From Candidatus Cloacimonadota bacterium (GTDB taxonomy: Bacteria; Cloacimonadota; Cloacimonadia; Cloacimonadales; TCS61): 58,346 bases of DNA. Positions 1 through 58,346 of the stretch are shown one piece after another; position 1 is the stretch's first letter, and each line of letters starts with the position of its first letter. The position numbers were made by a program, and so were the translations under genes. The notes under the pieces were generated by a model. It saw only the letters and a list, made by a program, of their open reading frames with translations, searched no databases and was not told where the DNA came from. The stretch covers positions 1-58,346 of the forward strand of contig JAGYMQ010000095.1 of assembly GCA_018400535.1 (NCBI GenBank), written 5' to 3'.

Positions 1-58
1 TCCCTTCTCCCTTCTCCCTTCTCCCTTCTCCCTTCTCCCATCACCCATCACTCATCTC
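1..58. repeat. Heptamer tandem repeat with G-quadruplex potential
   Basis: Five perfect copies of the 7-mer CCCTTCT run from position 2 to 36, followed by CCC and three diverged heptamers (CCATCAC, CCATCAC, TCATCTC) up to position 58. On the minus strand this reads as GGGAGAA units, giving at least six G-triplets separated by 4 nt, which is the spacing of a G-quadruplex. The array touches the stop codon of the M1 peptidase gene (57-59), so it forms the start of that gene's 3' untranslated region. The left edge of the window cuts the array, so its full length is unknown. Confidence 0.85.
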
Positions 59-2942
59 ACTTCACTAGCAACATCTTTCTGCTAGCGACAAGTTTTCCAT
101 CTACCTGCAATTGATAGAAATATACTCCGCTGCTGACGGGTTTATTGTTTTCATCTCGTCCGTTCCAGGTCTTTGTCATCTTGAGCTCTTCGACTCCGCT
201 CAGAGTGACAGGCAGAGTGCGAATGTTCTGTCCTTTCAAATTATAAATAATTATCTCCGTGCTCTCTGTGTTTTCCGTGGTGAGAGAAAACGAGATAGTC
301 GTTGAAGGGTTGAAGGGATTGGGAAAATTCTGGAATAGTTTATTTGCTTTTGGGATAATGAGTTGTGTAACTTTCGATCCTCCAATTTCAGCAAGTATCT
401 GATCAAAAAAGAGTGTTACGTCATTTTCCAAAAAGAAATAAAGTGGAAATCCAAACAGCGCAAAAGTGCCTTCTGGCTCAGATTTGACAGCACAATCTTC
501 TCCGATGTAGGAGCTGCCAGCAATTCCATCGAATTGATAAAAACCATTATTTGCATCAGGGAAAAGACAAACGTAGGGCAAAGTTCCACCGAAAGCAGGA
601 TTGAGCTTATCTGGGTCGAGAGAAAGTGCTGAATAATCTGATGAGCTGGCATTTGTGAATTCCCATTCGGAAACAAGTTGCGTTTGTCCAATATCAAGAA
701 AATCACTTTTGAAATCATCAGGAATCTCATTGGCTGTTTTCCAGCCTGAAATGATCAAATTTCCACCACTCACAAGGTAGCAGCCCAGATCATCGAGATC
801 ATCTTCCAATAACGGCTGATTCAGATCATCATCATGCCAGATAACAATTGAATAATGACGCAAATTATCCAAACCCGGTGCTCCTTCATCATTATAATCC
901 CACGCTGTGAAATCCGTATTTAAAACATTTTGGTAAAATTGATCTACCATAGCATCATCAGGATTGCCCTGCGTGCCGGGGCCATCTACTGTTTCATCGA
1001 CGACTAAAATTCCTTGATCAAGAGGAAATTCCAATGGTGTTGCTTGATAAATTTCAGAAAACATTGTGGAAAATTCATCGATCACTGCTTTAATTTTGTA
1101 GTAATATGTCGTTCCATTCTGCACATTTTCGTCCCAGTAAGAATTTTCTGTTATCAATTCTGAATTGATCTTGACAAAATCATCGTTTGGTTGATCAGAA
1201 CGATAAATATCATAGCCATCCACCCCAATCTCGGGAAGAAATTCATTCCAATAAACAACTACCATTTCATCGGCGGCATAAGCATTATTGATCTGGACAT
1301 TTTTGTGGGTCGATCCTCTTGATAGCACCCAGCTATCGGGATCAAATTCCAAGCTCTCAAAATTTATATCTGCAAGTGGAATAATAGATTGCATCTCTGA
1401 TCCCGAAGGAGCTGAAGAGACCAAAACAGAATCGTAATATGTTTCATAATTAATTTGAAGAGGAACAGGAAGTCCGATAAATTCTGCTGTGCCATTAGAA
1501 TTAGATTTAACGAAGGTCATTAATTCAGGATTGACAGGATCATTCTTGATGAGCCACGAAAATTCAAATTTTGGCGTTCCCGATTTGAAAATCCAATCTT
1601 CGAAAAAAGTTTGCAAATAATCATTTTGCGTAAGAGAATCACAAACCGCAACGAAATCATCTGTGATCACATTTCCATTATGGAATTTGTTGAAATATGT
1701 TTGCAAAATCTCGAAAAACGTATCATTGCCAACGATACGGCGTAACATATGCAGAACAGAAGCGGGTTTTTCGTAAGTGGCTGGAGTAAAAAAAGCACCA
1801 GCTGGAGGATCATAGACAACATAAGGTGTGTTTCCCGCCCAATTTTTATAATAATTCTGGATGGAGATGCGCGTATAATCCAACATTGCTTGATAATCCT
1901 GCCAATGTTCTGTATAAAGCGCTTCCGAATAAGTGGCAAAACCTTCCGAAAGCCAAATATCTTTCCAGGTCAAAGCGGTTAGACAATCGCCAAACCACTG
2001 ATGTGAAAGTTCATGAGCGATGATCGTTTCATAGGTATGATTTCCGGTGATCAAAGAATTGTTCAAGGTTGTCATTGTCTGATGTTCCATCGCGGCATAG
2101 GTTGCAAAACTGGTGACGGCATTTCCATATTTTTCGAAAGGATAATCGCCATAAAGATCAGAATATACCTGCATCATAAAAGGAAGATTGGAAAAATCTT
2201 CGGTTGCATTGGAAACCATTCCTGGTGGCACAAAATTTTGTATGGGAATATCGCCAAAATTATCATTCAATTCAACCAATTCCTGGCAAACCAGAGAAAC
2301 AAGATATGTCGCCATCGGATTTCCGCCTTCCCAGTGATGTGTTCGCGTTCCATTTCCATTATTCACAACATCTGTCAAAATTCCATTGCTGGCAACTTCC
2401 CAATCTTCGCGCACCGTGATATGAAGGTCGGTGACAGCTTTATCCCAGGGATGATCATAACAGGGCCACCAATAGCGAGAAGCATTCGGGTCTGAAATCG
2501 TGAAAACATGGTAATTGGAAAAAAACATACCCAATCCATCCCAAAGCGGATTTCCCTCGTAATCAACTATTAGCGAAAATACATCTCCAGCGTTAATATT
2601 TTGTAACTGGATCGTTATCTCATGATCATCATAAGTGAAATCTGCATTACTATTATTCAATAAAACGTTATTCACGGTCATCTGTTCCAATTCAAAAATG
2701 ATCTCGCTCAGCGTTTCTTCGGCAACGATCTGGGCAATAACTGTCCCCGAAATAAAATCATTTGCATTATCTATCTGCATTGAAATGTCATAATGTGTCA
2801 CATCAAAACCGTGTGCTGAATCGGCTCTTGTCAATTCGTAGTAATTCTCAGCAAAAGCTTGATTTGTTCTGGCGCAGCGTGGGACAGAAAATAGCAAGCT
2901 GAAGCTAAGTAAAAAGATAAGAAGCAGAAAATACTTTTTCAT
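57..2942 (-). CDS. Secreted M1-family metallopeptidase with C-terminal sorting domain
   Basis: This 961-residue secreted zinc aminopeptidase-like protein starts with a hydrophobic signal peptide (residues 1-30). The gluzincin motif HELSHQWFGD is at 310-319 with the third zinc ligand in LSEGF (E333), and the M1 substrate-recognition motif appears as AAMEHQ (283-288). A fibronectin type III-like segment lies at about 565-655, then a region of unknown fold with 'ILVVDE', then a C-terminal sorting domain opening with NFPNPFNPSTT and ending SRKMLLVK, as used for T9SS-like surface secretion. The protein probably degrades external peptides for uptake. Its sorting domain is unusual: two segments are encoded by short repeats (174-210 and 255-284). 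Family assignment is strong; substrate is unknown. Confidence 0.92.
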   Translation of the reverse strand: MKKYFLLLIFLLSFSLLFSVPRCARTNQAFAENYYELTRADSAHGFDVTHYDISMQIDNANDFISGTVIAQIVAEETLSEIIFELEQMTVNNVLLNNSNADFTYDDHEITIQLQNINAGDVFSLIVDYEGNPLWDGLGMFFSNYHVFTISDPNASRYWWPCYDHPWDKAVTDLHITVREDWEVASNGILTDVVNNGNGTRTHHWEGGNPMATYLVSLVCQELVELNDNFGDIPIQNFVPPGMVSNATEDFSNLPFMMQVYSDLYGDYPFEKYGNAVTSFATYAAMEHQTMTTLNNSLITGNHTYETIIAHELSHQWFGDCLTALTWKDIWLSEGFATYSEALYTEHWQDYQAMLDYTRISIQNYYKNWAGNTPYVVYDPPAGAFFTPATYEKPASVLHMLRRIVGNDTFFEILQTYFNKFHNGNVITDDFVAVCDSLTQNDYLQTFFEDWIFKSGTPKFEFSWLIKNDPVNPELMTFVKSNSNGTAEFIGLPVPLQINYETYYDSVLVSSAPSGSEMQSIIPLADINFESLEFDPDSWVLSRGSTHKNVQINNAYAADEMVVVYWNEFLPEIGVDGYDIYRSDQPNDDFVKINSELITENSYWDENVQNGTTYYYKIKAVIDEFSTMFSEIYQATPLEFPLDQGILVVDETVDGPGTQGNPDDAMVDQFYQNVLNTDFTAWDYNDEGAPGLDNLRHYSIVIWHDDDLNQPLLEDDLDDLGCYLVSGGNLIISGWKTANEIPDDFKSDFLDIGQTQLVSEWEFTNASSSDYSALSLDPDKLNPAFGGTLPYVCLFPDANNGFYQFDGIAGSSYIGEDCAVKSEPEGTFALFGFPLYFFLENDVTLFFDQILAEIGGSKVTQLIIPKANKLFQNFPNPFNPSTTISFSLTTENTESTEIIIYNLKGQNIRTLPVTLSGVEELKMTKTWNGRDENNKPVSSGVYFYQLQVDGKLVASRKMLLVK
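174..210 (-). repeat. REP-like palindromic element inside the M1 peptidase gene
   Basis: A 37-bp imperfect palindrome begins TGTCATCTTGAGC and ends GCTCAGAGTGACA; the 13-nt arms match at 11 positions around a short loop. Read on the minus strand it encodes VTLSGVEELKMT in the sorting domain, where family members normally have a variable turn between two beta strands. It resembles the 'TCTGAGCG.AGTCGAAG' interspersed repeats that I recall from many environmental bacterial genomes. The identification as a mobile repeat is inference. Confidence 0.6.
255..284 (-). repeat. CACGGA-type interspersed repeat inside the M1 peptidase gene
   Basis: On the minus strand this stretch reads as CACCACGGAAAACACAGAG followed by AGCACGGAG: a roughly 9-10 nt periodic CAC-rGA unit. 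It encodes the TTENTESTE segment between the first two strands of the sorting domain. Similar CACGGA/CACAGA periodic repeats are common between genes in many environmental genomes (recollection, not searched). A related 10-nt periodic repeat occurs at 7541-7570. Confidence 0.5.
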
Positions 2943-3021
2943 GATTCCTCCAAAAAATTAACGGAAATTTTTTTCGAGACAAAATATTTTAATGACTTTT
3001 CGGCAACTTATTTTTCCAAAT

Positions 3022-3067
3022 TTTTCAAAAAGAAAAGACCTTTCAACCAGGGCAAGCTGAAAGGTCT
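3022..3067 (-). terminator. Rho-independent terminator of the PDZ-protein operon
   Basis: On the minus strand a 10-bp perfect stem (AGACCTTTCA pairing with TGAAAGGTCT, positions 3058-3067 and 3036-3045) with a 12-nt loop is followed by TTTCTTTTT. It lies just downstream of the PDZ gene stop codon and upstream of the M1 peptidase gene, so it separates the two transcription units. Confidence 0.85.
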
Positions 3068-3093
3068 CTTGCTATTAGAAGGAGGAATGAGAA

Positions 3094-4368
3094 TCAGAAT
3101 TCTTCTTTTTTATCTTCAAAGATTTCGATTTCTATATCGACATCTTTCAATTCTTCTTTTATTTCCTGTAGTGAATTTTTCATATTGTTTATCTCGTCCA
3201 ATTTGAACTCCTTTATAATCCGTATATCGTCTAGATCATCTTTCATTGTATCAAGATCTTGCCAGTGTTTTTCAAGACCATCGATCATAACTTTCACTTC
3301 ACCATTTTCTAATTTTAAGCGCACATCATTTCTGCCTCTCACTTTTTCACCGATCCTGGTTGTGATATTTATAATCTCACCATTACGAGATATCTCCATA
3401 TTGATCGTATCTCCGATCTCTTTTTCTTGGATAATGTCACGCAGGATCACATCCTTTTTACCATTGATCGATAAAATTTCATCGCCCACCTGAAAACCCG
3501 CTTTTTCAGCTGGTGAATCGGCAAATACTTCTTTTACGGTCATCGTTTTAGTCGTCTTATTTTCTCCGTTCTTGTTTTCCTGTTTCTCTTCAATCTTCAA
3601 GCGCACACCGATCCATTTCTCATCATCATTTATATCATATTTGTAAAACAGGACATTGCCAGGCATGAAGTCGAGTGAAAAGGGAAATTCTTCGCTGTCA
3701 AAGAAGAAGTCATTGATCTTTTCTGTTTTGCCCAAAGTCAATTCGATCTCTTTTTCCTTTCCATTTCTAAAAATATTGAGAGTAACTTTTTCTTCAGGTT
3801 CATAATTTTCCAGCATTTTCTGGAGCTGTTCAGCAGTATAAAGTTTTTCATTTTGGAATTTCATCAGGAAATCACCTTTTTTTAATCCAGCTTTTTCTGC
3901 GGGAGAATCTTCACTGATCCTCGTTATCTTCAAGCCAAAATTTTCTTGATAATCTTCTCTATCTTCTTCTTCCAATTCTGTCAAAAAAATTCCAATGTAT
4001 GCTTTTTTTTCTCGGTGAAAAAGAGACGATTCCGCCAAAACAAGTTTGCATTTTTTCCTTTTTTGATCTCGCAAAAAATCAATCTTGATCTCGTCACCTG
4101 GTTGATAAAAAGAGAGCATCTTGTGAATTTGATCGATAGTGAATATCTTATCGTCATCAATTTCCAAAAGAATATCATCCTTTTCCAATCCAGCTTTTTC
4201 TGCTGGTGAATCTGCGATGACTTTGTTGACAACGACTCCATGCTTTAGTTCAGAATATTTTTCCGGTTCAAGCTCTCCTAAAATTAGTCCCATCCGCACA
4301 TTGTTCAAAGCAGATAGCGAAACAAAAATCATTATCAGAAAACACAAAAAAGTAATTGTTTTTCTCAT
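3094..4368 (-). CDS. Exported triple-PDZ-domain protein
   Basis: The protein has 424 residues with an N-terminal signal peptide (about 1-20) and three PDZ domains (about 25-115, 122-213 and 255-345). Each carries the same 'DSPAEKAG' carboxylate-binding-loop region followed by a G/D-containing turn (KDDILLEI, KGDFLMKF, VGDEILSI). A charged, probably coiled-coil tail covers about 365-424. There is no protease domain, so it is not DegP-like; it is more likely a periplasmic binding or scaffold protein. An AGGAG ribosome binding site precedes the ATG. It is the third gene of an operon with an ECF sigma factor and an anti-sigma-like protein, suggesting a role in envelope-stress sensing, though no partner is visible. 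Confidence 0.85.
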   Translation of the reverse strand: MRKTITFLCFLIMIFVSLSALNNVRMGLILGELEPEKYSELKHGVVVNKVIADSPAEKAGLEKDDILLEIDDDKIFTIDQIHKMLSFYQPGDEIKIDFLRDQKRKKCKLVLAESSLFHREKKAYIGIFLTELEEEDREDYQENFGLKITRISEDSPAEKAGLKKGDFLMKFQNEKLYTAEQLQKMLENYEPEEKVTLNIFRNGKEKEIELTLGKTEKINDFFFDSEEFPFSLDFMPGNVLFYKYDINDDEKWIGVRLKIEEKQENKNGENKTTKTMTVKEVFADSPAEKAGFQVGDEILSINGKKDVILRDIIQEKEIGDTINMEISRNGEIINITTRIGEKVRGRNDVRLKLENGEVKVMIDGLEKHWQDLDTMKDDLDDIRIIKEFKLDEINNMKNSLQEIKEELKDVDIEIEIFEDKKEEF

Positions 4369-4379
4369 TTTTTTCTCCT

Positions 4380-4871
4380 TCAGAAACTCGCTTCGCGCGG
4401 TTTCTGTATTTTGTTTGATCTGTTGAATTCAGAAATGATCATAACAGCTTGCGAATCGGGCGAGATATATTTCCGAATTAGATAAGCTTTTTCTTCCTTA
4501 TATTTTTTGGGATCAATTCTTTTTTTGATATCTGGATTATGAATTGAAGTATAGAAAAAATTTTTGCTGAAATTTTCTGAAATATCATAGAAATCGCTAT
4601 TATAATCAACTTTTTCTATAGCTTCTTCTTTTTGTTGTGATTGGAAAGCAAATTGATTTATACTGGAAGTGATTCTGGGAAAAATGATACTGATGATGAG
4701 AAAAAATGCTAATATGCCAGCGAAAGTAACAGCATAGCGGAATTTTTTGCGATAATGCTGTTCGGGTGAATGATATCTGGCGATCAATTCATTACGTAGT
4801 TTTTCTTCAAAAGGATCATTTTCGATCTGTGGAATTTTCATCTCAAACAATTTTTTTTCAAGGTTTTTCAT
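4380..4871 (-). CDS. Anti-sigma-factor-like single-pass membrane protein
   Basis: The 163-residue protein has a charged cytoplasmic N-terminus (about 1-45), one transmembrane segment (about 47-66) and a periplasmic C-terminus. Its start overlaps the stop of the sigma gene by 4 nt (ATGA), so it is translationally coupled, the usual arrangement for a membrane anti-sigma factor. No zinc-binding HxxxCxxC motif of the ZAS family is present, and I see no clear family match. The assignment rests on gene order, topology and size. The periplasmic part could receive a signal from the downstream PDZ protein (inference). Confidence 0.65.
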   Translation of the reverse strand: MKNLEKKLFEMKIPQIENDPFEEKLRNELIARYHSPEQHYRKKFRYAVTFAGILAFFLIISIIFPRITSSINQFAFQSQQKEEAIEKVDYNSDFYDISENFSKNFFYTSIHNPDIKKRIDPKKYKEEKAYLIRKYISPDSQAVMIISEFNRSNKIQKPREASF

Positions 4872-5413
4872 TTCATCTCCTTTTCGAGTTGAGAGCGGAT
4901 TTTTTTTAAAAGACGATGCATCCGCACTTTCACTGTGCCTTCTTTCTTTTTCAATATTTCGCCGATCTCTTGATAACTCATTTTCTCAAAAAATCGTAGC
5001 GAGATCAGATTTTGCTCGTCAGAAGATAGTTCACCCAATTTCCTTTTAAGATTGGAATAATCGATCTCGAAATCTTCGCCTTGCACTGTATTCCAATTCA
5101 ATTTCTGCTGGAGCTTTTGTTCGCGCTTACGTTCCCGAAAATATTGATTCATTTCGCTGAGAGCGATGCGATATAACCAAGCTGAAAAGCTGCTGCGTCG
5201 AGATGTAAAAAAACGAAATCTGGTCAGATTCTTCATTGCTTTGAAAAACACGTTAGAAACAATCTCATTACGCACGGCATCGTCTTGCACTCTATGAAAA
5301 ACAAAATTATTTATCTTCGGAAAATATTTTCGATACAAATAATCGAATTCTCCAAGATCTTTTTTTGCTTTTATTACTTTTTCTATTTCTCTGCTCAAAA
5401 TTTTCATCCTCAT
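4868..5413 (-). CDS. ECF-family RNA polymerase sigma factor
   Basis: This 181-residue sigma-70 family protein contains only regions 2 and 4, as in ECF sigma factors. Region 2 covers about 20-95 (FDYLYRKYFPKINNFVFHRV ... FSAWLYRIALSEMNQYFRER). Region 4 covers about 120-178, with the helix-turn-helix MSYQEIGEILKKKEGTVKVR. It directs RNA polymerase to a dedicated set of promoters, probably including its own (see 5426-5452). It is the first gene of a sigma/anti-sigma/PDZ operon divergent from the TolC-like gene. A second Met two codons downstream is an alternative start. Confidence 0.92.
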   Translation of the reverse strand: MRMKILSREIEKVIKAKKDLGEFDYLYRKYFPKINNFVFHRVQDDAVRNEIVSNVFFKAMKNLTRFRFFTSRRSSFSAWLYRIALSEMNQYFRERKREQKLQQKLNWNTVQGEDFEIDYSNLKRKLGELSSDEQNLISLRFFEKMSYQEIGEILKKKEGTVKVRMHRLLKKIRSQLEKEMK

Positions 5414-5425
5414 TTTCTATTTATG

Positions 5426-5452
5426 ATAACGTCCAAAAAAAAAATTGTTACA
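5426..5452 (-). promoter_or_regulatory. Putative autoregulated ECF promoter
   Basis: On the minus strand TGTAAC (5447-5452) is followed after 15 nt, mostly a T-run, by CGTTAT (5426-5431), ending 12 nt upstream of the sigma-factor start. An AAC-containing -35 and a CGT-containing -10 are typical of ECF promoters such as the B. subtilis sigma-W/X/M classes (usually 16-17 nt apart). The position fits autoregulation. The short distance to the start codon is a weak point. Confidence 0.4.
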
Positions 5453-5549
5453 TCTTTTTTGCAAACTTTAAAGAAAAATTTCTGGACAAGCAAAGCCACA
5501 AAAATCAGCTAAACAAAAAAATATCAGAACCCTAATTATGGAGATTTTT

Positions 5550-6785
5550 ATGAAGAAGTTTGTTGCGATCTTGATGCTGTTAATTATTTTCCAGACAGTT
5601 TTTTGTGAAAATTATAAACTGGAAGACCTTATCCGAATAGGCTTAGAAAATTCATATGATATGCAGAGTCAAAAAATTTATTTGCAGAATGCCAAAAGTG
5701 ATCTGCGCAGTAGCTATCTTGATCTTCTGCCTGGTTTCTCCGCTTCTTTTGGCAGTTCACGCAATTTCGATCAAACCAATGAATGGGAAAATAACGCATC
5801 ACTTTCTCTCAATAAAAGTTTTTTCTTGAATGAACCGAGTTATTACAATGTGCGCTTTTCTATTCTGGATATGAAAAATGCTGAAATTTCCGACCTTGAC
5901 CAGAAGAAACAGGTAGTCTATTCGATCTTTTCGGATTTTTTATCAATTTTGGAAGCACAGAAAAATCTCGAGATCCAAAAAAGCAATCTCAAGCTTCAGC
6001 AGCATATCCACAAACAGATCCAGATCCAATTTGAGAACGGCGAAAAATCCAAGCTTGATCTCAAACAAAGTGAAAATTCGCTGATCGATTATCAAATTGC
6101 GGTGAAAGATGCAGAAATTTCTCTTTCCAAAACACGTTCAGAACTTTTTCTCTTTCTCGATCATGAAGATCGGGGCTACATTTTTCAAGAACCAAATATC
6201 TCAGAATGGCAAATTCCTAAGTTCCGACTGAATCTCTCTCTGGAACAGCGAAAAAATGAAATTAAAAAAAGTGAGATCAATCTTTTCCAACAAAAAATGA
6301 ATTTTTTACCATCCCTTTCACTCAGCTATTCTTTATATCACAATGATCCTGATGATGTCTATGCTTTTGGTGATTATCAGCGAAGTTCCAATACGCTTGC
6401 TCTCAACGCCAGCTATGATATTTTTGATCTTCTTGATAAGAAAGAAAATTTGGGAAAAACACGTCGCAATTTGAAATTGCAAAAGCTTGCTTATGAGCTG
6501 GCAAAAAATGAATTAGAAAAAAACTGGCAGATCCTTGAGAAAGAATTGAAAAATTTAGAAAACACACGCGATCTTTACCAACAGAAGTTAAAATTGGCAG
6601 AAGAAAATCTTCAAATGGCTCAGCAACAGTATAATCTTGGCGTTATCAGTTTATTAGAATTAGATCGTATAAAATTGGATTATCAAAACTCGCAAATTTC
6701 CTATCTGAATCGTTATTATCAACTTTTGCGAAAGCAGGAAGAAATGCGTCTGCTCATTTCAGATAAAATTCTGGGTAAATGGTAA
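5550..6785 (+). CDS. TolC-family outer-membrane efflux-like protein
   Basis: The product has 411 residues with a signal peptide (MKKFVAILMLLIIFQTVFC) and two long alpha-helical coiled-coil repeats containing the 'LLPGFSASFGSS' / 'FLPSLSLSYSL' beta segments. This is the duplicated barrel-plus-tunnel plan of the outer membrane efflux protein family. It would form a trimeric exit duct for small molecules or a type I secretion system. No inner-membrane pump or adaptor is encoded nearby. I place the start at 5550 because a GGAG at 5540-5543 sits 6 nt before this ATG; an upstream in-frame ATG at 5538 overlaps that site. The next gene overlaps by 7 nt. Confidence 0.85.
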   Translation: MKKFVAILMLLIIFQTVFCENYKLEDLIRIGLENSYDMQSQKIYLQNAKSDLRSSYLDLLPGFSASFGSSRNFDQTNEWENNASLSLNKSFFLNEPSYYNVRFSILDMKNAEISDLDQKKQVVYSIFSDFLSILEAQKNLEIQKSNLKLQQHIHKQIQIQFENGEKSKLDLKQSENSLIDYQIAVKDAEISLSKTRSELFLFLDHEDRGYIFQEPNISEWQIPKFRLNLSLEQRKNEIKKSEINLFQQKMNFLPSLSLSYSLYHNDPDDVYAFGDYQRSSNTLALNASYDIFDLLDKKENLGKTRRNLKLQKLAYELAKNELEKNWQILEKELKNLENTRDLYQQKLKLAEENLQMAQQQYNLGVISLLELDRIKLDYQNSQISYLNRYYQLLRKQEEMRLLISDKILGKW

Positions 6786-7483
6786 AACAAAATATTCACC
6801 ACTTTTTAACTGAGATTGAAGCTGACCTTGTCCTTGATGCAGCAACGGGACGAGGCGAATTTATCAACTATATCAAACATTTCAAACATTTTGGAAAGAT
6901 CATTGCCATCGATATAGAAGCTAAAAGCAAAGAATATCTGGAAAAGAATTTCCCTGATCAAGAAGTAAAATTCATCAGAATGGATGCGCATTCCCTTGAT
7001 TTTCGTCCTGAATATTTCGATGCTGTCTGCCTCTCAAATTCTCTGCATCATCTGGATCAACCGCAGAAAATTCTACAAAATCTCTATCAAGTTCTGAAAA
7101 AAGATGGATATTTCATCGTGCAAGAAATGTATCGTGATGACTTGACTGAAGCACAAAACAGCCATGTTCTTCTGCATCATTGGAGTGCAAAATTAGACAG
7201 GCTGAAAGGAAAAACCCACAATGAAACATTTAAACGATCTGAAATAGTTGAGTTATTTTCCACCATAAATTTACAAAAACGAAATTTAATCGACCATACT
7301 TATCCACTGGAAAATCCAAAAGATGAAAAGTTACTCGCTCATTATACAAAAATGATCGAAAAAATGCAAATTAGAGCGGAAAATGATCATCCTTTAAAAC
7401 GAGAATTAGCTAAGATCAAAGCTCATATTTTGCAATATGGCTACGCTCCTGCGAACTCACTCTTTTTGATCGGTAGAAAATAG
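6779..7483 (+). CDS. Class I SAM-dependent methyltransferase
   Basis: A 234-residue methyltransferase with motif I LVLDAATGRGEF (about 17-28), the acidic post-I strand IIAIDIEAKS, and the motif 'FDAVCLSNSLHHLDQP' typical of methyltransferase-11/UbiE-like enzymes. The C-terminal half is helical and may bind substrate. It overlaps the end of the TolC-like gene by 7 nt and is therefore cotranscribed with it. The substrate cannot be told from the sequence. Confidence 0.85.
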   Translation: MVKQNIHHFLTEIEADLVLDAATGRGEFINYIKHFKHFGKIIAIDIEAKSKEYLEKNFPDQEVKFIRMDAHSLDFRPEYFDAVCLSNSLHHLDQPQKILQNLYQVLKKDGYFIVQEMYRDDLTEAQNSHVLLHHWSAKLDRLKGKTHNETFKRSEIVELFSTINLQKRNLIDHTYPLENPKDEKLLAHYTKMIEKMQIRAENDHPLKRELAKIKAHILQYGYAPANSLFLIGRK

Positions 7484-7786
7484 TTTGGGAAATTTCGCGT
7501 AACTCGACATTCCAATTTCGAGAGTTCACCATAAAAGAAACCACGAATTAACGCGAATTAACACAAATTACATCACGTAACTCGACATTCCAATTTCGAG
7601 AGCTTCTTGAAATCCTAACCTTACGAATCCGGATCTGAATGAAATAGTGCAAGAAGGCTTCGCAAGGTTACTTTTCAAAGCTTCACTCAAAAAAAAACCG
7701 ATGAGCATTCATTTCAAGAAAAGTGCGATCTGGTTTTTGTCAGATATTTTCCAAATTTTGGATCAAAAACAGATATTTCCAGAATT
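7484..7786. repeat. Intergenic cluster of short interspersed repeats
   Basis: This gene-free stretch of about 300 bp holds nested repeats. The 27-mer starting CGTAACTCGACATTCC and ending AATTTCGAGAG occurs twice without mismatch (7498-7524 and 7576-7602); each copy contains an imperfect palindrome with arms CTCGA/TCGAG. Between them are three 10-nt units CCACGAATTA, ACGCGAATTA, ACACAAATTA (7541-7570). To the right an inverted pair TAACCTTACGAA (7616-7627) and TTCGCAAGGTTA (7659-7670) pair at 11 of 12 positions. No open reading frame with a ribosome binding site was seen. The convergent genes on both sides end next to the cluster. Confidence 0.8.
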
Positions 7787-9037
7787 CTATATCTCTAATT
7801 GTTCTTTTAAAAATGGTAAAATTTCCTTAACTATTTTGCTATCGATCGAATTATGATCAGCCATTTCATTCATTATTCTTTTCACCGTTGCAAAAGACAA
7901 TCCATTGCGGTAGGGCCGATCTTCGATGAGAGCCTGAAAAATATCCAAGCAAGCCATCAAACGAGAATTGAAATCAAGTTCTTCTGCTACAAGTCGTTCG
8001 GGATAGCCTTTTCCATTCAGCTTTTCATGATGATTGGCACCCCATTCACGAATATTTTCGAAATGATCTATCTTCTTGAGAGCAAATTTCGTGTAATACG
8101 TATGAGTCCTGATTGAGTTTATTTCCTGGGTATTCAATTTTCCATTTTTTTCCAGGATCTCTGTGGGAATAGCTAATTTCCCCAGATCGTGTAAACTGGC
8201 AGCGATCAGAAATTTAGTTTTCTTGTCCTGAGAAAATCCATAAAAGTCTGCAGCTAATTTTGCTTTTTCCATCAGCCCGCTGGTATGTCTGGCGGTAAAT
8301 TTTGATTTGGAATCAACGATCTTAGAAAATGTTTTTGTAATGTCCAATATTTCTTGCCAGTTAAGAAGCAAATTATTCGGAACAAAGTATTCATCCAGAG
8401 CAAATTGAATTGCTTCATTTCTTAGATCCAGCCAGAATTTCAGCTGCAAACTTATCTTCAAAAAGGCATCAGTTAATTCTGCGGAATAACGTTTCTTCCT
8501 TTCTTTTTTGACAAATTCGATGATCAGATTCCTGCTATCTTTTCGTTCAAAATGAAAGATATTATCAATGAAATCTGCCAGAGAAATGATCTGCGCAAGC
8601 AAAGGAATATCATAGCCTTGCAATCCAAAAAAACCAGATCCATCAAAATTTTCATGGTGATATTTGATGATATTTTTATTTGAACTTTGGAAGGGAAAAT
8701 GTTCGACATTATCCTCACCAATTTGGCAATGTTCTTTGAAACTTTCGATCCTTTTCAGCTGTTTCATTTCCCGAGAGTCAAGCTCTGAAAAAAGCGTTTC
8801 TTCGCACAAACCATTATCGTGCATAATGGAATATGCGGCTAAATCACTTTTTTCTGATTCCGAAAGCTGCAATTCATAGGCCAAACGCAGAGCAATATAA
8901 GCCACACGGCGTGAGTGATTGACGCTAGCGCCCAGAACATCTTGCTCCACAAAATCAAGGGCAAATGATATAGATTTGAGAAAATGGTTTAAATCAAAAT
9001 TGATCTTTTCCATTTCTTTGTCGTTATTTTTCATCAT
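7787..9037 (-). CDS. HD-GYP-domain protein, probable cyclic-di-GMP phosphodiesterase
   Basis: This 416-residue cytoplasmic protein has two HD-type domains. The N-terminal one is degenerate: H41, HD at 73-74, HHEN at 127-130, and GSGF where GYP is expected. The C-terminal one is complete: H251, HDLGK at 283-287, H312, HHEKLNGKGYP at 336-346. HD-GYP enzymes hydrolyse c-di-GMP or cGAMP with two or three metals. The ATG start overlaps the stop of the upstream sorting-domain gene by 4 nt, so the two are cotranscribed. No receiver or sensor domain is fused. The diguanylate cyclases at 25.4-27.2 kb are natural opposing enzymes. Confidence 0.9.
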   Translation of the reverse strand: MMKNNDKEMEKINFDLNHFLKSISFALDFVEQDVLGASVNHSRRVAYIALRLAYELQLSESEKSDLAAYSIMHDNGLCEETLFSELDSREMKQLKRIESFKEHCQIGEDNVEHFPFQSSNKNIIKYHHENFDGSGFFGLQGYDIPLLAQIISLADFIDNIFHFERKDSRNLIIEFVKKERKKRYSAELTDAFLKISLQLKFWLDLRNEAIQFALDEYFVPNNLLLNWQEILDITKTFSKIVDSKSKFTARHTSGLMEKAKLAADFYGFSQDKKTKFLIAASLHDLGKLAIPTEILEKNGKLNTQEINSIRTHTYYTKFALKKIDHFENIREWGANHHEKLNGKGYPERLVAEELDFNSRLMACLDIFQALIEDRPYRNGLSFATVKRIMNEMADHNSIDSKIVKEILPFLKEQLEI

Positions 9038-10644
9038 TTTAATAATAACATTTTTCTTGTTGTTTCTTTGCCATCTTGTTGTAATTTAATAATATAATTT
9101 CCGCTCGCAACAGCCTCTCCCCCATCATTTTGCCCATCCCAATATATTTCATATACTCCTTTTTTATAATAGGCATCGATAAGTTTTTTCACCTTTTTCC
9201 CTTGCATATTATAAATTGTCAGCTTGGTCTCGCCAGATTTTACCAGGTCAAGTTTGATGGTCGTATCGGGATTGAAAGGATTGGGATAATTACTGATCCT
9301 ATTTTTTTTCAGGATAATATTTTCATCGGCTATTACTGGAAATTTTTCCAGACTATTTGATAGGATAGGATCAGATTCGACACCGTTGGAATATACTGCT
9401 ACGACGGCAAACTGATAGACTTCCGGTGTCAATTGTGCCCACTGAGTATCGATGTAGAAAGTATCTGTAACGTTTTGAGCGATTAACTCCCAAAGAGAAG
9501 GCATTCCGTTATAAACTTCTAAAAAACGATAGATCCGATAATCTTGGAATTCTCGATCTTGCCCAGTATCAGGAGCTTCCCAAGTGATGATCGCTTCTGT
9601 TTCTTCATCATTTTGGATAGCAACGACATTCATAGGAGGAGAGGCGATCTCGATCAAGGTTATTGTTCCCAGATCAAGATCATCTAAACCTGCTTGTATC
9701 TCAGAAAAATAAGGTTCATAATTATCATAGGTTATTTCTATTTCATAATTTGTCTCAGCCAGCACTTCGGGAAAAATGAAATTGCCAAACATATCTGTCG
9801 TTGTCTGATAATTTTCATCTCCAGATAAATTCACATCACAACCTGCGATTCCGCTAGTCGGAGCATCGCTTCCCACGACACTTCCCGTGATCTGAATAGT
9901 CGGAATAATATCTGGAATGAAAGCAGCCCCGCCAGTAGAATGATGATCTGGATAAGGATTTGGAAATTCCACCCAACTTCCGCCAACTCCCTGAGAAATA
10001 TCATAGGCAAAATAGGGAATGCCATCATCACCACGTGTTGCCGTGAGATAAACTGTATTATTTCCAACAGCCAGACCTCTTCCCTGACCATTGCTTGCTG
10101 GGATCGTTCCCACCAGATGGATCATTTCTCCTGTATCGATATTGATCGAATGAAGCCCAGAAGTTCCATATTCTGTATATCCATAAAATAGATCATCTTC
10201 AGGATTATAGTCTAAACCAAAAAAGCGATAGCCAGTTCCTGTGTAAACATCCAGAACCAAAGTTGCCGTTCCGGTATCAGGATCGATGCTGTAAATACCT
10301 TTGGGATCAGCATAATTGGAATATCCATAGAGAGTTCCGCGACCAAAAGCTAAGGCACTCATATCTTCGCTAATAGTGCAGATTTGTTGAGGTGATGATG
10401 TGAGCGTGGCAGAATAGAGATGCGTGGTAAAAGCTCCTTCGATCAAATAGATGATACCGTCGGGAGTTGCAGCTGCACCACTAACTTCACAAGAATAAAG
10501 CGTTTCCCAGCTAATATTGGGAAATCCTTCCAGATCTGACGAATAGGTTGGAATGCCATCAGATTCCAAACCAACGAAGAGAACGCCAGCGTGAACGATT
10601 GAAACAAATATTAACAACAATGCTAAGATCATATTTTTTTTCAT
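9034..10644 (-). CDS. Secreted multidomain protein with C-terminal sorting domain
   Basis: The start is placed at 10644 because GGAGG (10649-10653) precedes this ATG and a signal peptide follows directly (MKKNMILALLLIFVSIVHA). The product is 536 residues. An N-terminal beta-propeller-like region has repeated 'D..TGTATLVL', 'NIDTGEMIHLVG' and 'DGIIYLIEG' strands. A carboxypeptidase-regulatory-like beta sandwich (ITGSVVGSDAPTSGIAGCDV) and a fibronectin type III domain with 'TWEAPDTGQDREFQDYRIYR' follow. The C-terminal sorting domain starts NYPNPFNPDTTI and ends TRKMLLLK. It is a surface or secreted protein of unknown binding target, and overlaps the HD-GYP gene. Confidence 0.85.
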   Translation of the reverse strand: MKKNMILALLLIFVSIVHAGVLFVGLESDGIPTYSSDLEGFPNISWETLYSCEVSGAAATPDGIIYLIEGAFTTHLYSATLTSSPQQICTISEDMSALAFGRGTLYGYSNYADPKGIYSIDPDTGTATLVLDVYTGTGYRFFGLDYNPEDDLFYGYTEYGTSGLHSINIDTGEMIHLVGTIPASNGQGRGLAVGNNTVYLTATRGDDGIPYFAYDISQGVGGSWVEFPNPYPDHHSTGGAAFIPDIIPTIQITGSVVGSDAPTSGIAGCDVNLSGDENYQTTTDMFGNFIFPEVLAETNYEIEITYDNYEPYFSEIQAGLDDLDLGTITLIEIASPPMNVVAIQNDEETEAIITWEAPDTGQDREFQDYRIYRFLEVYNGMPSLWELIAQNVTDTFYIDTQWAQLTPEVYQFAVVAVYSNGVESDPILSNSLEKFPVIADENIILKKNRISNYPNPFNPDTTIKLDLVKSGETKLTIYNMQGKKVKKLIDAYYKKGVYEIYWDGQNDGGEAVASGNYIIKLQQDGKETTRKMLLLK

Positions 10645-10690
10645 TTTTCCTCCAGCTATGAAACTAAATTTTTTTACTTTGATATTCAAG

Positions 10691-10705
10691 AGTTTTCTGA
10701 AAACT
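10691..10705. promoter_or_regulatory. 15-bp perfect palindrome upstream of the sorting-domain gene
   Basis: AGTTTTCTGAAAACT has 7-nt perfect arms around one base. It lies 46 bp upstream of the start at 10644 in the 215-bp divergent region between that gene and the TPR gene at 10860. It has the look of an operator for a dimeric repressor; no regulator is assigned. The rest of this divergent region is AT-rich with no other clear signal beyond the GGAGG ribosome binding site before 10860. Confidence 0.3.
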
Positions 10706-10859
10706 GACCAGAAATTAATGTCAATGTAAATTTTTTTTCACGTCTTTTTCCAAAATTGCTATCGACTTTAAAATGCTTGACGTAATTAGCTTTGATAAAA
10801 TTTTGCTCTCAACTAATTTATGTGTTAAATAAAAAAAAATAGAAGATTCGGAGGTTATT

Positions 10860-11993
10860 ATGAATCTTAACACAAAATTGCTCGGTAGTATATTGATAAT
10901 TTTTTTATCGCTGAATCTTTCAGCGAGTTGGCAAGACCTTGATGCTCAAGGAAAAAAGAATCTTCGTTCTGGAAATCTGCATTATAGCGGAAAGCGTTTT
11001 GAAAAGGCAAGGCCACTATATTTAAAGGTTTTGGAAAATAATCCACAACATCTGGAAGCGATGGAAAAATTAGCCTCTATCCATTTTGAAATTGATAAAG
11101 ATTATAAAAAAGCTTATGAATTATATCACAAGCTGGACAATTTGATCACTGAAGTGCAAACAAAATATGATTCTTTGCAAAAAGTTGATCAGGATCAGGC
11201 AAAAGATTATTATAAAGAAAACATTAGAAAATTTGATCTGGATGAAAAATTGGAAAATGCCAGAACATTCAAAGATTATTGTTGGACAAAATTATTCATC
11301 GAAGCTCAAAATATGGTGAATGAAGAAAATTATGAAGAGGCGATCAAAAAATTCAATTATGTTTATGAAATAGCTCCAGACAGCATTAAAACAATTCGTA
11401 TGCTTTCTTTCATTCACGATAAGATCGGAAATAAAAATAAATCTTTGGAATTTATGATCAAAGCAGCAGCAATGGATCCCGAAGATGACATCGCCCGCAC
11501 CCAAATAGCTAATGAATTTTTTCAAATGGAAGAATATCAAAAAGCAATAGAATGGTATCAGAAGGCATCTCGGATCAATCCACAAAATATTGATAATTAT
11601 CATAATTTGGCTGTTGTTTATTCACAAACAAAAAATGATTCCGGCGTGGTTGCCGCTTACAAGAACATTGTTGAGCAAGATCCAGATAACGTCGAATCCA
11701 TCGTATATCTCTCCAATTATTTAGCAAATATGGGAAATGTAACAGAATCTCTCAAATATCTGGAGATGGCGCATGAACTTGATCCTTCCAATGAAGAATA
11801 TCTGAAATTCCTCTGCTATCGCTCTTACCAAGAAAAGATCTATGAAAAGATCATTGATTATGGACAAGAATGGTTTGAGATCACTGAAGATAAGAAAAAG
11901 GAAGCAGCTCAATTTGTTTATCGCGCTGCACAGCAGGTCGGTAACAAAGAAATAGAAAAAGAATACGAACAGATTCTTAGAAAAATGAAATAA
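10860..11993 (+). CDS. Exported tetratricopeptide-repeat protein
   Basis: The protein has 377 residues with a signal peptide (about 1-22, ending SASWQ). It is built almost entirely of TPR helices; clear units include 'YEEAIKKFNYVYEIAPDS', 'YQKAIEWYQKASRINPQ' and 'VTESLKYLEMAHELDPSN'. A GGAGG lies upstream of the ATG. TPR proteins of this kind are periplasmic or lipid-attached scaffolds; no lipobox is visible, so a soluble periplasmic location is likely. The gene ends 10 bp before tRNA-Leu. Partner proteins are unknown. Confidence 0.85.
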   Translation: MNLNTKLLGSILIIFLSLNLSASWQDLDAQGKKNLRSGNLHYSGKRFEKARPLYLKVLENNPQHLEAMEKLASIHFEIDKDYKKAYELYHKLDNLITEVQTKYDSLQKVDQDQAKDYYKENIRKFDLDEKLENARTFKDYCWTKLFIEAQNMVNEENYEEAIKKFNYVYEIAPDSIKTIRMLSFIHDKIGNKNKSLEFMIKAAAMDPEDDIARTQIANEFFQMEEYQKAIEWYQKASRINPQNIDNYHNLAVVYSQTKNDSGVVAAYKNIVEQDPDNVESIVYLSNYLANMGNVTESLKYLEMAHELDPSNEEYLKFLCYRSYQEKIYEKIIDYGQEWFEITEDKKKEAAQFVYRAAQQVGNKEIEKEYEQILRKMK

Positions 11994-12003
11994 TTTAAAT
12001 CGT

Positions 12004-12090
12004 GCGAAAGTGGTGGAACTGGTAGACGCGCTGGACTTAGAATCCAGTGGGAGCAATCCTGTAGGGGTTCAAATCCCCTCTTTCGCACCA
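12004..12090 (+). tRNA. tRNA-Leu (anticodon UAG), CCA encoded
   Basis: The 7-bp acceptor stem GCGAAAG (12004-12010) pairs with CTTTCGC (12080-12086), followed by A and an encoded CCA. The anticodon stem CTGGA/TCCAG encloses loop CTTAGAA, giving anticodon TAG. There is a long variable arm, as expected for class II tRNA-Leu, and the T-loop TTCAAAT is intact. A T-run follows, 10 bp before the ribosome binding site of tig. Confidence 0.95.
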
Positions 12091-12110
12091 ATTTTTTTGA
12101 AGGAGAAAAC

Positions 12111-13391
12111 GTGAAAATTGAAATCAAAGAACTTACTTCTACATCCACAGAAATGACAATCATCGTGCCTGCCGAACAGGCAAAAAAAGATTATGATCTC
12201 ATTCTCAAGAAAATGAGTAAATTTGTTGTCATTCCAGGTTTTCGCAAAGGTAAAGCACCCCTTTCTATGATCGAGAGAAATTATAAAGACTATGCCCGAG
12301 AAGAATTTTTTGAAAAAAAATTATCTGAATATTATAATGATGCTTTAAAAGAAAAAGATGTTCATCCTATCAATGAAGCTAAACCAATTGATATTCAATG
12401 GCAAAAAGGAAACGAGCTGAAAGCAACTTTTTCTTTTGAAGTGATGCCAGAGATCAAGATCGAAAAATACAAAGATCTGGACATTACCTTCCAGCCGATA
12501 GAATTCCAAGATTCTATGATCGAAGAAACTATGGAAAAATATCAGTATGAACTGGCGAATTGGATCGATGCTGAAACAGCAGATACCGGCGATGAGATCA
12601 AAGCAAAATTCAAATTTCTGGATGAAGAAGGAAATGTATCCAAAACGGTGCAGCGTACTTTCTTTTTGGGAGATAATTCTTATTGTGATGAATTCAATAA
12701 AAAATTAGAAAAGGCAAAGCCCAAGGATGAGATAAAAACAATACTTTTCGATAAAGAACCAGAATCTGCTAATAATGAGCTGGGCAAAGATATCGTTGGT
12801 AGAGAATTCTTGATAGAAGTCGAAACTGTCAAAACAATGGATTTACCAGAAATCAATGATGAATTCGCCAAAGATTTGGAATATGATAACTTGGAAAAAT
12901 TGCAGAAAGATATCGAGCAACAAATACGTTCCAATATCGAAAAAACAAACAAGGAAAACAAAAAGAAAGCGATCTTTTCCAAATTGATCGCTGAAAATCC
13001 ATTTGATCTTCCTAAGACAATTATTGAAAATTATGCAAACCAAAAAGCAAAAGAAATAGCTCCCAAATATCAGATCAAGCCAGAAGAGATCATTCATTTA
13101 ATGAAAGAAAGCGCTGAAACTGACCTGAAAAATTTCTATGTCACTCAGGAATTGATCAAACAGCTGGCGATCAAAGTAGAAGATCAAGATCGAGAAGACG
13201 TCATCAAAGAAGCTGCAGCAAATCTGAAGATGGATATCGATGAATATAAAAAAATGTATCAATCACAAATCAATAACGAGAATTTCGATTATGCAGTTCA
13301 AGAAAAAAAATTATTTGATTTTTTGGAAAAAAACAATAACTTTGTAAAAGAAACTAAAAAAGATGAATCTGAAAAAGATGAGGAGAAATAG
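12111..13391 (+). CDS. tig: Trigger factor, ribosome-associated chaperone
   Basis: A 426-residue protein with the ribosome-docking signature GFRKGKAP at 43-50. It then has a divergent FKBP-type prolyl isomerase domain (about 150-245, TGDEIKAKFKFLDEEGNV) and a long helical C-terminal chaperone domain. It holds nascent chains at the ribosome exit. The start codon is GTG, with AGGAG at 12101-12105. The gene leads a tig-clpP-clpX operon; clpP follows with no gap. The PPIase domain lacks several aromatic residues of active FKBP pockets, so isomerase activity may be weak (inference). Confidence 0.93.
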   Translation: MKIEIKELTSTSTEMTIIVPAEQAKKDYDLILKKMSKFVVIPGFRKGKAPLSMIERNYKDYAREEFFEKKLSEYYNDALKEKDVHPINEAKPIDIQWQKGNELKATFSFEVMPEIKIEKYKDLDITFQPIEFQDSMIEETMEKYQYELANWIDAETADTGDEIKAKFKFLDEEGNVSKTVQRTFFLGDNSYCDEFNKKLEKAKPKDEIKTILFDKEPESANNELGKDIVGREFLIEVETVKTMDLPEINDEFAKDLEYDNLEKLQKDIEQQIRSNIEKTNKENKKKAIFSKLIAENPFDLPKTIIENYANQKAKEIAPKYQIKPEEIIHLMKESAETDLKNFYVTQELIKQLAIKVEDQDREDVIKEAAANLKMDIDEYKKMYQSQINNENFDYAVQEKKLFDFLEKNNNFVKETKKDESEKDEEK

Positions 13392-13997
13392 ATGGCTTTT
13401 GTTCCAATTGTGGTCGAACAAGAAGGAAAACAAGAACGGGCCTATGATATTTATTCCCGCCTGTTAAAAGATCGAATAATATTTATCGGTGCACCGATCG
13501 ACGATAACCTATCCAACATTATCATCGCTCAGCTATTGCATCTCGAAGCAGACAATTCTGAAAAAGATATTTATATGTATATCAACACGCCAGGCGGAGC
13601 TGTGACTTCTGGACTGGCAATTTACGACACGATGCAATATATCCGCCCAGATGTGAGTACGATCTGTTTGGGACAAGCTTCAAGCATGGGAGCTTTTCTC
13701 CTGGCAGCCGGCGCTCCAGAAAAAAGATTTGCTCTTCCCAATAGTCGCATAATGATCCATCAGCCGATGGGAGGAGTTCAAGGTCAAGCTTCTGACATCG
13801 AGATTCAAGCAAAAGAAATTTTGAAATTGAAAAAACATTTGAACAGACTCTTGCATCACCACACAAAGCAGACAATGAAAAAGATCGAAAAAGATACCGA
13901 CAGAAATTTTTTCATGGATGCTAAAGAAGCGAAAGATTATGGAATTATTGACGAAGTTATCAAATCCAGAAAAGAATCATTGAAACAAACTGAATGA
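13392..13997 (+). CDS. clpP: ATP-dependent Clp protease proteolytic subunit
   Basis: At 201 residues this is a typical ClpP length. The nucleophile is S98 in GQASSMGAF and the general base H123 in MIHQPMGG. The third triad position, Asp in nearly all ClpPs (DTDRD), is Asn here: N172 in [10 protein letters not shown], codon AAT at 13905-13907. Listeria ClpP1 is a known case with Asn at this position (recollection). The subunit should form the tetradecameric chamber fed by ClpX, encoded just downstream. The ATG directly abuts the stop of tig, indicating translational coupling. Confidence 0.95.
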
Positions 13998-14007
13998 GGA
14001 GAAAAAT

Positions 14008-15255
14008 TTGAATCCAAATAAAGATTATCGATGTTCTTTTTGCGGAAGAAGTGAAAAAGAAACGCACTATTTGATCAAAGGGATCGATGGAAATATTTGT
14101 GATGAATGCGTGGAAATGTGTTCCAATATTATCGAATCTGATCATGAAAAAGAAGAATTGGACAATTTTGTTTTACCCACTCCGCAAGAGATCCATAAAC
14201 TATTAAATAACTATGTGATCGGACAGGAGCAGGCAAAAAAAATAATTTCTGTAGCTGTCTATAATCATTATAAGAGAATTTTCAAACAAGAACGGGATAA
14301 TGAGATCGAGATCGAAAAGAGCAATATTTTGATGATCGGTCCGACGGGATCAGGAAAAACACTGATAGCACAAACCCTGGCCAGAATTCTGAAAGTTCCG
14401 TTTGCCATCGCCGATGCCACAACTCTGACCGAAGCAGGATATGTGGGCGAAGATGTGGAAAATATTCTGGTTCGTCTCCTGCAAAGTGCAAATTATAATA
14501 TCGAAAAGGCCGAAAAAGGAATAATCTATATCGACGAATTGGATAAGATCGCTCGTAAATCTGAAACACCATCTATCACGCGGGACGTTTCAGGTGAGGG
14601 CGTGCAGCAAGCATTATTGAAAATTCTGGAAGGTGCAAAGGTGAATGTTCCTCCGAAAGGTGGCAGAAAACATCCACAGCAGGAATTTATTGAGATCGAT
14701 ACAAAAAATATTCTATTTATCACCGGTGGTGCTTTTTTTGGATTGGAAAGGATCATCCAAAAAAGATTGAGCAAGAAAACTATTGGTTTCGATGCTGATA
14801 TTTTCACGATCAAAGATCTGGGAATTGATTTTTTCAAAAAAACGATTCCCGATGATCTGGTGAAATACGGTTTGATCCCGGAGCTTGTCGGTAGAATTCC
14901 TGTGATCAGCTCTTTGCATGAACTTGATGAAAGTGCTTTGATCGAGATTTTAACAACGCCGAAAAACGCAATTTGCAAGCAATATCAGAAGCTTTTTGAA
15001 GTGGAAGGCGTAAAATTGAATTTTGGTCTAGATGCTCTCAAAGAGATTGCTCACACAGCGATCAATCAGAAGACAGGTGCTCGGGGATTACGCGCTATAA
15101 TGGAAAAATTTATGCTGGATATTATGTATCATATTCCAGATATGGATACGGTCAAAGAATGTATTATCACGAAAGAAGTAGTGGCAGGCGATAGCGAGCC
15201 GGAATATATATTTTTAGAAAATCAAACTTCCAAATCTAAACACAAAAGCGCATGA
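14008..15255 (+). CDS. clpX: ClpX, AAA+ unfoldase of the ClpXP protease
   Basis: The 415-residue protein begins with a zinc-binding domain (C9, C12, C31, C34). It carries Walker A GPTGSGKT at 111-118, Walker [12 protein letters not shown], the IGF loop that docks on ClpP (TIGFDAD) and the sensor-2 arginine in [11 protein letters not shown]. It unfolds tagged substrates and threads them into ClpP. The start codon is TTG: AGGAG (13997-14001) lies 6 nt upstream and the N-terminus matches other ClpX proteins. It is the last gene of the tig-clpP-clpX operon and converges with a response regulator 11 bp away. Confidence 0.95.
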
Positions 15256-15268
15256 TCAGCGCATGATC
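15247..15268. repeat. 11-bp perfect tandem duplication at the clpX 3' end
   Basis: AGCGCATGATC occurs twice back to back (15247-15257 and 15258-15268). The first copy contains the clpX stop codon. The junction of the second copy with the next base supplies the stop codon of the opposing response-regulator gene, so the duplication is essentially the whole spacer between two convergent genes. Confidence 0.85.
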
Positions 15269-15635
15269 ATTTTTGAAATTCTTCTAGAATCTTATTAAGC
15301 TCAAATTCTACATAGGGTTTTGTGATATATGCGATTGGACGAGTTTTCATAGCATTCTCCCGCATAGAATTGCCTGAATAGGCAGTTATAAATATCACAG
15401 ATATATTCTCAAAATTGTCCTGGATCTTTTTTGCAAGTTCGATCCCATTCATCTGTCCTGCTAATTTGATATCAATGATAACCAGATCAGGATTTTTTCT
15501 TGCCAGAGAGTCATAAGCCTTCTCGGCAAATTTATTGATCTCAACTTCTTCAAATCCATAACTTTTTAAGGTCTGCTGAATATCATAGGCGATCAAATTT
15601 TCATCTTCCACGATCAATGCGCTTTTTTTTGTCAT
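15267..15635 (-). CDS. Stand-alone response regulator receiver protein
   Basis: The protein has 122 residues and is a single CheY-like receiver domain. Acidic pocket residues are D11/E12, the phosphoacceptor is D55 in LVIIDIKL, the switch residue T84 in IFITA and K106 in ITKP. There is no output domain. The 'IKLAGQMNGIELA' and 'SGNSMRENAMKTRPIAYITKP' signatures resemble receivers that pair with PAS-type hybrid histidine kinases. No kinase is encoded in the window, so its partner must be elsewhere. It converges on clpX. Confidence 0.9.
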   Translation of the reverse strand: MTKKSALIVEDENLIAYDIQQTLKSYGFEEVEINKFAEKAYDSLARKNPDLVIIDIKLAGQMNGIELAKKIQDNFENISVIFITAYSGNSMRENAMKTRPIAYITKPYVEFELNKILEEFQK

Positions 15636-15655
15636 TTTTTACCGTCCAAATATTT

Positions 15656-15841
15656 TTATTTAAATAACACTTTTTTGCTAAAACCAATCGAACAACTACA
15701 AATTTCAAGGAACTTATGGTCACAACTTTTACACTGAAAAAATTTACTACCGGGGAAAATTTTCATCCAGCTTTTCCTCGGTTTTCTTCTGACTGCAATA
15801 TCCATGCAATAGGGACAACCTCTGTGAAATACAACTTTCAT
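15656..15841 (-). CDS. Small zinc-ribbon protein
   Basis: This 61-residue protein has two CxxC knuckles (C9/C12 and C37/C40) separated by a basic, aromatic segment. A strong GGGGGA ribosome binding site (15845-15850) precedes the ATG. Short proteins of the form CP.CG ... R.R ... L...F.C..C...F are widespread in bacteria and bind zinc; their function is unknown. Two further cysteines (C48, C50) lie in the tail. The Cys pairs, basic linker and ribosome binding site make it likely to be real despite its size. Confidence 0.65.
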   Translation of the reverse strand: MKVVFHRGCPYCMDIAVRRKPRKSWMKIFPGSKFFQCKSCDHKFLEICSCSIGFSKKVLFK

Positions 15842-15930
15842 ATTTCCCCCTTGTTTATGTTCTTTTTTTTGAAATTCCAGATTAATTCGTCAAACACTTT
15901 TTCAATTTTTTTTTAAAAAATTTTATTTCC

Positions 15931-15980
15931 TTGACTTCTAAATAAAAAATTAGATTTTTTCCGAAAAAATTTATCGGAGT
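15931..15980 (+). promoter_or_regulatory. Leader of the DUF2723-uvrA-dapD operon
   Basis: A TTGACT hexamer (15931-15936) is followed by an AT-rich stretch with TAGATT 14 nt downstream; the spacing is short for a sigma-70 promoter, so the call is tentative. A 15-bp palindrome of T6C/GA6 arms (15955-15969) follows. The ribosome binding site GGAG (15976-15979) precedes the start at 15986. No -10 box at the standard 17-nt distance is visible. Confidence 0.25.
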
Positions 15981-15985
15981 TTTAT

Positions 15986-18577
15986 ATGCTATACAAACCG
16001 AAAGAATTGGTTAATAAAAAAATGAATCTATTGATCGGAGTAGGAGTTTTTCTTTTTTCTTTGTTGATCTATTATCTCACCCTGGCAAGGTCTTTATCTT
16101 TTTGGGATGCCGGCGAATATATTACTTGTGGTAGCATTTTGGGAATTCCCCATCCACCTGGCAACCCCTTTTATATTTTATTAGGACGTTTTTTTGCCAT
16201 TTTCAGTTTCGGTATTCCTCACGCTCAGGTGATCAATTTTCTTTCTTCGCTTTTTTCTGCTTTAGCCATAATGTTCACCTATTTTTTCTCGGTGAAATTC
16301 GTCAGTATGTGGATCAAGCCAAAAGAAGAATACAAAGCTTTTTTAGTTGGCATCGGTGCAGCTGTTTATACCGCTTTTTCTTTCACCTTTTGGACTAATG
16401 CGATCGAGGCAGAAGTCTATTCAGGGCTTGCTTTCATTATCAATCTGATCGTCTGGTTGACCATGATCTGGCTGCAAAAATCAGAAAAATTGTCTCATCA
16501 AAATATCCTTTTACTGATAATTTACATTTTCTTCTTAGGTTTCGGCATTCATCAAACTTCGCTGCAAATCGCTCCAGCAGTTTTGTTTATAATAACCTAT
16601 CCAATGCTAAAAGATCATTTTAAGGAATCGAAATTTTGGGGAAAGATAGTTGGTTATTTAGTTGGAATAATCCTTATCTATGTAATTTTTAATCAGATCG
16701 GAGAAGAAGCACAGCTTCCAGCTCTGGCAAAATATATGTTCGCTCTTGCCTTCATTGCAATTCTTTATTATTATCTGCATGAACAAGTTTCCAACAAAGC
16801 CTGGATCCTTGCTCTTGTCTTCTTTGCCATTGGATTGAGCACACATATTTTCCTGCTGATCCGCTCGGAATTCCGTCCTTTCATCAATGAGGGACATCCT
16901 CACAATATTGAACTTTTCACCGATTACGTTCTCCGTCGTCAATATGGGCCTACCAGCATGTTCGAGCGTCGGGCCAGTTTCTTTTATCAGATGAAAGATC
17001 AATTTTTGACCTATTTCAGCTGGCAGTTTTTTCACGCAGAAACGATCGCCCGTTGGTTCAAAGCTCCGGTTCAATTTATCAATACGATCGGAAATTTTTT
17101 AGTATTATTTTTAGGAATAATCGGAGGATGGTTCCAATATAAAAAGAACAAACATTCTTTTGCTTACTTTTTTGCTTTTTTCTTTATGTCTTCTATCGCG
17201 ATGATTTACGTGATGAATCTATCTGATGCGGAAGTGCGCGTGAGAGATTATTTTTTCACAACTGCCTATAATTTTTGGACTTTTTGGATGGCTCTTGGTT
17301 CTCTGGCTCTAATAGAATTGATCAAACCAAAATTGCCCAAAATCATTCTCGCAATTTTTCTCATCGCCTTGCCTGTAGTAAATCTCGCTTCGCAATATTT
17401 CATCCATGACCGCTCGCGCGAGCTCATCGCTCTCGATTATGGACAAAATATTTTAAATAGTTTGGATGAAAACGCTATTGTCTTTACGAATGGTGATAAT
17501 GACACTTTTCCGGTCTGGTATGCGCAAGCTGTTTATGATCCTTTTGCCAAAGAACATATTCATCCAGCTCAAATTTCTGATACGATAAGCATAAACGTAA
17601 AAGATCAGCCGCTCATTCAACCTACAGAAACAACGAAAAAGATAATAAAAAAAGCGATGGATTACAAAAATGAGCAATGCAGTGGAATTCGCAAAGATGT
17701 GACTGTGGCGAATTTGAGCTTATTGAACACACCTTGGTATATCAAACAATTACGTGATCTTGAAGGAGTAGAATTCAATCTCGCAGAATCTCACATCGAT
17801 CTTTGTCAGGAAAATCCAAGTTCTGCCTTATATCCAAGACCAGTTAGAGATGATAAACAGCTGACGATCAAAGGTGCCACTCCTGCCGATGATTTTACCG
17901 TCACATTCAAAAAAGGTGAAGTCCTTTATGTGAAAGACCTTGCCGTGATCCAGATCATCAAAGATAATTATGGAAAACGACCGATCTATTTCGCTGTGAC
18001 AACGCCAGATGCAATCGGTTTTGAACAACATCTGCAAAATGAGGGAATGGTCGATCGTCTTGTTCCAACCAAAGGGAAAAATCAATTCAATATGCAGCGT
18101 CTGATCACCAATATCGATTCTGTCTATTCCTATCGCGGCATCAATGATGATTCCATTTATAAAGATAGAAATATGAAGCGGTTATTGAATAATTATGGAG
18201 CAGCTTTTATGCGTACTTCTCAATTCGCTCATTATCAAAAGGATTATGATATTGCAATCAAATATATGAAAAAAGCGCTGGATTTCATTGAAACAAAACA
18301 CAGATTTTATCCCAGCCTTTCCAAGCTTTATCTGGAAGCAAGCACATCTGATCTGGAAAATATCGATAAAACTTTCGAATATTTGAAACAAGCGGTTTAT
18401 TATGATAGAGATAATAGAAATTTGCTTTCTGCTGTTTATATGATTGCTGAAAAAACCGAAGAGATTGAACGTGGATTAGCTCTTTTGGAGATGATGGAAG
18501 GATATCAAGATTCGACGCTGATCGAAAATTTTAGGCGAAGATTGCTGAATCTCCAATCTACAAATGATGAAAACTGA
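15986..18577 (+). CDS. DUF2723 (TMEM260-type) multispanning membrane protein with C-terminal TPRs
   Basis: The 863-residue protein has about ten transmembrane helices in residues 15-480. The DUF2723 signature FWDAGEYITCGSILGIPHPP is near 38-58, with catalytic-type acidic residues (D, E) in the first external loop. A soluble region and TPR-like helices follow (about 730-850, 'YDIAIKYMKKALDFIETK'). The family is related to GT-C glycosyltransferases; the vertebrate homolog TMEM260 is a protein O-mannosyltransferase (recollection). A role in glycosylating exported proteins is therefore plausible. It leads an operon, overlapping uvrA by 14 nt. Confidence 0.85.
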   Translation: MLYKPKELVNKKMNLLIGVGVFLFSLLIYYLTLARSLSFWDAGEYITCGSILGIPHPPGNPFYILLGRFFAIFSFGIPHAQVINFLSSLFSALAIMFTYFFSVKFVSMWIKPKEEYKAFLVGIGAAVYTAFSFTFWTNAIEAEVYSGLAFIINLIVWLTMIWLQKSEKLSHQNILLLIIYIFFLGFGIHQTSLQIAPAVLFIITYPMLKDHFKESKFWGKIVGYLVGIILIYVIFNQIGEEAQLPALAKYMFALAFIAILYYYLHEQVSNKAWILALVFFAIGLSTHIFLLIRSEFRPFINEGHPHNIELFTDYVLRRQYGPTSMFERRASFFYQMKDQFLTYFSWQFFHAETIARWFKAPVQFINTIGNFLVLFLGIIGGWFQYKKNKHSFAYFFAFFFMSSIAMIYVMNLSDAEVRVRDYFFTTAYNFWTFWMALGSLALIELIKPKLPKIILAIFLIALPVVNLASQYFIHDRSRELIALDYGQNILNSLDENAIVFTNGDNDTFPVWYAQAVYDPFAKEHIHPAQISDTISINVKDQPLIQPTETTKKIIKKAMDYKNEQCSGIRKDVTVANLSLLNTPWYIKQLRDLEGVEFNLAESHIDLCQENPSSALYPRPVRDDKQLTIKGATPADDFTVTFKKGEVLYVKDLAVIQIIKDNYGKRPIYFAVTTPDAIGFEQHLQNEGMVDRLVPTKGKNQFNMQRLITNIDSVYSYRGINDDSIYKDRNMKRLLNNYGAAFMRTSQFAHYQKDYDIAIKYMKKALDFIETKHRFYPSLSKLYLEASTSDLENIDKTFEYLKQAVYYDRDNRNLLSAVYMIAEKTEEIERGLALLEMMEGYQDSTLIENFRRRLLNLQSTNDEN

Positions 18578-21404
18578 AATTTTCATTAAAGGGGCGCAAG
18601 AGCATAATCTCAAAAATATCGACATTCGGATACCCCGAAACGAATTAACGGTGATAACCGGAGTTTCTGGATCAGGAAAATCTTCTCTTGCTTTTGATAC
18701 GCTTTATGCAGAAGGACAGCGGCGTTATGTCGAATCTCTCTCTTCTTATGCCCGTCAGTTTTTGGGTCAGATGGAAAAACCAAAAGTTGATTTCATCGAA
18801 GGTCTCTCGCCTGCTATTTCCATCGAACAAAAAGCAGCTAGCAAAAATCCACGCTCAACTGTCGGCACTGTCACTGAAATATACGACTATCTTCGAATTT
18901 TGTTTGCTCGTGTTGGAAAACAATATTGTTATTCTTGCGGAAAACCTGTCGGCTCGCAAACAATTGATCAATTAGTCGGTCACATTTTAAAAAATCCAGG
19001 AAAAACCCGCATCCAAATTCTGGCACCGATTGTGCAAAATCGTAAAGGTGAACACAAAGAAGAATTGAATGAAGCACGTGATGAAGGTTTCGTGCGCGTC
19101 AAGATCAATGGAAAAATGCGCGAACTCACAGAAAATATCCAACTCGATAAAAAAAGCAAACATACAATTGACATCATTGTGGATCGACTTGTTCTAAAAA
19201 AAGGGATACGTAGTCGATTGATCGATTCAGTGGAAACTGCGCTGCGCTTGACAAACGGTTTCATCAAGATCGATTTCGTCGATCAAAAAAAAGAAGAAAT
19301 ACTTTCCGAAGCAAATTTCTGTCCAGATTGCGGAATTGGTTATCCTGAACTTACACCACAACATTTTTCCTTTAATAGTCCGATCGGAATGTGTCCAACC
19401 TGCAACGGATTAGGTTCAAAAATGGAATTCGATCCTGATCTGATAGTTCCCAATAAATCGCTTTCTATTATGGAAGGTGCGGTCTTGAATTGGGGAGAAT
19501 TACAAAAAAAACAAAACAGCTGGCGCTTGCGGAAATTACGTGCTATCGCTAATGCTTATGATTTTTCATTGAAAACACCCTGGCAAGACCTCAAACCTCA
19601 AATCCAAAAACTGCTATTCTTTGGCTCGAAAAAAAAGAGAATCAAATTTGAATGGAATTCACTTAATGGTTCTGGCTCTTTTTATGCAACTTTTGACGGC
19701 ATCATTCCCACAATGAAACGAAGAATGAACGAAACAACCTCAGAAGCAATGCGACGCTATTATCTGCAATTCATCAGCAATAAACCCTGTCCTGCTTGCG
19801 GTGGAAAAAAATTGCGGAAAGAAAGTCTCGCCGTGAAAGTTAGCGGCAAAACGATCGACGAGATCACGTCTTTATCGATTTCAAATACTCTGAAATTTTT
19901 TGAAAATATTCAGTTAGAAGGAAACGATAGAATTATTGCTGAAGAAATCTTGAAAGAACTCAAGAGCCGTCTTAATTTCTTGATAAATGTCGGATTACAT
20001 TATTTGACTCTCGATCGCAAAGCACCGACACTTTCGGGTGGCGAAGCGCAAAGAATCCGACTGGCAAGTCAGATCGGAAGCAGTCTTGTCGGCGTGATGT
20101 ATATTCTCGATGAACCGAGCATCGGCTTGCATCAGCGTGATAATAGACGTCTGATCGATATGCTGAAATATTTACGTGATCTGGGAAATTCAGTTATTGT
20201 CGTGGAACACGATGAAGAGATGATTCGTTCAGCAGACAATATTCTGGATTTTGGACCTCACGCTGGGATTTATGGCGGTGAGATCGTTTTTCAAGGAAAC
20301 ATGCGCAAAATCGGTAAAGCAAAAAAATCGCTGACTGCACAATATCTCACAGGTAAATTGCAGATCGATTATCCTTCCAAAAGAAATCAACCTGACAGCA
20401 GAAAATTAAAAATAGTCGGCGCTTCCCAAAATAATCTAAAAAATATTGATGTGGAAATTCCTGTCGGACTTTTCACTTGCATCACTGGCGTTTCTGGTTC
20501 AGGAAAAAGCTCACTTTTAAATCAAATCATCTATCCAGCCATCGCTAATAAACTAAATCGCTCCAATCTCCTGATCGGGAAAGTAAACAGAATCGAAGGA
20601 TTTGAACATTTTAACCGCGTGATAAATATTGATCAACAACCGATCGGTAGAACTCCGCGTTCCAATCCAGCTACTTACACAAAACTTTTTGATCCTATCC
20701 GCCAACTTTTTGCCAAATTGCCTGCATCCAAATTGCGTGGCTATCAACCAGGCAGATTTTCTTTTAATGTGAAAGGCGGTCGCTGCGAAGCTTGTTCGGG
20801 TGCTGGTGTGAAGCAGATCGAAATGCATTTTCTACCTGACATTTTTGTTACCTGCGAAGAGTGTAATGGTGCGCGTTATAACAAAGAAACTCTGGCTGTG
20901 AAGTACAAGGGAAAATCAATAGCAGATGTGCTTGATATGGACGTTCAAGAAGCTTATCGATTTTTTGAAAATATTCCCAAGATCGCTAAAAAGCTGCAAA
21001 CATTGATCGAAGTTGGATTGGATTATATCAAACTGGGACAATCATCAACAACGCTATCTGGCGGAGAAGCTCAACGCATCAAACTTTCTCGTGAATTAAG
21101 CAAAACAAGCACTGGACAAACTCTTTATATTTTGGATGAACCTACGACCGGTCTTCATTTTCATGATATCAATAAATTGTTGAATGTTCTGCATAAATTC
21201 GTAAAAATGGGTAATACTGTCGTTGTAATCGAACATAATCTTGATATTATAAAAAATGCAGATCACATTATCGACTTGGGACCGGAAGGTGGAGAAGTAG
21301 GCGGCAGGATCATTGCCGAAGGAACTCCCGAAGAGATCGTTAAGATCAAAAAGTCTTATACTGGTCAGTTTTTACAAGATCATTTGAAAAAGGAGATAGA
21401 ATGA
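18564..21404 (+). CDS. uvrA: Excinuclease ABC subunit A
   Basis: This 946-residue damage-recognition ATPase of nucleotide excision repair has two ABC cassettes. Walker A motifs are GVSGSGKSS (about 33-41) and again near 640; the LSGGEAQRIRLASQIGSS and LSGGEAQRIKLSRELSK signatures are intact. Zinc knuckles CPDCG ... CPTCNG and CEACSGAG ... CEECNGARY are present. Length matches the family. The start overlaps the DUF2723 gene by 14 nt (ATGATG; either Met could be used). The stop overlaps dapD by 4 nt. There is no sign of the duplicated UvrA2 type. Confidence 0.96.
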   Translation: MMKTEIFIKGAQEHNLKNIDIRIPRNELTVITGVSGSGKSSLAFDTLYAEGQRRYVESLSSYARQFLGQMEKPKVDFIEGLSPAISIEQKAASKNPRSTVGTVTEIYDYLRILFARVGKQYCYSCGKPVGSQTIDQLVGHILKNPGKTRIQILAPIVQNRKGEHKEELNEARDEGFVRVKINGKMRELTENIQLDKKSKHTIDIIVDRLVLKKGIRSRLIDSVETALRLTNGFIKIDFVDQKKEEILSEANFCPDCGIGYPELTPQHFSFNSPIGMCPTCNGLGSKMEFDPDLIVPNKSLSIMEGAVLNWGELQKKQNSWRLRKLRAIANAYDFSLKTPWQDLKPQIQKLLFFGSKKKRIKFEWNSLNGSGSFYATFDGIIPTMKRRMNETTSEAMRRYYLQFISNKPCPACGGKKLRKESLAVKVSGKTIDEITSLSISNTLKFFENIQLEGNDRIIAEEILKELKSRLNFLINVGLHYLTLDRKAPTLSGGEAQRIRLASQIGSSLVGVMYILDEPSIGLHQRDNRRLIDMLKYLRDLGNSVIVVEHDEEMIRSADNILDFGPHAGIYGGEIVFQGNMRKIGKAKKSLTAQYLTGKLQIDYPSKRNQPDSRKLKIVGASQNNLKNIDVEIPVGLFTCITGVSGSGKSSLLNQIIYPAIANKLNRSNLLIGKVNRIEGFEHFNRVINIDQQPIGRTPRSNPATYTKLFDPIRQLFAKLPASKLRGYQPGRFSFNVKGGRCEACSGAGVKQIEMHFLPDIFVTCEECNGARYNKETLAVKYKGKSIADVLDMDVQEAYRFFENIPKIAKKLQTLIEVGLDYIKLGQSSTTLSGGEAQRIKLSRELSKTSTGQTLYILDEPTTGLHFHDINKLLNVLHKFVKMGNTVVVIEHNLDIIKNADHIIDLGPEGGEVGGRIIAEGTPEEIVKIKKSYTGQFLQDHLKKEIE

Positions 21405-22192
21405 CTCTGGAAAAACAAATCGAACAAATTTATTCAAGCTCAGAATATCGCAGTAGTTATTTGGAAATTTTCAAGATATTTTTAGAAAAATTGGATTCAG
21501 GCGAGATTCGCGCAGCTGAAAAGATCAAAGGTGAATGGCAAATCAATGATTGGGTAAAAAAAGGTATCATTTTGGGATTTCGTTTTGGTAAGATCACGAA
21601 GATGGGAAATTTTATTGATAAAGATACTTTCCCACAAAAACAATTAACACCGCAAAAAAAGGTTCGACTTGTGCCAGGTGGATCTTCGATCCGTATTGGT
21701 TCTCATATCGGCAAAAACGTGATTTTGATGCCACCAATGTTTGTCAATGTGGGTGCTTTTATCGGAGAAAATTCGATGATCGATTCTCATGCTTTGGTCG
21801 GAACCTGTGCACAGATCGGAAAAAATGTTCACCTCAGCGCAGCATCTCAAATTGGCGGTGTTCTGGAGCCGATCGGCGCAAAACCTGTTATCATCGAAGA
21901 CGATGTTTTTATCGGCGGAAATTGTGGAATTTATGAAGGCGTTATCATCCAAAAAAAGGCAATCCTGGCAGCAGGCGTCATCATCACTGCTGGAACTCCA
22001 GTTTTCAATGCGGTCAAAAATGAATTCCTATCTCAAAAAAATGGGATCATCATTCCAGAAAATGCCGTTGTAGTGCCAGGAAGTCGTCCTTTGCAATCCA
22101 ATCCAAAATTTTCGGTCTATTGTCCGATCATCATCAAATATCGCGATGAAAAGACAGAGAGTTCAGTTGTGCTGGAAAATGCTTTGCGGTGA
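21401..22192 (+). CDS. dapD: 2,3,4,5-tetrahydropyridine-2,6-dicarboxylate N-succinyltransferase
   Basis: The 263-residue product is a left-handed beta-helix acyltransferase of the lysine/diaminopimelate pathway, transferring succinyl from succinyl-CoA to tetrahydrodipicolinate. An N-terminal helical domain (1-85) is followed by hexapeptide repeats (about 90-225) containing VRLVPGGSSIRIGSHIG, MPPMFVNVGAFIGENSMID and 'GGVLEPIGAKPVIIEDDVFI', all typical of DapD. The ATG overlaps the uvrA stop by 4 nt. An aminotransferase two genes downstream may act in the same pathway. Confidence 0.92.
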   Translation: MTLEKQIEQIYSSSEYRSSYLEIFKIFLEKLDSGEIRAAEKIKGEWQINDWVKKGIILGFRFGKITKMGNFIDKDTFPQKQLTPQKKVRLVPGGSSIRIGSHIGKNVILMPPMFVNVGAFIGENSMIDSHALVGTCAQIGKNVHLSAASQIGGVLEPIGAKPVIIEDDVFIGGNCGIYEGVIIQKKAILAAGVIITAGTPVFNAVKNEFLSQKNGIIIPENAVVVPGSRPLQSNPKFSVYCPIIIKYRDEKTESSVVLENALR

Positions 22193-22195
22193 GAT

Positions 22196-24265
22196 ATGAA
22201 GCGGATCTTCATTATTTTGTTATTAATGACAGCATCACTTTTTGCAGCTGAAAAGGAAATTGCAGAATTTCAAAAGAAACTAACAGAGATTGATAAAAAG
22301 GAACGAGCTTATTATCTCAATAAAATATCGATCGAATATCGTTCAATTGATCCTCAAAAAAGTATGGAATTTGCCGAAAAGGCTTTATTTAATGCGAAAT
22401 TATTCGACAACATTTTGGAAATGGGAAACGCTCATCACAATATCGGCGTTGCCTTTCATCATTTGGGAGATTATGAAAATGCGCTCATAAATTATGACCA
22501 GGCAATAAACTACCGCAACAGTGTCGGAGATAAAAAAGGACTGGCTAATAGTTTTTTTAATAAAGGTCTGATCGAAAAAAATCTGGGAAATCATCAATAT
22601 GCATTAAATTTTTTTAATCGTACTTTAACATTGCTACAAAATGGAGATAACAATCAATTATTGGCAAAAACCTACGAGAAGATATCGGATGTCTATCGAA
22701 ATCTTTCTAATTATGAAAAAGCTTTGGAATATGATCTCTCTGCTTTAAAATTGCACGAAGAAAGTGATAATGAAATCGGTATCGCCGATGCAATGATGAA
22801 TATCGGATCAATTTATTTCCAGCTTGAATCCTACGAAACGGCATTGCAATATTTCCAAAATTCCTTGAAGATCTGTCAAGAACTGGATCAAAAGAAAGGT
22901 ATCGCCAGCTCATTAAATGGATTAGGCACAATTTACGGCGTTCTGAAAAAATATGATAAAGCTTTAGAGCATTTTCAACAATCGCTGCGAATAAGGCGAG
23001 ATATCGAAGATAAAAAAGGAACTGCCGACGTTTTGAACAATCTGGGTTCGATCTATTGGGAAACGAATAAGTTAAATTCTGCGCTCAGATATTATAAACT
23101 TGCTCTAAATATTTATACTGAGATCAATGATAATTATCGGATCGCCAAAATTAATTATAACATTGGCAATGTTTATCTAAAACAAAAAACTTTTCCTACT
23201 GCCTACAATTATTTTCAAACGGCAAAAAAATTAGCCAAAACGATCAACGCAAGAGATATCCTGGCAGATATTTACCATTCTTTATCTGATTATTATTCCC
23301 AAAAAAAGGATTATCAAAATTCTTTTAATTATTATCAAAAATATGCAACTCTCAAAGACAGTATCTTGAACGAAACTAAAAGCGAACAAATTGCTGAAAT
23401 GCAAACCAAATATGAAACCGAAAAGAAAGAAAAGGAAATCCAGATACTCAAGAAAGATCAAACCATTCAGGAACTTCAGATAAAGCGGCAAACCTTGCAA
23501 AGAAACTCATTGATCGCAGTTTTACTTTCTTTGACAGTGCTGGCTTTCGTTATTTTCAATCGCTATAAATTTGAAAAAAAAGCTCATCAAAAACTGGAAG
23601 AAGCAAATAAACTGATCAAAAAAGAAAAGGAAACTTCGGATAAATTGCTGCTCAATATTCTTCCAGAAAGAGTGGCAAAAGAGCTAAAAGAAAAAGGAAA
23701 AACTACACCAGAATCCTATGATAACGTCACAATTCTCTTTTCCGATTTTGTCAATTTCACCAAAAAATCTTCACTGTTAGAACCAAATATTTTGATCAAT
23801 GAGCTTAATGATATTTTTACCGGTTTCGATGATATCATTGAAAAAAATCATTGCGAACGTATTAAAACGATCGGAGATGCCTATCTTGCCGTCTGCGGAT
23901 TACCAGAACCAAATCAAGATCATGCTGAAAATATTATGCGTTCTGCTCTCGAGATCATGCATTATCTCAAAAGAAGAAACTCGCGAACTAATAATAAATG
24001 GCAGATCAGGATCGGCATTCATTCTGGATCGGTCGTAGGTGGTGTGGTTGGTGTCAAAAAATATATTTTTGATATTTTTGGAGATGCTTTGAATACAGCA
24101 TCCAGAATGGAAAGCAATTCTGAAAAAATGAAGATCAACGTTTCGGAAACGACATATAATCTGCTTTCAGATAAATTTATCTTCATCAAAAGAAAACCCT
24201 GGCAAGTAAAAGGAAAAGGAAAAATGAATATGTATTTTGTAGATATCGATTCCTATGAAAATTAG
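22196..24265 (+). CDS. TPR-membrane-class III adenylate cyclase
   Basis: The 689-residue protein has a signal peptide (1-18) and about eight TPR units (75-385, GDYENALINYDQAINYR-type). A coiled coil (390-435), one transmembrane helix (about 437-454) and a cytoplasmic class III cyclase domain (about 485-689) follow. Metal-binding Asp are D517 (LFSDFVNFT) and D561 (KTIGDAYLAV). The adenine-specifying pair is K557 and D626 (FDIFGDALNTASRME), and N633/R637 stabilise the transition state. All are consistent with active cAMP synthesis. The TPR part would lie in the periplasm and act as sensor. It starts 3 bp after dapD and overlaps the aminotransferase by 11 nt. Confidence 0.9.
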   Translation: MKRIFIILLLMTASLFAAEKEIAEFQKKLTEIDKKERAYYLNKISIEYRSIDPQKSMEFAEKALFNAKLFDNILEMGNAHHNIGVAFHHLGDYENALINYDQAINYRNSVGDKKGLANSFFNKGLIEKNLGNHQYALNFFNRTLTLLQNGDNNQLLAKTYEKISDVYRNLSNYEKALEYDLSALKLHEESDNEIGIADAMMNIGSIYFQLESYETALQYFQNSLKICQELDQKKGIASSLNGLGTIYGVLKKYDKALEHFQQSLRIRRDIEDKKGTADVLNNLGSIYWETNKLNSALRYYKLALNIYTEINDNYRIAKINYNIGNVYLKQKTFPTAYNYFQTAKKLAKTINARDILADIYHSLSDYYSQKKDYQNSFNYYQKYATLKDSILNETKSEQIAEMQTKYETEKKEKEIQILKKDQTIQELQIKRQTLQRNSLIAVLLSLTVLAFVIFNRYKFEKKAHQKLEEANKLIKKEKETSDKLLLNILPERVAKELKEKGKTTPESYDNVTILFSDFVNFTKKSSLLEPNILINELNDIFTGFDDIIEKNHCERIKTIGDAYLAVCGLPEPNQDHAENIMRSALEIMHYLKRRNSRTNNKWQIRIGIHSGSVVGGVVGVKKYIFDIFGDALNTASRMESNSEKMKINVSETTYNLLSDKFIFIKRKPWQVKGKGKMNMYFVDIDSYEN

Positions 24266-25361
24266 AAATCAGATTCAAAGATCAAAATTACGTCAGATCT
24301 TTGATAGTGCTCAGCCAGATTCCATTAATCTGGGTTTAGGTGAGATTCAATTCAAGACACCAATGCATTTTCGTGAGATAGCAAAGCAGATCATCGCTGA
24401 GGGAAAAATCTATTATACTCCAAATGCGGGGTTGCCAGAATTGCGAAAAAAAATCGCTAAACATTATCATACAGATTGGCAGAACGTCTGCGTCACGACC
24501 GGCGCAGAAGAAGCGATCTTTGCTGCCTTATTTACATATCTGGAGCCAGGCGCAGAAGTTCTGATCGCAAATCCTTCCTATCTTGCTTACAAAAACATCA
24601 TAAAAATGTTGGACGGAAAACCAAAAGAATTTGATCTTTCTGAAAAAAATAATTTTTGTTTGGATAGAAAATCTTTCATCAATTCGATCACCGACAAAAC
24701 TCAGATTTTGATACTCAATAATCCATCAAATCCTTTAGGAAAATCACTCAATTCAAGCGAAATTGAACTAATTTTTTCTATTTGTGAAAAACACGAAATC
24801 TTGATCATTGTTGATGAAGTCTATTTGGAATTATTTTTGACAGAACGCGAATCTTCACTACTATCTGCAAACACAATTGTCATTTCCAGTCTTTCCAAAT
24901 CTCATTCCATGTCTGGTTGGCGGATCGGCTGGTTGGTGGCTCAGGATAATAAATTGATCGATCCAATGACTAGTGTTCATCAATACATCTGCACTTGTGC
25001 TCCCTATCTTTCGCAAGAACTGGCAATCGCAGCATTTTCGGAAAAGGGAAAAATTGAAGGCGAATCCATTCGTCAGAAATTGATCAATAATCATAAATTC
25101 ACTATCCAATTCCTGAAGCAATATCTTCCTGAATTGATCGTGTTAGAATCCAGTTATGCTCCCTACTCTTTTATAAAAATTGAGTATGATGATCAAAAAT
25201 TCGTGCAAAAAGCTTTAGAAAATAAACTGATCTTGATGCCCGGTTCGATTTTTGGTTCAAACGGACAAAATTGGATCAGATTGAATTATGGCGTTCCTCA
25301 GTCTTTGTTAATTAATGGTCTAAAAATTTTCCAAAAAACAATAAAATCATTGACTGATTGA
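24255..25361 (+). CDS. PLP-dependent class I/II aminotransferase
   Basis: A 368-residue fold-type I aminotransferase. Visible motifs: YYTPNAGLPELRKKIAKHY near 56-74, the cofactor-binding stretch TTGAEEAIFAA, the NNPSNPLGKSL substrate/PLP loop, the VDEVYLELF Asp, and the Schiff-base lysine in SSLSKSHSMSGWRIGW. The C-terminal Arg that binds the substrate carboxylate is in NWIRLNYG. Its place in an operon with dapD suggests succinyl-diaminopimelate aminotransferase (DapC-like), but aspartate/aromatic aminotransferases look alike. It overlaps the cyclase gene by 11 nt. Confidence 0.85.
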   Translation: MKIRNQIQRSKLRQIFDSAQPDSINLGLGEIQFKTPMHFREIAKQIIAEGKIYYTPNAGLPELRKKIAKHYHTDWQNVCVTTGAEEAIFAALFTYLEPGAEVLIANPSYLAYKNIIKMLDGKPKEFDLSEKNNFCLDRKSFINSITDKTQILILNNPSNPLGKSLNSSEIELIFSICEKHEILIIVDEVYLELFLTERESSLLSANTIVISSLSKSHSMSGWRIGWLVAQDNKLIDPMTSVHQYICTCAPYLSQELAIAAFSEKGKIEGESIRQKLINNHKFTIQFLKQYLPELIVLESSYAPYSFIKIEYDDQKFVQKALENKLILMPGSIFGSNGQNWIRLNYGVPQSLLINGLKIFQKTIKSLTD

Positions 25362-25401
25362 TCAAAAAAATTTAATTAAAAAATCGTAAGTTTGGAGTAT
25401 T

Positions 25402-26232
25402 ATGAAAAAGTTTGTAATTATTATCATCATTTTATTTTCTATTCTGGATATCGTGGCACAAGATAGCCCGCGGGATTCTATCCAAACAAACGAAGTTTAT
25501 GAAGAATATCTTACTCAAGTAAAAAACAAGACTTTGATCAACCGCTATTTTTTGATCACAATGATCGTTATTTTTGTTCTCAGCATTGTCATTTTACGTC
25601 AGATGGCAATTGCAATTAAAACTAATAAACAGCTGGCGAAAACCAATGAAAAATTGAACAAAGCAAATAAAAAGCTGAATCATTTATCACGAACAGACAC
25701 TTTGACTCAGATCTCGAATCGACGCGATCTTTATGAAAGAGTGGAATATGAGCAAAAACGATTTCAACGCAGTGGAAAAAATTTTGTGGTCATTATGTGC
25801 GATATTGATGATTTTAAAGAGATCAACGACAAATTTGGTCATGATGCCGGAGATCATATTCTAAAATCTTTGGCTCAATTGATCAAGATTTCTATCCGCG
25901 AACAAGATGCTTTCGGGCGCTGGGGTGGTGAAGAATTTCTTCTATTATTACCAGAAACGGATATCGAAGGTGGCGTCATTGTAGCTGAAAAGATCAGAAA
26001 AAATATTTCTGTTACTCCAATCAATTATTCTGAAGAGGAAATTCCAGTCACAATGACTTTTGGAGTAGCATTCTATAATGAACCGATGGAACTGGATGAA
26101 TGTATCAAGAAAGCAGATCAAGCGCTATATTTTGGTAAACAGAAGGGAAAAAATTGTGTTATAAAAGCACCTTATGATGACCAGCCATTGCTCTCGGATA
26201 TTGGTAAACATGCAAGGAAGAGTGATGAATAG
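25402..26232 (+). CDS. Membrane-bound diguanylate cyclase (GGDEF)
   Basis: The 276-residue protein has a signal-like hydrophobic start (1-19), a short periplasmic stretch (20-47), a transmembrane helix (48-70) and a coiled-coil linker. The GGDEF domain (about 95-262) has the active-site loop GGEEF at 175-179 and an allosteric product-binding I-site RxxD at 166-169 (REQD), five residues before it. It should make c-di-GMP with feedback inhibition. GGAG precedes the ATG. The next gene encodes a second enzyme of the same kind and overlaps by 8 nt. Confidence 0.92.
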   Translation: MKKFVIIIIILFSILDIVAQDSPRDSIQTNEVYEEYLTQVKNKTLINRYFLITMIVIFVLSIVILRQMAIAIKTNKQLAKTNEKLNKANKKLNHLSRTDTLTQISNRRDLYERVEYEQKRFQRSGKNFVVIMCDIDDFKEINDKFGHDAGDHILKSLAQLIKISIREQDAFGRWGGEEFLLLLPETDIEGGVIVAEKIRKNISVTPINYSEEEIPVTMTFGVAFYNEPMELDECIKKADQALYFGKQKGKNCVIKAPYDDQPLLSDIGKHARKSDE

Positions 26233-27238
26233 AGTTGGATTTTTGTTAATAATTTTTTGGGTATTGTTATCCCATTCTTCTGCCCAAGATAAAATTATCT
26301 TTCCCAAAGATCACACCCTGGAAGACCAACTGGTTTACATTGATTCTGCTGAAATAGAATTGGATGACAAGATCAATTTTTTGGAAAATATTTTGATTAT
26401 GAAAGAAGAAGAAATTGAAAAATCACAGCTGTATCAAATCAAATATCAGCTGGCAAATTATTATTATCACAAACAAAATTTCCTCTTAGCTGTGAAATAT
26501 TTCAAAGAAAGTCTTTTGCTGAATTCGGAACTTTACCAATCCAAAATCGACCAACAGATCATAGAATTGCAGAAAAAAGATCAGCTTCAACAGGAGCAGA
26601 TCGAAACACAGATCGGAATCAGAAATTTCTTCGCAATTATTTTTGTGATTTTCGTCTTTATTGCCGGTTTCCTTTTTGTGAAATATTATCGAAAAAATCA
26701 GGAACATCAATATTTGCAATCACAACACAAAAAACTGCAAACTTTAGCGACCAAAGATCCTCTGACAAATTTAGCCAATCGGCGATCGATGAAAGAAAAA
26801 TTGCAATATGAAATTTATCGTTATCAAAGGAATAAAAAAGAATTCTCTGTAATCATTAGCGATATCGATCATTTCAAAAGATTTAACGATCAATTTGGTC
26901 ACGATTGCGGAGATTATGTTCTGGAAACATTATCTTTAATCATAACTCAAAAACTCCGCAAACAGGATATAATCGGTAGATGGGGTGGTGAAGAATTTTT
27001 GATCCTGTTACCAGAAACTTCAATTGATGGCGCATTTATCGTTGCTGAAAAGATCAGAAAAGAAATTATGAAATACAATTTTAAATATGAAGATAAATTG
27101 CTCTCGATCACGATGACCTTTGGCATTAGCACCTATAATTCTTTTATTGGATTGAAAAATTGCGTCAAACAAGCAGATATTGCTCTTTATAAAGGAAAAA
27201 ATAGTGGACGGAACTGCGTTATTGCCTATGAATCATAA
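26225..27238 (+). CDS. Membrane-bound diguanylate cyclase with TPR-like sensor (GGDEF)
   Basis: I place the start at 26225, where AGGAAGAG lies upstream and a signal peptide (MNRVGFLLIIFWVLLSHSSA) begins at once; it overlaps the preceding gene by 8 nt. The 337-residue product has a periplasmic helical region with a single TPR-like repeat (YYYHKQNFLLAVKYFKESLL, about 80-99), a transmembrane helix (about 134-154) and a GGDEF domain. GGEEF is at 254-258 and the I-site RKQD at 245-248. The catalytic halves of the two neighbours are alike, so they probably arose by tandem duplication; the sensor part differs. Confidence 0.9.
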   Translation: MNRVGFLLIIFWVLLSHSSAQDKIIFPKDHTLEDQLVYIDSAEIELDDKINFLENILIMKEEEIEKSQLYQIKYQLANYYYHKQNFLLAVKYFKESLLLNSELYQSKIDQQIIELQKKDQLQQEQIETQIGIRNFFAIIFVIFVFIAGFLFVKYYRKNQEHQYLQSQHKKLQTLATKDPLTNLANRRSMKEKLQYEIYRYQRNKKEFSVIISDIDHFKRFNDQFGHDCGDYVLETLSLIITQKLRKQDIIGRWGGEEFLILLPETSIDGAFIVAEKIRKEIMKYNFKYEDKLLSITMTFGISTYNSFIGLKNCVKQADIALYKGKNSGRNCVIAYES

Positions 27239-27267
27239 AACCAGGCAGAATGTTCCAAAAAACAATA

Positions 27268-27990
27268 TTAGCTAAATTTCCTGGCTTTGACCCAAAGAAA
27301 ACCTTCTTGTCCCGGTTCATAAGATAGATTTCCGCTGAAAAAAGGTTTGTAAAGATCATTTTCAGGACCTTTTTTTGTAACTCGATAAGATTGAACTTCC
27401 AATTTATTCAATAAATTCTCTTTGATCTTTTTCTCATTAAGTCGCTGCGGTTCAGAAGGTGATGCTGGTTCTTCCAGATTGAAACTGCCGATAAAGACAC
27501 CATCAGGTTTCATGATCCGTAATATCTCAGCACACATCAAAGAAAAATTGTCCACATGATCAATTGCATTTAGCGTGAATATCACATCCACAAATTCTGA
27601 AGGCAAGGGGATAACTTTTTCAGTTGATTTCAAATATATCATATCGTGTGATATAAGGTTTTCTGTAAATTCATCTGCATAACGATCTGCTAAAACTTCG
27701 ATGCCAATTCGCAAACTTGCAGATTTTGCCCAAACTAAACTGCCACGTGGTCCACAACCAAAATCAGCTACAATTTTTCCTTGCAAGAAATCAGCACTCG
27801 ATTCTTCGGCCATAGCCAACATCAGTTTTTGGTAATGAGAATTTGTGAATTTTCCCCGGTCAATTTCAAATTTTCTTCGCCAAAAAGACAAGGCAGCTAC
27901 GTCTTTTTCAAGGAATAGATTTTGAATTGGACGTAGAATATTTTTTATTCGCTTGGGCAACAGCGTCCGAATTCTGGATTTTTTTAACAT
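27268..27990 (-). CDS. SAM-dependent methyltransferase
   Basis: The product has about 240 residues. Motif I is GKIVADFGCGPRGSLVWA, followed by an acidic strand (RIGIEVLADRYADEF) and 'FVDVIFTLNAIDHVDNF', typical of methyltransferase-11-type enzymes. The start at 27990 is chosen because GGGTGA lies just upstream; an in-frame TTG at 28011 would add 7 residues but has no ribosome binding site. The N-terminal region (LLPKRIKNILRPIQNLFLEK) is basic and may contact membranes. A possible 30-codon leader ORF ends 4 bp upstream. The substrate is unknown. Confidence 0.8.
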   Translation of the reverse strand: MLKKSRIRTLLPKRIKNILRPIQNLFLEKDVAALSFWRRKFEIDRGKFTNSHYQKLMLAMAEESSADFLQGKIVADFGCGPRGSLVWAKSASLRIGIEVLADRYADEFTENLISHDMIYLKSTEKVIPLPSEFVDVIFTLNAIDHVDNFSLMCAEILRIMKPDGVFIGSFNLEEPASPSEPQRLNEKKIKENLLNKLEVQSYRVTKKGPENDLYKPFFSGNLSYEPGQEGFLWVKARKFS

Positions 27991-27994
27991 CGAT

Positions 27995-28087
27995 TCACCC
28001 ACAGAGATCAAGCAGATAGTAGATAAAAATATTTGTGTTACACTTTATTAAACATTTTACACGATTTCGATCCTGACAAATTTTCAT
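27995..28087 (-). CDS. Possible 30-residue leader peptide upstream of the methyltransferase
   Basis: An ATG (28085-28087) preceded at ideal distance by AGGAGA (28095-28100) opens a 30-codon frame ending in TGA at 27995-27997, four bases before the methyltransferase ATG. The peptide starts MKICQDRNRVKCLIKC and ends YYLLDLCG, with four cysteines. The ribosome binding site is better than that of the methyltransferase itself, so the short frame may couple translation of that gene. I recognise no family. It could also be chance. Confidence 0.35.
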   Translation of the reverse strand: MKICQDRNRVKCLIKCNTNIFIYYLLDLCG

Positions 28088-28207
28088 ATTATGTTCTCCT
28101 TTCGAATGAATTCAAGTAAGCTTCAAATAACGATTTTATAGGAAAAATGGCATTGATTTTGTCAAAGGTTTTTCTTTTCAATCTTCCAAAAATGTATTTT
28201 GTTCTTC

Positions 28208-28237
28208 TTGTAATTGATATTTTCAGTGTTTTATAAT
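28208..28237 (+). promoter_or_regulatory. Possible promoter of the methylmalonyl-CoA mutase gene
   Basis: A TTGTAA (28208-28213) and a perfect TATAAT (28232-28237) are 18 nt apart, 53 bp before the start at 28291. The remainder of the gap between the divergent genes is AT-rich and holds only this and the putative leader peptide on the other strand. Confidence 0.4.
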
Positions 28238-28290
28238 TGACAATTTTTCAGCTTTTTAGCTTTTGAAAAAAAAAGTTGCAGGAGAAAAAG

Positions 28291-29952
28291 ATGACAAAAA
28301 CTTTTGATGAACAAAAGAAATTATATCAGGAAGCTGTCGATAAAACAATTTCCCGCTTTCCTGAAAGAAAAAAGAAATTCGTCACCGGATCTGATAAAAA
28401 AGTAGAAAGAGTTTACACTCCAGAAAATTTGAATGATTATGATTATTCCCGCGATCTTGGCTTTCCAGGAATTTATCCTTACACGCGCGGAGTTCAACCC
28501 ACAATGTATCGTGGGAGATTTTGGACAATGCGCCAATATGCTGGTTTTGGAACTGCCAAAGAATCTAATGCACGCTATAAATTTTTATTGCAAAAAGGAC
28601 AGACTGGCTTGAGTATCGCATTTGATCTTCCCACTCAGATGGGCTATGACAGCGATCACATAATGAGCGAGGGCGAAGTGGGAAAAGTGGGCGTTGCGAT
28701 CGATTCGCTGGCTGATATGGAAATCCTATTCGATGGAATTCCGCTGGATAAAGTTTCCACTTCGATGACGATCAATGCTCCAGCTTCCGTTCTTCTGGCA
28801 ATGTATGTGGCAGTTGCAGAAAAGCAAGGTGTTTCCAAAGATAAATTGCGTGGAACTATCCAAAATGATATTTTGAAAGAATACATTGCCCGTGGAACTT
28901 ATATTTTCCCGCCGCAAGAATCGATGCGCATCATCACAGATATTTTTGAATATTGTTCTGCTGAAATTCCCCGTTGGAACACGATCTCAATTTCTGGCTA
29001 TCATATTCGCGAAGCTGGTTCGACAGCTGCTCAAGAAATTGCTTTCACAATCGCAGATGGCATTGCCTACGTGAAAGCAGCGATCGAAAGCGGATTGGAA
29101 ATAGATAAGTTTGCACCTCGACTATCATTCTTTTTCAATGCTCATAATGATCTTCTAGAAGAAGTTGCAAAATTCCGCTCAGCCAGATTGCTTTGGGCAA
29201 AGATCATGAAAGAAAAATTCGGAGCAAAAAATTCAAAATCGATGAAACTACGTTTCCACACGCAAACTGCCGGTTGCACTTTAACAGCTCAGCAACCAGA
29301 TAATAACATCGTGCGCGTTGCTATTCAAACTCTTGCTGCTGTGATGGGTGGAACACAAAGTCTTCATACAAATTCTCGCGACGAAGCACTGGCTCTTCCC
29401 ACCGAAGATTCTGTCCAGATCGCACTGCGCACACAGCAGATCGTTGCGCACGAAAGCGGCGTAGCAAATACTGTTGATCCTCTGGCAGGTTCCTATTTTG
29501 TAGAAAAATTGACTTCCGATATTGCAAAAGAAGCTCAAGAGATGATCGATAAAATCGAGAAAATGGGCGGAATGGTCAGCGCTATCGAAAAAGGATATGT
29601 TCAGCAACAGATTCAGAATGCAGCTTATGATTATCAAAAATCAATTGAGAATAATGAGCGTATCGTGGTTGGCGTGAACGAATTCAAAGCAGATGAAAAG
29701 ATAAAACCAGAGCTTTTGAAAGTTGATCCAAAAATTGGTGAAAATCAAAAGAAAAAATTACAAGAATTGAAGGCAAAACGAGATAACAAAACAGTTGAAA
29801 TAAAATTAGAAGCTATTCGTCACGCAGCAAAAAGCGATGAAAACTTGATGCCAAAAATTGTGGAAGCCGTAAAAGAATATGCCACTTTGGGAGAAATTTG
29901 CGGAATTCTGCGCGAAGAATTCGGTGAATATGAAGAGAATGTGATTTTATAA
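28291..29952 (+). CDS. Methylmalonyl-CoA mutase, large (catalytic) subunit without B12 domain
   Basis: The start is at 28291, with AGGAG at 28280-28284. The 553-residue product is the TIM-barrel substrate domain of methylmalonyl-CoA mutase, with conserved [18 protein letters not shown] and [13 protein letters not shown] near the N-terminus and [20 protein letters not shown], '[20 protein letters not shown]' and '[20 protein letters not shown]' later. These are hallmarks of the methylmalonyl/isobutyryl mutase family. It stops before the B12-binding DxHxxG domain, so a separate small subunit is required; none is in the window. It interconverts succinyl-CoA and methylmalonyl-CoA, in propionate metabolism. 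Confidence 0.92.
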
Positions 29953-29978
29953 AATTTTACTTTTCAATGATGATAAAA

Positions 29979-31040
29979 CTATGAAAGCAGTTTTTGCAAA
30001 ATTCTCTCACTCGCTTTGCCATTTCCGTAAAGATCAATAGAATAATCATTTTTCTTCTCTTTTATTTCGCTGAAAGCAAATAAAATCTTTCTGGTATCGC
30101 TTCCCACAACGCTGTTAAAGCCGTGATCAACCAATTCGATCCATTCGGTCTCATCGCGCAGCGTGATGCATTGTTTTTGGAAGAAAAAGGCTTCTTTTTG
30201 CAAACCACCACTATCGGTCATCACCAGCTCACAATTTTGCAAAAGGTAGATCATTTCAAGATAACCAACAGGCGAGATCAATTTCAGATTGGAAATTTTT
30301 TTGATTTCCTGAGGTAAGATTTTCCTGGTCCTGGGATGCAATGGTAAAATGATCGTGATCTTTTCTGCTATTTTTTGAAAAGCATTAAAGATATTATTAA
30401 GCTTTTGTGGATCATCTGTATTTTCGGCACGATGGATCGTTGCTAAAACAAATTTTTCTGGAATTTCAAACTCAGGTTTACACGAAAATTTACTATAAAA
30501 TATCGCTGCATCCTGCATTACATCGCCGCTTTTAAAGATCTCTGTTAGGTGATCACTACCTATTCCCTCATTTTGCAAATTCCTTACAGCAGAATCGGTG
30601 GGACAAAACAGCAGATCACTGATCTTATCGGTAAGGATCCGATTAATCTCTTCCGGCATTCTGCGATTGAAAGAACGTAATCCCGCTTCCACATGAGCAA
30701 CTTTGATATGCAGCTTTTTAGCAGCAAGAGCTCCTGCCAGGGTGGAATTCGTATCACCATAAACTACAACCCAATCCGGTCTTTCGGAAAGCAGAACTTT
30801 TTCGATCTTTTTCAACATTCTTGCCGTCATCGCACCATGAGAAAGACTGTTCACTTCCAGATTATAATCGGGTTCAGGAATTTTCATCTGCTGGAAAAAG
30901 ATCTCGCTCATATTAGCATCGAAATGCTGCCCGGTGTGAACGATCTTTTCTTCAATCTCCGGATATTTGGCAATTTCACGACTTACCGCCGCAGCTTTTA
31001 TGAACTGCGGGCGTGCGCCGATAATGTGAGTGATTAGCAT
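29979..31040 (-). CDS. wecB: UDP-N-acetylglucosamine 2-epimerase (non-hydrolysing)
   Basis: The 353-residue enzyme converts UDP-GlcNAc to UDP-ManNAc. Motifs: IGARPQFIKAAAV at the N-terminus, VVYGDTNSTLAGA (catalytic Asp), AHVEAGLRSFNRRMPEEINR (two catalytic Glu), 'ATIHRAENTD' and TDSGGLQKEAFF. It is a GT-B-like fold. GGAG precedes the ATG. It is the last gene of the long polysaccharide block, 8 bp after the lipoprotein deacetylase, so UDP-ManNAc or its uronic acid is a likely sugar precursor of that polymer. Confidence 0.93.
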   Translation of the reverse strand: MLITHIIGARPQFIKAAAVSREIAKYPEIEEKIVHTGQHFDANMSEIFFQQMKIPEPDYNLEVNSLSHGAMTARMLKKIEKVLLSERPDWVVVYGDTNSTLAGALAAKKLHIKVAHVEAGLRSFNRRMPEEINRILTDKISDLLFCPTDSAVRNLQNEGIGSDHLTEIFKSGDVMQDAAIFYSKFSCKPEFEIPEKFVLATIHRAENTDDPQKLNNIFNAFQKIAEKITIILPLHPRTRKILPQEIKKISNLKLISPVGYLEMIYLLQNCELVMTDSGGLQKEAFFFQKQCITLRDETEWIELVDHGFNSVVGSDTRKILFAFSEIKEKKNDYSIDLYGNGKASERILQKLLS

Positions 31041-31048
31041 TTTTGCTC

Positions 31049-31765
31049 CTACTTTTTTACCAATTCTTGTAACGTTATAACTTCAAATTTATTATAATAT
31101 ATCCATTGCATAATTTCTCTAAACTCATCTGGTGGACAATTGCTTCCAAAGCCTTCGTCATCATGATATATTTTGTGAAAGCCCAATATAACCGCATATT
31201 CATTATTCTCAACAGCTCGAATTATTCTGGAGAAGATGATTTCTGGCGTAAATGAACTATCATAAGAAAAATATCCCAAATTCGTTCTGTCTATCGGGTA
31301 AAATTGCGGGATATCAATACTGCTGCGGATATTGTCATAATATTTTAAAATGATCGCTAAATGTTCTCCATTAGCAGCTCCAGAAGGTAAAGCAAATGAT
31401 TTTGGATTAAGATTATGTTCTTGCAAATTCAACAGATCTTGATGGATCTCAGATTCAACTTCCAGAAGAGAATAATCGGGCAAAAATGGATGGTTCACCG
31501 TATGACCTCCAATTTCCCAGTTATGTTGATTTGCCATTTCTTCGATCTGCTGCCAATTGCATTTTCCTTCCATTCCGATTTTACCACTATTGATAAAACT
31601 CGTAACTGGAAATCCAAATTCTTGTAATATTGCTAATGCGTGCGAGTATTGACTTTCATAAGCATCGTCGAACGTAATGACGATGTAAGGCTTTTGCTCA
31701 GTGAAAATAGTCGGTGAGCTGCAACCAATCATAATTACAAAAAACAGACTAAATATTTTTTTCAT
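31049..31765 (-). CDS. Lipoprotein polysaccharide deacetylase
   Basis: I place the start at 31765 because a lipoprotein signal follows immediately (MKKIFSLFFVIMIGC, C15). The 238-residue product is a NodB/CE4-type deacetylase: TFDD at 31-34 with the catalytic/metal Asp pair, and the metal-binding HTxxH as GHTVNH (H88, H92). The later CE4 motifs are weaker. It would remove acetyl groups from a polymer in the periplasm or at the outer membrane. It overlaps the outer-membrane barrel gene by 17 nt. The pairing of a lipoprotein deacetylase with an outer-membrane barrel recalls PgaB/PgaA of poly-GlcNAc export. Confidence 0.82.
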   Translation of the reverse strand: MKKIFSLFFVIMIGCSSPTIFTEQKPYIVITFDDAYESQYSHALAILQEFGFPVTSFINSGKIGMEGKCNWQQIEEMANQHNWEIGGHTVNHPFLPDYSLLEVESEIHQDLLNLQEHNLNPKSFALPSGAANGEHLAIILKYYDNIRSSIDIPQFYPIDRTNLGYFSYDSSFTPEIIFSRIIRAVENNEYAVILGFHKIYHDDEGFGSNCPPDEFREIMQWIYYNKFEVITLQELVKK

Positions 31766-32780
31766 AGGAAAAATTGACCTGCAAGCCGATTTCATAATAA
31801 TTATCATCAAAATCTGGTGTAAATAAACTGGCATTAATTCCCATCATAAAATGCTTTGAGAAAGGATAGAGATGCAAAAAGGAATATTCGATATTCAGAT
31901 AATCGCTAGAAAATTCTTCAATTTTGTTATAGCGATAAAAAAAGTAATTTTCCAACGATGCGAGCTTGAACTTCAAAAAGCTTTGGGACTGAGAATTCTG
32001 TTTTTGCGAAAGCTCAAAACTTTCTAAAAATAAATTTGAACCAAATTCAAAATATTGGATAGGCCGAACTATGATCTCCCACAAAGTTTTGATCTTATCA
32101 CCCTTTTCACGATTTGGCAGATATTGATAAACAAAACTCTGATAAAAAGTAAGATATGGAATTTCGAATTTTGTTTCTATTCCAAAAGAATGATTTTTTG
32201 TATTGTATTCTTCGTTTCTCCCCACGAATAAATAATAGATTTTTGCCTTTAAATTTTTATGTTTCCAATTTAATTCCAGATTTCCGATCAAATAGTGGAA
32301 ACTGTTGCCAGCGAGTAAGCCTTTGACAGCATATTTTTTCTTATGGAAAATAATTTCTCCGCCATTGAACTGATAATTCTCGATCACGCCCAGATCGTAA
32401 AACCGATCCTTCACTTGCAAAGCGTAGATTTGCGATTCTGCTCCATATTTTAAATCATCATATTTTGCAGAAAAGATGAAATCGGAAATTTCATAACTGA
32501 CACCCAGCCTGTTCAATAAAATTTCTCTCGCATAGAATTTGTCATTATAAGTAAGATCAAACCAAAATTTGCTATTCTGTCTCAGACGATATTTCCAACC
32601 AGCAAAAAAGACATTTCTATCAAAATAATTCGTAGTTTTGTATTCACGGTCGGGAAAGTGATCGAAACCAATAAACGAATTCAGTTGGAAATAGAAATTA
32701 TCCCGATCAAACATTTCCAGAGCAAAGGATTTTGTCAGAATAAAGAAAAATATTAGGAATAGGATTCTATTTCTTTTCAA
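31749..32780 (-). CDS. Outer-membrane beta-barrel protein
   Basis: The gene starts at a TTG (32778-32780): GGAG (32788-32791) lies 7 nt upstream and a signal peptide (KRNRILFLIFFFILTKSFAL) follows directly, while a longer frame would overlap the previous gene by 92 bp. The product has about 343 residues of alternating hydrophobic strands rich in Tyr/Phe ('FWFDLTYNDKFYAREI', 'YYFEIGLQVNF'-like end), consistent with a 14-18-stranded barrel. It overlaps its neighbours on both sides (14 and 17 nt). Its location between a glycosyltransferase and a deacetylase suggests a polysaccharide exporter; no family name can be assigned. Confidence 0.7.
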   Translation of the reverse strand: MKRNRILFLIFFFILTKSFALEMFDRDNFYFQLNSFIGFDHFPDREYKTTNYFDRNVFFAGWKYRLRQNSKFWFDLTYNDKFYAREILLNRLGVSYEISDFIFSAKYDDLKYGAESQIYALQVKDRFYDLGVIENYQFNGGEIIFHKKKYAVKGLLAGNSFHYLIGNLELNWKHKNLKAKIYYLFVGRNEEYNTKNHSFGIETKFEIPYLTFYQSFVYQYLPNREKGDKIKTLWEIIVRPIQYFEFGSNLFLESFELSQKQNSQSQSFLKFKLASLENYFFYRYNKIEEFSSDYLNIEYSFLHLYPFSKHFMMGINASLFTPDFDDNYYEIGLQVNFSYEKNI

Positions 32781-33993
32781 CGAGAATCTCCAAAATTGAT
32801 AAAAGTTGCGTGGCAAGTTTGTTACGATTAAAATTTTTTGACACGAATTTTCTGCCATTATTTTGATACTTTTCCATCTGCTCTGGATTATTTTTTAGAA
32901 CAAGAATTTTTTCGGTCAGATCCTCTGCACTATCCGGTTCAAAACTAATTCCAGCTTCTGCTTCCTGCAAAATTTCTTTTGCTTCTCCTTTCACACCTAA
33001 AAGAATCGGTAAACTTGCCGACATATAATCAAATAACTTGGATGGGATCGTAGTTTCAAAGACTTTTATATTACGTAATGGAATAACACCACAATCCGCT
33101 ATGGAAAAGTATTTATTCACTTCTACTTTAGGAATTTCTCCCACAAAATGTACATTATTAATTTTTTCTCTTTTTTTATGATCAAGAAGTTTCTGCTTTT
33201 CTGGTCCTGATCCAAGAAATAGAAAGCCAATTTTTTCCATTTCCAGTTTTTTAGCAGCTTGCAGAATTGTTTTCAAATTTTGCGCAAGTCCTAAGTTTCC
33301 AGCATAGACAACCAAAAAATTATAACTTTTTTTATATTTGGATAATAATTCAGGCTGCGGGTTAATCTTCTGATAACTAAGATCGCTGCCATTGCGGATA
33401 ACTTTTATCTTTTCCTTTGGAATTCCCTTTTTAATTATCCTTTGTTTGAATCTTTGTGTTACAGCAATTATCAAATTGGAATTGTTATAAAGCGCTTTTT
33501 CCAGTTTATGACTGAAATGGATTATTTTTGGATTATTCAATTCACCCATCTCGATAGCTGCATCAGGCCAAAGGTCTCGCACTTCGAAAACAAATTTAAT
33601 ATTGGGGTATATCTTTTTCAGCCACAAACCAATTTTTCCCACAAATAATGGTGGTGAAGTCACGTAAACTAGATCAAAATTTTTCCAGTTGAAAACCGTA
33701 TGAAGCGTTCCCAATAGCATAAATGAGCCATAAAAGAACAAACGCGTGATACTTGATTTTTTGGGATTAGTATAAACCCAAACTCTGTGAATGTGGAAAT
33801 TCTCCATTTTTTCTTTGATAAATAATTTTCTTTTATAATCTTCAAAAATTATACCGCGTGGATGATTCGGCATTTCTGTAAGAACAGTGACATCGTGCCC
33901 ATTTTCCGCAAAATTACGTACATTCGCCAGCGCTCGGTTTGTAGTTGCTCCAATTTCTGGATAAAAATACTGGGTGATGTAAAGGATTTTCAT
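32767..33993 (-). CDS. Glycosyltransferase family 4 (WbuB-like)
   Basis: A 408-residue GT-B enzyme. The N-terminal domain opens MKILYITQYFYPEIGATTNR, typical of WbuB-type GT4 enzymes. The C-terminal nucleotide-sugar site includes VVYAGNLGLAQNL, 'FLFLGSGPEKQKL' and the late Glu region FETTIPSKLFDYMSASLPIL. WbuB-like enzymes often transfer an N-acetyl-fucosaminyl or related amino sugar (family knowledge). It is one of four GT-B glycosyltransferases in the block and overlaps the outer-membrane barrel gene by 14 nt. Confidence 0.88.
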   Translation of the reverse strand: MKILYITQYFYPEIGATTNRALANVRNFAENGHDVTVLTEMPNHPRGIIFEDYKRKLFIKEKMENFHIHRVWVYTNPKKSSITRLFFYGSFMLLGTLHTVFNWKNFDLVYVTSPPLFVGKIGLWLKKIYPNIKFVFEVRDLWPDAAIEMGELNNPKIIHFSHKLEKALYNNSNLIIAVTQRFKQRIIKKGIPKEKIKVIRNGSDLSYQKINPQPELLSKYKKSYNFLVVYAGNLGLAQNLKTILQAAKKLEMEKIGFLFLGSGPEKQKLLDHKKREKINNVHFVGEIPKVEVNKYFSIADCGVIPLRNIKVFETTIPSKLFDYMSASLPILLGVKGEAKEILQEAEAGISFEPDSAEDLTEKILVLKNNPEQMEKYQNNGRKFVSKNFNRNKLATQLLSILEILVEKK

Positions 33994-33995
33994 CC

Positions 33996-35393
33996 TCAGG
34001 TTTTCCTCAAGATTTTAATCAATTTAATTTCAAAAGGTTGCAATTCGATAATTTTTTCATTTTTAGTATTGCCAATTTTTTGGTTGATCAACTGATATTC
34101 TCCATCAAGATAGACTTCAAAAAGGTCTAATGTATTATTAACATTGACTTTGAGTGGAAAAGATATTTCATTTTTAGAAGTATTTGAGATTATTAGAAAT
34201 ATAGTGTTTTTGTAGTCATAAGCGGTATAATCCACATCCCACAGAAGCTTACCAAAATGATCATTTTTGTCATCATTAATTTTTAAAACGTCATTATCAA
34301 TCAAATCAGGATAGTGGTAACCTTCCAAAATAGCTTTCTGAAAATCACTTTTACGAAATTCCCAAATTATTCGTTTTAGATTTTGGTAGGATGTTTTATT
34401 TATGCGATAATGACAATAAATATTAATGCCTTTTGCACCGCAAACAATGCTATCGTAAAACATAAAACGATGTTCTTTGTAAGTCGGATAGCGCGCTGTC
34501 GTTGAGCCTAATTTGATGTTTTTATGATAAGCCTGCAGAGTAACGCCATATTTTTTCTCTGAATAATGCTCTCTATTATAATCTAAAATATATTTTTTGC
34601 CGACCACGGCGTTGAAATGAAATTCCGAAAGGCGATAAAATTCTGGCATAAATTCTTCCAGATCAGTGTATATATCAGATTTTTTATGTAATGGATAGAT
34701 TTGCGGAGTGAGAATATCTACAAAATTGATCAAATAGGGATAGCGTTTTACGTAATCTCCCACAATACAAGCAGATAATTTTAGCTTATCAGATTTTTCC
34801 TGAAGAACATCATAAGCCTGCTTGGTGTTCGCATAATTCCAATTATCTTTTTGGACATCATCATTAAAATACCAGTGTACACGATCATTATCAATATATT
34901 TTTGGAAATGAACAGGAAAAACATTCAGCGGAATTATCTCCGAATCATAAATGTCATAAGTTCTTAAGAAAAACTCCAGCGGGAAATCATTGATAATCCT
35001 CTCAGCATTTTTGTTATGAACATAGTTATGCGGTTTCAGATAAAAAACAATTCCTGTAGCAACCTTATCATTATATAATTGAGAAACACGATTATACGGA
35101 TCTTTCACTTCAAATTCATCATAAGCCAATTCCAGTTGTGGAGCATAAGGTGGCCAATAGGTTTTAGCAAAATTTTCACCTTTTTGAGAAGAACCTTCAT
35201 ACCAATTTATCATGAAATATTTTTCGCCGTGACGAGTAAATTCGGAATTGGATTTACTGATAATAACAGGAGTATCTTCCAAGAGAAAAGAGGCGCGTAG
35301 AGAATCCAAATCTAACGATAACAATAAAAATATTATTAACGATATAAAATTTTTAAAACTAATCAAACTTGATAAATTCATTGATTTTTTCAT
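33996..35393 (-). CDS. Exported glycoside-hydrolase-like protein
   Basis: The 465-residue product has a signal sequence (about 1-35). The central part alternates strands and helices like a TIM barrel ('VDILTPQIYPLHKKSD', 'GINIYCHYR'), and the C-terminal 90 residues look like a beta-sandwich cap ('IFLIISNTSKNEISFPLKV', 'LQPFEIKLIKI'), a domain order common in glycoside hydrolases. I do not recognise a specific family. TGGAAG precedes the ATG, and the gene overlaps the GT9 gene by 35 nt. It may trim or modify the exported polysaccharide. Confidence 0.55.
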   Translation of the reverse strand: MKKSMNLSSLISFKNFISLIIFLLLSLDLDSLRASFLLEDTPVIISKSNSEFTRHGEKYFMINWYEGSSQKGENFAKTYWPPYAPQLELAYDEFEVKDPYNRVSQLYNDKVATGIVFYLKPHNYVHNKNAERIINDFPLEFFLRTYDIYDSEIIPLNVFPVHFQKYIDNDRVHWYFNDDVQKDNWNYANTKQAYDVLQEKSDKLKLSACIVGDYVKRYPYLINFVDILTPQIYPLHKKSDIYTDLEEFMPEFYRLSEFHFNAVVGKKYILDYNREHYSEKKYGVTLQAYHKNIKLGSTTARYPTYKEHRFMFYDSIVCGAKGINIYCHYRINKTSYQNLKRIIWEFRKSDFQKAILEGYHYPDLIDNDVLKINDDKNDHFGKLLWDVDYTAYDYKNTIFLIISNTSKNEISFPLKVNVNNTLDLFEVYLDGEYQLINQKIGNTKNEKIIELQPFEIKLIKILRKT

Positions 35394-36381
35394 AAACTTC
35401 CATTACTGATAATTGTTTCAAACATTTAATATTACAATCTTTTTCCGGATATAAGCATGGCTGACAGGATAAATTCTTTTTAATAATATGCACCTTGTTA
35501 GAATAGGGAGCTGTTTTTCTTTCATCACCTGGACCAAAGATCGTGAAAATTTCTGTATCAAAGGCAGATGCAATGTGGCCTAACCCTGAATCAGAATTGA
35601 GAAAAAAATCAGCTTTTTTAATTATTGCTGCAATGTTCTCTAAAGGTTCATTTTTGACTATAAGTGAATTCGTTTTCCGAGCTATTCTTTCTGATTCTTT
35701 TAATTCATCAGGACCAGCTGCTATTATTATCTTGTTCTTAGGATGATCAGCTTTTATTCTCTTTATTAAATTGATGAATTTTTCATTTTCCCATCTACGA
35801 TGTTTACCTTTTGAACTAGTTCCCACATGAACTACCATTTTTCTAAAATCAATTAGATTGTTTTTCTCAATAAAATCTTCAGCAAAGAGTTCAGCTTCCT
35901 GAGATAAGTTCAGAGATATCTTTATCTCTTTCAAATAGTATTTTTTTTTCGTAACCAAACTCCATAAATTCATATTTACTTTTACGCGATGTAACGAACG
36001 TTCAAATTTATTTTGTTTTGTATATAATATTGGGATTTCTTTTTTTAAATATTCTCCAACTCGTTCTTTCGCTCCAACGAGATAGGAAAAAAAAGCAAGC
36101 TTGATCGGCTTGCTTGCAAAGCTGATCGAAGTTACGATAGAAACATCATATCTTTTTCTTCTCAAACTTTGGATTATCTTAAAAAGATTCCTTATCTCAT
36201 AATTTGAATAAAATATTTTATTAATGAAATGAGGGTTTGTTATAGGAAATTTTGCAGCAGAATTAGTATAAAACAGATCAATCTTTGCATTTGGAAAATC
36301 ATGATAAACTTGGTTTAACATCGGCAATGCCATGATCATATCACCCATCCCAAAAGTATGAATGATCAATATTTTTTTCAT
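35359..36381 (-). CDS. Glycosyltransferase family 9 (heptosyltransferase-like)
   Basis: The 340-residue product begins MKKILIIHTFGMGDMIMALP, the GT9 signature. It contains VVHVGTSSKGKHRRWENEKF (phosphate/nucleotide loop) and 'LNSDSGLGHIASAFDTEIFT', the GT9 acceptor-site motif. A C-terminal Cys cluster (CQPC ... CNIKC) is typical of this subgroup. GT9 enzymes transfer heptose or similar sugars to lipid A core or O-antigen chains. It overlaps the C5-epimerase gene by 4 nt and the hydrolase-like gene by 35 nt. Confidence 0.9.
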   Translation of the reverse strand: MKKILIIHTFGMGDMIMALPMLNQVYHDFPNAKIDLFYTNSAAKFPITNPHFINKIFYSNYEIRNLFKIIQSLRRKRYDVSIVTSISFASKPIKLAFFSYLVGAKERVGEYLKKEIPILYTKQNKFERSLHRVKVNMNLWSLVTKKKYYLKEIKISLNLSQEAELFAEDFIEKNNLIDFRKMVVHVGTSSKGKHRRWENEKFINLIKRIKADHPKNKIIIAAGPDELKESERIARKTNSLIVKNEPLENIAAIIKKADFFLNSDSGLGHIASAFDTEIFTIFGPGDERKTAPYSNKVHIIKKNLSCQPCLYPEKDCNIKCLKQLSVMEVYEKINEFIKFD

Positions 36382-37325
36382 TTTATTCTACTCCATATTT
36401 TCATGACTAAGGCTTTTATTCGAAAAAAAGCATTCTTTTGATAATTTTGCCATTTATTTGCATAGTCATTAAAAATTTTTTTCCCTGTTAATTCATGCAA
36501 AATCTTTAACTGCTTTATATGAAGGTTATGATAAAAATAACTAGCGATAAAATTATGTTCTGACCACAGATCATACCAACTCCAAAAACCAATATCCCAT
36601 TTTTTTAGATTTTCACTCAAATTTTGAATATGAAGCTGAAACAATTCTTCATATTTATCATCGACCTGCATAAGATCATATATTGACCAGATTGCAGATA
36701 TATACCCATTTAGGACAGATGAAGGTTTAGTAGTTGTGTATTCTTCCAGACAGATAAAATCTTTTTGGTTAGAAAAAACACCGCCCTTATCAATCGAAAC
36801 TCCAAAAGATAATGATGCCTTACGAGCACTTTCCAAATATTGTTCTTTCTGGGTTTCAAGATAAGCACGAGTGAGTGCAGAAATCCCAAACGCTTGCCCT
36901 AATGCTGATGACCAATTTCCATACAAACCAAAAAGGCGAACTGGAAATTTATTAATCCAAACACCATTACATTGCTTATATGTTTTTTGGTTCTTTACTA
37001 ACCAATTACAATGTGATAAAAATTCTTTCATCCATCTTTCGGAAACTGATTTTATAAACACTTCATAAGCACCCAATGCATATTGACCAATTTCTATTGC
37101 ATTATAATAATACTTATCGTCTTCACCTCTATATAAGATAATATCATTGATATCTTTTGCTCCACTAAACCAAGTTGCTTTCTTCGAAATATCCCAGAAA
37201 TAATTGTTCCCATTATATTTATTCATAGTAATTGGATAATCAATATGCCAATAATCTTCATTTCTAAAACCAAAGTACATTAGAATTGTTTTAAAGTTTC
37301 TAGCTGATTTATCTGCTCTTATCAT
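36378..37325 (-). CDS. D-glucuronyl C5-epimerase-like protein
   Basis: The 315-residue protein matches the C-terminal catalytic domain of heparosan-glucuronate C5-epimerases (C5-epim_C). Signatures: NWSSALGQAFGISALTRAYL (about 137-156), LEEYTTTKPSSVLNGYISAI (about 193-212), WSWYDLWSEHN and YFYHNLHIKQLKIL. The three Tyr that are catalytic in animal GLCE appear as Y196, Y251 and Y265 (mapped by eye). The enzyme would turn D-glucuronate into L-iduronate (or mannuronate into guluronate) within a polymer. There is no signal peptide, so it acts in the cytoplasm on lipid-linked intermediates, unlike the Golgi enzyme. It overlaps GT9 by 4 nt. Confidence 0.82.
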   Translation of the reverse strand: MIRADKSARNFKTILMYFGFRNEDYWHIDYPITMNKYNGNNYFWDISKKATWFSGAKDINDIILYRGEDDKYYYNAIEIGQYALGAYEVFIKSVSERWMKEFLSHCNWLVKNQKTYKQCNGVWINKFPVRLFGLYGNWSSALGQAFGISALTRAYLETQKEQYLESARKASLSFGVSIDKGGVFSNQKDFICLEEYTTTKPSSVLNGYISAIWSIYDLMQVDDKYEELFQLHIQNLSENLKKWDIGFWSWYDLWSEHNFIASYFYHNLHIKQLKILHELTGKKIFNDYANKWQNYQKNAFFRIKALVMKIWSRIK

Positions 37326-37326
37326 T

Positions 37327-38601
37327 TTAAGATTCCAAAGAATATATTATATTTGACAAACTTTTTGTTAAAATAATTTGATTATATTTATTGATTTCAT
37401 TATAATTAATATTTTTTTCAAAATCTTCTTTTTTTATTTTTACAAGTTGATTTATTGTATGCGAAATGTCCTCTAATGAATCATTTTCACAGACCAGTCC
37501 TAATTTAGCTTTTTTTAATAAGATAGACACTTCTGACATTTCTGTATTTATTGATATGATAGGTTTTTTAAATTGAGCATATTCAAAAATTTTAATAGAA
37601 ATGGTATCAATAATTTTTCGGGGAAAGTAAAAATGTAAAAAGGCATCAGCTTCACTTTCTAAATTTATTAACAAATCTCTTTTAATAAAACCTTGAATTT
37701 TAACAAAATCTATATTATTTTCCTCAATCCATTTTTTAGTTTCCTTGTTAACGCTTCCACAAACAATAAGTTCAATTTTAACATTTTTTTTGTCTTCTAA
37801 AAAATTTTTAACACCTAATAAAACATTTTTAGGGTTATAAGCTATATCATTGATGTTAAATTTTCCAGCATATAATATTTTAAAGATATCCCCATTGTTA
37901 AATTTTAAACTAATATTTTTGTAATCATTAGGATCAAAACCATTATAAATTACTTTAGAATTAACAAAATCATATCTTGCTTTGATATCATTTATTATTG
38001 TTGAAGTTGTCGAAATCAAATAATCAATATTATTTAGCACAAATTTTTCCATCCACTTATTATTAATCTTTCTTATTCTACTTTGATTATTTTGATATGA
38101 ATCATTTAACCATGAATCCCTATAATCTACAATAACTTTTACGTTTGTAATTTTTTTTAGAATAACTCCTAAAATAAATAATGAGAATGGAGCTCCAGTT
38201 ATTACAATAGTTTTTGTTTCAAATTTTCTTATTACTTTGACAATTTTCCAAAACCATCTTATACACCATGTAATTTGGATATCGGGTGAAAAAAAAATAT
38301 CTTTGATAATTTTTAATACTCTTGATAAAATAAATTTGTTATTTGAAGTAACTTTATAAAACTTTGAAGAATTTTGCCTTTCCTGGGAATCCTTAAAAAA
38401 GCTCTTTAACCTGATGATTTCAGCTTCTTCTGGGATTTCATCAAATAATTTTTCGTTCCAATGATGCCTACCTTGATCTGCAGTTACAACAATTGGCTTT
38501 AATTTATATTTTGGTAGATATTTAATAAACCGCATTGCTCTAAATGTTCCGGTAACATTATATGGAACATAGCTGAATGTTATAAAAAGAATTTTTTTCA
38601 T
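37327..38601 (-). CDS. Glycosyltransferase family 4
   Basis: A 424-residue GT-B protein. The N-terminal domain starts ILFITFSYVPYNVTGTFRA with 'KPIVVTADQGRHHW'. The C-terminal domain has KILYAGKFNINDIAYNPKNV, 'IELIVCGSVNKET' and a late motif ISIKIFEYAQFKKPIISI equivalent to the E-x7-E region. Base usage is markedly AT-rich compared with housekeeping genes nearby. It abuts the sulfotransferase gene directly. Sugar specificity is not predictable. Confidence 0.85.
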   Translation of the reverse strand: MKKILFITFSYVPYNVTGTFRAMRFIKYLPKYKLKPIVVTADQGRHHWNEKLFDEIPEEAEIIRLKSFFKDSQERQNSSKFYKVTSNNKFILSRVLKIIKDIFFSPDIQITWCIRWFWKIVKVIRKFETKTIVITGAPFSLFILGVILKKITNVKVIVDYRDSWLNDSYQNNQSRIRKINNKWMEKFVLNNIDYLISTTSTIINDIKARYDFVNSKVIYNGFDPNDYKNISLKFNNGDIFKILYAGKFNINDIAYNPKNVLLGVKNFLEDKKNVKIELIVCGSVNKETKKWIEENNIDFVKIQGFIKRDLLINLESEADAFLHFYFPRKIIDTISIKIFEYAQFKKPIISINTEMSEVSILLKKAKLGLVCENDSLEDISHTINQLVKIKKEDFEKNINYNEINKYNQIILTKSLSNIIYSLES

Positions 38602-39726
38602 TTAATATACAAGTTCATATTTTGGTTTCCAGTTACTAAATTTCTCTTTATCAGGTTTTAGGTTTTCGTCATAGAAGTCAAATCCAAACAAGTTAACTAT
38701 ATTTAGGATATTTTTAATTTCTTTTTCCGATAATCTTTTTTTCCAGGTAGCTAATTTATTGCCTCCTTGAATTACGTTAGAGTCATTTTTGGTAGTAGAA
38801 CTCGGGATTTGCAATACTTTTTCAATTTTTTTTGTTGATATATCCATATTTAACAAATTAAATATTTTCTTCAATTCGCTTACACCATCTATCACTAAAT
38901 CTTCATAAGTAACACAGAACCATGGATAAGGTTTTTTTGCTGAAAGAGGATGAAGCATGTCTAACGACCATGTAAAAGCCAGATGCTTTTCTGGAGTATC
39001 TATTTCTATAAGAATTCTTTTAATCCACTGATTTTTTTTCAATATAGCTTTATTCACAACTGGGAACTTAATATTATTTTCTTCTTTAGCATCATCCCAT
39101 CGCCCATGAAAAAGCTGCGAGGCTACAACTGCGCAGGGATGTCTGACTAATAGAATATAAAGTGCAATTTCAAAATTTTTGGTTAAATATCTTAGTAATC
39201 TATGAGATCTAACTGTTTTAATAACTAGATGTTTCTTATTCTTAATTTTATCAGTGATGAAATTTAAGTATTCAAATTTCTTTAAAACTAGTTTAATTGA
39301 ATCTACTATTAAATTTAAATTTTCTTTTGTGGAAAGATTCGCGTATTTTAATGGAATATAATACAAATTTGGAACCTGACCTGTCAAAATTTCATAAAAA
39401 AAAGATTCGAATTTTTGTTCTTTCATTTGGGGATTTATAAATTGCCTCGAATTAAAATTCAGTTTAGTCAATTGTGCATTAGCGTTACCATTGAAACATA
39501 ATGGTTCCCAAACTCCTAAAGATTCATCAATAAGTTCTAATAATGTTTCAAAAAGCCAAGTAGAGCCACCACGAGGTACTGCTGATATAAAAATTGTGTT
39601 ACCTATATCATAATTTCTAGCATATTTTTTCCCCAATTTCTTAAGCTGATAAGATTTTAATCTTGATAAGAAATTCTTATTCAGTTTACGTTTAATATCA
39701 TACTTATCATAATTGAAATTATCCAT
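38602..39726 (-). CDS. Sulfotransferase (PAPS-dependent)
   Basis: The 374-residue cytoplasmic protein has the 5'-phosphosulfate-binding loop PRGGSTW at 51-57 and the 3'-phosphate-binding motif as ILLVRHPCAVVASQ (R195, S203). Both are required for binding PAPS in carbohydrate and Stf0-like sulfotransferases. The C-terminal 'GGNKLATWKKRLSEKEIKNI' matches the RxGxxGxWK-type region that closes over the cofactor. It would add sulfate to a sugar of the polymer. It sits between two GT4 genes and two genes from the C5-epimerase. Confidence 0.85.
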   Translation of the reverse strand: MDNFNYDKYDIKRKLNKNFLSRLKSYQLKKLGKKYARNYDIGNTIFISAVPRGGSTWLFETLLELIDESLGVWEPLCFNGNANAQLTKLNFNSRQFINPQMKEQKFESFFYEILTGQVPNLYYIPLKYANLSTKENLNLIVDSIKLVLKKFEYLNFITDKIKNKKHLVIKTVRSHRLLRYLTKNFEIALYILLVRHPCAVVASQLFHGRWDDAKEENNIKFPVVNKAILKKNQWIKRILIEIDTPEKHLAFTWSLDMLHPLSAKKPYPWFCVTYEDLVIDGVSELKKIFNLLNMDISTKKIEKVLQIPSSTTKNDSNVIQGGNKLATWKKRLSEKEIKNILNIVNLFGFDFYDENLKPDKEKFSNWKPKYELVY

Positions 39727-39747
39727 TATGAATTACCTTTAACATAT

Positions 39748-40932
39748 TTATTTTAGAATTCCTTCATACAAATCTATCAATTCTGACTCTTTATTTTTAT
39801 ATTTACTTTGAACAGAAAAAATAGAGTTAGATTTTATCCTATTATAAAGTATCATATTTTGGAACAAGTTAACAATATTCATATAAATACCTACTGATTT
39901 TTTTGTTTCAACTAAAATTCCATTTTTATTATTCTCGATGATTTGCGAAGGACCTTGAGTTCTGGTGGCGATCGATGGTACACCACATGCCATTGCTTCA
40001 ACTAAAGCCAATCCGAAAGCTTCATTTAAAGATGGTAATACAAAAACATCTGCAGCTCTGTAATAATCTGCCAGCTTATTTTGAGGAAGGTGATCAACAA
40101 GCTTAACTTTATTTTCAATTTCATATTCTTTTATCAGTTTTAAATAGGTTTTTTTTAATGCTCCTTTACCAACCAAAATAAGTAAACTATTCGGAAATTC
40201 TTTCTTAATTCTTCTCATTGCTTGAAGCAAATATTTATGCCCTTTGTCTGTAATGAAATTTCCCACTGATAAAATAATTTTCAAATCACTTGGAAGTTGC
40301 AAATTTCTTCTTGCTTCATTTTTAGGGCCAGCGTGAAACAATTCATGATTATAACTATTTTCTATCATAACCACATTAGCTTCAGGAAAAACGCTTTGGA
40401 AATGCAAGGTGAATTTATGTGAAACACAAACAATCTTTTTTGCCTTTTGTACTGTCTTTTTTATGAGAACGCGTTCTTTTTCCCTATATACATTACCCCT
40501 TGTAAGCTCATGATCTTTAGGATAAAGTCGATAAAAATCGAACCCATGTGACGATATTAAATAAGGAATTTTCAGTTCTTCTGCAAGATACATAGCAGCT
40601 GTTCCTGTTGGAAAAAGGGTATGAGCATGTATGAGATCAAATTTTTGATTTCTAATTAGTTTTTGAATTTTTTTTGAAATTTGAATTGGATAAAATTCTG
40701 ATAACATATTTTGAGGTAATCCATAATAAAATATTTTTTTTTGCCTTTCAGCAGGAATTTCCGAACTTAATCGGGGATTTTTAAAATTTTGGCGATAGGC
40801 TGATTTCCTCAAATATAAATATAAATTTATCGGAAAAATAGTAAAAGAATCAACATTATATTTACTTAATTTACAAATCTGGTTGTGAATAAATGAATTA
40901 GAATAATATGGAGAAATGTATAAAACTTTCAT
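39748..40932 (-). CDS. Glycosyltransferase family 4
   Basis: The 394-residue GT-B enzyme is a good match to the family. The acceptor domain has FDLIHAHTLFPTGTAAMYLA and 'PYLISSHGFDFYRL'. The donor domain has ILSVGNFITDKGHKYLLQAM, 'LLILVGKGALK' and NEAFGLALVEAMACGVPSIA with the E-x7-E nucleotide-sugar motif. It extends the repeat unit of the polysaccharide. Its DNA is somewhat less AT-rich than that of the neighbours on both sides. Confidence 0.92.
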   Translation of the reverse strand: MKVLYISPYYSNSFIHNQICKLSKYNVDSFTIFPINLYLYLRKSAYRQNFKNPRLSSEIPAERQKKIFYYGLPQNMLSEFYPIQISKKIQKLIRNQKFDLIHAHTLFPTGTAAMYLAEELKIPYLISSHGFDFYRLYPKDHELTRGNVYREKERVLIKKTVQKAKKIVCVSHKFTLHFQSVFPEANVVMIENSYNHELFHAGPKNEARRNLQLPSDLKIILSVGNFITDKGHKYLLQAMRRIKKEFPNSLLILVGKGALKKTYLKLIKEYEIENKVKLVDHLPQNKLADYYRAADVFVLPSLNEAFGLALVEAMACGVPSIATRTQGPSQIIENNKNGILVETKKSVGIYMNIVNLFQNMILYNRIKSNSIFSVQSKYKNKESELIDLYEGILK

Positions 40933-40984
40933 TTTATCACCATACTTGTTGAAATGTTCGTTGAATTTTTCACATTGATATCTT

Positions 40985-42190
40985 CTAACATATTCTATAC
41001 ATACCTCTTAGAATTGGTAACGTGAACACATTTCCCTTTGATGAATATCTACGATTATCTGGTGTAATAACAATTTCAGAATTCTCGATCTGTAATGATA
41101 TTTCATCGGCATTATATGGTATATTATCAAAATGGAACTTGTTATTTTTCTGATTCAATATCATTTTTTCTGAAATATTTTTATACATATATATCTCAGA
41201 AATTGTAGCATTCCATACATGTTTTTTTTCCAAATAATATAATATTTTAGTTAAACTTTTATTATCAGTAAAAATATTTGGTTCTTGTAATGATATGTGA
41301 TTTCTAGAAGGTGACATATGTTCAAAAATATTAATAATTTTGTTATTATTTAGTAAATAATCAATTTCTTTATAGAATCTATTTTCATAGTGAGTTTTAA
41401 GAAGTTTGATTACTTTCGATTTAAAGTTCTTTTTTTTCAAAATTATCGGGTTAAAAAGATTGCCTTGAAGTGTTGTTGGTATATCATAAATAGAATTTTT
41501 CCCAAATTTCTTTATTGAATAGTTGTCAGATTTAGACTCAATAGGACCATGAATGTATCTGTTATATACATTTTTTTTTAAAGCTCTGTTTTTATGAAAA
41601 TTAGCATATCTAGACCACCATTCAAATCCAGATTCTTCAATACTCTGATCACTGAATTCATTGGAAGCATAACCAGGATATTTCCCACCCTTTGGATACT
41701 CACCAATAACCTCTTTCATAATTTCTTTTCCATAGGAAATTCTATCTTTTGCTTCTTGCAGAGAAGTGAAGGTCTGCCATTCTTGGATATAATCATACCT
41801 TTCTTTGCCAGCAATACCATGATCTGTTCCATGATATGCTATTTCAAAACGAGGATTATTATGTATATTTCTAAAAAAATCTATAGTAGCTGCATCCGAA
41901 TTCAACATCTTGGAAATCATTGGTATATCAGAGTTATTGACTAATCCAGATCTTATACCAACTGGCACAAAGAATGTAACTTTAACATCGGGGAAGGGTT
42001 TTAGTAATTTGTTTATCAAATAATAAAATGCAGAATTCTTTCTATTCTTTGCATATCCCCAATCTTCTTCAGGTTCAATTTTACCATTTTTATTACGATC
42101 AACCCACACATTTGCAAGATCATCAATTCCCATTACAACTGGAGAAATAGCCCCATATTTCCATTTACAAATCTTTACTCTATTTCTCAT
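40985..42190 (-). CDS. Polysaccharide-deacetylase-like cytoplasmic protein
   Basis: The 401-residue protein has a catalytic Asp pair in VVMGIDDLANVWV (D23, D24). A calcium-loop-like insert DRNKNGKIEPEED (31-43) follows, then VKVTFFVPVG and FEIAYHGTDHG, whose H120/H124 match the HxxxH metal site of CE4/DUF2334-type deacetylases. The C-terminal 80 residues look like a small beta domain. No signal peptide is visible. In this context it might remove N-acetyl groups from hexosamines before sulfation, but this is inference; activity could equally be lost. It overlaps the flippase gene by 11 nt. Confidence 0.65.
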   Translation of the reverse strand: MRNRVKICKWKYGAISPVVMGIDDLANVWVDRNKNGKIEPEEDWGYAKNRKNSAFYYLINKLLKPFPDVKVTFFVPVGIRSGLVNNSDIPMISKMLNSDAATIDFFRNIHNNPRFEIAYHGTDHGIAGKERYDYIQEWQTFTSLQEAKDRISYGKEIMKEVIGEYPKGGKYPGYASNEFSDQSIEESGFEWWSRYANFHKNRALKKNVYNRYIHGPIESKSDNYSIKKFGKNSIYDIPTTLQGNLFNPIILKKKNFKSKVIKLLKTHYENRFYKEIDYLLNNNKIINIFEHMSPSRNHISLQEPNIFTDNKSLTKILYYLEKKHVWNATISEIYMYKNISEKMILNQKNNKFHFDNIPYNADEISLQIENSEIVITPDNRRYSSKGNVFTLPILRGMYRIC

Positions 42191-44165
42191 ATTTTTTTAT
42201 CCATATTTTTCTTATTTTTTTCACTATAACAATTCTAGAATATTTTTTAAAATTTGTTTTTTTAATACTTCTAATTGCTTTAAAATTATTTCTAGCAATT
42301 GCTATTTGTATATTTTTAATATTCTTTTCTAAACATAATTCGATTCTTTTTTGCATTACCACTTTATGCAATCCCTTTTTTCGGTATTCAGGAATAGTAA
42401 AAGCATCAAATAGAAAAGCTGTACCCTCTTTAACTCTATGATAATAATATTGAAATGTCTTTATATTTCCACTAAATACAATCCAAGCTAAATATACAAT
42501 TTTATCGTTTTCTTTATCAATAACAGCTAAGGGAGTATAAGACGTTGGATTCTTCAATCTAGGCAAAATATTCTTTTTATAATGATTACTTAATCTATAT
42601 TTTGAAAACTCTTTTAATTCTTTTGCATCCTCTAAATTTACTCTTCTCAAAGTATACTTAGCATCCAAGGAAATAGAATCTAATCTATCAAAATCATATA
42701 GTTTATAAATGTATCCTATCGACACAAATTTATAAAATATTTTGCTAATTTCATTTACAATAGCTTTCTCATAATTTTTATCGATAAGCAATAAGCGCCA
42801 ATTTGAATATAAATATACAGAAAAAAGAATTATCTTAGCCCAAAAAATAATATGTGATCCAAATGTTGTTTTTTCAATTAGTAAACCTATAAAATAAAAA
42901 ATTGAAGCATTTAAGACTAATAATAACCATAAGTTATAACTATAATTTACAAAAAAGTCTTTTTGTAATCTATTAATATTTAAGATCGCTTTCAAGATAA
43001 AAGCTACAATTGTTGCTATAGCTGCACCAATTATTCCAAACAATTTAATTAAAATAAAATTCAATAAAATATTAACAATAGCAGAAATTGTTGTATATTT
43101 TGGTAATACTTTTGTATTTTTTGTAATGTGAAAACCTGTGCCTGTAAATGCGCTTACACCAAAGGCAATATAAGCAATTCCTAAAGGAAATATCAAATAA
43201 ATCGCTCCCATATATTCAGGTTTTGCAAATAACATTAATACATAATCAATGAAATATGATATTGGTAAAATGAAGATAACAGACATTAAGATAAAAGTTG
43301 TTATCATAAAATTTAATCTATTTTTTACTAAGGGAATATCTTTGAGATTACTATATGCAAATGGAGACCAAGCCTTAGTTAACGGTTGAACCAGAAGTAA
43401 AGCGATAATCAAAGAAAACTTGTATGCAAATGCATAGATTCCTAGTTGTTCTTTGCCAAGCATAAATTTGATAAAAATATGATCAGATGAATTTAAAATC
43501 CAAAAAGAGAGAGCAGAAGGTATTAAATACACAGAAAAATTAAGAAACTTTTTTATTATTACGAAATTAAAATTGAATGCAAGATGTTTTAACCTTTTCA
43601 AAAAAACGAAATATACTATTAGTATAATTAAACCACTCGCAATCTGGCCATAGAAAACACTAATAATTCCTAGTTTTAGTATTACAACAAAAAAAATAAT
43701 AAAGCTTAGTTGAAGAATGGACTGAAGTATCTGTAATATAATAAACTTAAGTGCTTTTTTCTCTATTCTTAAGATTGATGAATTTAATTTTGTAAAGAAA
43801 AGAATAAATTGAGATGCGTATAAGACAAAATAAATCGTAGTATCTTTACTCTGGTTGAAGAATATAAGCTTGAAAAATAAAAAAAGAATAATTCCTAACA
43901 ATAGATTAAATATCAAAGAAAACCAATATGCCGATTGTATTATTCGTAATTTATTGGAATCATCATATTCATAATAGAAACGCACCAAAGCATCTGTAAT
44001 TTTTAGCCCCAGCACCCATGAAAGAATCATTCCCATAACCTGATAATAAGATAATTGACCAAAATCTTCTAAGCTGAAATTGGAGATATAAAGAGGGATT
44101 AACAAGAAATTTATACTTTTTAAAATGATAGTTCCTACTGAATAAATGACAGCTTGTTTTTTCAT
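42180..44165 (-). CDS. Wzx-type flippase fused to a C-terminal GNAT acetyltransferase
   Basis: Residues 1 to about 430 form a polysaccharide-transporter (Wzx/MATE-like) flippase with about 12-14 hydrophobic helices, beginning with the family-typical 'IYSVGTIILKSINFLLIPLY'. Residues about 494-661 form a soluble GNAT domain: YTLRRVNLEDAKELKEF, FLFDAFTIPEYRKKGLHKVV (acetyl-CoA-binding motif A) and 'IARNNFKAIRSIKKTNFKKY'. Both lie in a single uninterrupted frame. Wzx proteins normally end after the last helix, so this is a fusion. The GNAT part may acylate the lipid-linked repeat unit as it is flipped. Confidence 0.85.
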   Translation of the reverse strand: MKKQAVIYSVGTIILKSINFLLIPLYISNFSLEDFGQLSYYQVMGMILSWVLGLKITDALVRFYYEYDDSNKLRIIQSAYWFSLIFNLLLGIILFLFFKLIFFNQSKDTTIYFVLYASQFILFFTKLNSSILRIEKKALKFIILQILQSILQLSFIIFFVVILKLGIISVFYGQIASGLIILIVYFVFLKRLKHLAFNFNFVIIKKFLNFSVYLIPSALSFWILNSSDHIFIKFMLGKEQLGIYAFAYKFSLIIALLLVQPLTKAWSPFAYSNLKDIPLVKNRLNFMITTFILMSVIFILPISYFIDYVLMLFAKPEYMGAIYLIFPLGIAYIAFGVSAFTGTGFHITKNTKVLPKYTTISAIVNILLNFILIKLFGIIGAAIATIVAFILKAILNINRLQKDFFVNYSYNLWLLLVLNASIFYFIGLLIEKTTFGSHIIFWAKIILFSVYLYSNWRLLLIDKNYEKAIVNEISKIFYKFVSIGYIYKLYDFDRLDSISLDAKYTLRRVNLEDAKELKEFSKYRLSNHYKKNILPRLKNPTSYTPLAVIDKENDKIVYLAWIVFSGNIKTFQYYYHRVKEGTAFLFDAFTIPEYRKKGLHKVVMQKRIELCLEKNIKNIQIAIARNNFKAIRSIKKTNFKKYSRIVIVKKIRKIWIKKYEK

Positions 44166-44168
44166 TTA

Positions 44169-45260
44169 TTAAAAAATTCCCCAAAAAACTTTTTTAAGTA
44201 AATATATTTTTTTTAAGAATAATATTCTTTTGCAAATTACTGATTTACTATTTGGAAAATTTAATGAATATAATGGAATAAAGTCTCTTGTCCAAGTAAA
44301 TTTCCATTTATATCCTCCTGACCCCCAAAAATAGTTAATATTGTTTTGAGAACAATACTCCAAAACATGAGCCATTCTAATTTTATTTAAACGAAATTTG
44401 TAAAAGTCAGGATCGTAACCGGTATTCCAAGAAACTAAAGAATTTTTTTTTCTGAAAGCAATATTATATGATATAATTTTTTTATTAACTTCTAATCCAA
44501 ATATAAATATATTTTTTTTTGAACGTGGAAAAAGATCCTTAAAAAATTCCTTGATATCATCATCTAAAAAAAGATTTTTTCTATTGTTTCTACCAAATTT
44601 CTTTTCCAAAATTTTTTGCTTTTTAGTATATAGGCTTATGATTTCCTTAAATAAATCTAGAGTAATGCTTTCATTGTTATATACTTTAAATTTGTAGTCA
44701 TATTTTTCTAATTTATTTTTCAAATTGTTAATATTTTTTGGAAGAATAGTTCTAAAATAAGATTGATTATTCAATTTAGGTTCTGGAAAATATGGCATTT
44801 CATTTTTAAACTCTAAGTATTCATTATATTCATGTGATTTTAAGTATTGAAATAAATCAGTCCGAGAATCTATATTTGCAAGAAAAAGGGTATCCCATCT
44901 TTCGGATTTGTTTTGTATTACTTTTAGTATTTCCTTAACAATTGTTTTCTTTTTAGTATTATCTGCATTTATTACAAAATTTAGAGTATCTCCAAATCCT
45001 AAAAATCTCAATTGATTATATTTAATAAATTTTCTATTAAAATATTTTATATACAAAGGGGCAATTCCAACTATTTCATTTTGTTGATATATTAAAATAA
45101 TGAATAGCGCATCATTTTTACTTTTATTGTGTTTCCACCATAAATAATTATAATCAAAAGAAGAAAAGAAAGAACAATCAGTATCCTTTTGATACAAATT
45201 ATTCCATACCTCCATCAGATCCATAAAATCAGAATCGATTGTAATAACTTTACTCTTCAT
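44169..45260 (-). CDS. CelD/BcsL-type GNAT acyltransferase
   Basis: The 363-residue protein has two tandem GNAT-like halves, as in FemAB and CelD/BcsL proteins. The early motif 'CSFFSSFDYNYLWWKH' and IVGIAPLYIK match the N-terminal half, and 'IISYNIAFRKKNSLVSWNTGYDPDF' with 'YFWGSGGYKWKFTWT' the C-terminal half. Such enzymes acylate sugars or lipid-linked intermediates in extracellular polysaccharide pathways. The gene is highly AT-rich. It lies 3 bp upstream of the flippase-GNAT fusion. Confidence 0.75.
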   Translation of the reverse strand: MKSKVITIDSDFMDLMEVWNNLYQKDTDCSFFSSFDYNYLWWKHNKSKNDALFIILIYQQNEIVGIAPLYIKYFNRKFIKYNQLRFLGFGDTLNFVINADNTKKKTIVKEILKVIQNKSERWDTLFLANIDSRTDLFQYLKSHEYNEYLEFKNEMPYFPEPKLNNQSYFRTILPKNINNLKNKLEKYDYKFKVYNNESITLDLFKEIISLYTKKQKILEKKFGRNNRKNLFLDDDIKEFFKDLFPRSKKNIFIFGLEVNKKIISYNIAFRKKNSLVSWNTGYDPDFYKFRLNKIRMAHVLEYCSQNNINYFWGSGGYKWKFTWTRDFIPLYSLNFPNSKSVICKRILFLKKIYLLKKVFWGIF

Positions 45261-45267
45261 ACAATCA

Positions 45268-46542
45268 TTAATCCCTAAATTTTTTTATCAATCCCAAGTT
45301 CACCCAAAATAATAAAGCAACCGAGAATTGTGCAATAAAAATATCTGTAATACCTGCGAATAATAGACAGATAAAACCAATATTAGCAAATTGAACTAAT
45401 TGAGCATATTTTTTATTATTACTTCCCCTTTTAATATTCCTATATAAATTTCGAAGTATCAAATTAAAATAACCAAATGTTCCGAAAATCCCCGTAGCTA
45501 CAAATATATGAAAAAAAAGATTATGTGGATGAATCACCCAAAGATATTCATTTAAGTTATTTTTATAAAAATTATAAAAACCATCAAAACCAATACCTGT
45601 TAACCAGTTTTTTGAAATAATTATAATTGAATTATACCAAGCCAGATATCTTAACATCATTGAACTATCTACTATATTAGAAATTTTTAGTCTATCCTTA
45701 AAACTACTTGGTAGAAAAAAAATTAATAAAATTCCTAGAACGAAAGAAAGAAACAATAATTTCCAATCCCGTTTAATGAATATAATAATTAATAAAATAC
45801 CAAATCCAAAAGCTAACAAAGCCATCCTTGTATAAGTGAAGATACTACCCATCAAGATTAATAATGTAGTAAGTAAATAGAAATACTTTTCAATATTTTT
45901 TTTTGTGTAAAAAAAAAATCCTAAACTAATGAAAAAGAGAAAAATATAGAACCCATTTATTGTCATTGCCGTAACCCAGAGAGACCCAATTCTTTCATTT
46001 GGATTATTTAAAGCAATTATAATCCCAATAATTCCTACTAAAGACGCAATCAATACTTCTATTTTAAAAATTATAACAATTTGTTTCCTTTTGATTGATA
46101 AAAAACCAATAAGAACATATAGACTTATTGGTATAATAAAAGTCTGCAAACTCTTCGATATTCCCATCATCAAAGAAGAAGAATTGAAAAAACCAAAAAA
46201 ACTACCGATAGCGATACAAACCAATGAAATATAATCTATATTCTCATATTTCTTAATTTGTAAAATAAATATTAAAAGAAAGATAAATACTATGCTCCAA
46301 TAAACATATATATTTGGTTTTAAAAAAAATAGTGAAAAAATTATCAGAAAAGAATAGAGTTTAAAATCATAAATTGTAAAATATAGAATAAACATCGTAG
46401 CGATAAGAAAAAGCTTAATAAATAAAGAAAACTCAAACCCATTTAGAATAAGAGTTTCAGAGATAGGTAGAATTACTAATGCTAATAATAAACTAAATAA
46501 AAAGATTATTATTTTTTTTTTATCATCCAAACAAACTTTCAT
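45268..46542 (-). CDS. Wzy-type O-antigen/polysaccharide polymerase
   Basis: The 424-residue integral membrane protein has about 11-12 helices. The Wzy/O-antigen ligase signature is the periplasmic loop with NWLTGIGFDGF and 'EYLWVIHPHNLFFHIFVATG'. It should polymerise flipped repeat units, with chain length set by the Wzz protein encoded just upstream (20-nt overlap). I find no GATC tetramer in this gene by eye, while clpX has roughly twenty; the composition differs clearly from core genes. Confidence 0.82.
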   Translation of the reverse strand: MKVCLDDKKKIIIFLFSLLLALVILPISETLILNGFEFSLFIKLFLIATMFILYFTIYDFKLYSFLIIFSLFFLKPNIYVYWSIVFIFLLIFILQIKKYENIDYISLVCIAIGSFFGFFNSSSLMMGISKSLQTFIIPISLYVLIGFLSIKRKQIVIIFKIEVLIASLVGIIGIIIALNNPNERIGSLWVTAMTINGFYIFLFFISLGFFFYTKKNIEKYFYLLTTLLILMGSIFTYTRMALLAFGFGILLIIIFIKRDWKLLFLSFVLGILLIFFLPSSFKDRLKISNIVDSSMMLRYLAWYNSIIIISKNWLTGIGFDGFYNFYKNNLNEYLWVIHPHNLFFHIFVATGIFGTFGYFNLILRNLYRNIKRGSNNKKYAQLVQFANIGFICLLFAGITDIFIAQFSVALLFWVNLGLIKKFRD

Positions 46543-47683
46543 ATAATAACTTTATCTTATCTTTTTTGGTTGAAAGAACTTTATTAATAATAATAAGAAA
46601 ACAACTAAAAACAAATGCTAGTGTAAAAGATAGTATACACATGAATCCTCTTTTTGGCCAGGTTCTTAGACCAGAAGGAATTGCCGAATCAATTATATTA
46701 ATAGTTTGTGTATCACGCAATTCTTGAAGCTTTGCTATCTCGTATTGAGGATAAACTGTTTCATATACTTTCTTCAAAATCTCCAATTTTGTCATTAACA
46801 ATGTGTATTTTTGAGATAAATTAGGAATACTATCAAGTGGTATTTGATAATTAATAATAGAATTCTTGCCAGTTTCAATTTTCTTTATTTGTTTTATCAA
46901 TTCATCGGTTTTTAATTCATACATTTTGCTTTGATTTGAATCTGTTTTTAAATATGATTTAGATAATTGTAACTTGATATCTTCTTCCATATATTGTGAA
47001 ACTAATTCTGTATAAGAATTTAACATTGGAGGCAATTGACTTTCTAATTCCAAAACATTATATTTCTGCTGAAATTCTTTGAGCTCTTCTGTATATTTAA
47101 CTAATTGGTCGTTTATCTCGCTTATCCTTTTTTCCAGAAATTGTCTTTCTTCTTTCCCTTTTGTCATTCTAACATTTTGTAAATAATCTTCCAATTCTCT
47201 GACTAAATAATTTGCAATATCAGCCGAAAGTTCTCTATTCTTTGTAATAATACTGATGGAAAATATCCCCGTCTCTTGATCTAATTCAACAGATAAAATT
47301 TCTTCCCTAAAGGTTTTTAAGGTTGTTTCTCGGACATAATAAGGATCTTCGTGCTCAATTTCAAAATAATCAATAAGATCAAATTTATCTATAACAGGTT
47401 CTAAAAAAGTTCTACTTTTAATTACGTCTATCAATTCACTCTGTTCTTGAGAACCACCTAATAATGAAGATATATCACCACTCATTATTGAACTGAACAT
47501 TCCAATTTCCGAATTATTTGATATTGTAGGTTTAAAAGTTGCTGTCGATGTCCATTTTTCCGGCACCACCAAGCTATATATCACCGCTGCAATACTCACG
47601 ATCAAAGTCGTGATAATTATAAATTTTTTATGTTTCGCCAATATGATCAATATATCCAGAATATCTATTTCATTCTTTTCCAT
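46523..47683 (-). CDS. Wzz-type chain-length determinant
   Basis: The start is set at 47683, with GAGG 6-7 nt upstream. The 386-residue protein has the Wzz layout: N-terminal transmembrane helix (about 23-43) followed by VVPEKWTSTATF, a large periplasmic coiled coil (about 150-290), and a Pro-rich segment (PSGLRTWPKRGF) before a second helix. There is no C-terminal tyrosine kinase domain. It controls polymer length together with the Wzy polymerase. It starts 8 bp after the xth stop codon. Confidence 0.88.
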   Translation of the reverse strand: MEKNEIDILDILIILAKHKKFIIITTLIVSIAAVIYSLVVPEKWTSTATFKPTISNNSEIGMFSSIMSGDISSLLGGSQEQSELIDVIKSRTFLEPVIDKFDLIDYFEIEHEDPYYVRETTLKTFREEILSVELDQETGIFSISIITKNRELSADIANYLVRELEDYLQNVRMTKGKEERQFLEKRISEINDQLVKYTEELKEFQQKYNVLELESQLPPMLNSYTELVSQYMEEDIKLQLSKSYLKTDSNQSKMYELKTDELIKQIKKIETGKNSIINYQIPLDSIPNLSQKYTLLMTKLEILKKVYETVYPQYEIAKLQELRDTQTINIIDSAIPSGLRTWPKRGFMCILSFTLAFVFSCFLIIINKVLSTKKDKIKLLYESLFG

Positions 47684-47691
47684 AGCGTTCC

Positions 47692-48453
47692 TCAATTTAT
47701 TTCTATCCCGATCGGGCAATGATCACTGCCCATAATACTTTGTTTAATAAATGCGTCCTTCACTTTCGGCATAAACCCTTTATTCACAAAAAAATAATCG
47801 ATGCGCCAGCCGATATTTCTGCGACGTGCACCGAAACGGTAAGTCCACCAGGAATATTGCTCCGGTTCTTGATTGTATTCCCGAAAAGTATCAATCCAGT
47901 CATTTTCCACCAATTTATCCAGCCAGGCACGTTCGATCGGTAGGAACCCTGAAGTATCTTCATTATCTTTGGGATTTGCCAGGTCGATCTCTTTATGCGC
48001 TGTGTTGTAATCTCCGCAAACGACCACGTTTTTTCCTTCCTCACGCAATTTCTGCATCAGTTCGAACATCTTATCATAATAATTCAATTTATATTGCAAG
48101 CGTTCTTCATTCATTTTCCCATTTGGAAAATAGCAATTTATAAGCACAAAATCCTTATAATGCAAAATAAGTAATCTGCCTTCTTTATCGTAAGCCGGAT
48201 CTCCGATGGAGAATTCAACTTTTTCCGGTTCCAATTTAGAAAATACCGTTACTCCCGAATAACCTTTTTTCTCGGCAAAGTTCCAGTATTGGTGGTATTG
48301 AGTTTGATCTTTAATTTCTTGTGGTATCTGTTCTTCTTGCAGTTTAGTTTCCTGTATTGCCAGAATATCGGGATCTTCTTTACCCAAAAAATCCAGAAAA
48401 TTCTTTCGCACTACAGCACGCAAACCATTCACGTTCCAAGAATATATTTTCAA
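47692..48453 (-). CDS. xth: Exodeoxyribonuclease III
   Basis: The 253-residue AP endonuclease/exonuclease has the ExoIII motifs SWNVNGLRAV, 'AIQETKLQ' (metal Glu), LINCYFPNG, VVVCGDYNTAH (catalytic Asp/Asn), 'RIDYFFVNKG' and GSDHCPIGIEI (catalytic Asp-His). It acts in base-excision repair, along with nth encoded just upstream on the same strand. The start codon is TTG with GGAG 6 nt before it. The gene heads the minus-strand block: wzz begins 8 bp downstream. Confidence 0.95.
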   Translation of the reverse strand: MKIYSWNVNGLRAVVRKNFLDFLGKEDPDILAIQETKLQEEQIPQEIKDQTQYHQYWNFAEKKGYSGVTVFSKLEPEKVEFSIGDPAYDKEGRLLILHYKDFVLINCYFPNGKMNEERLQYKLNYYDKMFELMQKLREEGKNVVVCGDYNTAHKEIDLANPKDNEDTSGFLPIERAWLDKLVENDWIDTFREYNQEPEQYSWWTYRFGARRRNIGWRIDYFFVNKGFMPKVKDAFIKQSIMGSDHCPIGIEIN

Positions 48454-48468
48454 GAAAATCTCCTTAAC

Positions 48469-48493
48469 AAACTTTTTTGAATCAAAAAAGTTT
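48469..48493. promoter_or_regulatory. 25-bp perfect palindrome between nth and xth
   Basis: AAACTTTTTTGA and its exact reverse complement flank a single base (48481). The palindrome ends just before the TTAAGGAG leader of xth on the minus strand. It could fold as a weak, AT-rich terminator hairpin for nth or serve as an operator for the xth-polysaccharide block. A TTGACG hexamer lies upstream on the minus strand without a clear -10 box. Confidence 0.45.
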
Positions 48494-48536
48494 TAGATAA
48501 TACAACGTCAAACAATTTTTTTGGGCAGAAATTTCA

Positions 48537-49208
48537 TTAATGTGTGAAATTGTTTTTTTCATATTTTGTCTGGACGCCAACTCGCTGGCATTCTTCGAAA
48601 ATCGGGCACGTTGAACATTTTGGATTGCGCGGCGTGCAATGATTTTGTCCAAAAGCAACCAGGTAGGAATTGAAGTTTTGCCAGTATTTTAACGGTAATT
48701 TTTCTCGAAGAGCTTTTTCTGTTTCGAAAGGATTTTTTGTTTTTACCAAACCTAAACGGTTAGAAATACGATGCACATGAATATCAACGCACATGGCTGG
48801 CTTTCGGAAAGCTATCGTGCGCACGAGATTTGCTGTTTTTCTCCCTACTCCAGGCAATTTTAAAAGCTCATCGATCTCATCTGGGACTTTTCCAGCAAAT
48901 TCATTTTCCAAAACTATCGGCAAATCTTTCAAATATTTTGCCTTATTGCGAAAAAAACCTGCTGGGAAGATCAAACTTTCGATTTCAACCAAACTCAATT
49001 TTGCCAGATCGTCAGCATTGTTAATCTTAGAAAATAGCTTTGCTACAACTTTTGCCGTTGTTTCATCTTTGGTGCGCGCACTCAGGATCGTAGCTACCAG
49101 AACCTTGAAGGGATCTTTCGTTTGCGCTTCGATCAAATCAACGATGGGCGCTTTATATTGCTGGAAAAGTTCTCCAAGTCTATTGTATATTTTATCGATA
49201 TTTATCAT
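48537..49208 (-). CDS. nth: Endonuclease III
   Basis: The 223-residue base-excision glycosylase/lyase has the helix-hairpin-helix LPGVGRKTANLV with the catalytic Lys, the catalytic Asp in CVDIHVHRISNRLG, and a C-terminal [4Fe-4S] motif C-x6-C-x2-C-x5-C (HCTPRNPKCSTCPIFEEC). It removes oxidised pyrimidines. AAGGAAA precedes the ATG. The gene lies 20 bp downstream of tRNA-Pro on the same strand. Confidence 0.95.
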   Translation of the reverse strand: MINIDKIYNRLGELFQQYKAPIVDLIEAQTKDPFKVLVATILSARTKDETTAKVVAKLFSKINNADDLAKLSLVEIESLIFPAGFFRNKAKYLKDLPIVLENEFAGKVPDEIDELLKLPGVGRKTANLVRTIAFRKPAMCVDIHVHRISNRLGLVKTKNPFETEKALREKLPLKYWQNFNSYLVAFGQNHCTPRNPKCSTCPIFEECQRVGVQTKYEKNNFTH

Positions 49209-49227
49209 ATTTTCCTTTATAAAAAAA

Positions 49228-49305
49228 TGGTCGGGATGAATGGATTTGAACCATCGACCTTTCGCCCCCCAGACGAACGCGCTAACCGGGCTGCGCTACA
49301 TCCCG
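49228..49305 (-). tRNA. tRNA-Pro (anticodon GGG), CCA encoded
   Basis: On the minus strand the acceptor stem CGGGATG pairs with CATCCCG, followed by A and an encoded CCA. The anticodon stem TTCGT/GCGAA encloses loop CTGGGGG, giving anticodon GGG. D- and T-arms are intact (T-loop TTCAAAT). Confidence 0.93.
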
Positions 49306-49624
49306 ACGGTGTGCGACAATTTCTTCATGCCAAAAATAATGACAAGGATTTTTTTTCTTCGACTTCCGAATGTGGATAGCTCTTCGGAATGTTGAATATA
49401 TCAGCAAATTTATTCGCACTCAATCTTCGAACTGAATAAATTTCTCAAGATTTATTCTAAATCCGGAGTAGGATTTCTCTGCACCTGAGAATTTGCTAAA
49501 ATGTATTACAACCTGTTCCTTCGTGTTCAGATCATTATCTGATCTATCTTCCATCTAAAGTTTCATTTTTGAAGGGAATAATTGACACACACGCTTCAAT
49601 TTTTTTTTTGATTTTGAGGTTAAA
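49306..49624. other. Non-coding stretch with nested inverted repeats upstream of the ABC-F gene
   Basis: No gene with a ribosome binding site was found here. Several inverted repeats are visible: TTCCGAA/TTCGGAA near 49367-49388; AAATTTATTC (49406-49415) with GAATAAATTT (49434-49443), enclosed by AGCAAATT (49403-49410) with AATTTGCT (49490-49497); and AGATCA/TGATCT (about 49530-49546). A TTGACA (49582-49587) lies near the start of the ABC-F gene, without a clear -10 box. The stretch may be a structured leader RNA, a decayed repeat or chance. Confidence 0.4.
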
Positions 49625-51514
49625 ATGAGCATTGTTAGTTTATCAAAAGTTTCCCACAGTTTTGGGATCAAAGAGATTTTCCGTGAAATTGATTTTTCGC
49701 TGGAACACAACAGTCGTATTGGTCTGGTCGGTAAAAATGGCAGCGGCAAAACAACGCTCTTCAATCTCATAATCGGAAATTTGAAACCAGAAGAAGGAAA
49801 AGTTTACCTTTCCCAAAAAGCTCATATTTCCTATTTAACTCAAGAACCAAATTTAGAAGAAAAAAGAACGCTTTATGCTTGTGTTCTTGCTTCTCGACAA
49901 GATTTTATCAAATTGGAAAATAAATTGCGGAAGGCTGAGCAAGAACTCGCTGAACAGAAAATAACTTTAGAAGAATTTTCCAGGATCCAACAACAGTTTG
50001 AATTGATCGATGGTTATGATTTTCGCACAAAAATGAAGCTGATCCTGACTTCTCTTAATTTTCCTGAAAACGTTTGGCAAAGAGAGATCAAAAATTTTAG
50101 CGGTGGCGAGAAAACGCGAATCCAACTTGCAAAAATTTTACTCCAACCTTTTGATCTGTTACTTTTGGATGAACCGACAAACCATCTGGATATTGAGATG
50201 ATCTTCTGGCTGGAAAATTATTTAAAAAACAAAGAAAAACCTTATTTGATCATTTCTCACGATAGAGCTTTTTTGGATAGAACTGTTGATAAGATCGTGG
50301 AGATCCGCAATTGTAAATTGGAATTTTATTCTGGAAACTACAGCTTTTATCTACAGGAAAAAGAAAAGAGACAGGAGCTTCAACGCAAGCAATTTAAACA
50401 GCAACAGAAAAAGATAAAAAAAATAAGAGAACAGATCGAACAATATCGGATCTGGGGACGAGCGCGAGACAGCGAAAAAATGTTCAAACGCGCCAAAGAA
50501 TTGGAAAAAAGATTAGAAAAGATCGAACCGATCGAAAATCCACAAAAAGAAAAAAATATCAATCTCGATTTTCAGATGCGTGACCGCAGCGGGAATGACG
50601 TCTTTCGTCTGGAAAAAATGAAATTTGGATTTCCAGAAAAAACGCTGGCAGAAAATGTGAATCTAAATATTTTCTATCAGGATAGAATTGCTATTTTGGG
50701 AAAGAATGGCTGTGGTAAAACCACTTTTTTGCAGCTTCTAAAAGCAGAACAAAAACCGCTTTCTGGAATTGCTAAGAAAGGTGCCAGTTTAGAGATCGGA
50801 TACTACGATCAGATGCATTTGCAGCTCGATGAAGATTTGACAGTGAAAGAGACGATCTGGCAATTAGTACCTTTGGAATCAAATTTTCACGTCCTTTCTT
50901 ATCTGGCAAAATTTGGATTTCGAGAAGATGACGTGGAACGGCAAGTAAAAAGCTTAAGTGGCGGTGAAAAAGCCCGTCTCTATCTGGCAAAGCTCATTCA
51001 TTCCCAACCAAATTTCCTGATCCTCGACGAGCCAACCAATCACCTTGATCTTGATATGATCGAGAGTTTGGAACAATCGCTTTTGAAATTTACAGGAACA
51101 ATCGTTTTCGTTTCTCATGATAGATATTTCATTGAAAAAATAGCGAATAGAAAATGGATCTTTCGCCAGAAAACGATCGAAGAAACAGAGAAAAAATTAG
51201 ATCAATTATTTTTCCAGAAAAAAACAGTTAAGAAAAATCCTGATAACCGAATTTTCAGGCAAAGAGAAAAAACAATCAATCCGCTATTGATCGCTGAGAT
51301 AGAGACAAAGATCGAAAGAAAACAAATCACACTTTCCCAAAAAAGTGAAAAATTATCTATCTTGGAAATGAATTTCTCCAAACCAGAATTCTATGAAAAC
51401 CAAAATAAATTAAAAAATTTAGCTGAGCAAATAAAGAATTTGAAAAATGAAGTTAAAACTGCTGCGAATCAGCTTGATGAAATGGAAGAAGAATATCTAA
51501 AAATGGTGGAGTAG
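49625..51514 (+). CDS. ABC-F family ATPase
   Basis: The 629-residue soluble protein has two ABC cassettes. Walker A motifs are GLVGKNGSGKTT (about 33-44) and LGKNGCGKTT; signatures FSGGEKTRIQLAK and LSGGEKARLYLAK; Walker B LLLDEPTNHLD and LILDEPTNHLD. An inter-domain linker rich in Arg/Lys (about 235-310) and a C-terminal coiled coil (about 550-629) complete it. There are no membrane segments. ABC-F proteins act at the ribosome E-site or in related translation roles. The coiled-coil tail resembles Uup/YdiF-type housekeeping members rather than resistance factors. Confidence 0.92.
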   Translation: MSIVSLSKVSHSFGIKEIFREIDFSLEHNSRIGLVGKNGSGKTTLFNLIIGNLKPEEGKVYLSQKAHISYLTQEPNLEEKRTLYACVLASRQDFIKLENKLRKAEQELAEQKITLEEFSRIQQQFELIDGYDFRTKMKLILTSLNFPENVWQREIKNFSGGEKTRIQLAKILLQPFDLLLLDEPTNHLDIEMIFWLENYLKNKEKPYLIISHDRAFLDRTVDKIVEIRNCKLEFYSGNYSFYLQEKEKRQELQRKQFKQQQKKIKKIREQIEQYRIWGRARDSEKMFKRAKELEKRLEKIEPIENPQKEKNINLDFQMRDRSGNDVFRLEKMKFGFPEKTLAENVNLNIFYQDRIAILGKNGCGKTTFLQLLKAEQKPLSGIAKKGASLEIGYYDQMHLQLDEDLTVKETIWQLVPLESNFHVLSYLAKFGFREDDVERQVKSLSGGEKARLYLAKLIHSQPNFLILDEPTNHLDLDMIESLEQSLLKFTGTIVFVSHDRYFIEKIANRKWIFRQKTIEETEKKLDQLFFQKKTVKKNPDNRIFRQREKTINPLLIAEIETKIERKQITLSQKSEKLSILEMNFSKPEFYENQNKLKNLAEQIKNLKNEVKTAANQLDEMEEEYLKMVE

Positions 51515-51599
51515 TGAACTGTTTAAGAAAACTATTTTACAAAAAATTTAGTCTAAAAGAACTTCAAAAAAAATATCTATCTAAAAAAATGAGAACATT

Positions 51600-51676
51600 A
51601 AAAATTTACAGATCACATTCAAATTAATCTGATCAATGACCGACCAACTAATCAACCAATCAACTAGTTATCCACT
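51600..51676. repeat. Low-complexity AACCAATC-type repeat overlapping a gene start
   Basis: From about 51630 the sequence is made of near-4-nt periodic units (GACC AACT AATC AACC AATC AACT) ending in the palindrome AACTAGTT. It encodes the first residues (MTDQLINQSTSY) of the next gene, which has no clear ribosome binding site. The repeat may have replaced the native 5' end. Confidence 0.4.
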
Positions 51677-52646
51677 CAAAATAGGTTTCACTACTTCTTT
51701 CCCGGTCGAGATCATCTTCGCTGCTGGTCACATCCCAATCGATCTGAACAATATTTTCATCACAGGAAATGCGCAGAAATTTGTGGAGATCGCAGAATAC
51801 AAAGGTTTTCCGCGCAATATCTGCAGCTGGATAAAAGGAATGTTCGGCGTAGCACTGGAAACCGATATCGATGCAGTCATCGGCATCGTGGAAGGAGATT
51901 GTTCAAACACACATTCTCTGATGGAAACTCTGGAGGATGAAAAGATTAAGGTCATTCCTTTTTCCTTCAATTTTGGCAGGAATCGCGAAAAATTGGAGAA
52001 AGAGATCAAGGAATTGGAAAAGCGTTTCGCAGTCTCTCATCAAGCAGTTTTGAAAACAAAAAATATGTTAGATAAGATTCGTCGAAAATTGATCATTTTA
52101 GATGAAATAACTTATCGTGAAAATAAAATCACCGGCTTGGAGAATCATCTCTGGCTGGTCAATTCTTCCGATTTTGAAGGCAACCCGAAAAAATTCGAAA
52201 AACGATTGGATAAATTTTTATCAGAGGCAAAATCGCGAAAACCGATCAAGACAGAATTTCGTTTGGGATTTCTCGGCGTCCCTCCCATCATAACTGACCT
52301 TTATGATTTTTTGTTGGAACAAAATGCCAATGTTGTTTTCAATGAAATTCAGCGTCAATTTTCGATGCCCTATCTGGAAAAAGACATTGTTACACAATAT
52401 CTTCGTTATACTTATCCCTATTCTGTAAATCATCGTTTGCAGGATATTCTGGTGGAGATCAAAAAGCGAAAACTCGACGCAGTGCTAAGCTATACACAAT
52501 CTTTTTGCCATCGTCAGATAGACAATATTTTATTGAAAAAGTACATTGATCTACCCATCTTAACGATCGAAGGTGATCAACCGGGAAAACTTGACGCCAG
52601 AACGAAATTGCGGATCGAAAGTTTTCTGGATATGTTGCGCTATTAA
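51636..52646 (+). CDS. 2-hydroxyacyl-CoA dehydratase D-component-like (HgdB/BcrC family) protein
   Basis: The 336-residue protein has the fold features of the HgdB family: 'KIGFTTSFPVEIIFAAGHIP', cysteines in NICSWIKG (C63), EGDCSNT (C89) and SFCHRQID (near residue 290) that can ligate a [4Fe-4S] cluster, and 'LTIEGDQPGKLDARTKLRIE' at the end. True dehydratases have two such subunits plus an ATP-dependent activator; only one is present here. Single-subunit relatives of unknown role are known. The first codons lie in a low-complexity repeat, so the exact start is uncertain. Confidence 0.8.
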   Translation: MTDQLINQSTSYPLKIGFTTSFPVEIIFAAGHIPIDLNNIFITGNAQKFVEIAEYKGFPRNICSWIKGMFGVALETDIDAVIGIVEGDCSNTHSLMETLEDEKIKVIPFSFNFGRNREKLEKEIKELEKRFAVSHQAVLKTKNMLDKIRRKLIILDEITYRENKITGLENHLWLVNSSDFEGNPKKFEKRLDKFLSEAKSRKPIKTEFRLGFLGVPPIITDLYDFLLEQNANVVFNEIQRQFSMPYLEKDIVTQYLRYTYPYSVNHRLQDILVEIKKRKLDAVLSYTQSFCHRQIDNILLKKYIDLPILTIEGDQPGKLDARTKLRIESFLDMLRY

Positions 52647-52660
52647 ACAAGGAGCAAAAT

Positions 52661-54040
52661 ATGAAAATGCCCATTAAAAAAGCAATTGATGAATTAGCCA
52701 GAAAAAATGACATTACTGATTTTAAAATATTTAAGAATGCTGTGAGAGAAAAAACCGAAACAGTCATTAATGATAAAAGACTTACTAACGAGATCATCAA
52801 AGCATTCTCAAAAGAACAGGAGATCATTCGATCAGCTTGGAATCACGATGAATTGATATATCGAGCTCAAATTGCCGAAAAGGCAAAGATCAATATCAAA
52901 ATTAATGAAGAAGAAAGAAAAGAACGAAAATTATATATCGGGCACAGATTGATACCTTTCCTCAAACCAAAACTTTTCAATTCAAAAAACATCATTTTTA
53001 CTAATAAGAATGATAATCTTATCCCAATAAAAACAGATGTAAAATCAACTGACAACGCGATGGAATATTTCTTGTTTTTTGATGCTTCCGTCATTGATCC
53101 ATATTTTGAAGATAATCAAAATTTTAAACTAAATTATCTTGATATTTCTCAATTCCAGCAAAATATCCTAAATTTTCAAGTAACAGTTTTGGATTATCAA
53201 AAAAACAAGTTCCAGATCGAACCATTAACGAAAGAATATTTTATCCAAAATCATTTTTTGATTGAGAAGAGAAACAGCGATCTACTGGCGGGTGTGAATA
53301 AAATAGTTAATAAAATATCAGAATTTATCTCTGTCGATAATACTTTATTGTCTGCTTATTATCATTTTGGTCAGAAGATCATTTCAAATCCAGGATCTCC
53401 CTTTGCCCAGATCTTCAATAAACAAAATAAACTATCACTGCAGATGGGTTTAGATTACACATATTTTTTTTCCAAACAAAAAATCATAGAACATATTTCG
53501 GCAGAAATTGAATTTGGAAAAGCAAAAAAAATGAATGGAATTTTAAGGGAATTAGGATTATCATTTAGTCCTGATTTCCTGTATCTGCTAATGCTTGAGC
53601 AATATCATGAAGAATCCGAGATCGACGATGATTTCATTCTAAATGTTTTGATGGAAGCACCTTATCGCATACATAATAAATTACAGAAAAAGAATCTTGA
53701 AAAAGCTTATGAAAAATTACGAAACAAAGTCATCAAAGAATCAGATTTTTTCCAGTTTGATACTTTCACTTTGAATTACATAAATCTGTTGCTTCATCTG
53801 GAAACTAATATCATAGGATTATTACGCAAATTCGATGAAAATCCTACGATCGAAAATGATACTAAAATGGAAATGATTATACCCTTTTTTGAAGCAGATA
53901 AACTTATCAATTTTATGATCGAAAATTTTGTAAAAGTTAAAATGGTTGAACCTCAAGAATTGAAAGATTTGCAGGCTCTGTATTCAGATTTATCGCCTAC
54001 AATTGATAGCGTCCTGGAATTTTTAGATAGTAACAAATGA
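52661..54040 (+). CDS. Protein of unknown function, largely helical
   Basis: I recognise no family in this 459-residue protein. It has no signal peptide or transmembrane segment, few cysteines and many Lys/Glu/Asn. The N-terminal 90 residues look helical (KKAIDELARKNDITDFKIF ... QIAEKAKINI), followed by a mixed alpha/beta part and an all-helical C-terminus. AGGAG precedes the ATG 14 bp after the dehydratase-like gene, and the stop overlaps the GNAT gene by 4 nt, so it is expressed with both. It may be a cofactor or partner of the HgdB-like protein (inference). Confidence 0.75.
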   Translation: MKMPIKKAIDELARKNDITDFKIFKNAVREKTETVINDKRLTNEIIKAFSKEQEIIRSAWNHDELIYRAQIAEKAKINIKINEEERKERKLYIGHRLIPFLKPKLFNSKNIIFTNKNDNLIPIKTDVKSTDNAMEYFLFFDASVIDPYFEDNQNFKLNYLDISQFQQNILNFQVTVLDYQKNKFQIEPLTKEYFIQNHFLIEKRNSDLLAGVNKIVNKISEFISVDNTLLSAYYHFGQKIISNPGSPFAQIFNKQNKLSLQMGLDYTYFFSKQKIIEHISAEIEFGKAKKMNGILRELGLSFSPDFLYLLMLEQYHEESEIDDDFILNVLMEAPYRIHNKLQKKNLEKAYEKLRNKVIKESDFFQFDTFTLNYINLLLHLETNIIGLLRKFDENPTIENDTKMEMIIPFFEADKLINFMIENFVKVKMVEPQELKDLQALYSDLSPTIDSVLEFLDSNK

Positions 54041-54486
54041 AAAAGAATAAGTTAGTTATCCGCCAACCACAAACACCAAAAGAATTTGAACAATATTATC
54101 ATTTGCGCTGGAAAATTTTGCGAGAACCCTGGCAACAACCTTCTGGTAGTGAAAAAGATAAGAAAGAAAATGAAGCGATCCATCTCACAGCTTTTTTGGA
54201 TGGAAAATTGATCGGCTGCGGGCGCGGACATTTGCTGTCCGATACAAAAGCACAGATCCGCTATATGGCAGTGGATAATGCATTTCGCCAGCAAGGAATT
54301 GGAACAAAATTATTACAAGAATTGGAAAAGGAATTAGCAAAAAAAAATGCGCAAGAAATCATTCTGCAAGCGCGAAAAAAAGCAATACATTTTTATCAGA
54401 AACACGGCTATACAATTTTCCAGAAGGGAGATTTTTTATTTGGTGAAATTGAACACTTTTGGTTGAAAAAATATCTGGAGAAATAA
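54037..54486 (+). CDS. GNAT-family N-acetyltransferase
   Basis: This 149-residue GNAT protein has the acetyl-CoA-binding motif A in IRYMAVDNAFRQQGIGTKLL (Q-x-x-G-I-G) and motif B in 'ARKKAIHFYQKHGYTIFQ'. The N-terminal 'RQPQTPKEFEQYYHLRWKIL' matches the ElaA/YitI-like subgroup. The substrate is unknown. It overlaps the preceding gene by 4 nt and the mtnA start by 1 nt (TAATG), so it belongs to the same operon. Confidence 0.88.
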   Translation: MKKNKLVIRQPQTPKEFEQYYHLRWKILREPWQQPSGSEKDKKENEAIHLTAFLDGKLIGCGRGHLLSDTKAQIRYMAVDNAFRQQGIGTKLLQELEKELAKKNAQEIILQARKKAIHFYQKHGYTIFQKGDFLFGEIEHFWLKKYLEK

Positions 54487-55529
54487 TGAAAGTCAATGGC
54501 AAAAATTATCGCACAGTTTGGATGAATAATAACTCTGTTTTTATGATTGAACAGAATTTGCTTCCCTTCCAATTTGAGATCTTTGAAGCAAAAACTTATT
54601 TACAAACGGCAAAAGCGATCAAAGAAATGTTGGTGCGAGGAGCGGGAGCACTCGGGACAGCGGCTGGCTTTGCTATGGCACAAGCTTTTTTGCAAGCACC
54701 CAAAACAAAATTCTGGAAATTTATCCAAAAAGCAAAAAAAGAAATCGAAGCAACTCGTCCCACAGCTCAAAATCTTTTTTATGCCACTAACAAAGTTTTT
54801 CAAGATGCAAAAGAAGCACAAGATCCAGTCGGGACAGCGATCAAATCTGCGCAGGAAATTGCTGATAAAGATGCAGAAGATTCACGCAGAATAGGAGAAT
54901 TTGGCAATGATCTCATCAAAAATGGATATCGAATTTTGACGCACTGCAATGCTGGTTGGCTGGCATTCACCGATTTCGGCACAGCGCTCTCCCCCATTTA
55001 TCTGGCTCATCGCACAGGAAAGAAAATCTTTGTTTGGGCAGATGAAACACGTCCCCGTTCGCAGGGGGCACGATTGACAGCCTGGGAATTGGGCAATGAA
55101 AATATTCCGCACAAGATAATTCCCGATAATGCAGCAGCGCATTTAATGCAAAATGGTGAAATTGATATGATCATCGTGGGCGCAGATCGCATCGCAGCAA
55201 ATGGCGATGTGGCAAATAAGATCGGAACTTTGGAAAAAGCGATCTGTGCGCAAGTATTTGATATTCCCTTTTATATAGCAGCACCAACTTCCACCATTGA
55301 TCTTGCTTGCTCAAGAGGAAAAAACATTCCCATTGAAGAACGTGATCCAGAAGAAATTCTTTTCCAAACTGGAATAGATGAATTGGGGAAAGAACAAAAG
55401 ATCCTCGTCTGTTCTCCAAATTCAGAAGCTTATAATCCCGCTTTTGACGTTACTCCTGCCAAATTCATTTCTGGAATTATCACGGAAAAAGGAATAAAAA
55501 TCCCAGATAAGGAAAATTGGTATGAATAA
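54486..55529 (+). CDS. mtnA: S-methyl-5-thioribose-1-phosphate isomerase
   Basis: The start at 54486 is chosen because GGAG lies upstream and the stop-start overlap TAATG is typical. The 347-residue enzyme isomerises methylthioribose-1-phosphate to methylthioribulose-1-phosphate. It has RGAGALGTAAG (51-61), RPTAQNLFYA, the catalytic Cys in THCNAGWLA (C154), DETRPRSQGARLTAWEL and the catalytic Asp in VGADRIAANGDVANKIGT (D234). The last two motifs distinguish it from eIF2B-like relatives only partly, but the Cys-Asp pair and the neighbours support MtnA. Confidence 0.93.
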   Translation: MKVNGKNYRTVWMNNNSVFMIEQNLLPFQFEIFEAKTYLQTAKAIKEMLVRGAGALGTAAGFAMAQAFLQAPKTKFWKFIQKAKKEIEATRPTAQNLFYATNKVFQDAKEAQDPVGTAIKSAQEIADKDAEDSRRIGEFGNDLIKNGYRILTHCNAGWLAFTDFGTALSPIYLAHRTGKKIFVWADETRPRSQGARLTAWELGNENIPHKIIPDNAAAHLMQNGEIDMIIVGADRIAANGDVANKIGTLEKAICAQVFDIPFYIAAPTSTIDLACSRGKNIPIEERDPEEILFQTGIDELGKEQKILVCSPNSEAYNPAFDVTPAKFISGIITEKGIKIPDKENWYE

Positions 55530-56118
55530 AAAATCTATTTATCAAGGCGTGAAATTCCAAACAAAATTTCTGAAAAAAATTGCTTTAGAACATCCCAAGA
55601 TTTCTGAACTGAAAAAATGGTGCAAGATATTCCACGCAAAAGATTTAGCACCTCCCTATCCCAATGGCTCTTTTGGAAATCTCAGCTTTCGCACCAAAGA
55701 AAATGCCTTCATAATTACCGGTTCTCGCATCGGATTAAAAAATGATCTGCAAAATGATAGTTTCGTGCAAATCCAAAAATGCGATCTTCATCAAAAAATC
55801 ATTTACGTTATCGGCATTAGAAAGCCATCTTCCGAAACAATGCTACATGCAGAGATCTATCGCCATAGAAAAGATGTTAATGCTATTTTTCACGGACATT
55901 GTCATGAACTATTAGAAAAATGCTCAAAGCTAAAAATTCCAGAAACAAGCGAAGAAAAACCTTATGGCACAATTGAATTGGTAAAAAGCGTTCTGACAAT
56001 TTTGAAAAAAAATAAAATGATCATGATGAAAAATCACGGTTTCATTGCGCTTGGAAAAACTATGCAGGAAACAGGAAATATTGTCTTACATTTTTTAACA
56101 AAAGCAAAAAATATTTGA
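55522..56118 (+). CDS. Class II aldolase/adducin-family protein
   Basis: The 198-residue protein has zinc ligands H124 and H126 (FHGHCHE) and H172 (KNHGFIALG), and a Glu in the SSET motif (E105) equivalent to the catalytic Glu of fuculose-1-phosphate aldolase. It overlaps mtnA by 8 nt. It is probably the next step of methylthioribose salvage: either an Ald2-like aldolase that splits methylthioribulose-1-phosphate to DHAP and methylthioacetaldehyde, or an MtnB-like dehydratase. The two cannot be told apart by eye. Confidence 0.82.
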   Translation: MNKKSIYQGVKFQTKFLKKIALEHPKISELKKWCKIFHAKDLAPPYPNGSFGNLSFRTKENAFIITGSRIGLKNDLQNDSFVQIQKCDLHQKIIYVIGIRKPSSETMLHAEIYRHRKDVNAIFHGHCHELLEKCSKLKIPETSEEKPYGTIELVKSVLTILKKNKMIMMKNHGFIALGKTMQETGNIVLHFLTKAKNI

Positions 56119-56127
56119 GGAAATACT

Positions 56128-57435
56128 ATGCAAAAAATTGATCTCTTGATAAAAAATGGATTAGTTTTGGATTTTGAACAAAAAACTGAGGTAAAAGACG
56201 TTGCAATTGATGATGGGAAAATAATCGCTGTCGGAAAAGATCTGAAAAACTATGATCCTCTAAAAGTGATCGAAGCGCAAAACAAAATTGTGGTTCCTGG
56301 TTTTGCAAATACACATACTCATGCGGGAATGAGCTATTTCAAAGGATTGGCGGATGATCTGCCGTTGATGAAATGGCTCACAAAATTTATTTGGCCGACA
56401 GAAAAAGCTTTTCTTTCGCCGAAATTCGTTTATGATGCAGCTTTGATAGGATGTGCTGAAATGGTGAAAAATGGAATTACGATTTTCAACGATATGTATT
56501 TTTTTGGAGAACAAACCGCCAAAGCAGCTGAGAAAGTAGGCATTCGCGCCATTCTTGGAGAAGGCGTTTTGGATGCTCCAGTCGCAAATTACCAAAAAGC
56601 AGACGAAATATTTTCCTACATAAAAAAAATGAATGAGAAATTCAAAGAACATGAGCTCATTGATTTTGCGATCGCACCCCACGCAATTTATACCTGTGGA
56701 AAAGAGAATTTAATCAAAGCAAAAGATCTGGCAGAAAAACTTGATCTTCTTCTACACATCCATCTTTCTGAAACACGACAAGAAGTGGAAGATTGCATCA
56801 AAAAACATGGAATGCGTCCAGCCCAGTATCTGAATTCGTTCGGTTTCTTCGAGGGAAAAGTCATAGCTGCGCATGCAATCTGGTTGGATGAAAAAGAACA
56901 GGAAATACTGGCAAATAACGATGTTTCTATTGCCATCAATACTAGCAGCAATCTCAAATTGGCTTCGGGCTTTGATTCTTTCAAAAGCTATATCGATCAC
57001 AATGTCAATCTGAGCATCGCCACCGATAGTGTAGCCAGTAATAATAATCTGAGCATAATCGAAGAAATGAGTCTTACGGCAAAATTACAAAAAGTTTTGA
57101 ATGATGATCCAACCGTCCTTCCAGCAAAACAGATGGTGAAGATCGCTACTTTGGATGGAGCGAAAGCACTTGATAAATCAGCCTATCTTGGTTCGATTCA
57201 AATCGGCAAAAAAGCTGATCTGATTTTGGTAGATATAGATAATATCGAATCACAGCCACTGTATGATCCCTTTTCCCATCTCGTCTATTCGCTATCTTCC
57301 GAGCAGATCAAAGATGTCATCATCAATGGAAAGATGATTATGGAAAACAGGAAACTCTTAAATGTGGATGAAAATGAATTGATCGAGAAAGCAAGATATT
57401 ATCATGATAGAATAGAAAAATTTACCAGCAGCTGA
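56128..57435 (+). CDS. MTA/SAH deaminase-type amidohydrolase
   Basis: The 435-residue amidohydrolase has the metal motif NTHTHAGMSYFKGLADDLPL (H63, H65). Further ligands lie in LLHIHLSETRQEVEDC and VIAAHAIWLDEKE, and the fourth-ligand Asp in SIATDSVASNNNLSIIEEM. This is the pattern of 5-methylthioadenosine/S-adenosylhomocysteine deaminases (MtaD family). It would convert MTA to methylthioinosine. Located 9 bp after the aldolase and in the same operon as mtnA, it fits methionine-salvage or MTA-detoxification. Related guanine or chlorohydrolase activities cannot be excluded. Confidence 0.88.
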   Translation: MQKIDLLIKNGLVLDFEQKTEVKDVAIDDGKIIAVGKDLKNYDPLKVIEAQNKIVVPGFANTHTHAGMSYFKGLADDLPLMKWLTKFIWPTEKAFLSPKFVYDAALIGCAEMVKNGITIFNDMYFFGEQTAKAAEKVGIRAILGEGVLDAPVANYQKADEIFSYIKKMNEKFKEHELIDFAIAPHAIYTCGKENLIKAKDLAEKLDLLLHIHLSETRQEVEDCIKKHGMRPAQYLNSFGFFEGKVIAAHAIWLDEKEQEILANNDVSIAINTSSNLKLASGFDSFKSYIDHNVNLSIATDSVASNNNLSIIEEMSLTAKLQKVLNDDPTVLPAKQMVKIATLDGAKALDKSAYLGSIQIGKKADLILVDIDNIESQPLYDPFSHLVYSLSSEQIKDVIINGKMIMENRKLLNVDENELIEKARYYHDRIEKFTSS

Positions 57436-57450
57436 AAATATTTGAAATCG

Positions 57451-57484
57451 GATTTTTTCTGATCTGCATAATACACAAAAAATC
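57451..57484. terminator. Possible shared terminator between convergent genes
   Basis: GATTTTTT (57451-57458) and AAAAAATC (57477-57484) form a perfect 8-bp AT-rich stem with an 18-nt loop, in the 90-bp space between the convergent deaminase and repressor genes. The T-run lies inside the stem, so strength is doubtful. Confidence 0.25.
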
Positions 57485-57525
57485 AGCAATATAGATTTTT
57501 GTAATTTATTGGATTCATAGACAAT

Positions 57526-58173
57526 TCAAAGATTTCGAATAGACATTACAGCGATCCCGATCAATCTTGAGTTTTCTAAATTGTTTTGATCCAACAAGAT
57601 TGGAGAATAGTCTTTATTATAGGGTTGTAATAATACTTTTTTTTCATCTGGAAAAGTATTCACTTTTTTCAGCGTGATCTCGCCATCGACTCGCACCACA
57701 CTGACTCTTTTTTCTGCTTGATCCCAGTTTTCCGTTTGTTTCACAATGATCACATCACCATTTGAGATCAAAGGTTCCATGCTATCACCACTGGCATAAA
57801 AAGCAAAGAAGTTATCCAGATCACCTTGAAGTGAATTATTGTTCACCAAAATATGATCTATTGGTTCTGCCGCTTCGATCTCTTGAGGTGAACCACAGCT
57901 AACCGCCGCAATAACTGGAAGATAATAGTATTCCTGATCACTAATCTTTTTCGTCTGACGAGTGGGAAACATCGGTCCTTCGCCAGTCAAAAGCCAATTC
58001 AAATTGACATTAAAATGCAAAATTATCTTGTTCAAAAAATCATAACTGGGATTTGTTTTGTTATTGATATAGCGATTGATCACGACGTTAGAAATTCCCA
58101 TTTCCTTTGCCAATCCAGTCTGTGTCATCTCAAATTTTTTCAGGATCAAATCTAATCTTTCACCAAAATTCAT
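57526..58173 (-). CDS. XRE-type repressor with S24 autopeptidase domain (CI/LexA-like)
   Basis: The start is set at 58173, directly after GGAGG (58178-58183 region). The 215-residue protein has an N-terminal helix-turn-helix (MTQTGLAKEMGISNVVINRY) and a C-terminal S24 peptidase domain. The self-cleavage site is AVSCGSP (C93-G94), with Ser131 (ASGDSMEP) and Lys169 (GEITLKKV) forming the catalytic dyad. Such repressors are inactivated by RecA-stimulated self-cleavage after DNA damage. It may be a phage-type repressor or a host stress regulator; no phage genes are visible in the window. Confidence 0.9.
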   Translation of the reverse strand: MNFGERLDLILKKFEMTQTGLAKEMGISNVVINRYINNKTNPSYDFLNKIILHFNVNLNWLLTGEGPMFPTRQTKKISDQEYYYLPVIAAVSCGSPQEIEAAEPIDHILVNNNSLQGDLDNFFAFYASGDSMEPLISNGDVIIVKQTENWDQAEKRVSVVRVDGEITLKKVNTFPDEKKVLLQPYNKDYSPILLDQNNLENSRLIGIAVMSIRNL

Positions 58174-58226
58174 TTTATCCTCCAATAATTTCAAGCTGAA
58201 AGAGTTCTACATAATTACACTTTTTC

Positions 58227-58294
58227 TTGTCTTTCTGACGTATCTTGCACTATTTCTCATTTTTGTCATTCTGACGTATCTTCCACTATTTCTC
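58227..58294. repeat. Pair of 32-bp direct repeats, second with hairpin
   Basis: Two 32-nt copies (58227-58258 and 58263-58294) differ at 2 positions and share the core CTGACGTATCTT and the end CACTATTTCTC; the period is 36 bp. The second copy continues into TGGAAGA, which pairs with TCTTCCA inside it. The head TTGTCATTCTGA resembles the repeat inside the M1 peptidase gene. The pair lies just upstream of the repressor gene, so it may be an interspersed repeat or hold operator sites. Confidence 0.7.
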
Positions 58295-58346
58295 TGGAAG
58301 AATCTCTTGGAATTCTTTCAGCTTCACTTCTCTGTTTTCAAACAAG

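What the first reader, a model, noticed from the sequence alone, without database searches (positions are those of the whole stretch)
29979..47683. Glycosaminoglycan-like surface polysaccharide locus with C5-epimerase, sulfotransferase and deacetylases
The sequence shows a glucuronyl C5-epimerase with all three catalytic Tyr (Y196, Y251, Y265), a PAPS-binding sulfotransferase, a cytoplasmic deacetylase-like protein and a lipoprotein deacetylase, together with Wzx, Wzy, Wzz, four GT-B glycosyltransferases and WecB. In animals, N-deacetylation, C5-epimerisation and sulfation together make heparan sulfate. Finding this set in one bacterial Wzy-type operon suggests a sulfated, uronate-containing polymer with iduronate-like sugars, made in the cytoplasm on lipid carriers. 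I know of no described system of this exact composition in this lineage.
Basis: partly seen in the sequence, partly recalled or inferred. Interest (0 to 1): 0.85.

Follow-up and report, generated by a model that had tools for sequence, protein, structure and literature searches.

The report
Sulfated L-uronate surface polysaccharide operon
A little-known anaerobic bacterium carries one 15-gene operon that very probably builds a surface sugar polymer using a close relative of the enzyme that makes iduronic acid in our heparan sulfate plus a sulfate-adding enzyme, and related bacterial phyla have brought those two enzymes together repeatedly, although the polymer is probably not heparan sulfate itself.

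Summary
The genes are real and at the stated places. 36378-37325 is a GLCE-type C5-epimerase: Pfam C5-epim_C E 1e-40, best structural matches all human or zebrafish GLCE, and all five GLCE catalytic residues present. 38602-39726 is a PAPS-type sulfotransferase.

The heparan-sulfate analogy holds only in part. 'WecB' is closest to WbpI, the UDP-2,3-diacetamido-glucuronate 2-epimerase, so a diacetamido-mannuronate is also on offer. The cytoplasmic deacetylase-like protein is supported by motifs only, and a homologue sits beside an N-acyltransferase gene in a genome with neither epimerase nor sulfotransferase. That fits acyl exchange better than N-sulfation.

The set is not unique. A GT4 glycosyltransferase lies directly upstream of the epimerase across several FCB phyla. 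Sulfotransferases lie within 10 kb of 11/45 such epimerases but only 3/142 other flippases (p = 1e-5), and the association arose several times. Seven of eight loci with a DUF7033 CE4-type deacetylase also carry a sulfotransferase.

Best reading: a Wzx/Wzy operon for a sulfated polymer containing an L-hexuronate, epimerised and sulfated in the cytoplasm on the lipid-linked repeat. Sugars, sulfate position and activities are inferred.

The parts
46523..47719 (-). Wzz-type chain-length determinant (ATG at 47683 also possible)
   Evidence: Pfam Wzz E 1.8e-16
45268..46542 (-). Wzy-type polymerase / O-antigen ligase family membrane protein
   Evidence: Pfam Wzy_C E 3.4e-19; 9 hydrophobic segments
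44169..45260 (-). Acetyltransf_6 (GNAT/FemAB-like) acyltransferase
   Evidence: Pfam E 3e-13
42180..44165 (-). Wzx-type flippase fused to a C-terminal GNAT domain
   Evidence: Polysacc_synt E 1.5e-19 and Acetyltransf_1 E 1.2e-5 at residues 550-636
40985..42190 (-). Cytoplasmic CE4-like deacetylase candidate, 'deacX' (IDDL 22, HGTDH 120, GGKYPGY 168)
   Evidence: Polysacc_deac_1 only E 0.055; ID-D and HG..H motifs invariant in 4 homologues; fold not confirmed
39748..40932 (-). GT4 glycosyltransferase
   Evidence: Glycos_transf_1 E 5.6e-43
38602..39726 (-). PAPS-dependent sulfotransferase (5'-PSB loop PRGGST 51, 3'-PB VRHPCAVVAS 194)
   Evidence: Sulfotransfer_1 E 9e-9, Sulfotransfer_3 E 5e-8; motifs
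37327..38601 (-). GT4 glycosyltransferase ('GT4b') conserved directly upstream of the epimerase; probable uronosyltransferase
   Evidence: Pfam; homologue near the epimerase in 42 loci, most abutting or overlapping
36378..37325 (-). GLCE-type D-glucuronyl C5-epimerase catalytic domain (E195, Y196, N206, Y251, Y265)
   Evidence: C5-epim_C E 1e-40; GLCE by sequence and fold; residues
35359..36381 (-). GT9 (heptosyltransferase-family) glycosyltransferase
   Evidence: Glyco_transf_9 E 5e-28
33996..35393 (-). Exported protein of unknown family, possibly a glycosidase
   Evidence: N-terminal hydrophobic segment; homologues in 3 other genomes of the phylum; no Pfam or PDB match
32767..33993 (-). WcaI-like GT4 glycosyltransferase
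   Evidence: Pfam; NCBIfam PRK10307 E 2.8e-48, below its cut-off
31749..32858 (-). Unknown protein with a hydrophobic N-terminal segment, possibly an outer-membrane barrel
   Evidence: No family; barrel is a guess from the sequence pattern
31049..31834 (-). CE4 polysaccharide deacetylase lipoprotein (likely start 31765, MKKIFSLFF)
   Evidence: Polysacc_deac_1 E 3.5e-19; TFDD 54, HTVNH 111, lipobox
29979..31040 (-).
   Evidence: Closest solved chain is the T. thermophilus UDP-GlcNAc3NAcA 2-epimerase 8sxv, 378 bits, vs 151 for 1f6d (a UDP-GlcNAc 2-epimerase); GARPQFIK 8, W300

Best explanation
This is a Wzx/Wzy-dependent surface polysaccharide operon that makes an acidic, probably sulfated polymer containing a C5-epimerised (L-) hexuronate. 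Glycosyltransferases assemble the repeat unit on a lipid carrier in the cytoplasm. The GT4 at 37327-38601 most likely adds the uronate or its neighbour. The GLCE-type epimerase then inverts C5 of that uronate in the lipid-linked oligosaccharide (GlcA to IdoA most likely, a 2,3-diacetamido-mannuronate the main alternative). The sulfotransferase adds sulfate from PAPS made by the fused ATP-sulfurylase/APS kinase. The cytoplasmic deacetylase-like protein and the Acetyltransf_6 protein probably exchange an N-acyl group. Wzx flips the unit, Wzy polymerises it, Wzz sets length, and the lipoprotein deacetylase trims acetyl groups after export. Shown by computation: gene content, families, catalytic residues, fold, PAPS and UDP-uronate capacity, recurrence of the pairings. 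Inferred: every activity, the sugars, the order of steps and the sulfate position.
For: Epimerase: 1e-40; GLCE; top 8 structural hits GLCE, E 1e-11 to 9e-11; E195 and Y196 39/39, Y265 39/39, Y251 37/39, N206 31/39. No signal peptide in epimerase, sulfotransferase or deacX. Coupling: GT4b homologue near the epimerase in 42 loci, mostly overlapping or abutting it. Sulfotransferase within 10 kb of 11/45 epimerases vs 3/142 other Wzx genes, Fisher p 1.1e-5, on several separate branches of the epimerase tree. PAPS: APS kinase in 8/12 sulfotransferase genomes vs 7/113 others (p 2e-6), 7/7 among those at least 90% complete. UDP-glucose dehydrogenase L052, 545 bits to 2y0e. Precedent for epimerising and sulfating a short archaeal glycan, with the epimerase acting at the lipid-linked stage: Halobacterium Agl32 and its sulfotransferases (PMC13308652, PMC11980604).
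Against: No activity, glycan or expression data; one MAG in 146 contigs. The window's epimerase is a long-branch outlier at 32% identity to the main clade and lacks the GLCE beta-hairpin and beta-sandwich domains, so its substrate may differ. At the whole-genome level within the phylum the epimerase and sulfotransferases do not co-occur more than expected (4/12 vs 41/113, p 1). The window sulfotransferase is not orthologous to those of the other loci. No initiating glycosyltransferase or Wza is in the operon; the only Wza found is on another contig in a separate polysaccharide locus.
Confidence: 0.62

Rival explanations
1. Heparan-sulfate-like polymer: N-deacetylation of GlcNAc, GlcA to IdoA, N- and O-sulfation in one operon.
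For: Epimerase is true GLCE family with all five catalytic residues. UGD and PAPS synthesis present. In related loci a CE4 deacetylase (DUF7033 protein; fold supported) lies beside epimerase and sulfotransferase in 7 of 8 cases, and a PIG-L deacetylase does so in L105 and L132.
Against: No glycosyltransferase pair like EXT or heparosan synthase recognised; polymerised by Wzy; sulfotransferase without any PDB match; deacX family has a member beside an Acetyltransf_6 gene in a genome with neither epimerase nor sulfotransferase; WbpI in the operon points to another uronate.
Confidence: 0.12
2. The epimerised uronate is ManNAc3NAcA or ManNAcA, turned into the L-gulo isomer, not GlcA; the polymer resembles diacetamido-uronate O-antigens and is also sulfated. 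(A variant of the best explanation that differs in the sugar.)
For: Last gene closest to WbpI, with Q12 and W300 matching sugar-contacting Gln14 and Trp307 of the solved enzyme. Butyricimonas L121/L124: WbpD-, WbpE- and WbpI-like genes directly upstream of GT4b and epimerase. Where a dehydrogenase is beside the epimerase (L104, L115, L126) it is nearer the UDP-ManNAc type. Own genome has a Cap5O-like dehydrogenase, L053.
Against: The characterised family members act on GlcA (GLCE; Bermanella enzyme, PMC13308652); WbpI-type genes in only 4 of about 55 loci; wbpB, wbpD and wbpE not looked for in this genome.
Confidence: 0.3
3. Wbp/Vim-like locus: it makes an aminoacylated diacetamido-uronate linking sugar for anchoring T9SS cargo to an anionic LPS, with epimerase and sulfotransferase decorating that LPS.
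For: WbpI, CE4-like deacetylase and Acetyltransf_6 parallel the WbpI/VimE/VimA steps of Porphyromonas and Tannerella (PMC7468200). Asn-synthase-type (WbpS-like) genes near the epimerase in many related loci. The host phyla belong to the FCB group (own knowledge: the T9SS group); a weak T9SS sorting tail is in the window.
Against: No Asn-synthase-type gene in this operon; GNAT and deacetylase not shown to be VimA or VimE orthologues; no C5-epimerase or sulfotransferase is named among the Porphyromonas enzymes in the passages read.
Confidence: 0.13
4. Incidental neighbours: the sulfotransferase modifies a lipid or another glycan and the epimerase homologue has another substrate; they share an operon because surface-glycan genes are shuffled together.
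For: No genome-level co-occurrence in the phylum; non-orthologous sulfotransferases; a different epimerase-family group sits next to zinc-transporter genes in Cloacimonadaceae.
Against: Local enrichment over other flippase loci; tight operon packing with 0-1 nt gaps around sulfotransferase, GT4 and epimerase.
Confidence: 0.15

Closest known systems
Animal D-glucuronyl C5-epimerase GLCE (heparan sulfate)
   Same: C5-epim_C domain, helical catalytic fold, all five catalytic residues
   Different: No beta-hairpin or beta-sandwich domains, no signal anchor, encoded in a Wzx/Wzy operon; substrate unknown
Bermanella marisrubri C5-epimerase (Raedts 2013, cited in PMC13308652 as the only identified bacterial one)
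   Same: Bacterial enzyme reported to use a GLCE-like mechanism
   Different: Not compared by sequence here
Halobacterium salinarum N-glycan pathway with Agl32 and two sulfotransferases (PMC13308652, PMC11980604)
   Same: Epimerisation acts on a lipid-linked oligosaccharide before export, and the glycan carries sulfated IdoA and GlcA
   Different: Agl32 has an unrelated active site; product is an N-linked tetrasaccharide, not a polymer
Sulfated capsule cluster of a marine bacterium (Vibrio sp. KMM 8419, PMC11641403)
   Same: Polysaccharide cluster with sulfotransferases and PAPS synthesis
   Different: Iduronate is not mentioned in that paper and no C5-epimerase appeared in the passages read; ABC-transporter export; PAPS genes inside the cluster
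Porphyromonas/Tannerella Wbp/Vim linking-sugar pathway (PMC7468200)
   Same: WbpI-type enzyme, CE4 deacetylase with N-acyltransferase logic
   Different: No sulfotransferase or C5-epimerase in the passages read; orthology not tested

Membership tests
GLCE / C5-epim_C family | Match to C5-epim_C above the curated cut-off | tested here: met
   139.5 bits vs cut-off 23.3
GLCE / C5-epim_C family | Catalytic residues E499, Y500, N510, Y560, Y578 (human) | tested here: met
   E195, Y196, N206, Y251, Y265
GLCE / C5-epim_C family | GLCE as nearest fold | tested here: met
   Top 8 Foldseek hits, E 1e-11 to 9e-11, query TM 0.56-0.59
GLCE / C5-epim_C family | N-terminal beta-hairpin and beta-sandwich domains of animal GLCE (a feature of the animal enzymes, not of the Pfam family) | tested here: not met
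   315 aa; residues 1-38 low confidence in the model; only the helical part matches
GLCE / C5-epim_C family | GlcA to IdoA activity in a glycan | not testable with these tools
   Needs enzyme assay
PAPS sulfotransferase | Sulfotransferase domain, 5'-PSB and 3'-PB motifs | tested here: met
PAPS sulfotransferase | PAPS synthesis in the genome | tested here: met
   Fused ATP-sulfurylase/APS kinase L054:5906-7786 beside a DASS-type anion symporter
Heparan sulfate biosynthesis | N-deacetylase/N-sulfotransferase (NDST) | tested here: inconclusive
   No fused NDST; separate deacetylase-like proteins; sulfotransferase without PDB match
Heparan sulfate biosynthesis | Alternating GlcA/GlcNAc copolymerase | tested here: not met
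   Operon has GT4 and GT9 enzymes and Wzy instead
Heparan sulfate biosynthesis | UDP-GlcA supply | tested here: met
   L052 UGD, best to 2y0e UDP-glucose dehydrogenase
Wzx/Wzy polysaccharide operon | Flippase, polymerase, chain-length regulator, glycosyltransferases | tested here: met
Wzx/Wzy polysaccharide operon | Initiating phosphoglycosyltransferase and outer-membrane Wza | tested here: inconclusive
   Neither in the operon; Wza on C28; initiating enzyme not searched genome-wide
Wbp pathway (UDP-ManNAc3NAcA) | WbpI-type 2-epimerase | tested here: met
Wbp pathway (UDP-ManNAc3NAcA) | WbpA, WbpB, WbpE, WbpD | not tested
Vim acyl-exchange pair | VimE-type CE4 deacetylase with VimA-type N-acyltransferase | tested here: inconclusive
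   deacX motifs and Acetyltransf_6 in the operon, paired in L155; orthology to VimE/VimA not tested

The most novel reading that the evidence does not exclude
FCB-group bacteria use a GT4/GLCE-type epimerase module in the cytoplasm to make L-hexuronates on lipid-linked repeats, and several lineages independently added a deacetylase and a sulfotransferase, giving glycosaminoglycan-like sulfated capsules or O-antigens. In some lineages the same enzyme family acts on 2,3-diacetamido-mannuronate.
Probability: 0.35. Interest if true: 0.8.

Novelty: new variant of a known kind. Interest (0 to 1): 0.55.

Why it matters
PMC13308652 names only one identified bacterial glucuronyl C5-epimerase and few IdoA-containing bacterial glycans. 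A compact, soluble, cytoplasmic GLCE-type enzyme with a fixed glycosyltransferase partner in many phyla gives a testable route to L-uronates in bacterial polysaccharides. Its repeated pairing with deacetylases and sulfotransferases would mean that the chemistry of animal sulfated glycosaminoglycans has been assembled in bacteria more than once. It also names concrete enzymes (compact epimerases, sulfotransferases) for making such polymers enzymatically.

Tried and rejected
'WecB' as a UDP-GlcNAc 2-epimerase: rejected in favour of WbpI type on the PDB ranking. deacX as a proven deacetylase: not accepted; Pfam 0.055, no PDB match, hhalign not significant although its best segment is the H..H motif. 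deacX as a DUF7033 relative: no. Unknown 33996-35393: no family or structure match. A single inherited epimerase-sulfotransferase operon: not favoured, given several separate changes on the tree and non-orthologous sulfotransferases. Genome-level co-occurrence of epimerase and sulfotransferase in the phylum: none.
Full report
OBSERVATION. The stretch 29979-47719 holds 15 minus-strand genes with gaps between -92 and +52 nt, one operon by packing. Pfam confirms Wzz, Wzy_C, a Wzx fused to a GNAT domain, Acetyltransf_6, three GT4 and one GT9 glycosyltransferase, a sulfotransferase, C5-epim_C, a Polysacc_deac_1 lipoprotein and an Epimerase_2 enzyme. Three proteins match nothing well: 40985-42190 (Polysacc_deac_1 only at E 0.055), 33996-35393 and 31749-32858.

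EPIMERASE. 36378-37325 scores 139.5 bits to C5-epim_C (cut-off 23.3) and matches human and zebrafish GLCE at about E 1e-20. An AlphaFold model on 39 homologues (mean pLDDT 83) has GLCE as its first eight structural matches, E 1e-11 to 9e-11. The GLCE catalytic residues listed in PMC13308652 (E499, Y500, N510, Y560, Y578) align with E195, Y196, N206, Y251 and Y265. Among 39 homologues E195, Y196 and Y265 are kept in all, Y251 in 37 and N206 in 31. The protein is only the catalytic domain and has no signal or membrane segment.

SULFATION CAPACITY. 38602-39726 has the 5'-PSB loop PRGGST and the 3'-PB motif VRHPCAVVAS but no PDB relative by sequence. Elsewhere the genome encodes a fused ATP-sulfurylase/APS kinase next to a DASS-type anion symporter (L054). 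Across 125 genomes of the phylum, strong APS kinase matches (E below 1e-30) occur in 8 of 12 genomes with a sulfotransferase and in 7 of 113 others (p 2e-6), and in all 7 sulfotransferase genomes that are at least 90% complete. So PAPS supply tracks sulfotransferases, which supports real sulfation.

URONATE SUPPLY. Two nucleotide-sugar dehydrogenases were found above the cut-off: L052 is closest to UDP-glucose dehydrogenases (545 bits to 2y0e) and L053 to the UDP-HexNAc type (Cap5O 228 bits). It keeps Q12 and W300, equivalents of sugar-contacting Gln14 and Trp307. The polymer may therefore contain a diacetamido-mannuronate, and the epimerase substrate is open between GlcA and that sugar. A caution: an annotated UDP-GlcNAc 2-epimerase, 4neq, ranks second at 300 bits, so the specificity is likely, not proven.

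RELATED LOCI. The lineage is Cloacimonadota: contigs of the same-phylum genomes coincide in length with records so named (20905 bases L092 = G116:C200; 9676 bases L079 = G087:C507). C5-epim_C occurs in 45 of 125 genomes of the phylum. A scan of genome contigs gave 55 loci in Cloacimonadota, Neomarinimicrobiota, Calditrichota, KSB1, Ignavibacteria, Bacteroidota and Pseudoalteromonas. A homologue of the GT4 at 37327-38601 is near the epimerase in 42 loci, mostly abutting or overlapping it, as in the window. I read this as a fixed uronosyltransferase/epimerase module (inference).

SULFOTRANSFERASE ASSOCIATION. Eleven of 45 epimerase loci outside Cloacimonadota have a sulfotransferase within 10 kb, against 3 of 142 other Wzx genes of the same genomes (Fisher p 1.1e-5). 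I matched loci to contigs by coordinates, and the Wzx list was cut at 8e-14. L132 (Cloacimonadota G124) and the window are two more. On the epimerase tree the label needs 9 changes, 7 forced by strong branches; it is mildly clustered compared with shuffles. The sulfotransferases are not orthologous. At whole-genome level in the phylum there is no co-occurrence. The window's epimerase is a long-branch outlier of the tree.

DEACETYLASES. In eight related loci a DUF7033 protein lies near the epimerase. Its model (mean pLDDT 70) has CE4-superfamily deacetylases (with one allantoinase, one esterase and CE4 pseudoenzymes) as its top 20 matches. Seven of those eight loci also have a sulfotransferase, against 4 of 37 without DUF7033 (p 5e-5). 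L105 has a PIG-L-type deacetylase instead, and L132 one by motif. So deacetylase + epimerase + sulfotransferase does recur with different deacetylase families. But Acetyltransf_6/FemAB genes also sit with the deacetylases: window, L091, L116, L125 and L155. L155 comes from a genome without epimerase or sulfotransferase. That is the VimE/VimA logic of PMC7468200: remove an acetyl group and put another acyl group on. I therefore prefer acyl exchange over N-sulfation for the window's pair, without proof.

MECHANISM AND STATUS. Most likely the repeat unit is built, epimerised and sulfated on its lipid carrier in the cytoplasm, then flipped and polymerised. A close precedent is the Halobacterium N-glycan, whose epimerase acts at the lipid-linked stage and whose sugars are sulfated, though its epimerase is unrelated. 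The operon has no Wza of its own; one is on C28 in another polysaccharide locus with its own Wzy_C protein, so an LPS-like product is possible. Heparan sulfate membership fails on the copolymerase and is unproven on N-deacetylation/N-sulfation. No described system of this composition was found in the papers searched, which cover only open-licence papers.

Noticed in passing
L045:12089-13042, L075:7885-8613: In Cloacimonadaceae a different group of C5-epim_C homologues, several with a membrane segment, sits in operons with ZnuA-type zinc uptake and ABC transporter genes.
   Followed up: partly
window 42180-44165: The Wzx flippase is fused to a C-terminal GNAT acetyltransferase domain.
   Followed up: no
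L069:13214-16286, L101:9779-12380: Two epimerase paralogues lie in one locus, the second very divergent.
   Followed up: no
L143:100-864: A second, different sulfotransferase of the same genome lies next to a nucleotidyltransferase and a CDP-alcohol phosphatidyltransferase-like gene, so it may serve another glycan or lipid.
   Followed up: no
L061:8662-10527, L121:11022-12950: A cluster of Asn-synthase-like (WbpS-like) proteins lies near the epimerase in about 19 loci, so the uronate may be amidated there; some members (such as L061) have no Pfam match.
   Followed up: partly
window 57-2942: M1-family peptidase with a weak type IX secretion sorting tail (E 2e-5, below cut-off).
   Followed up: no
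window 15986-18577: Protein with a TMEM260-like O-mannosyltransferase domain.
   Followed up: no
L152:7749-12140: Second polysaccharide locus with Wza and its own O-antigen-ligase-type protein on contig C28.
   Followed up: partly
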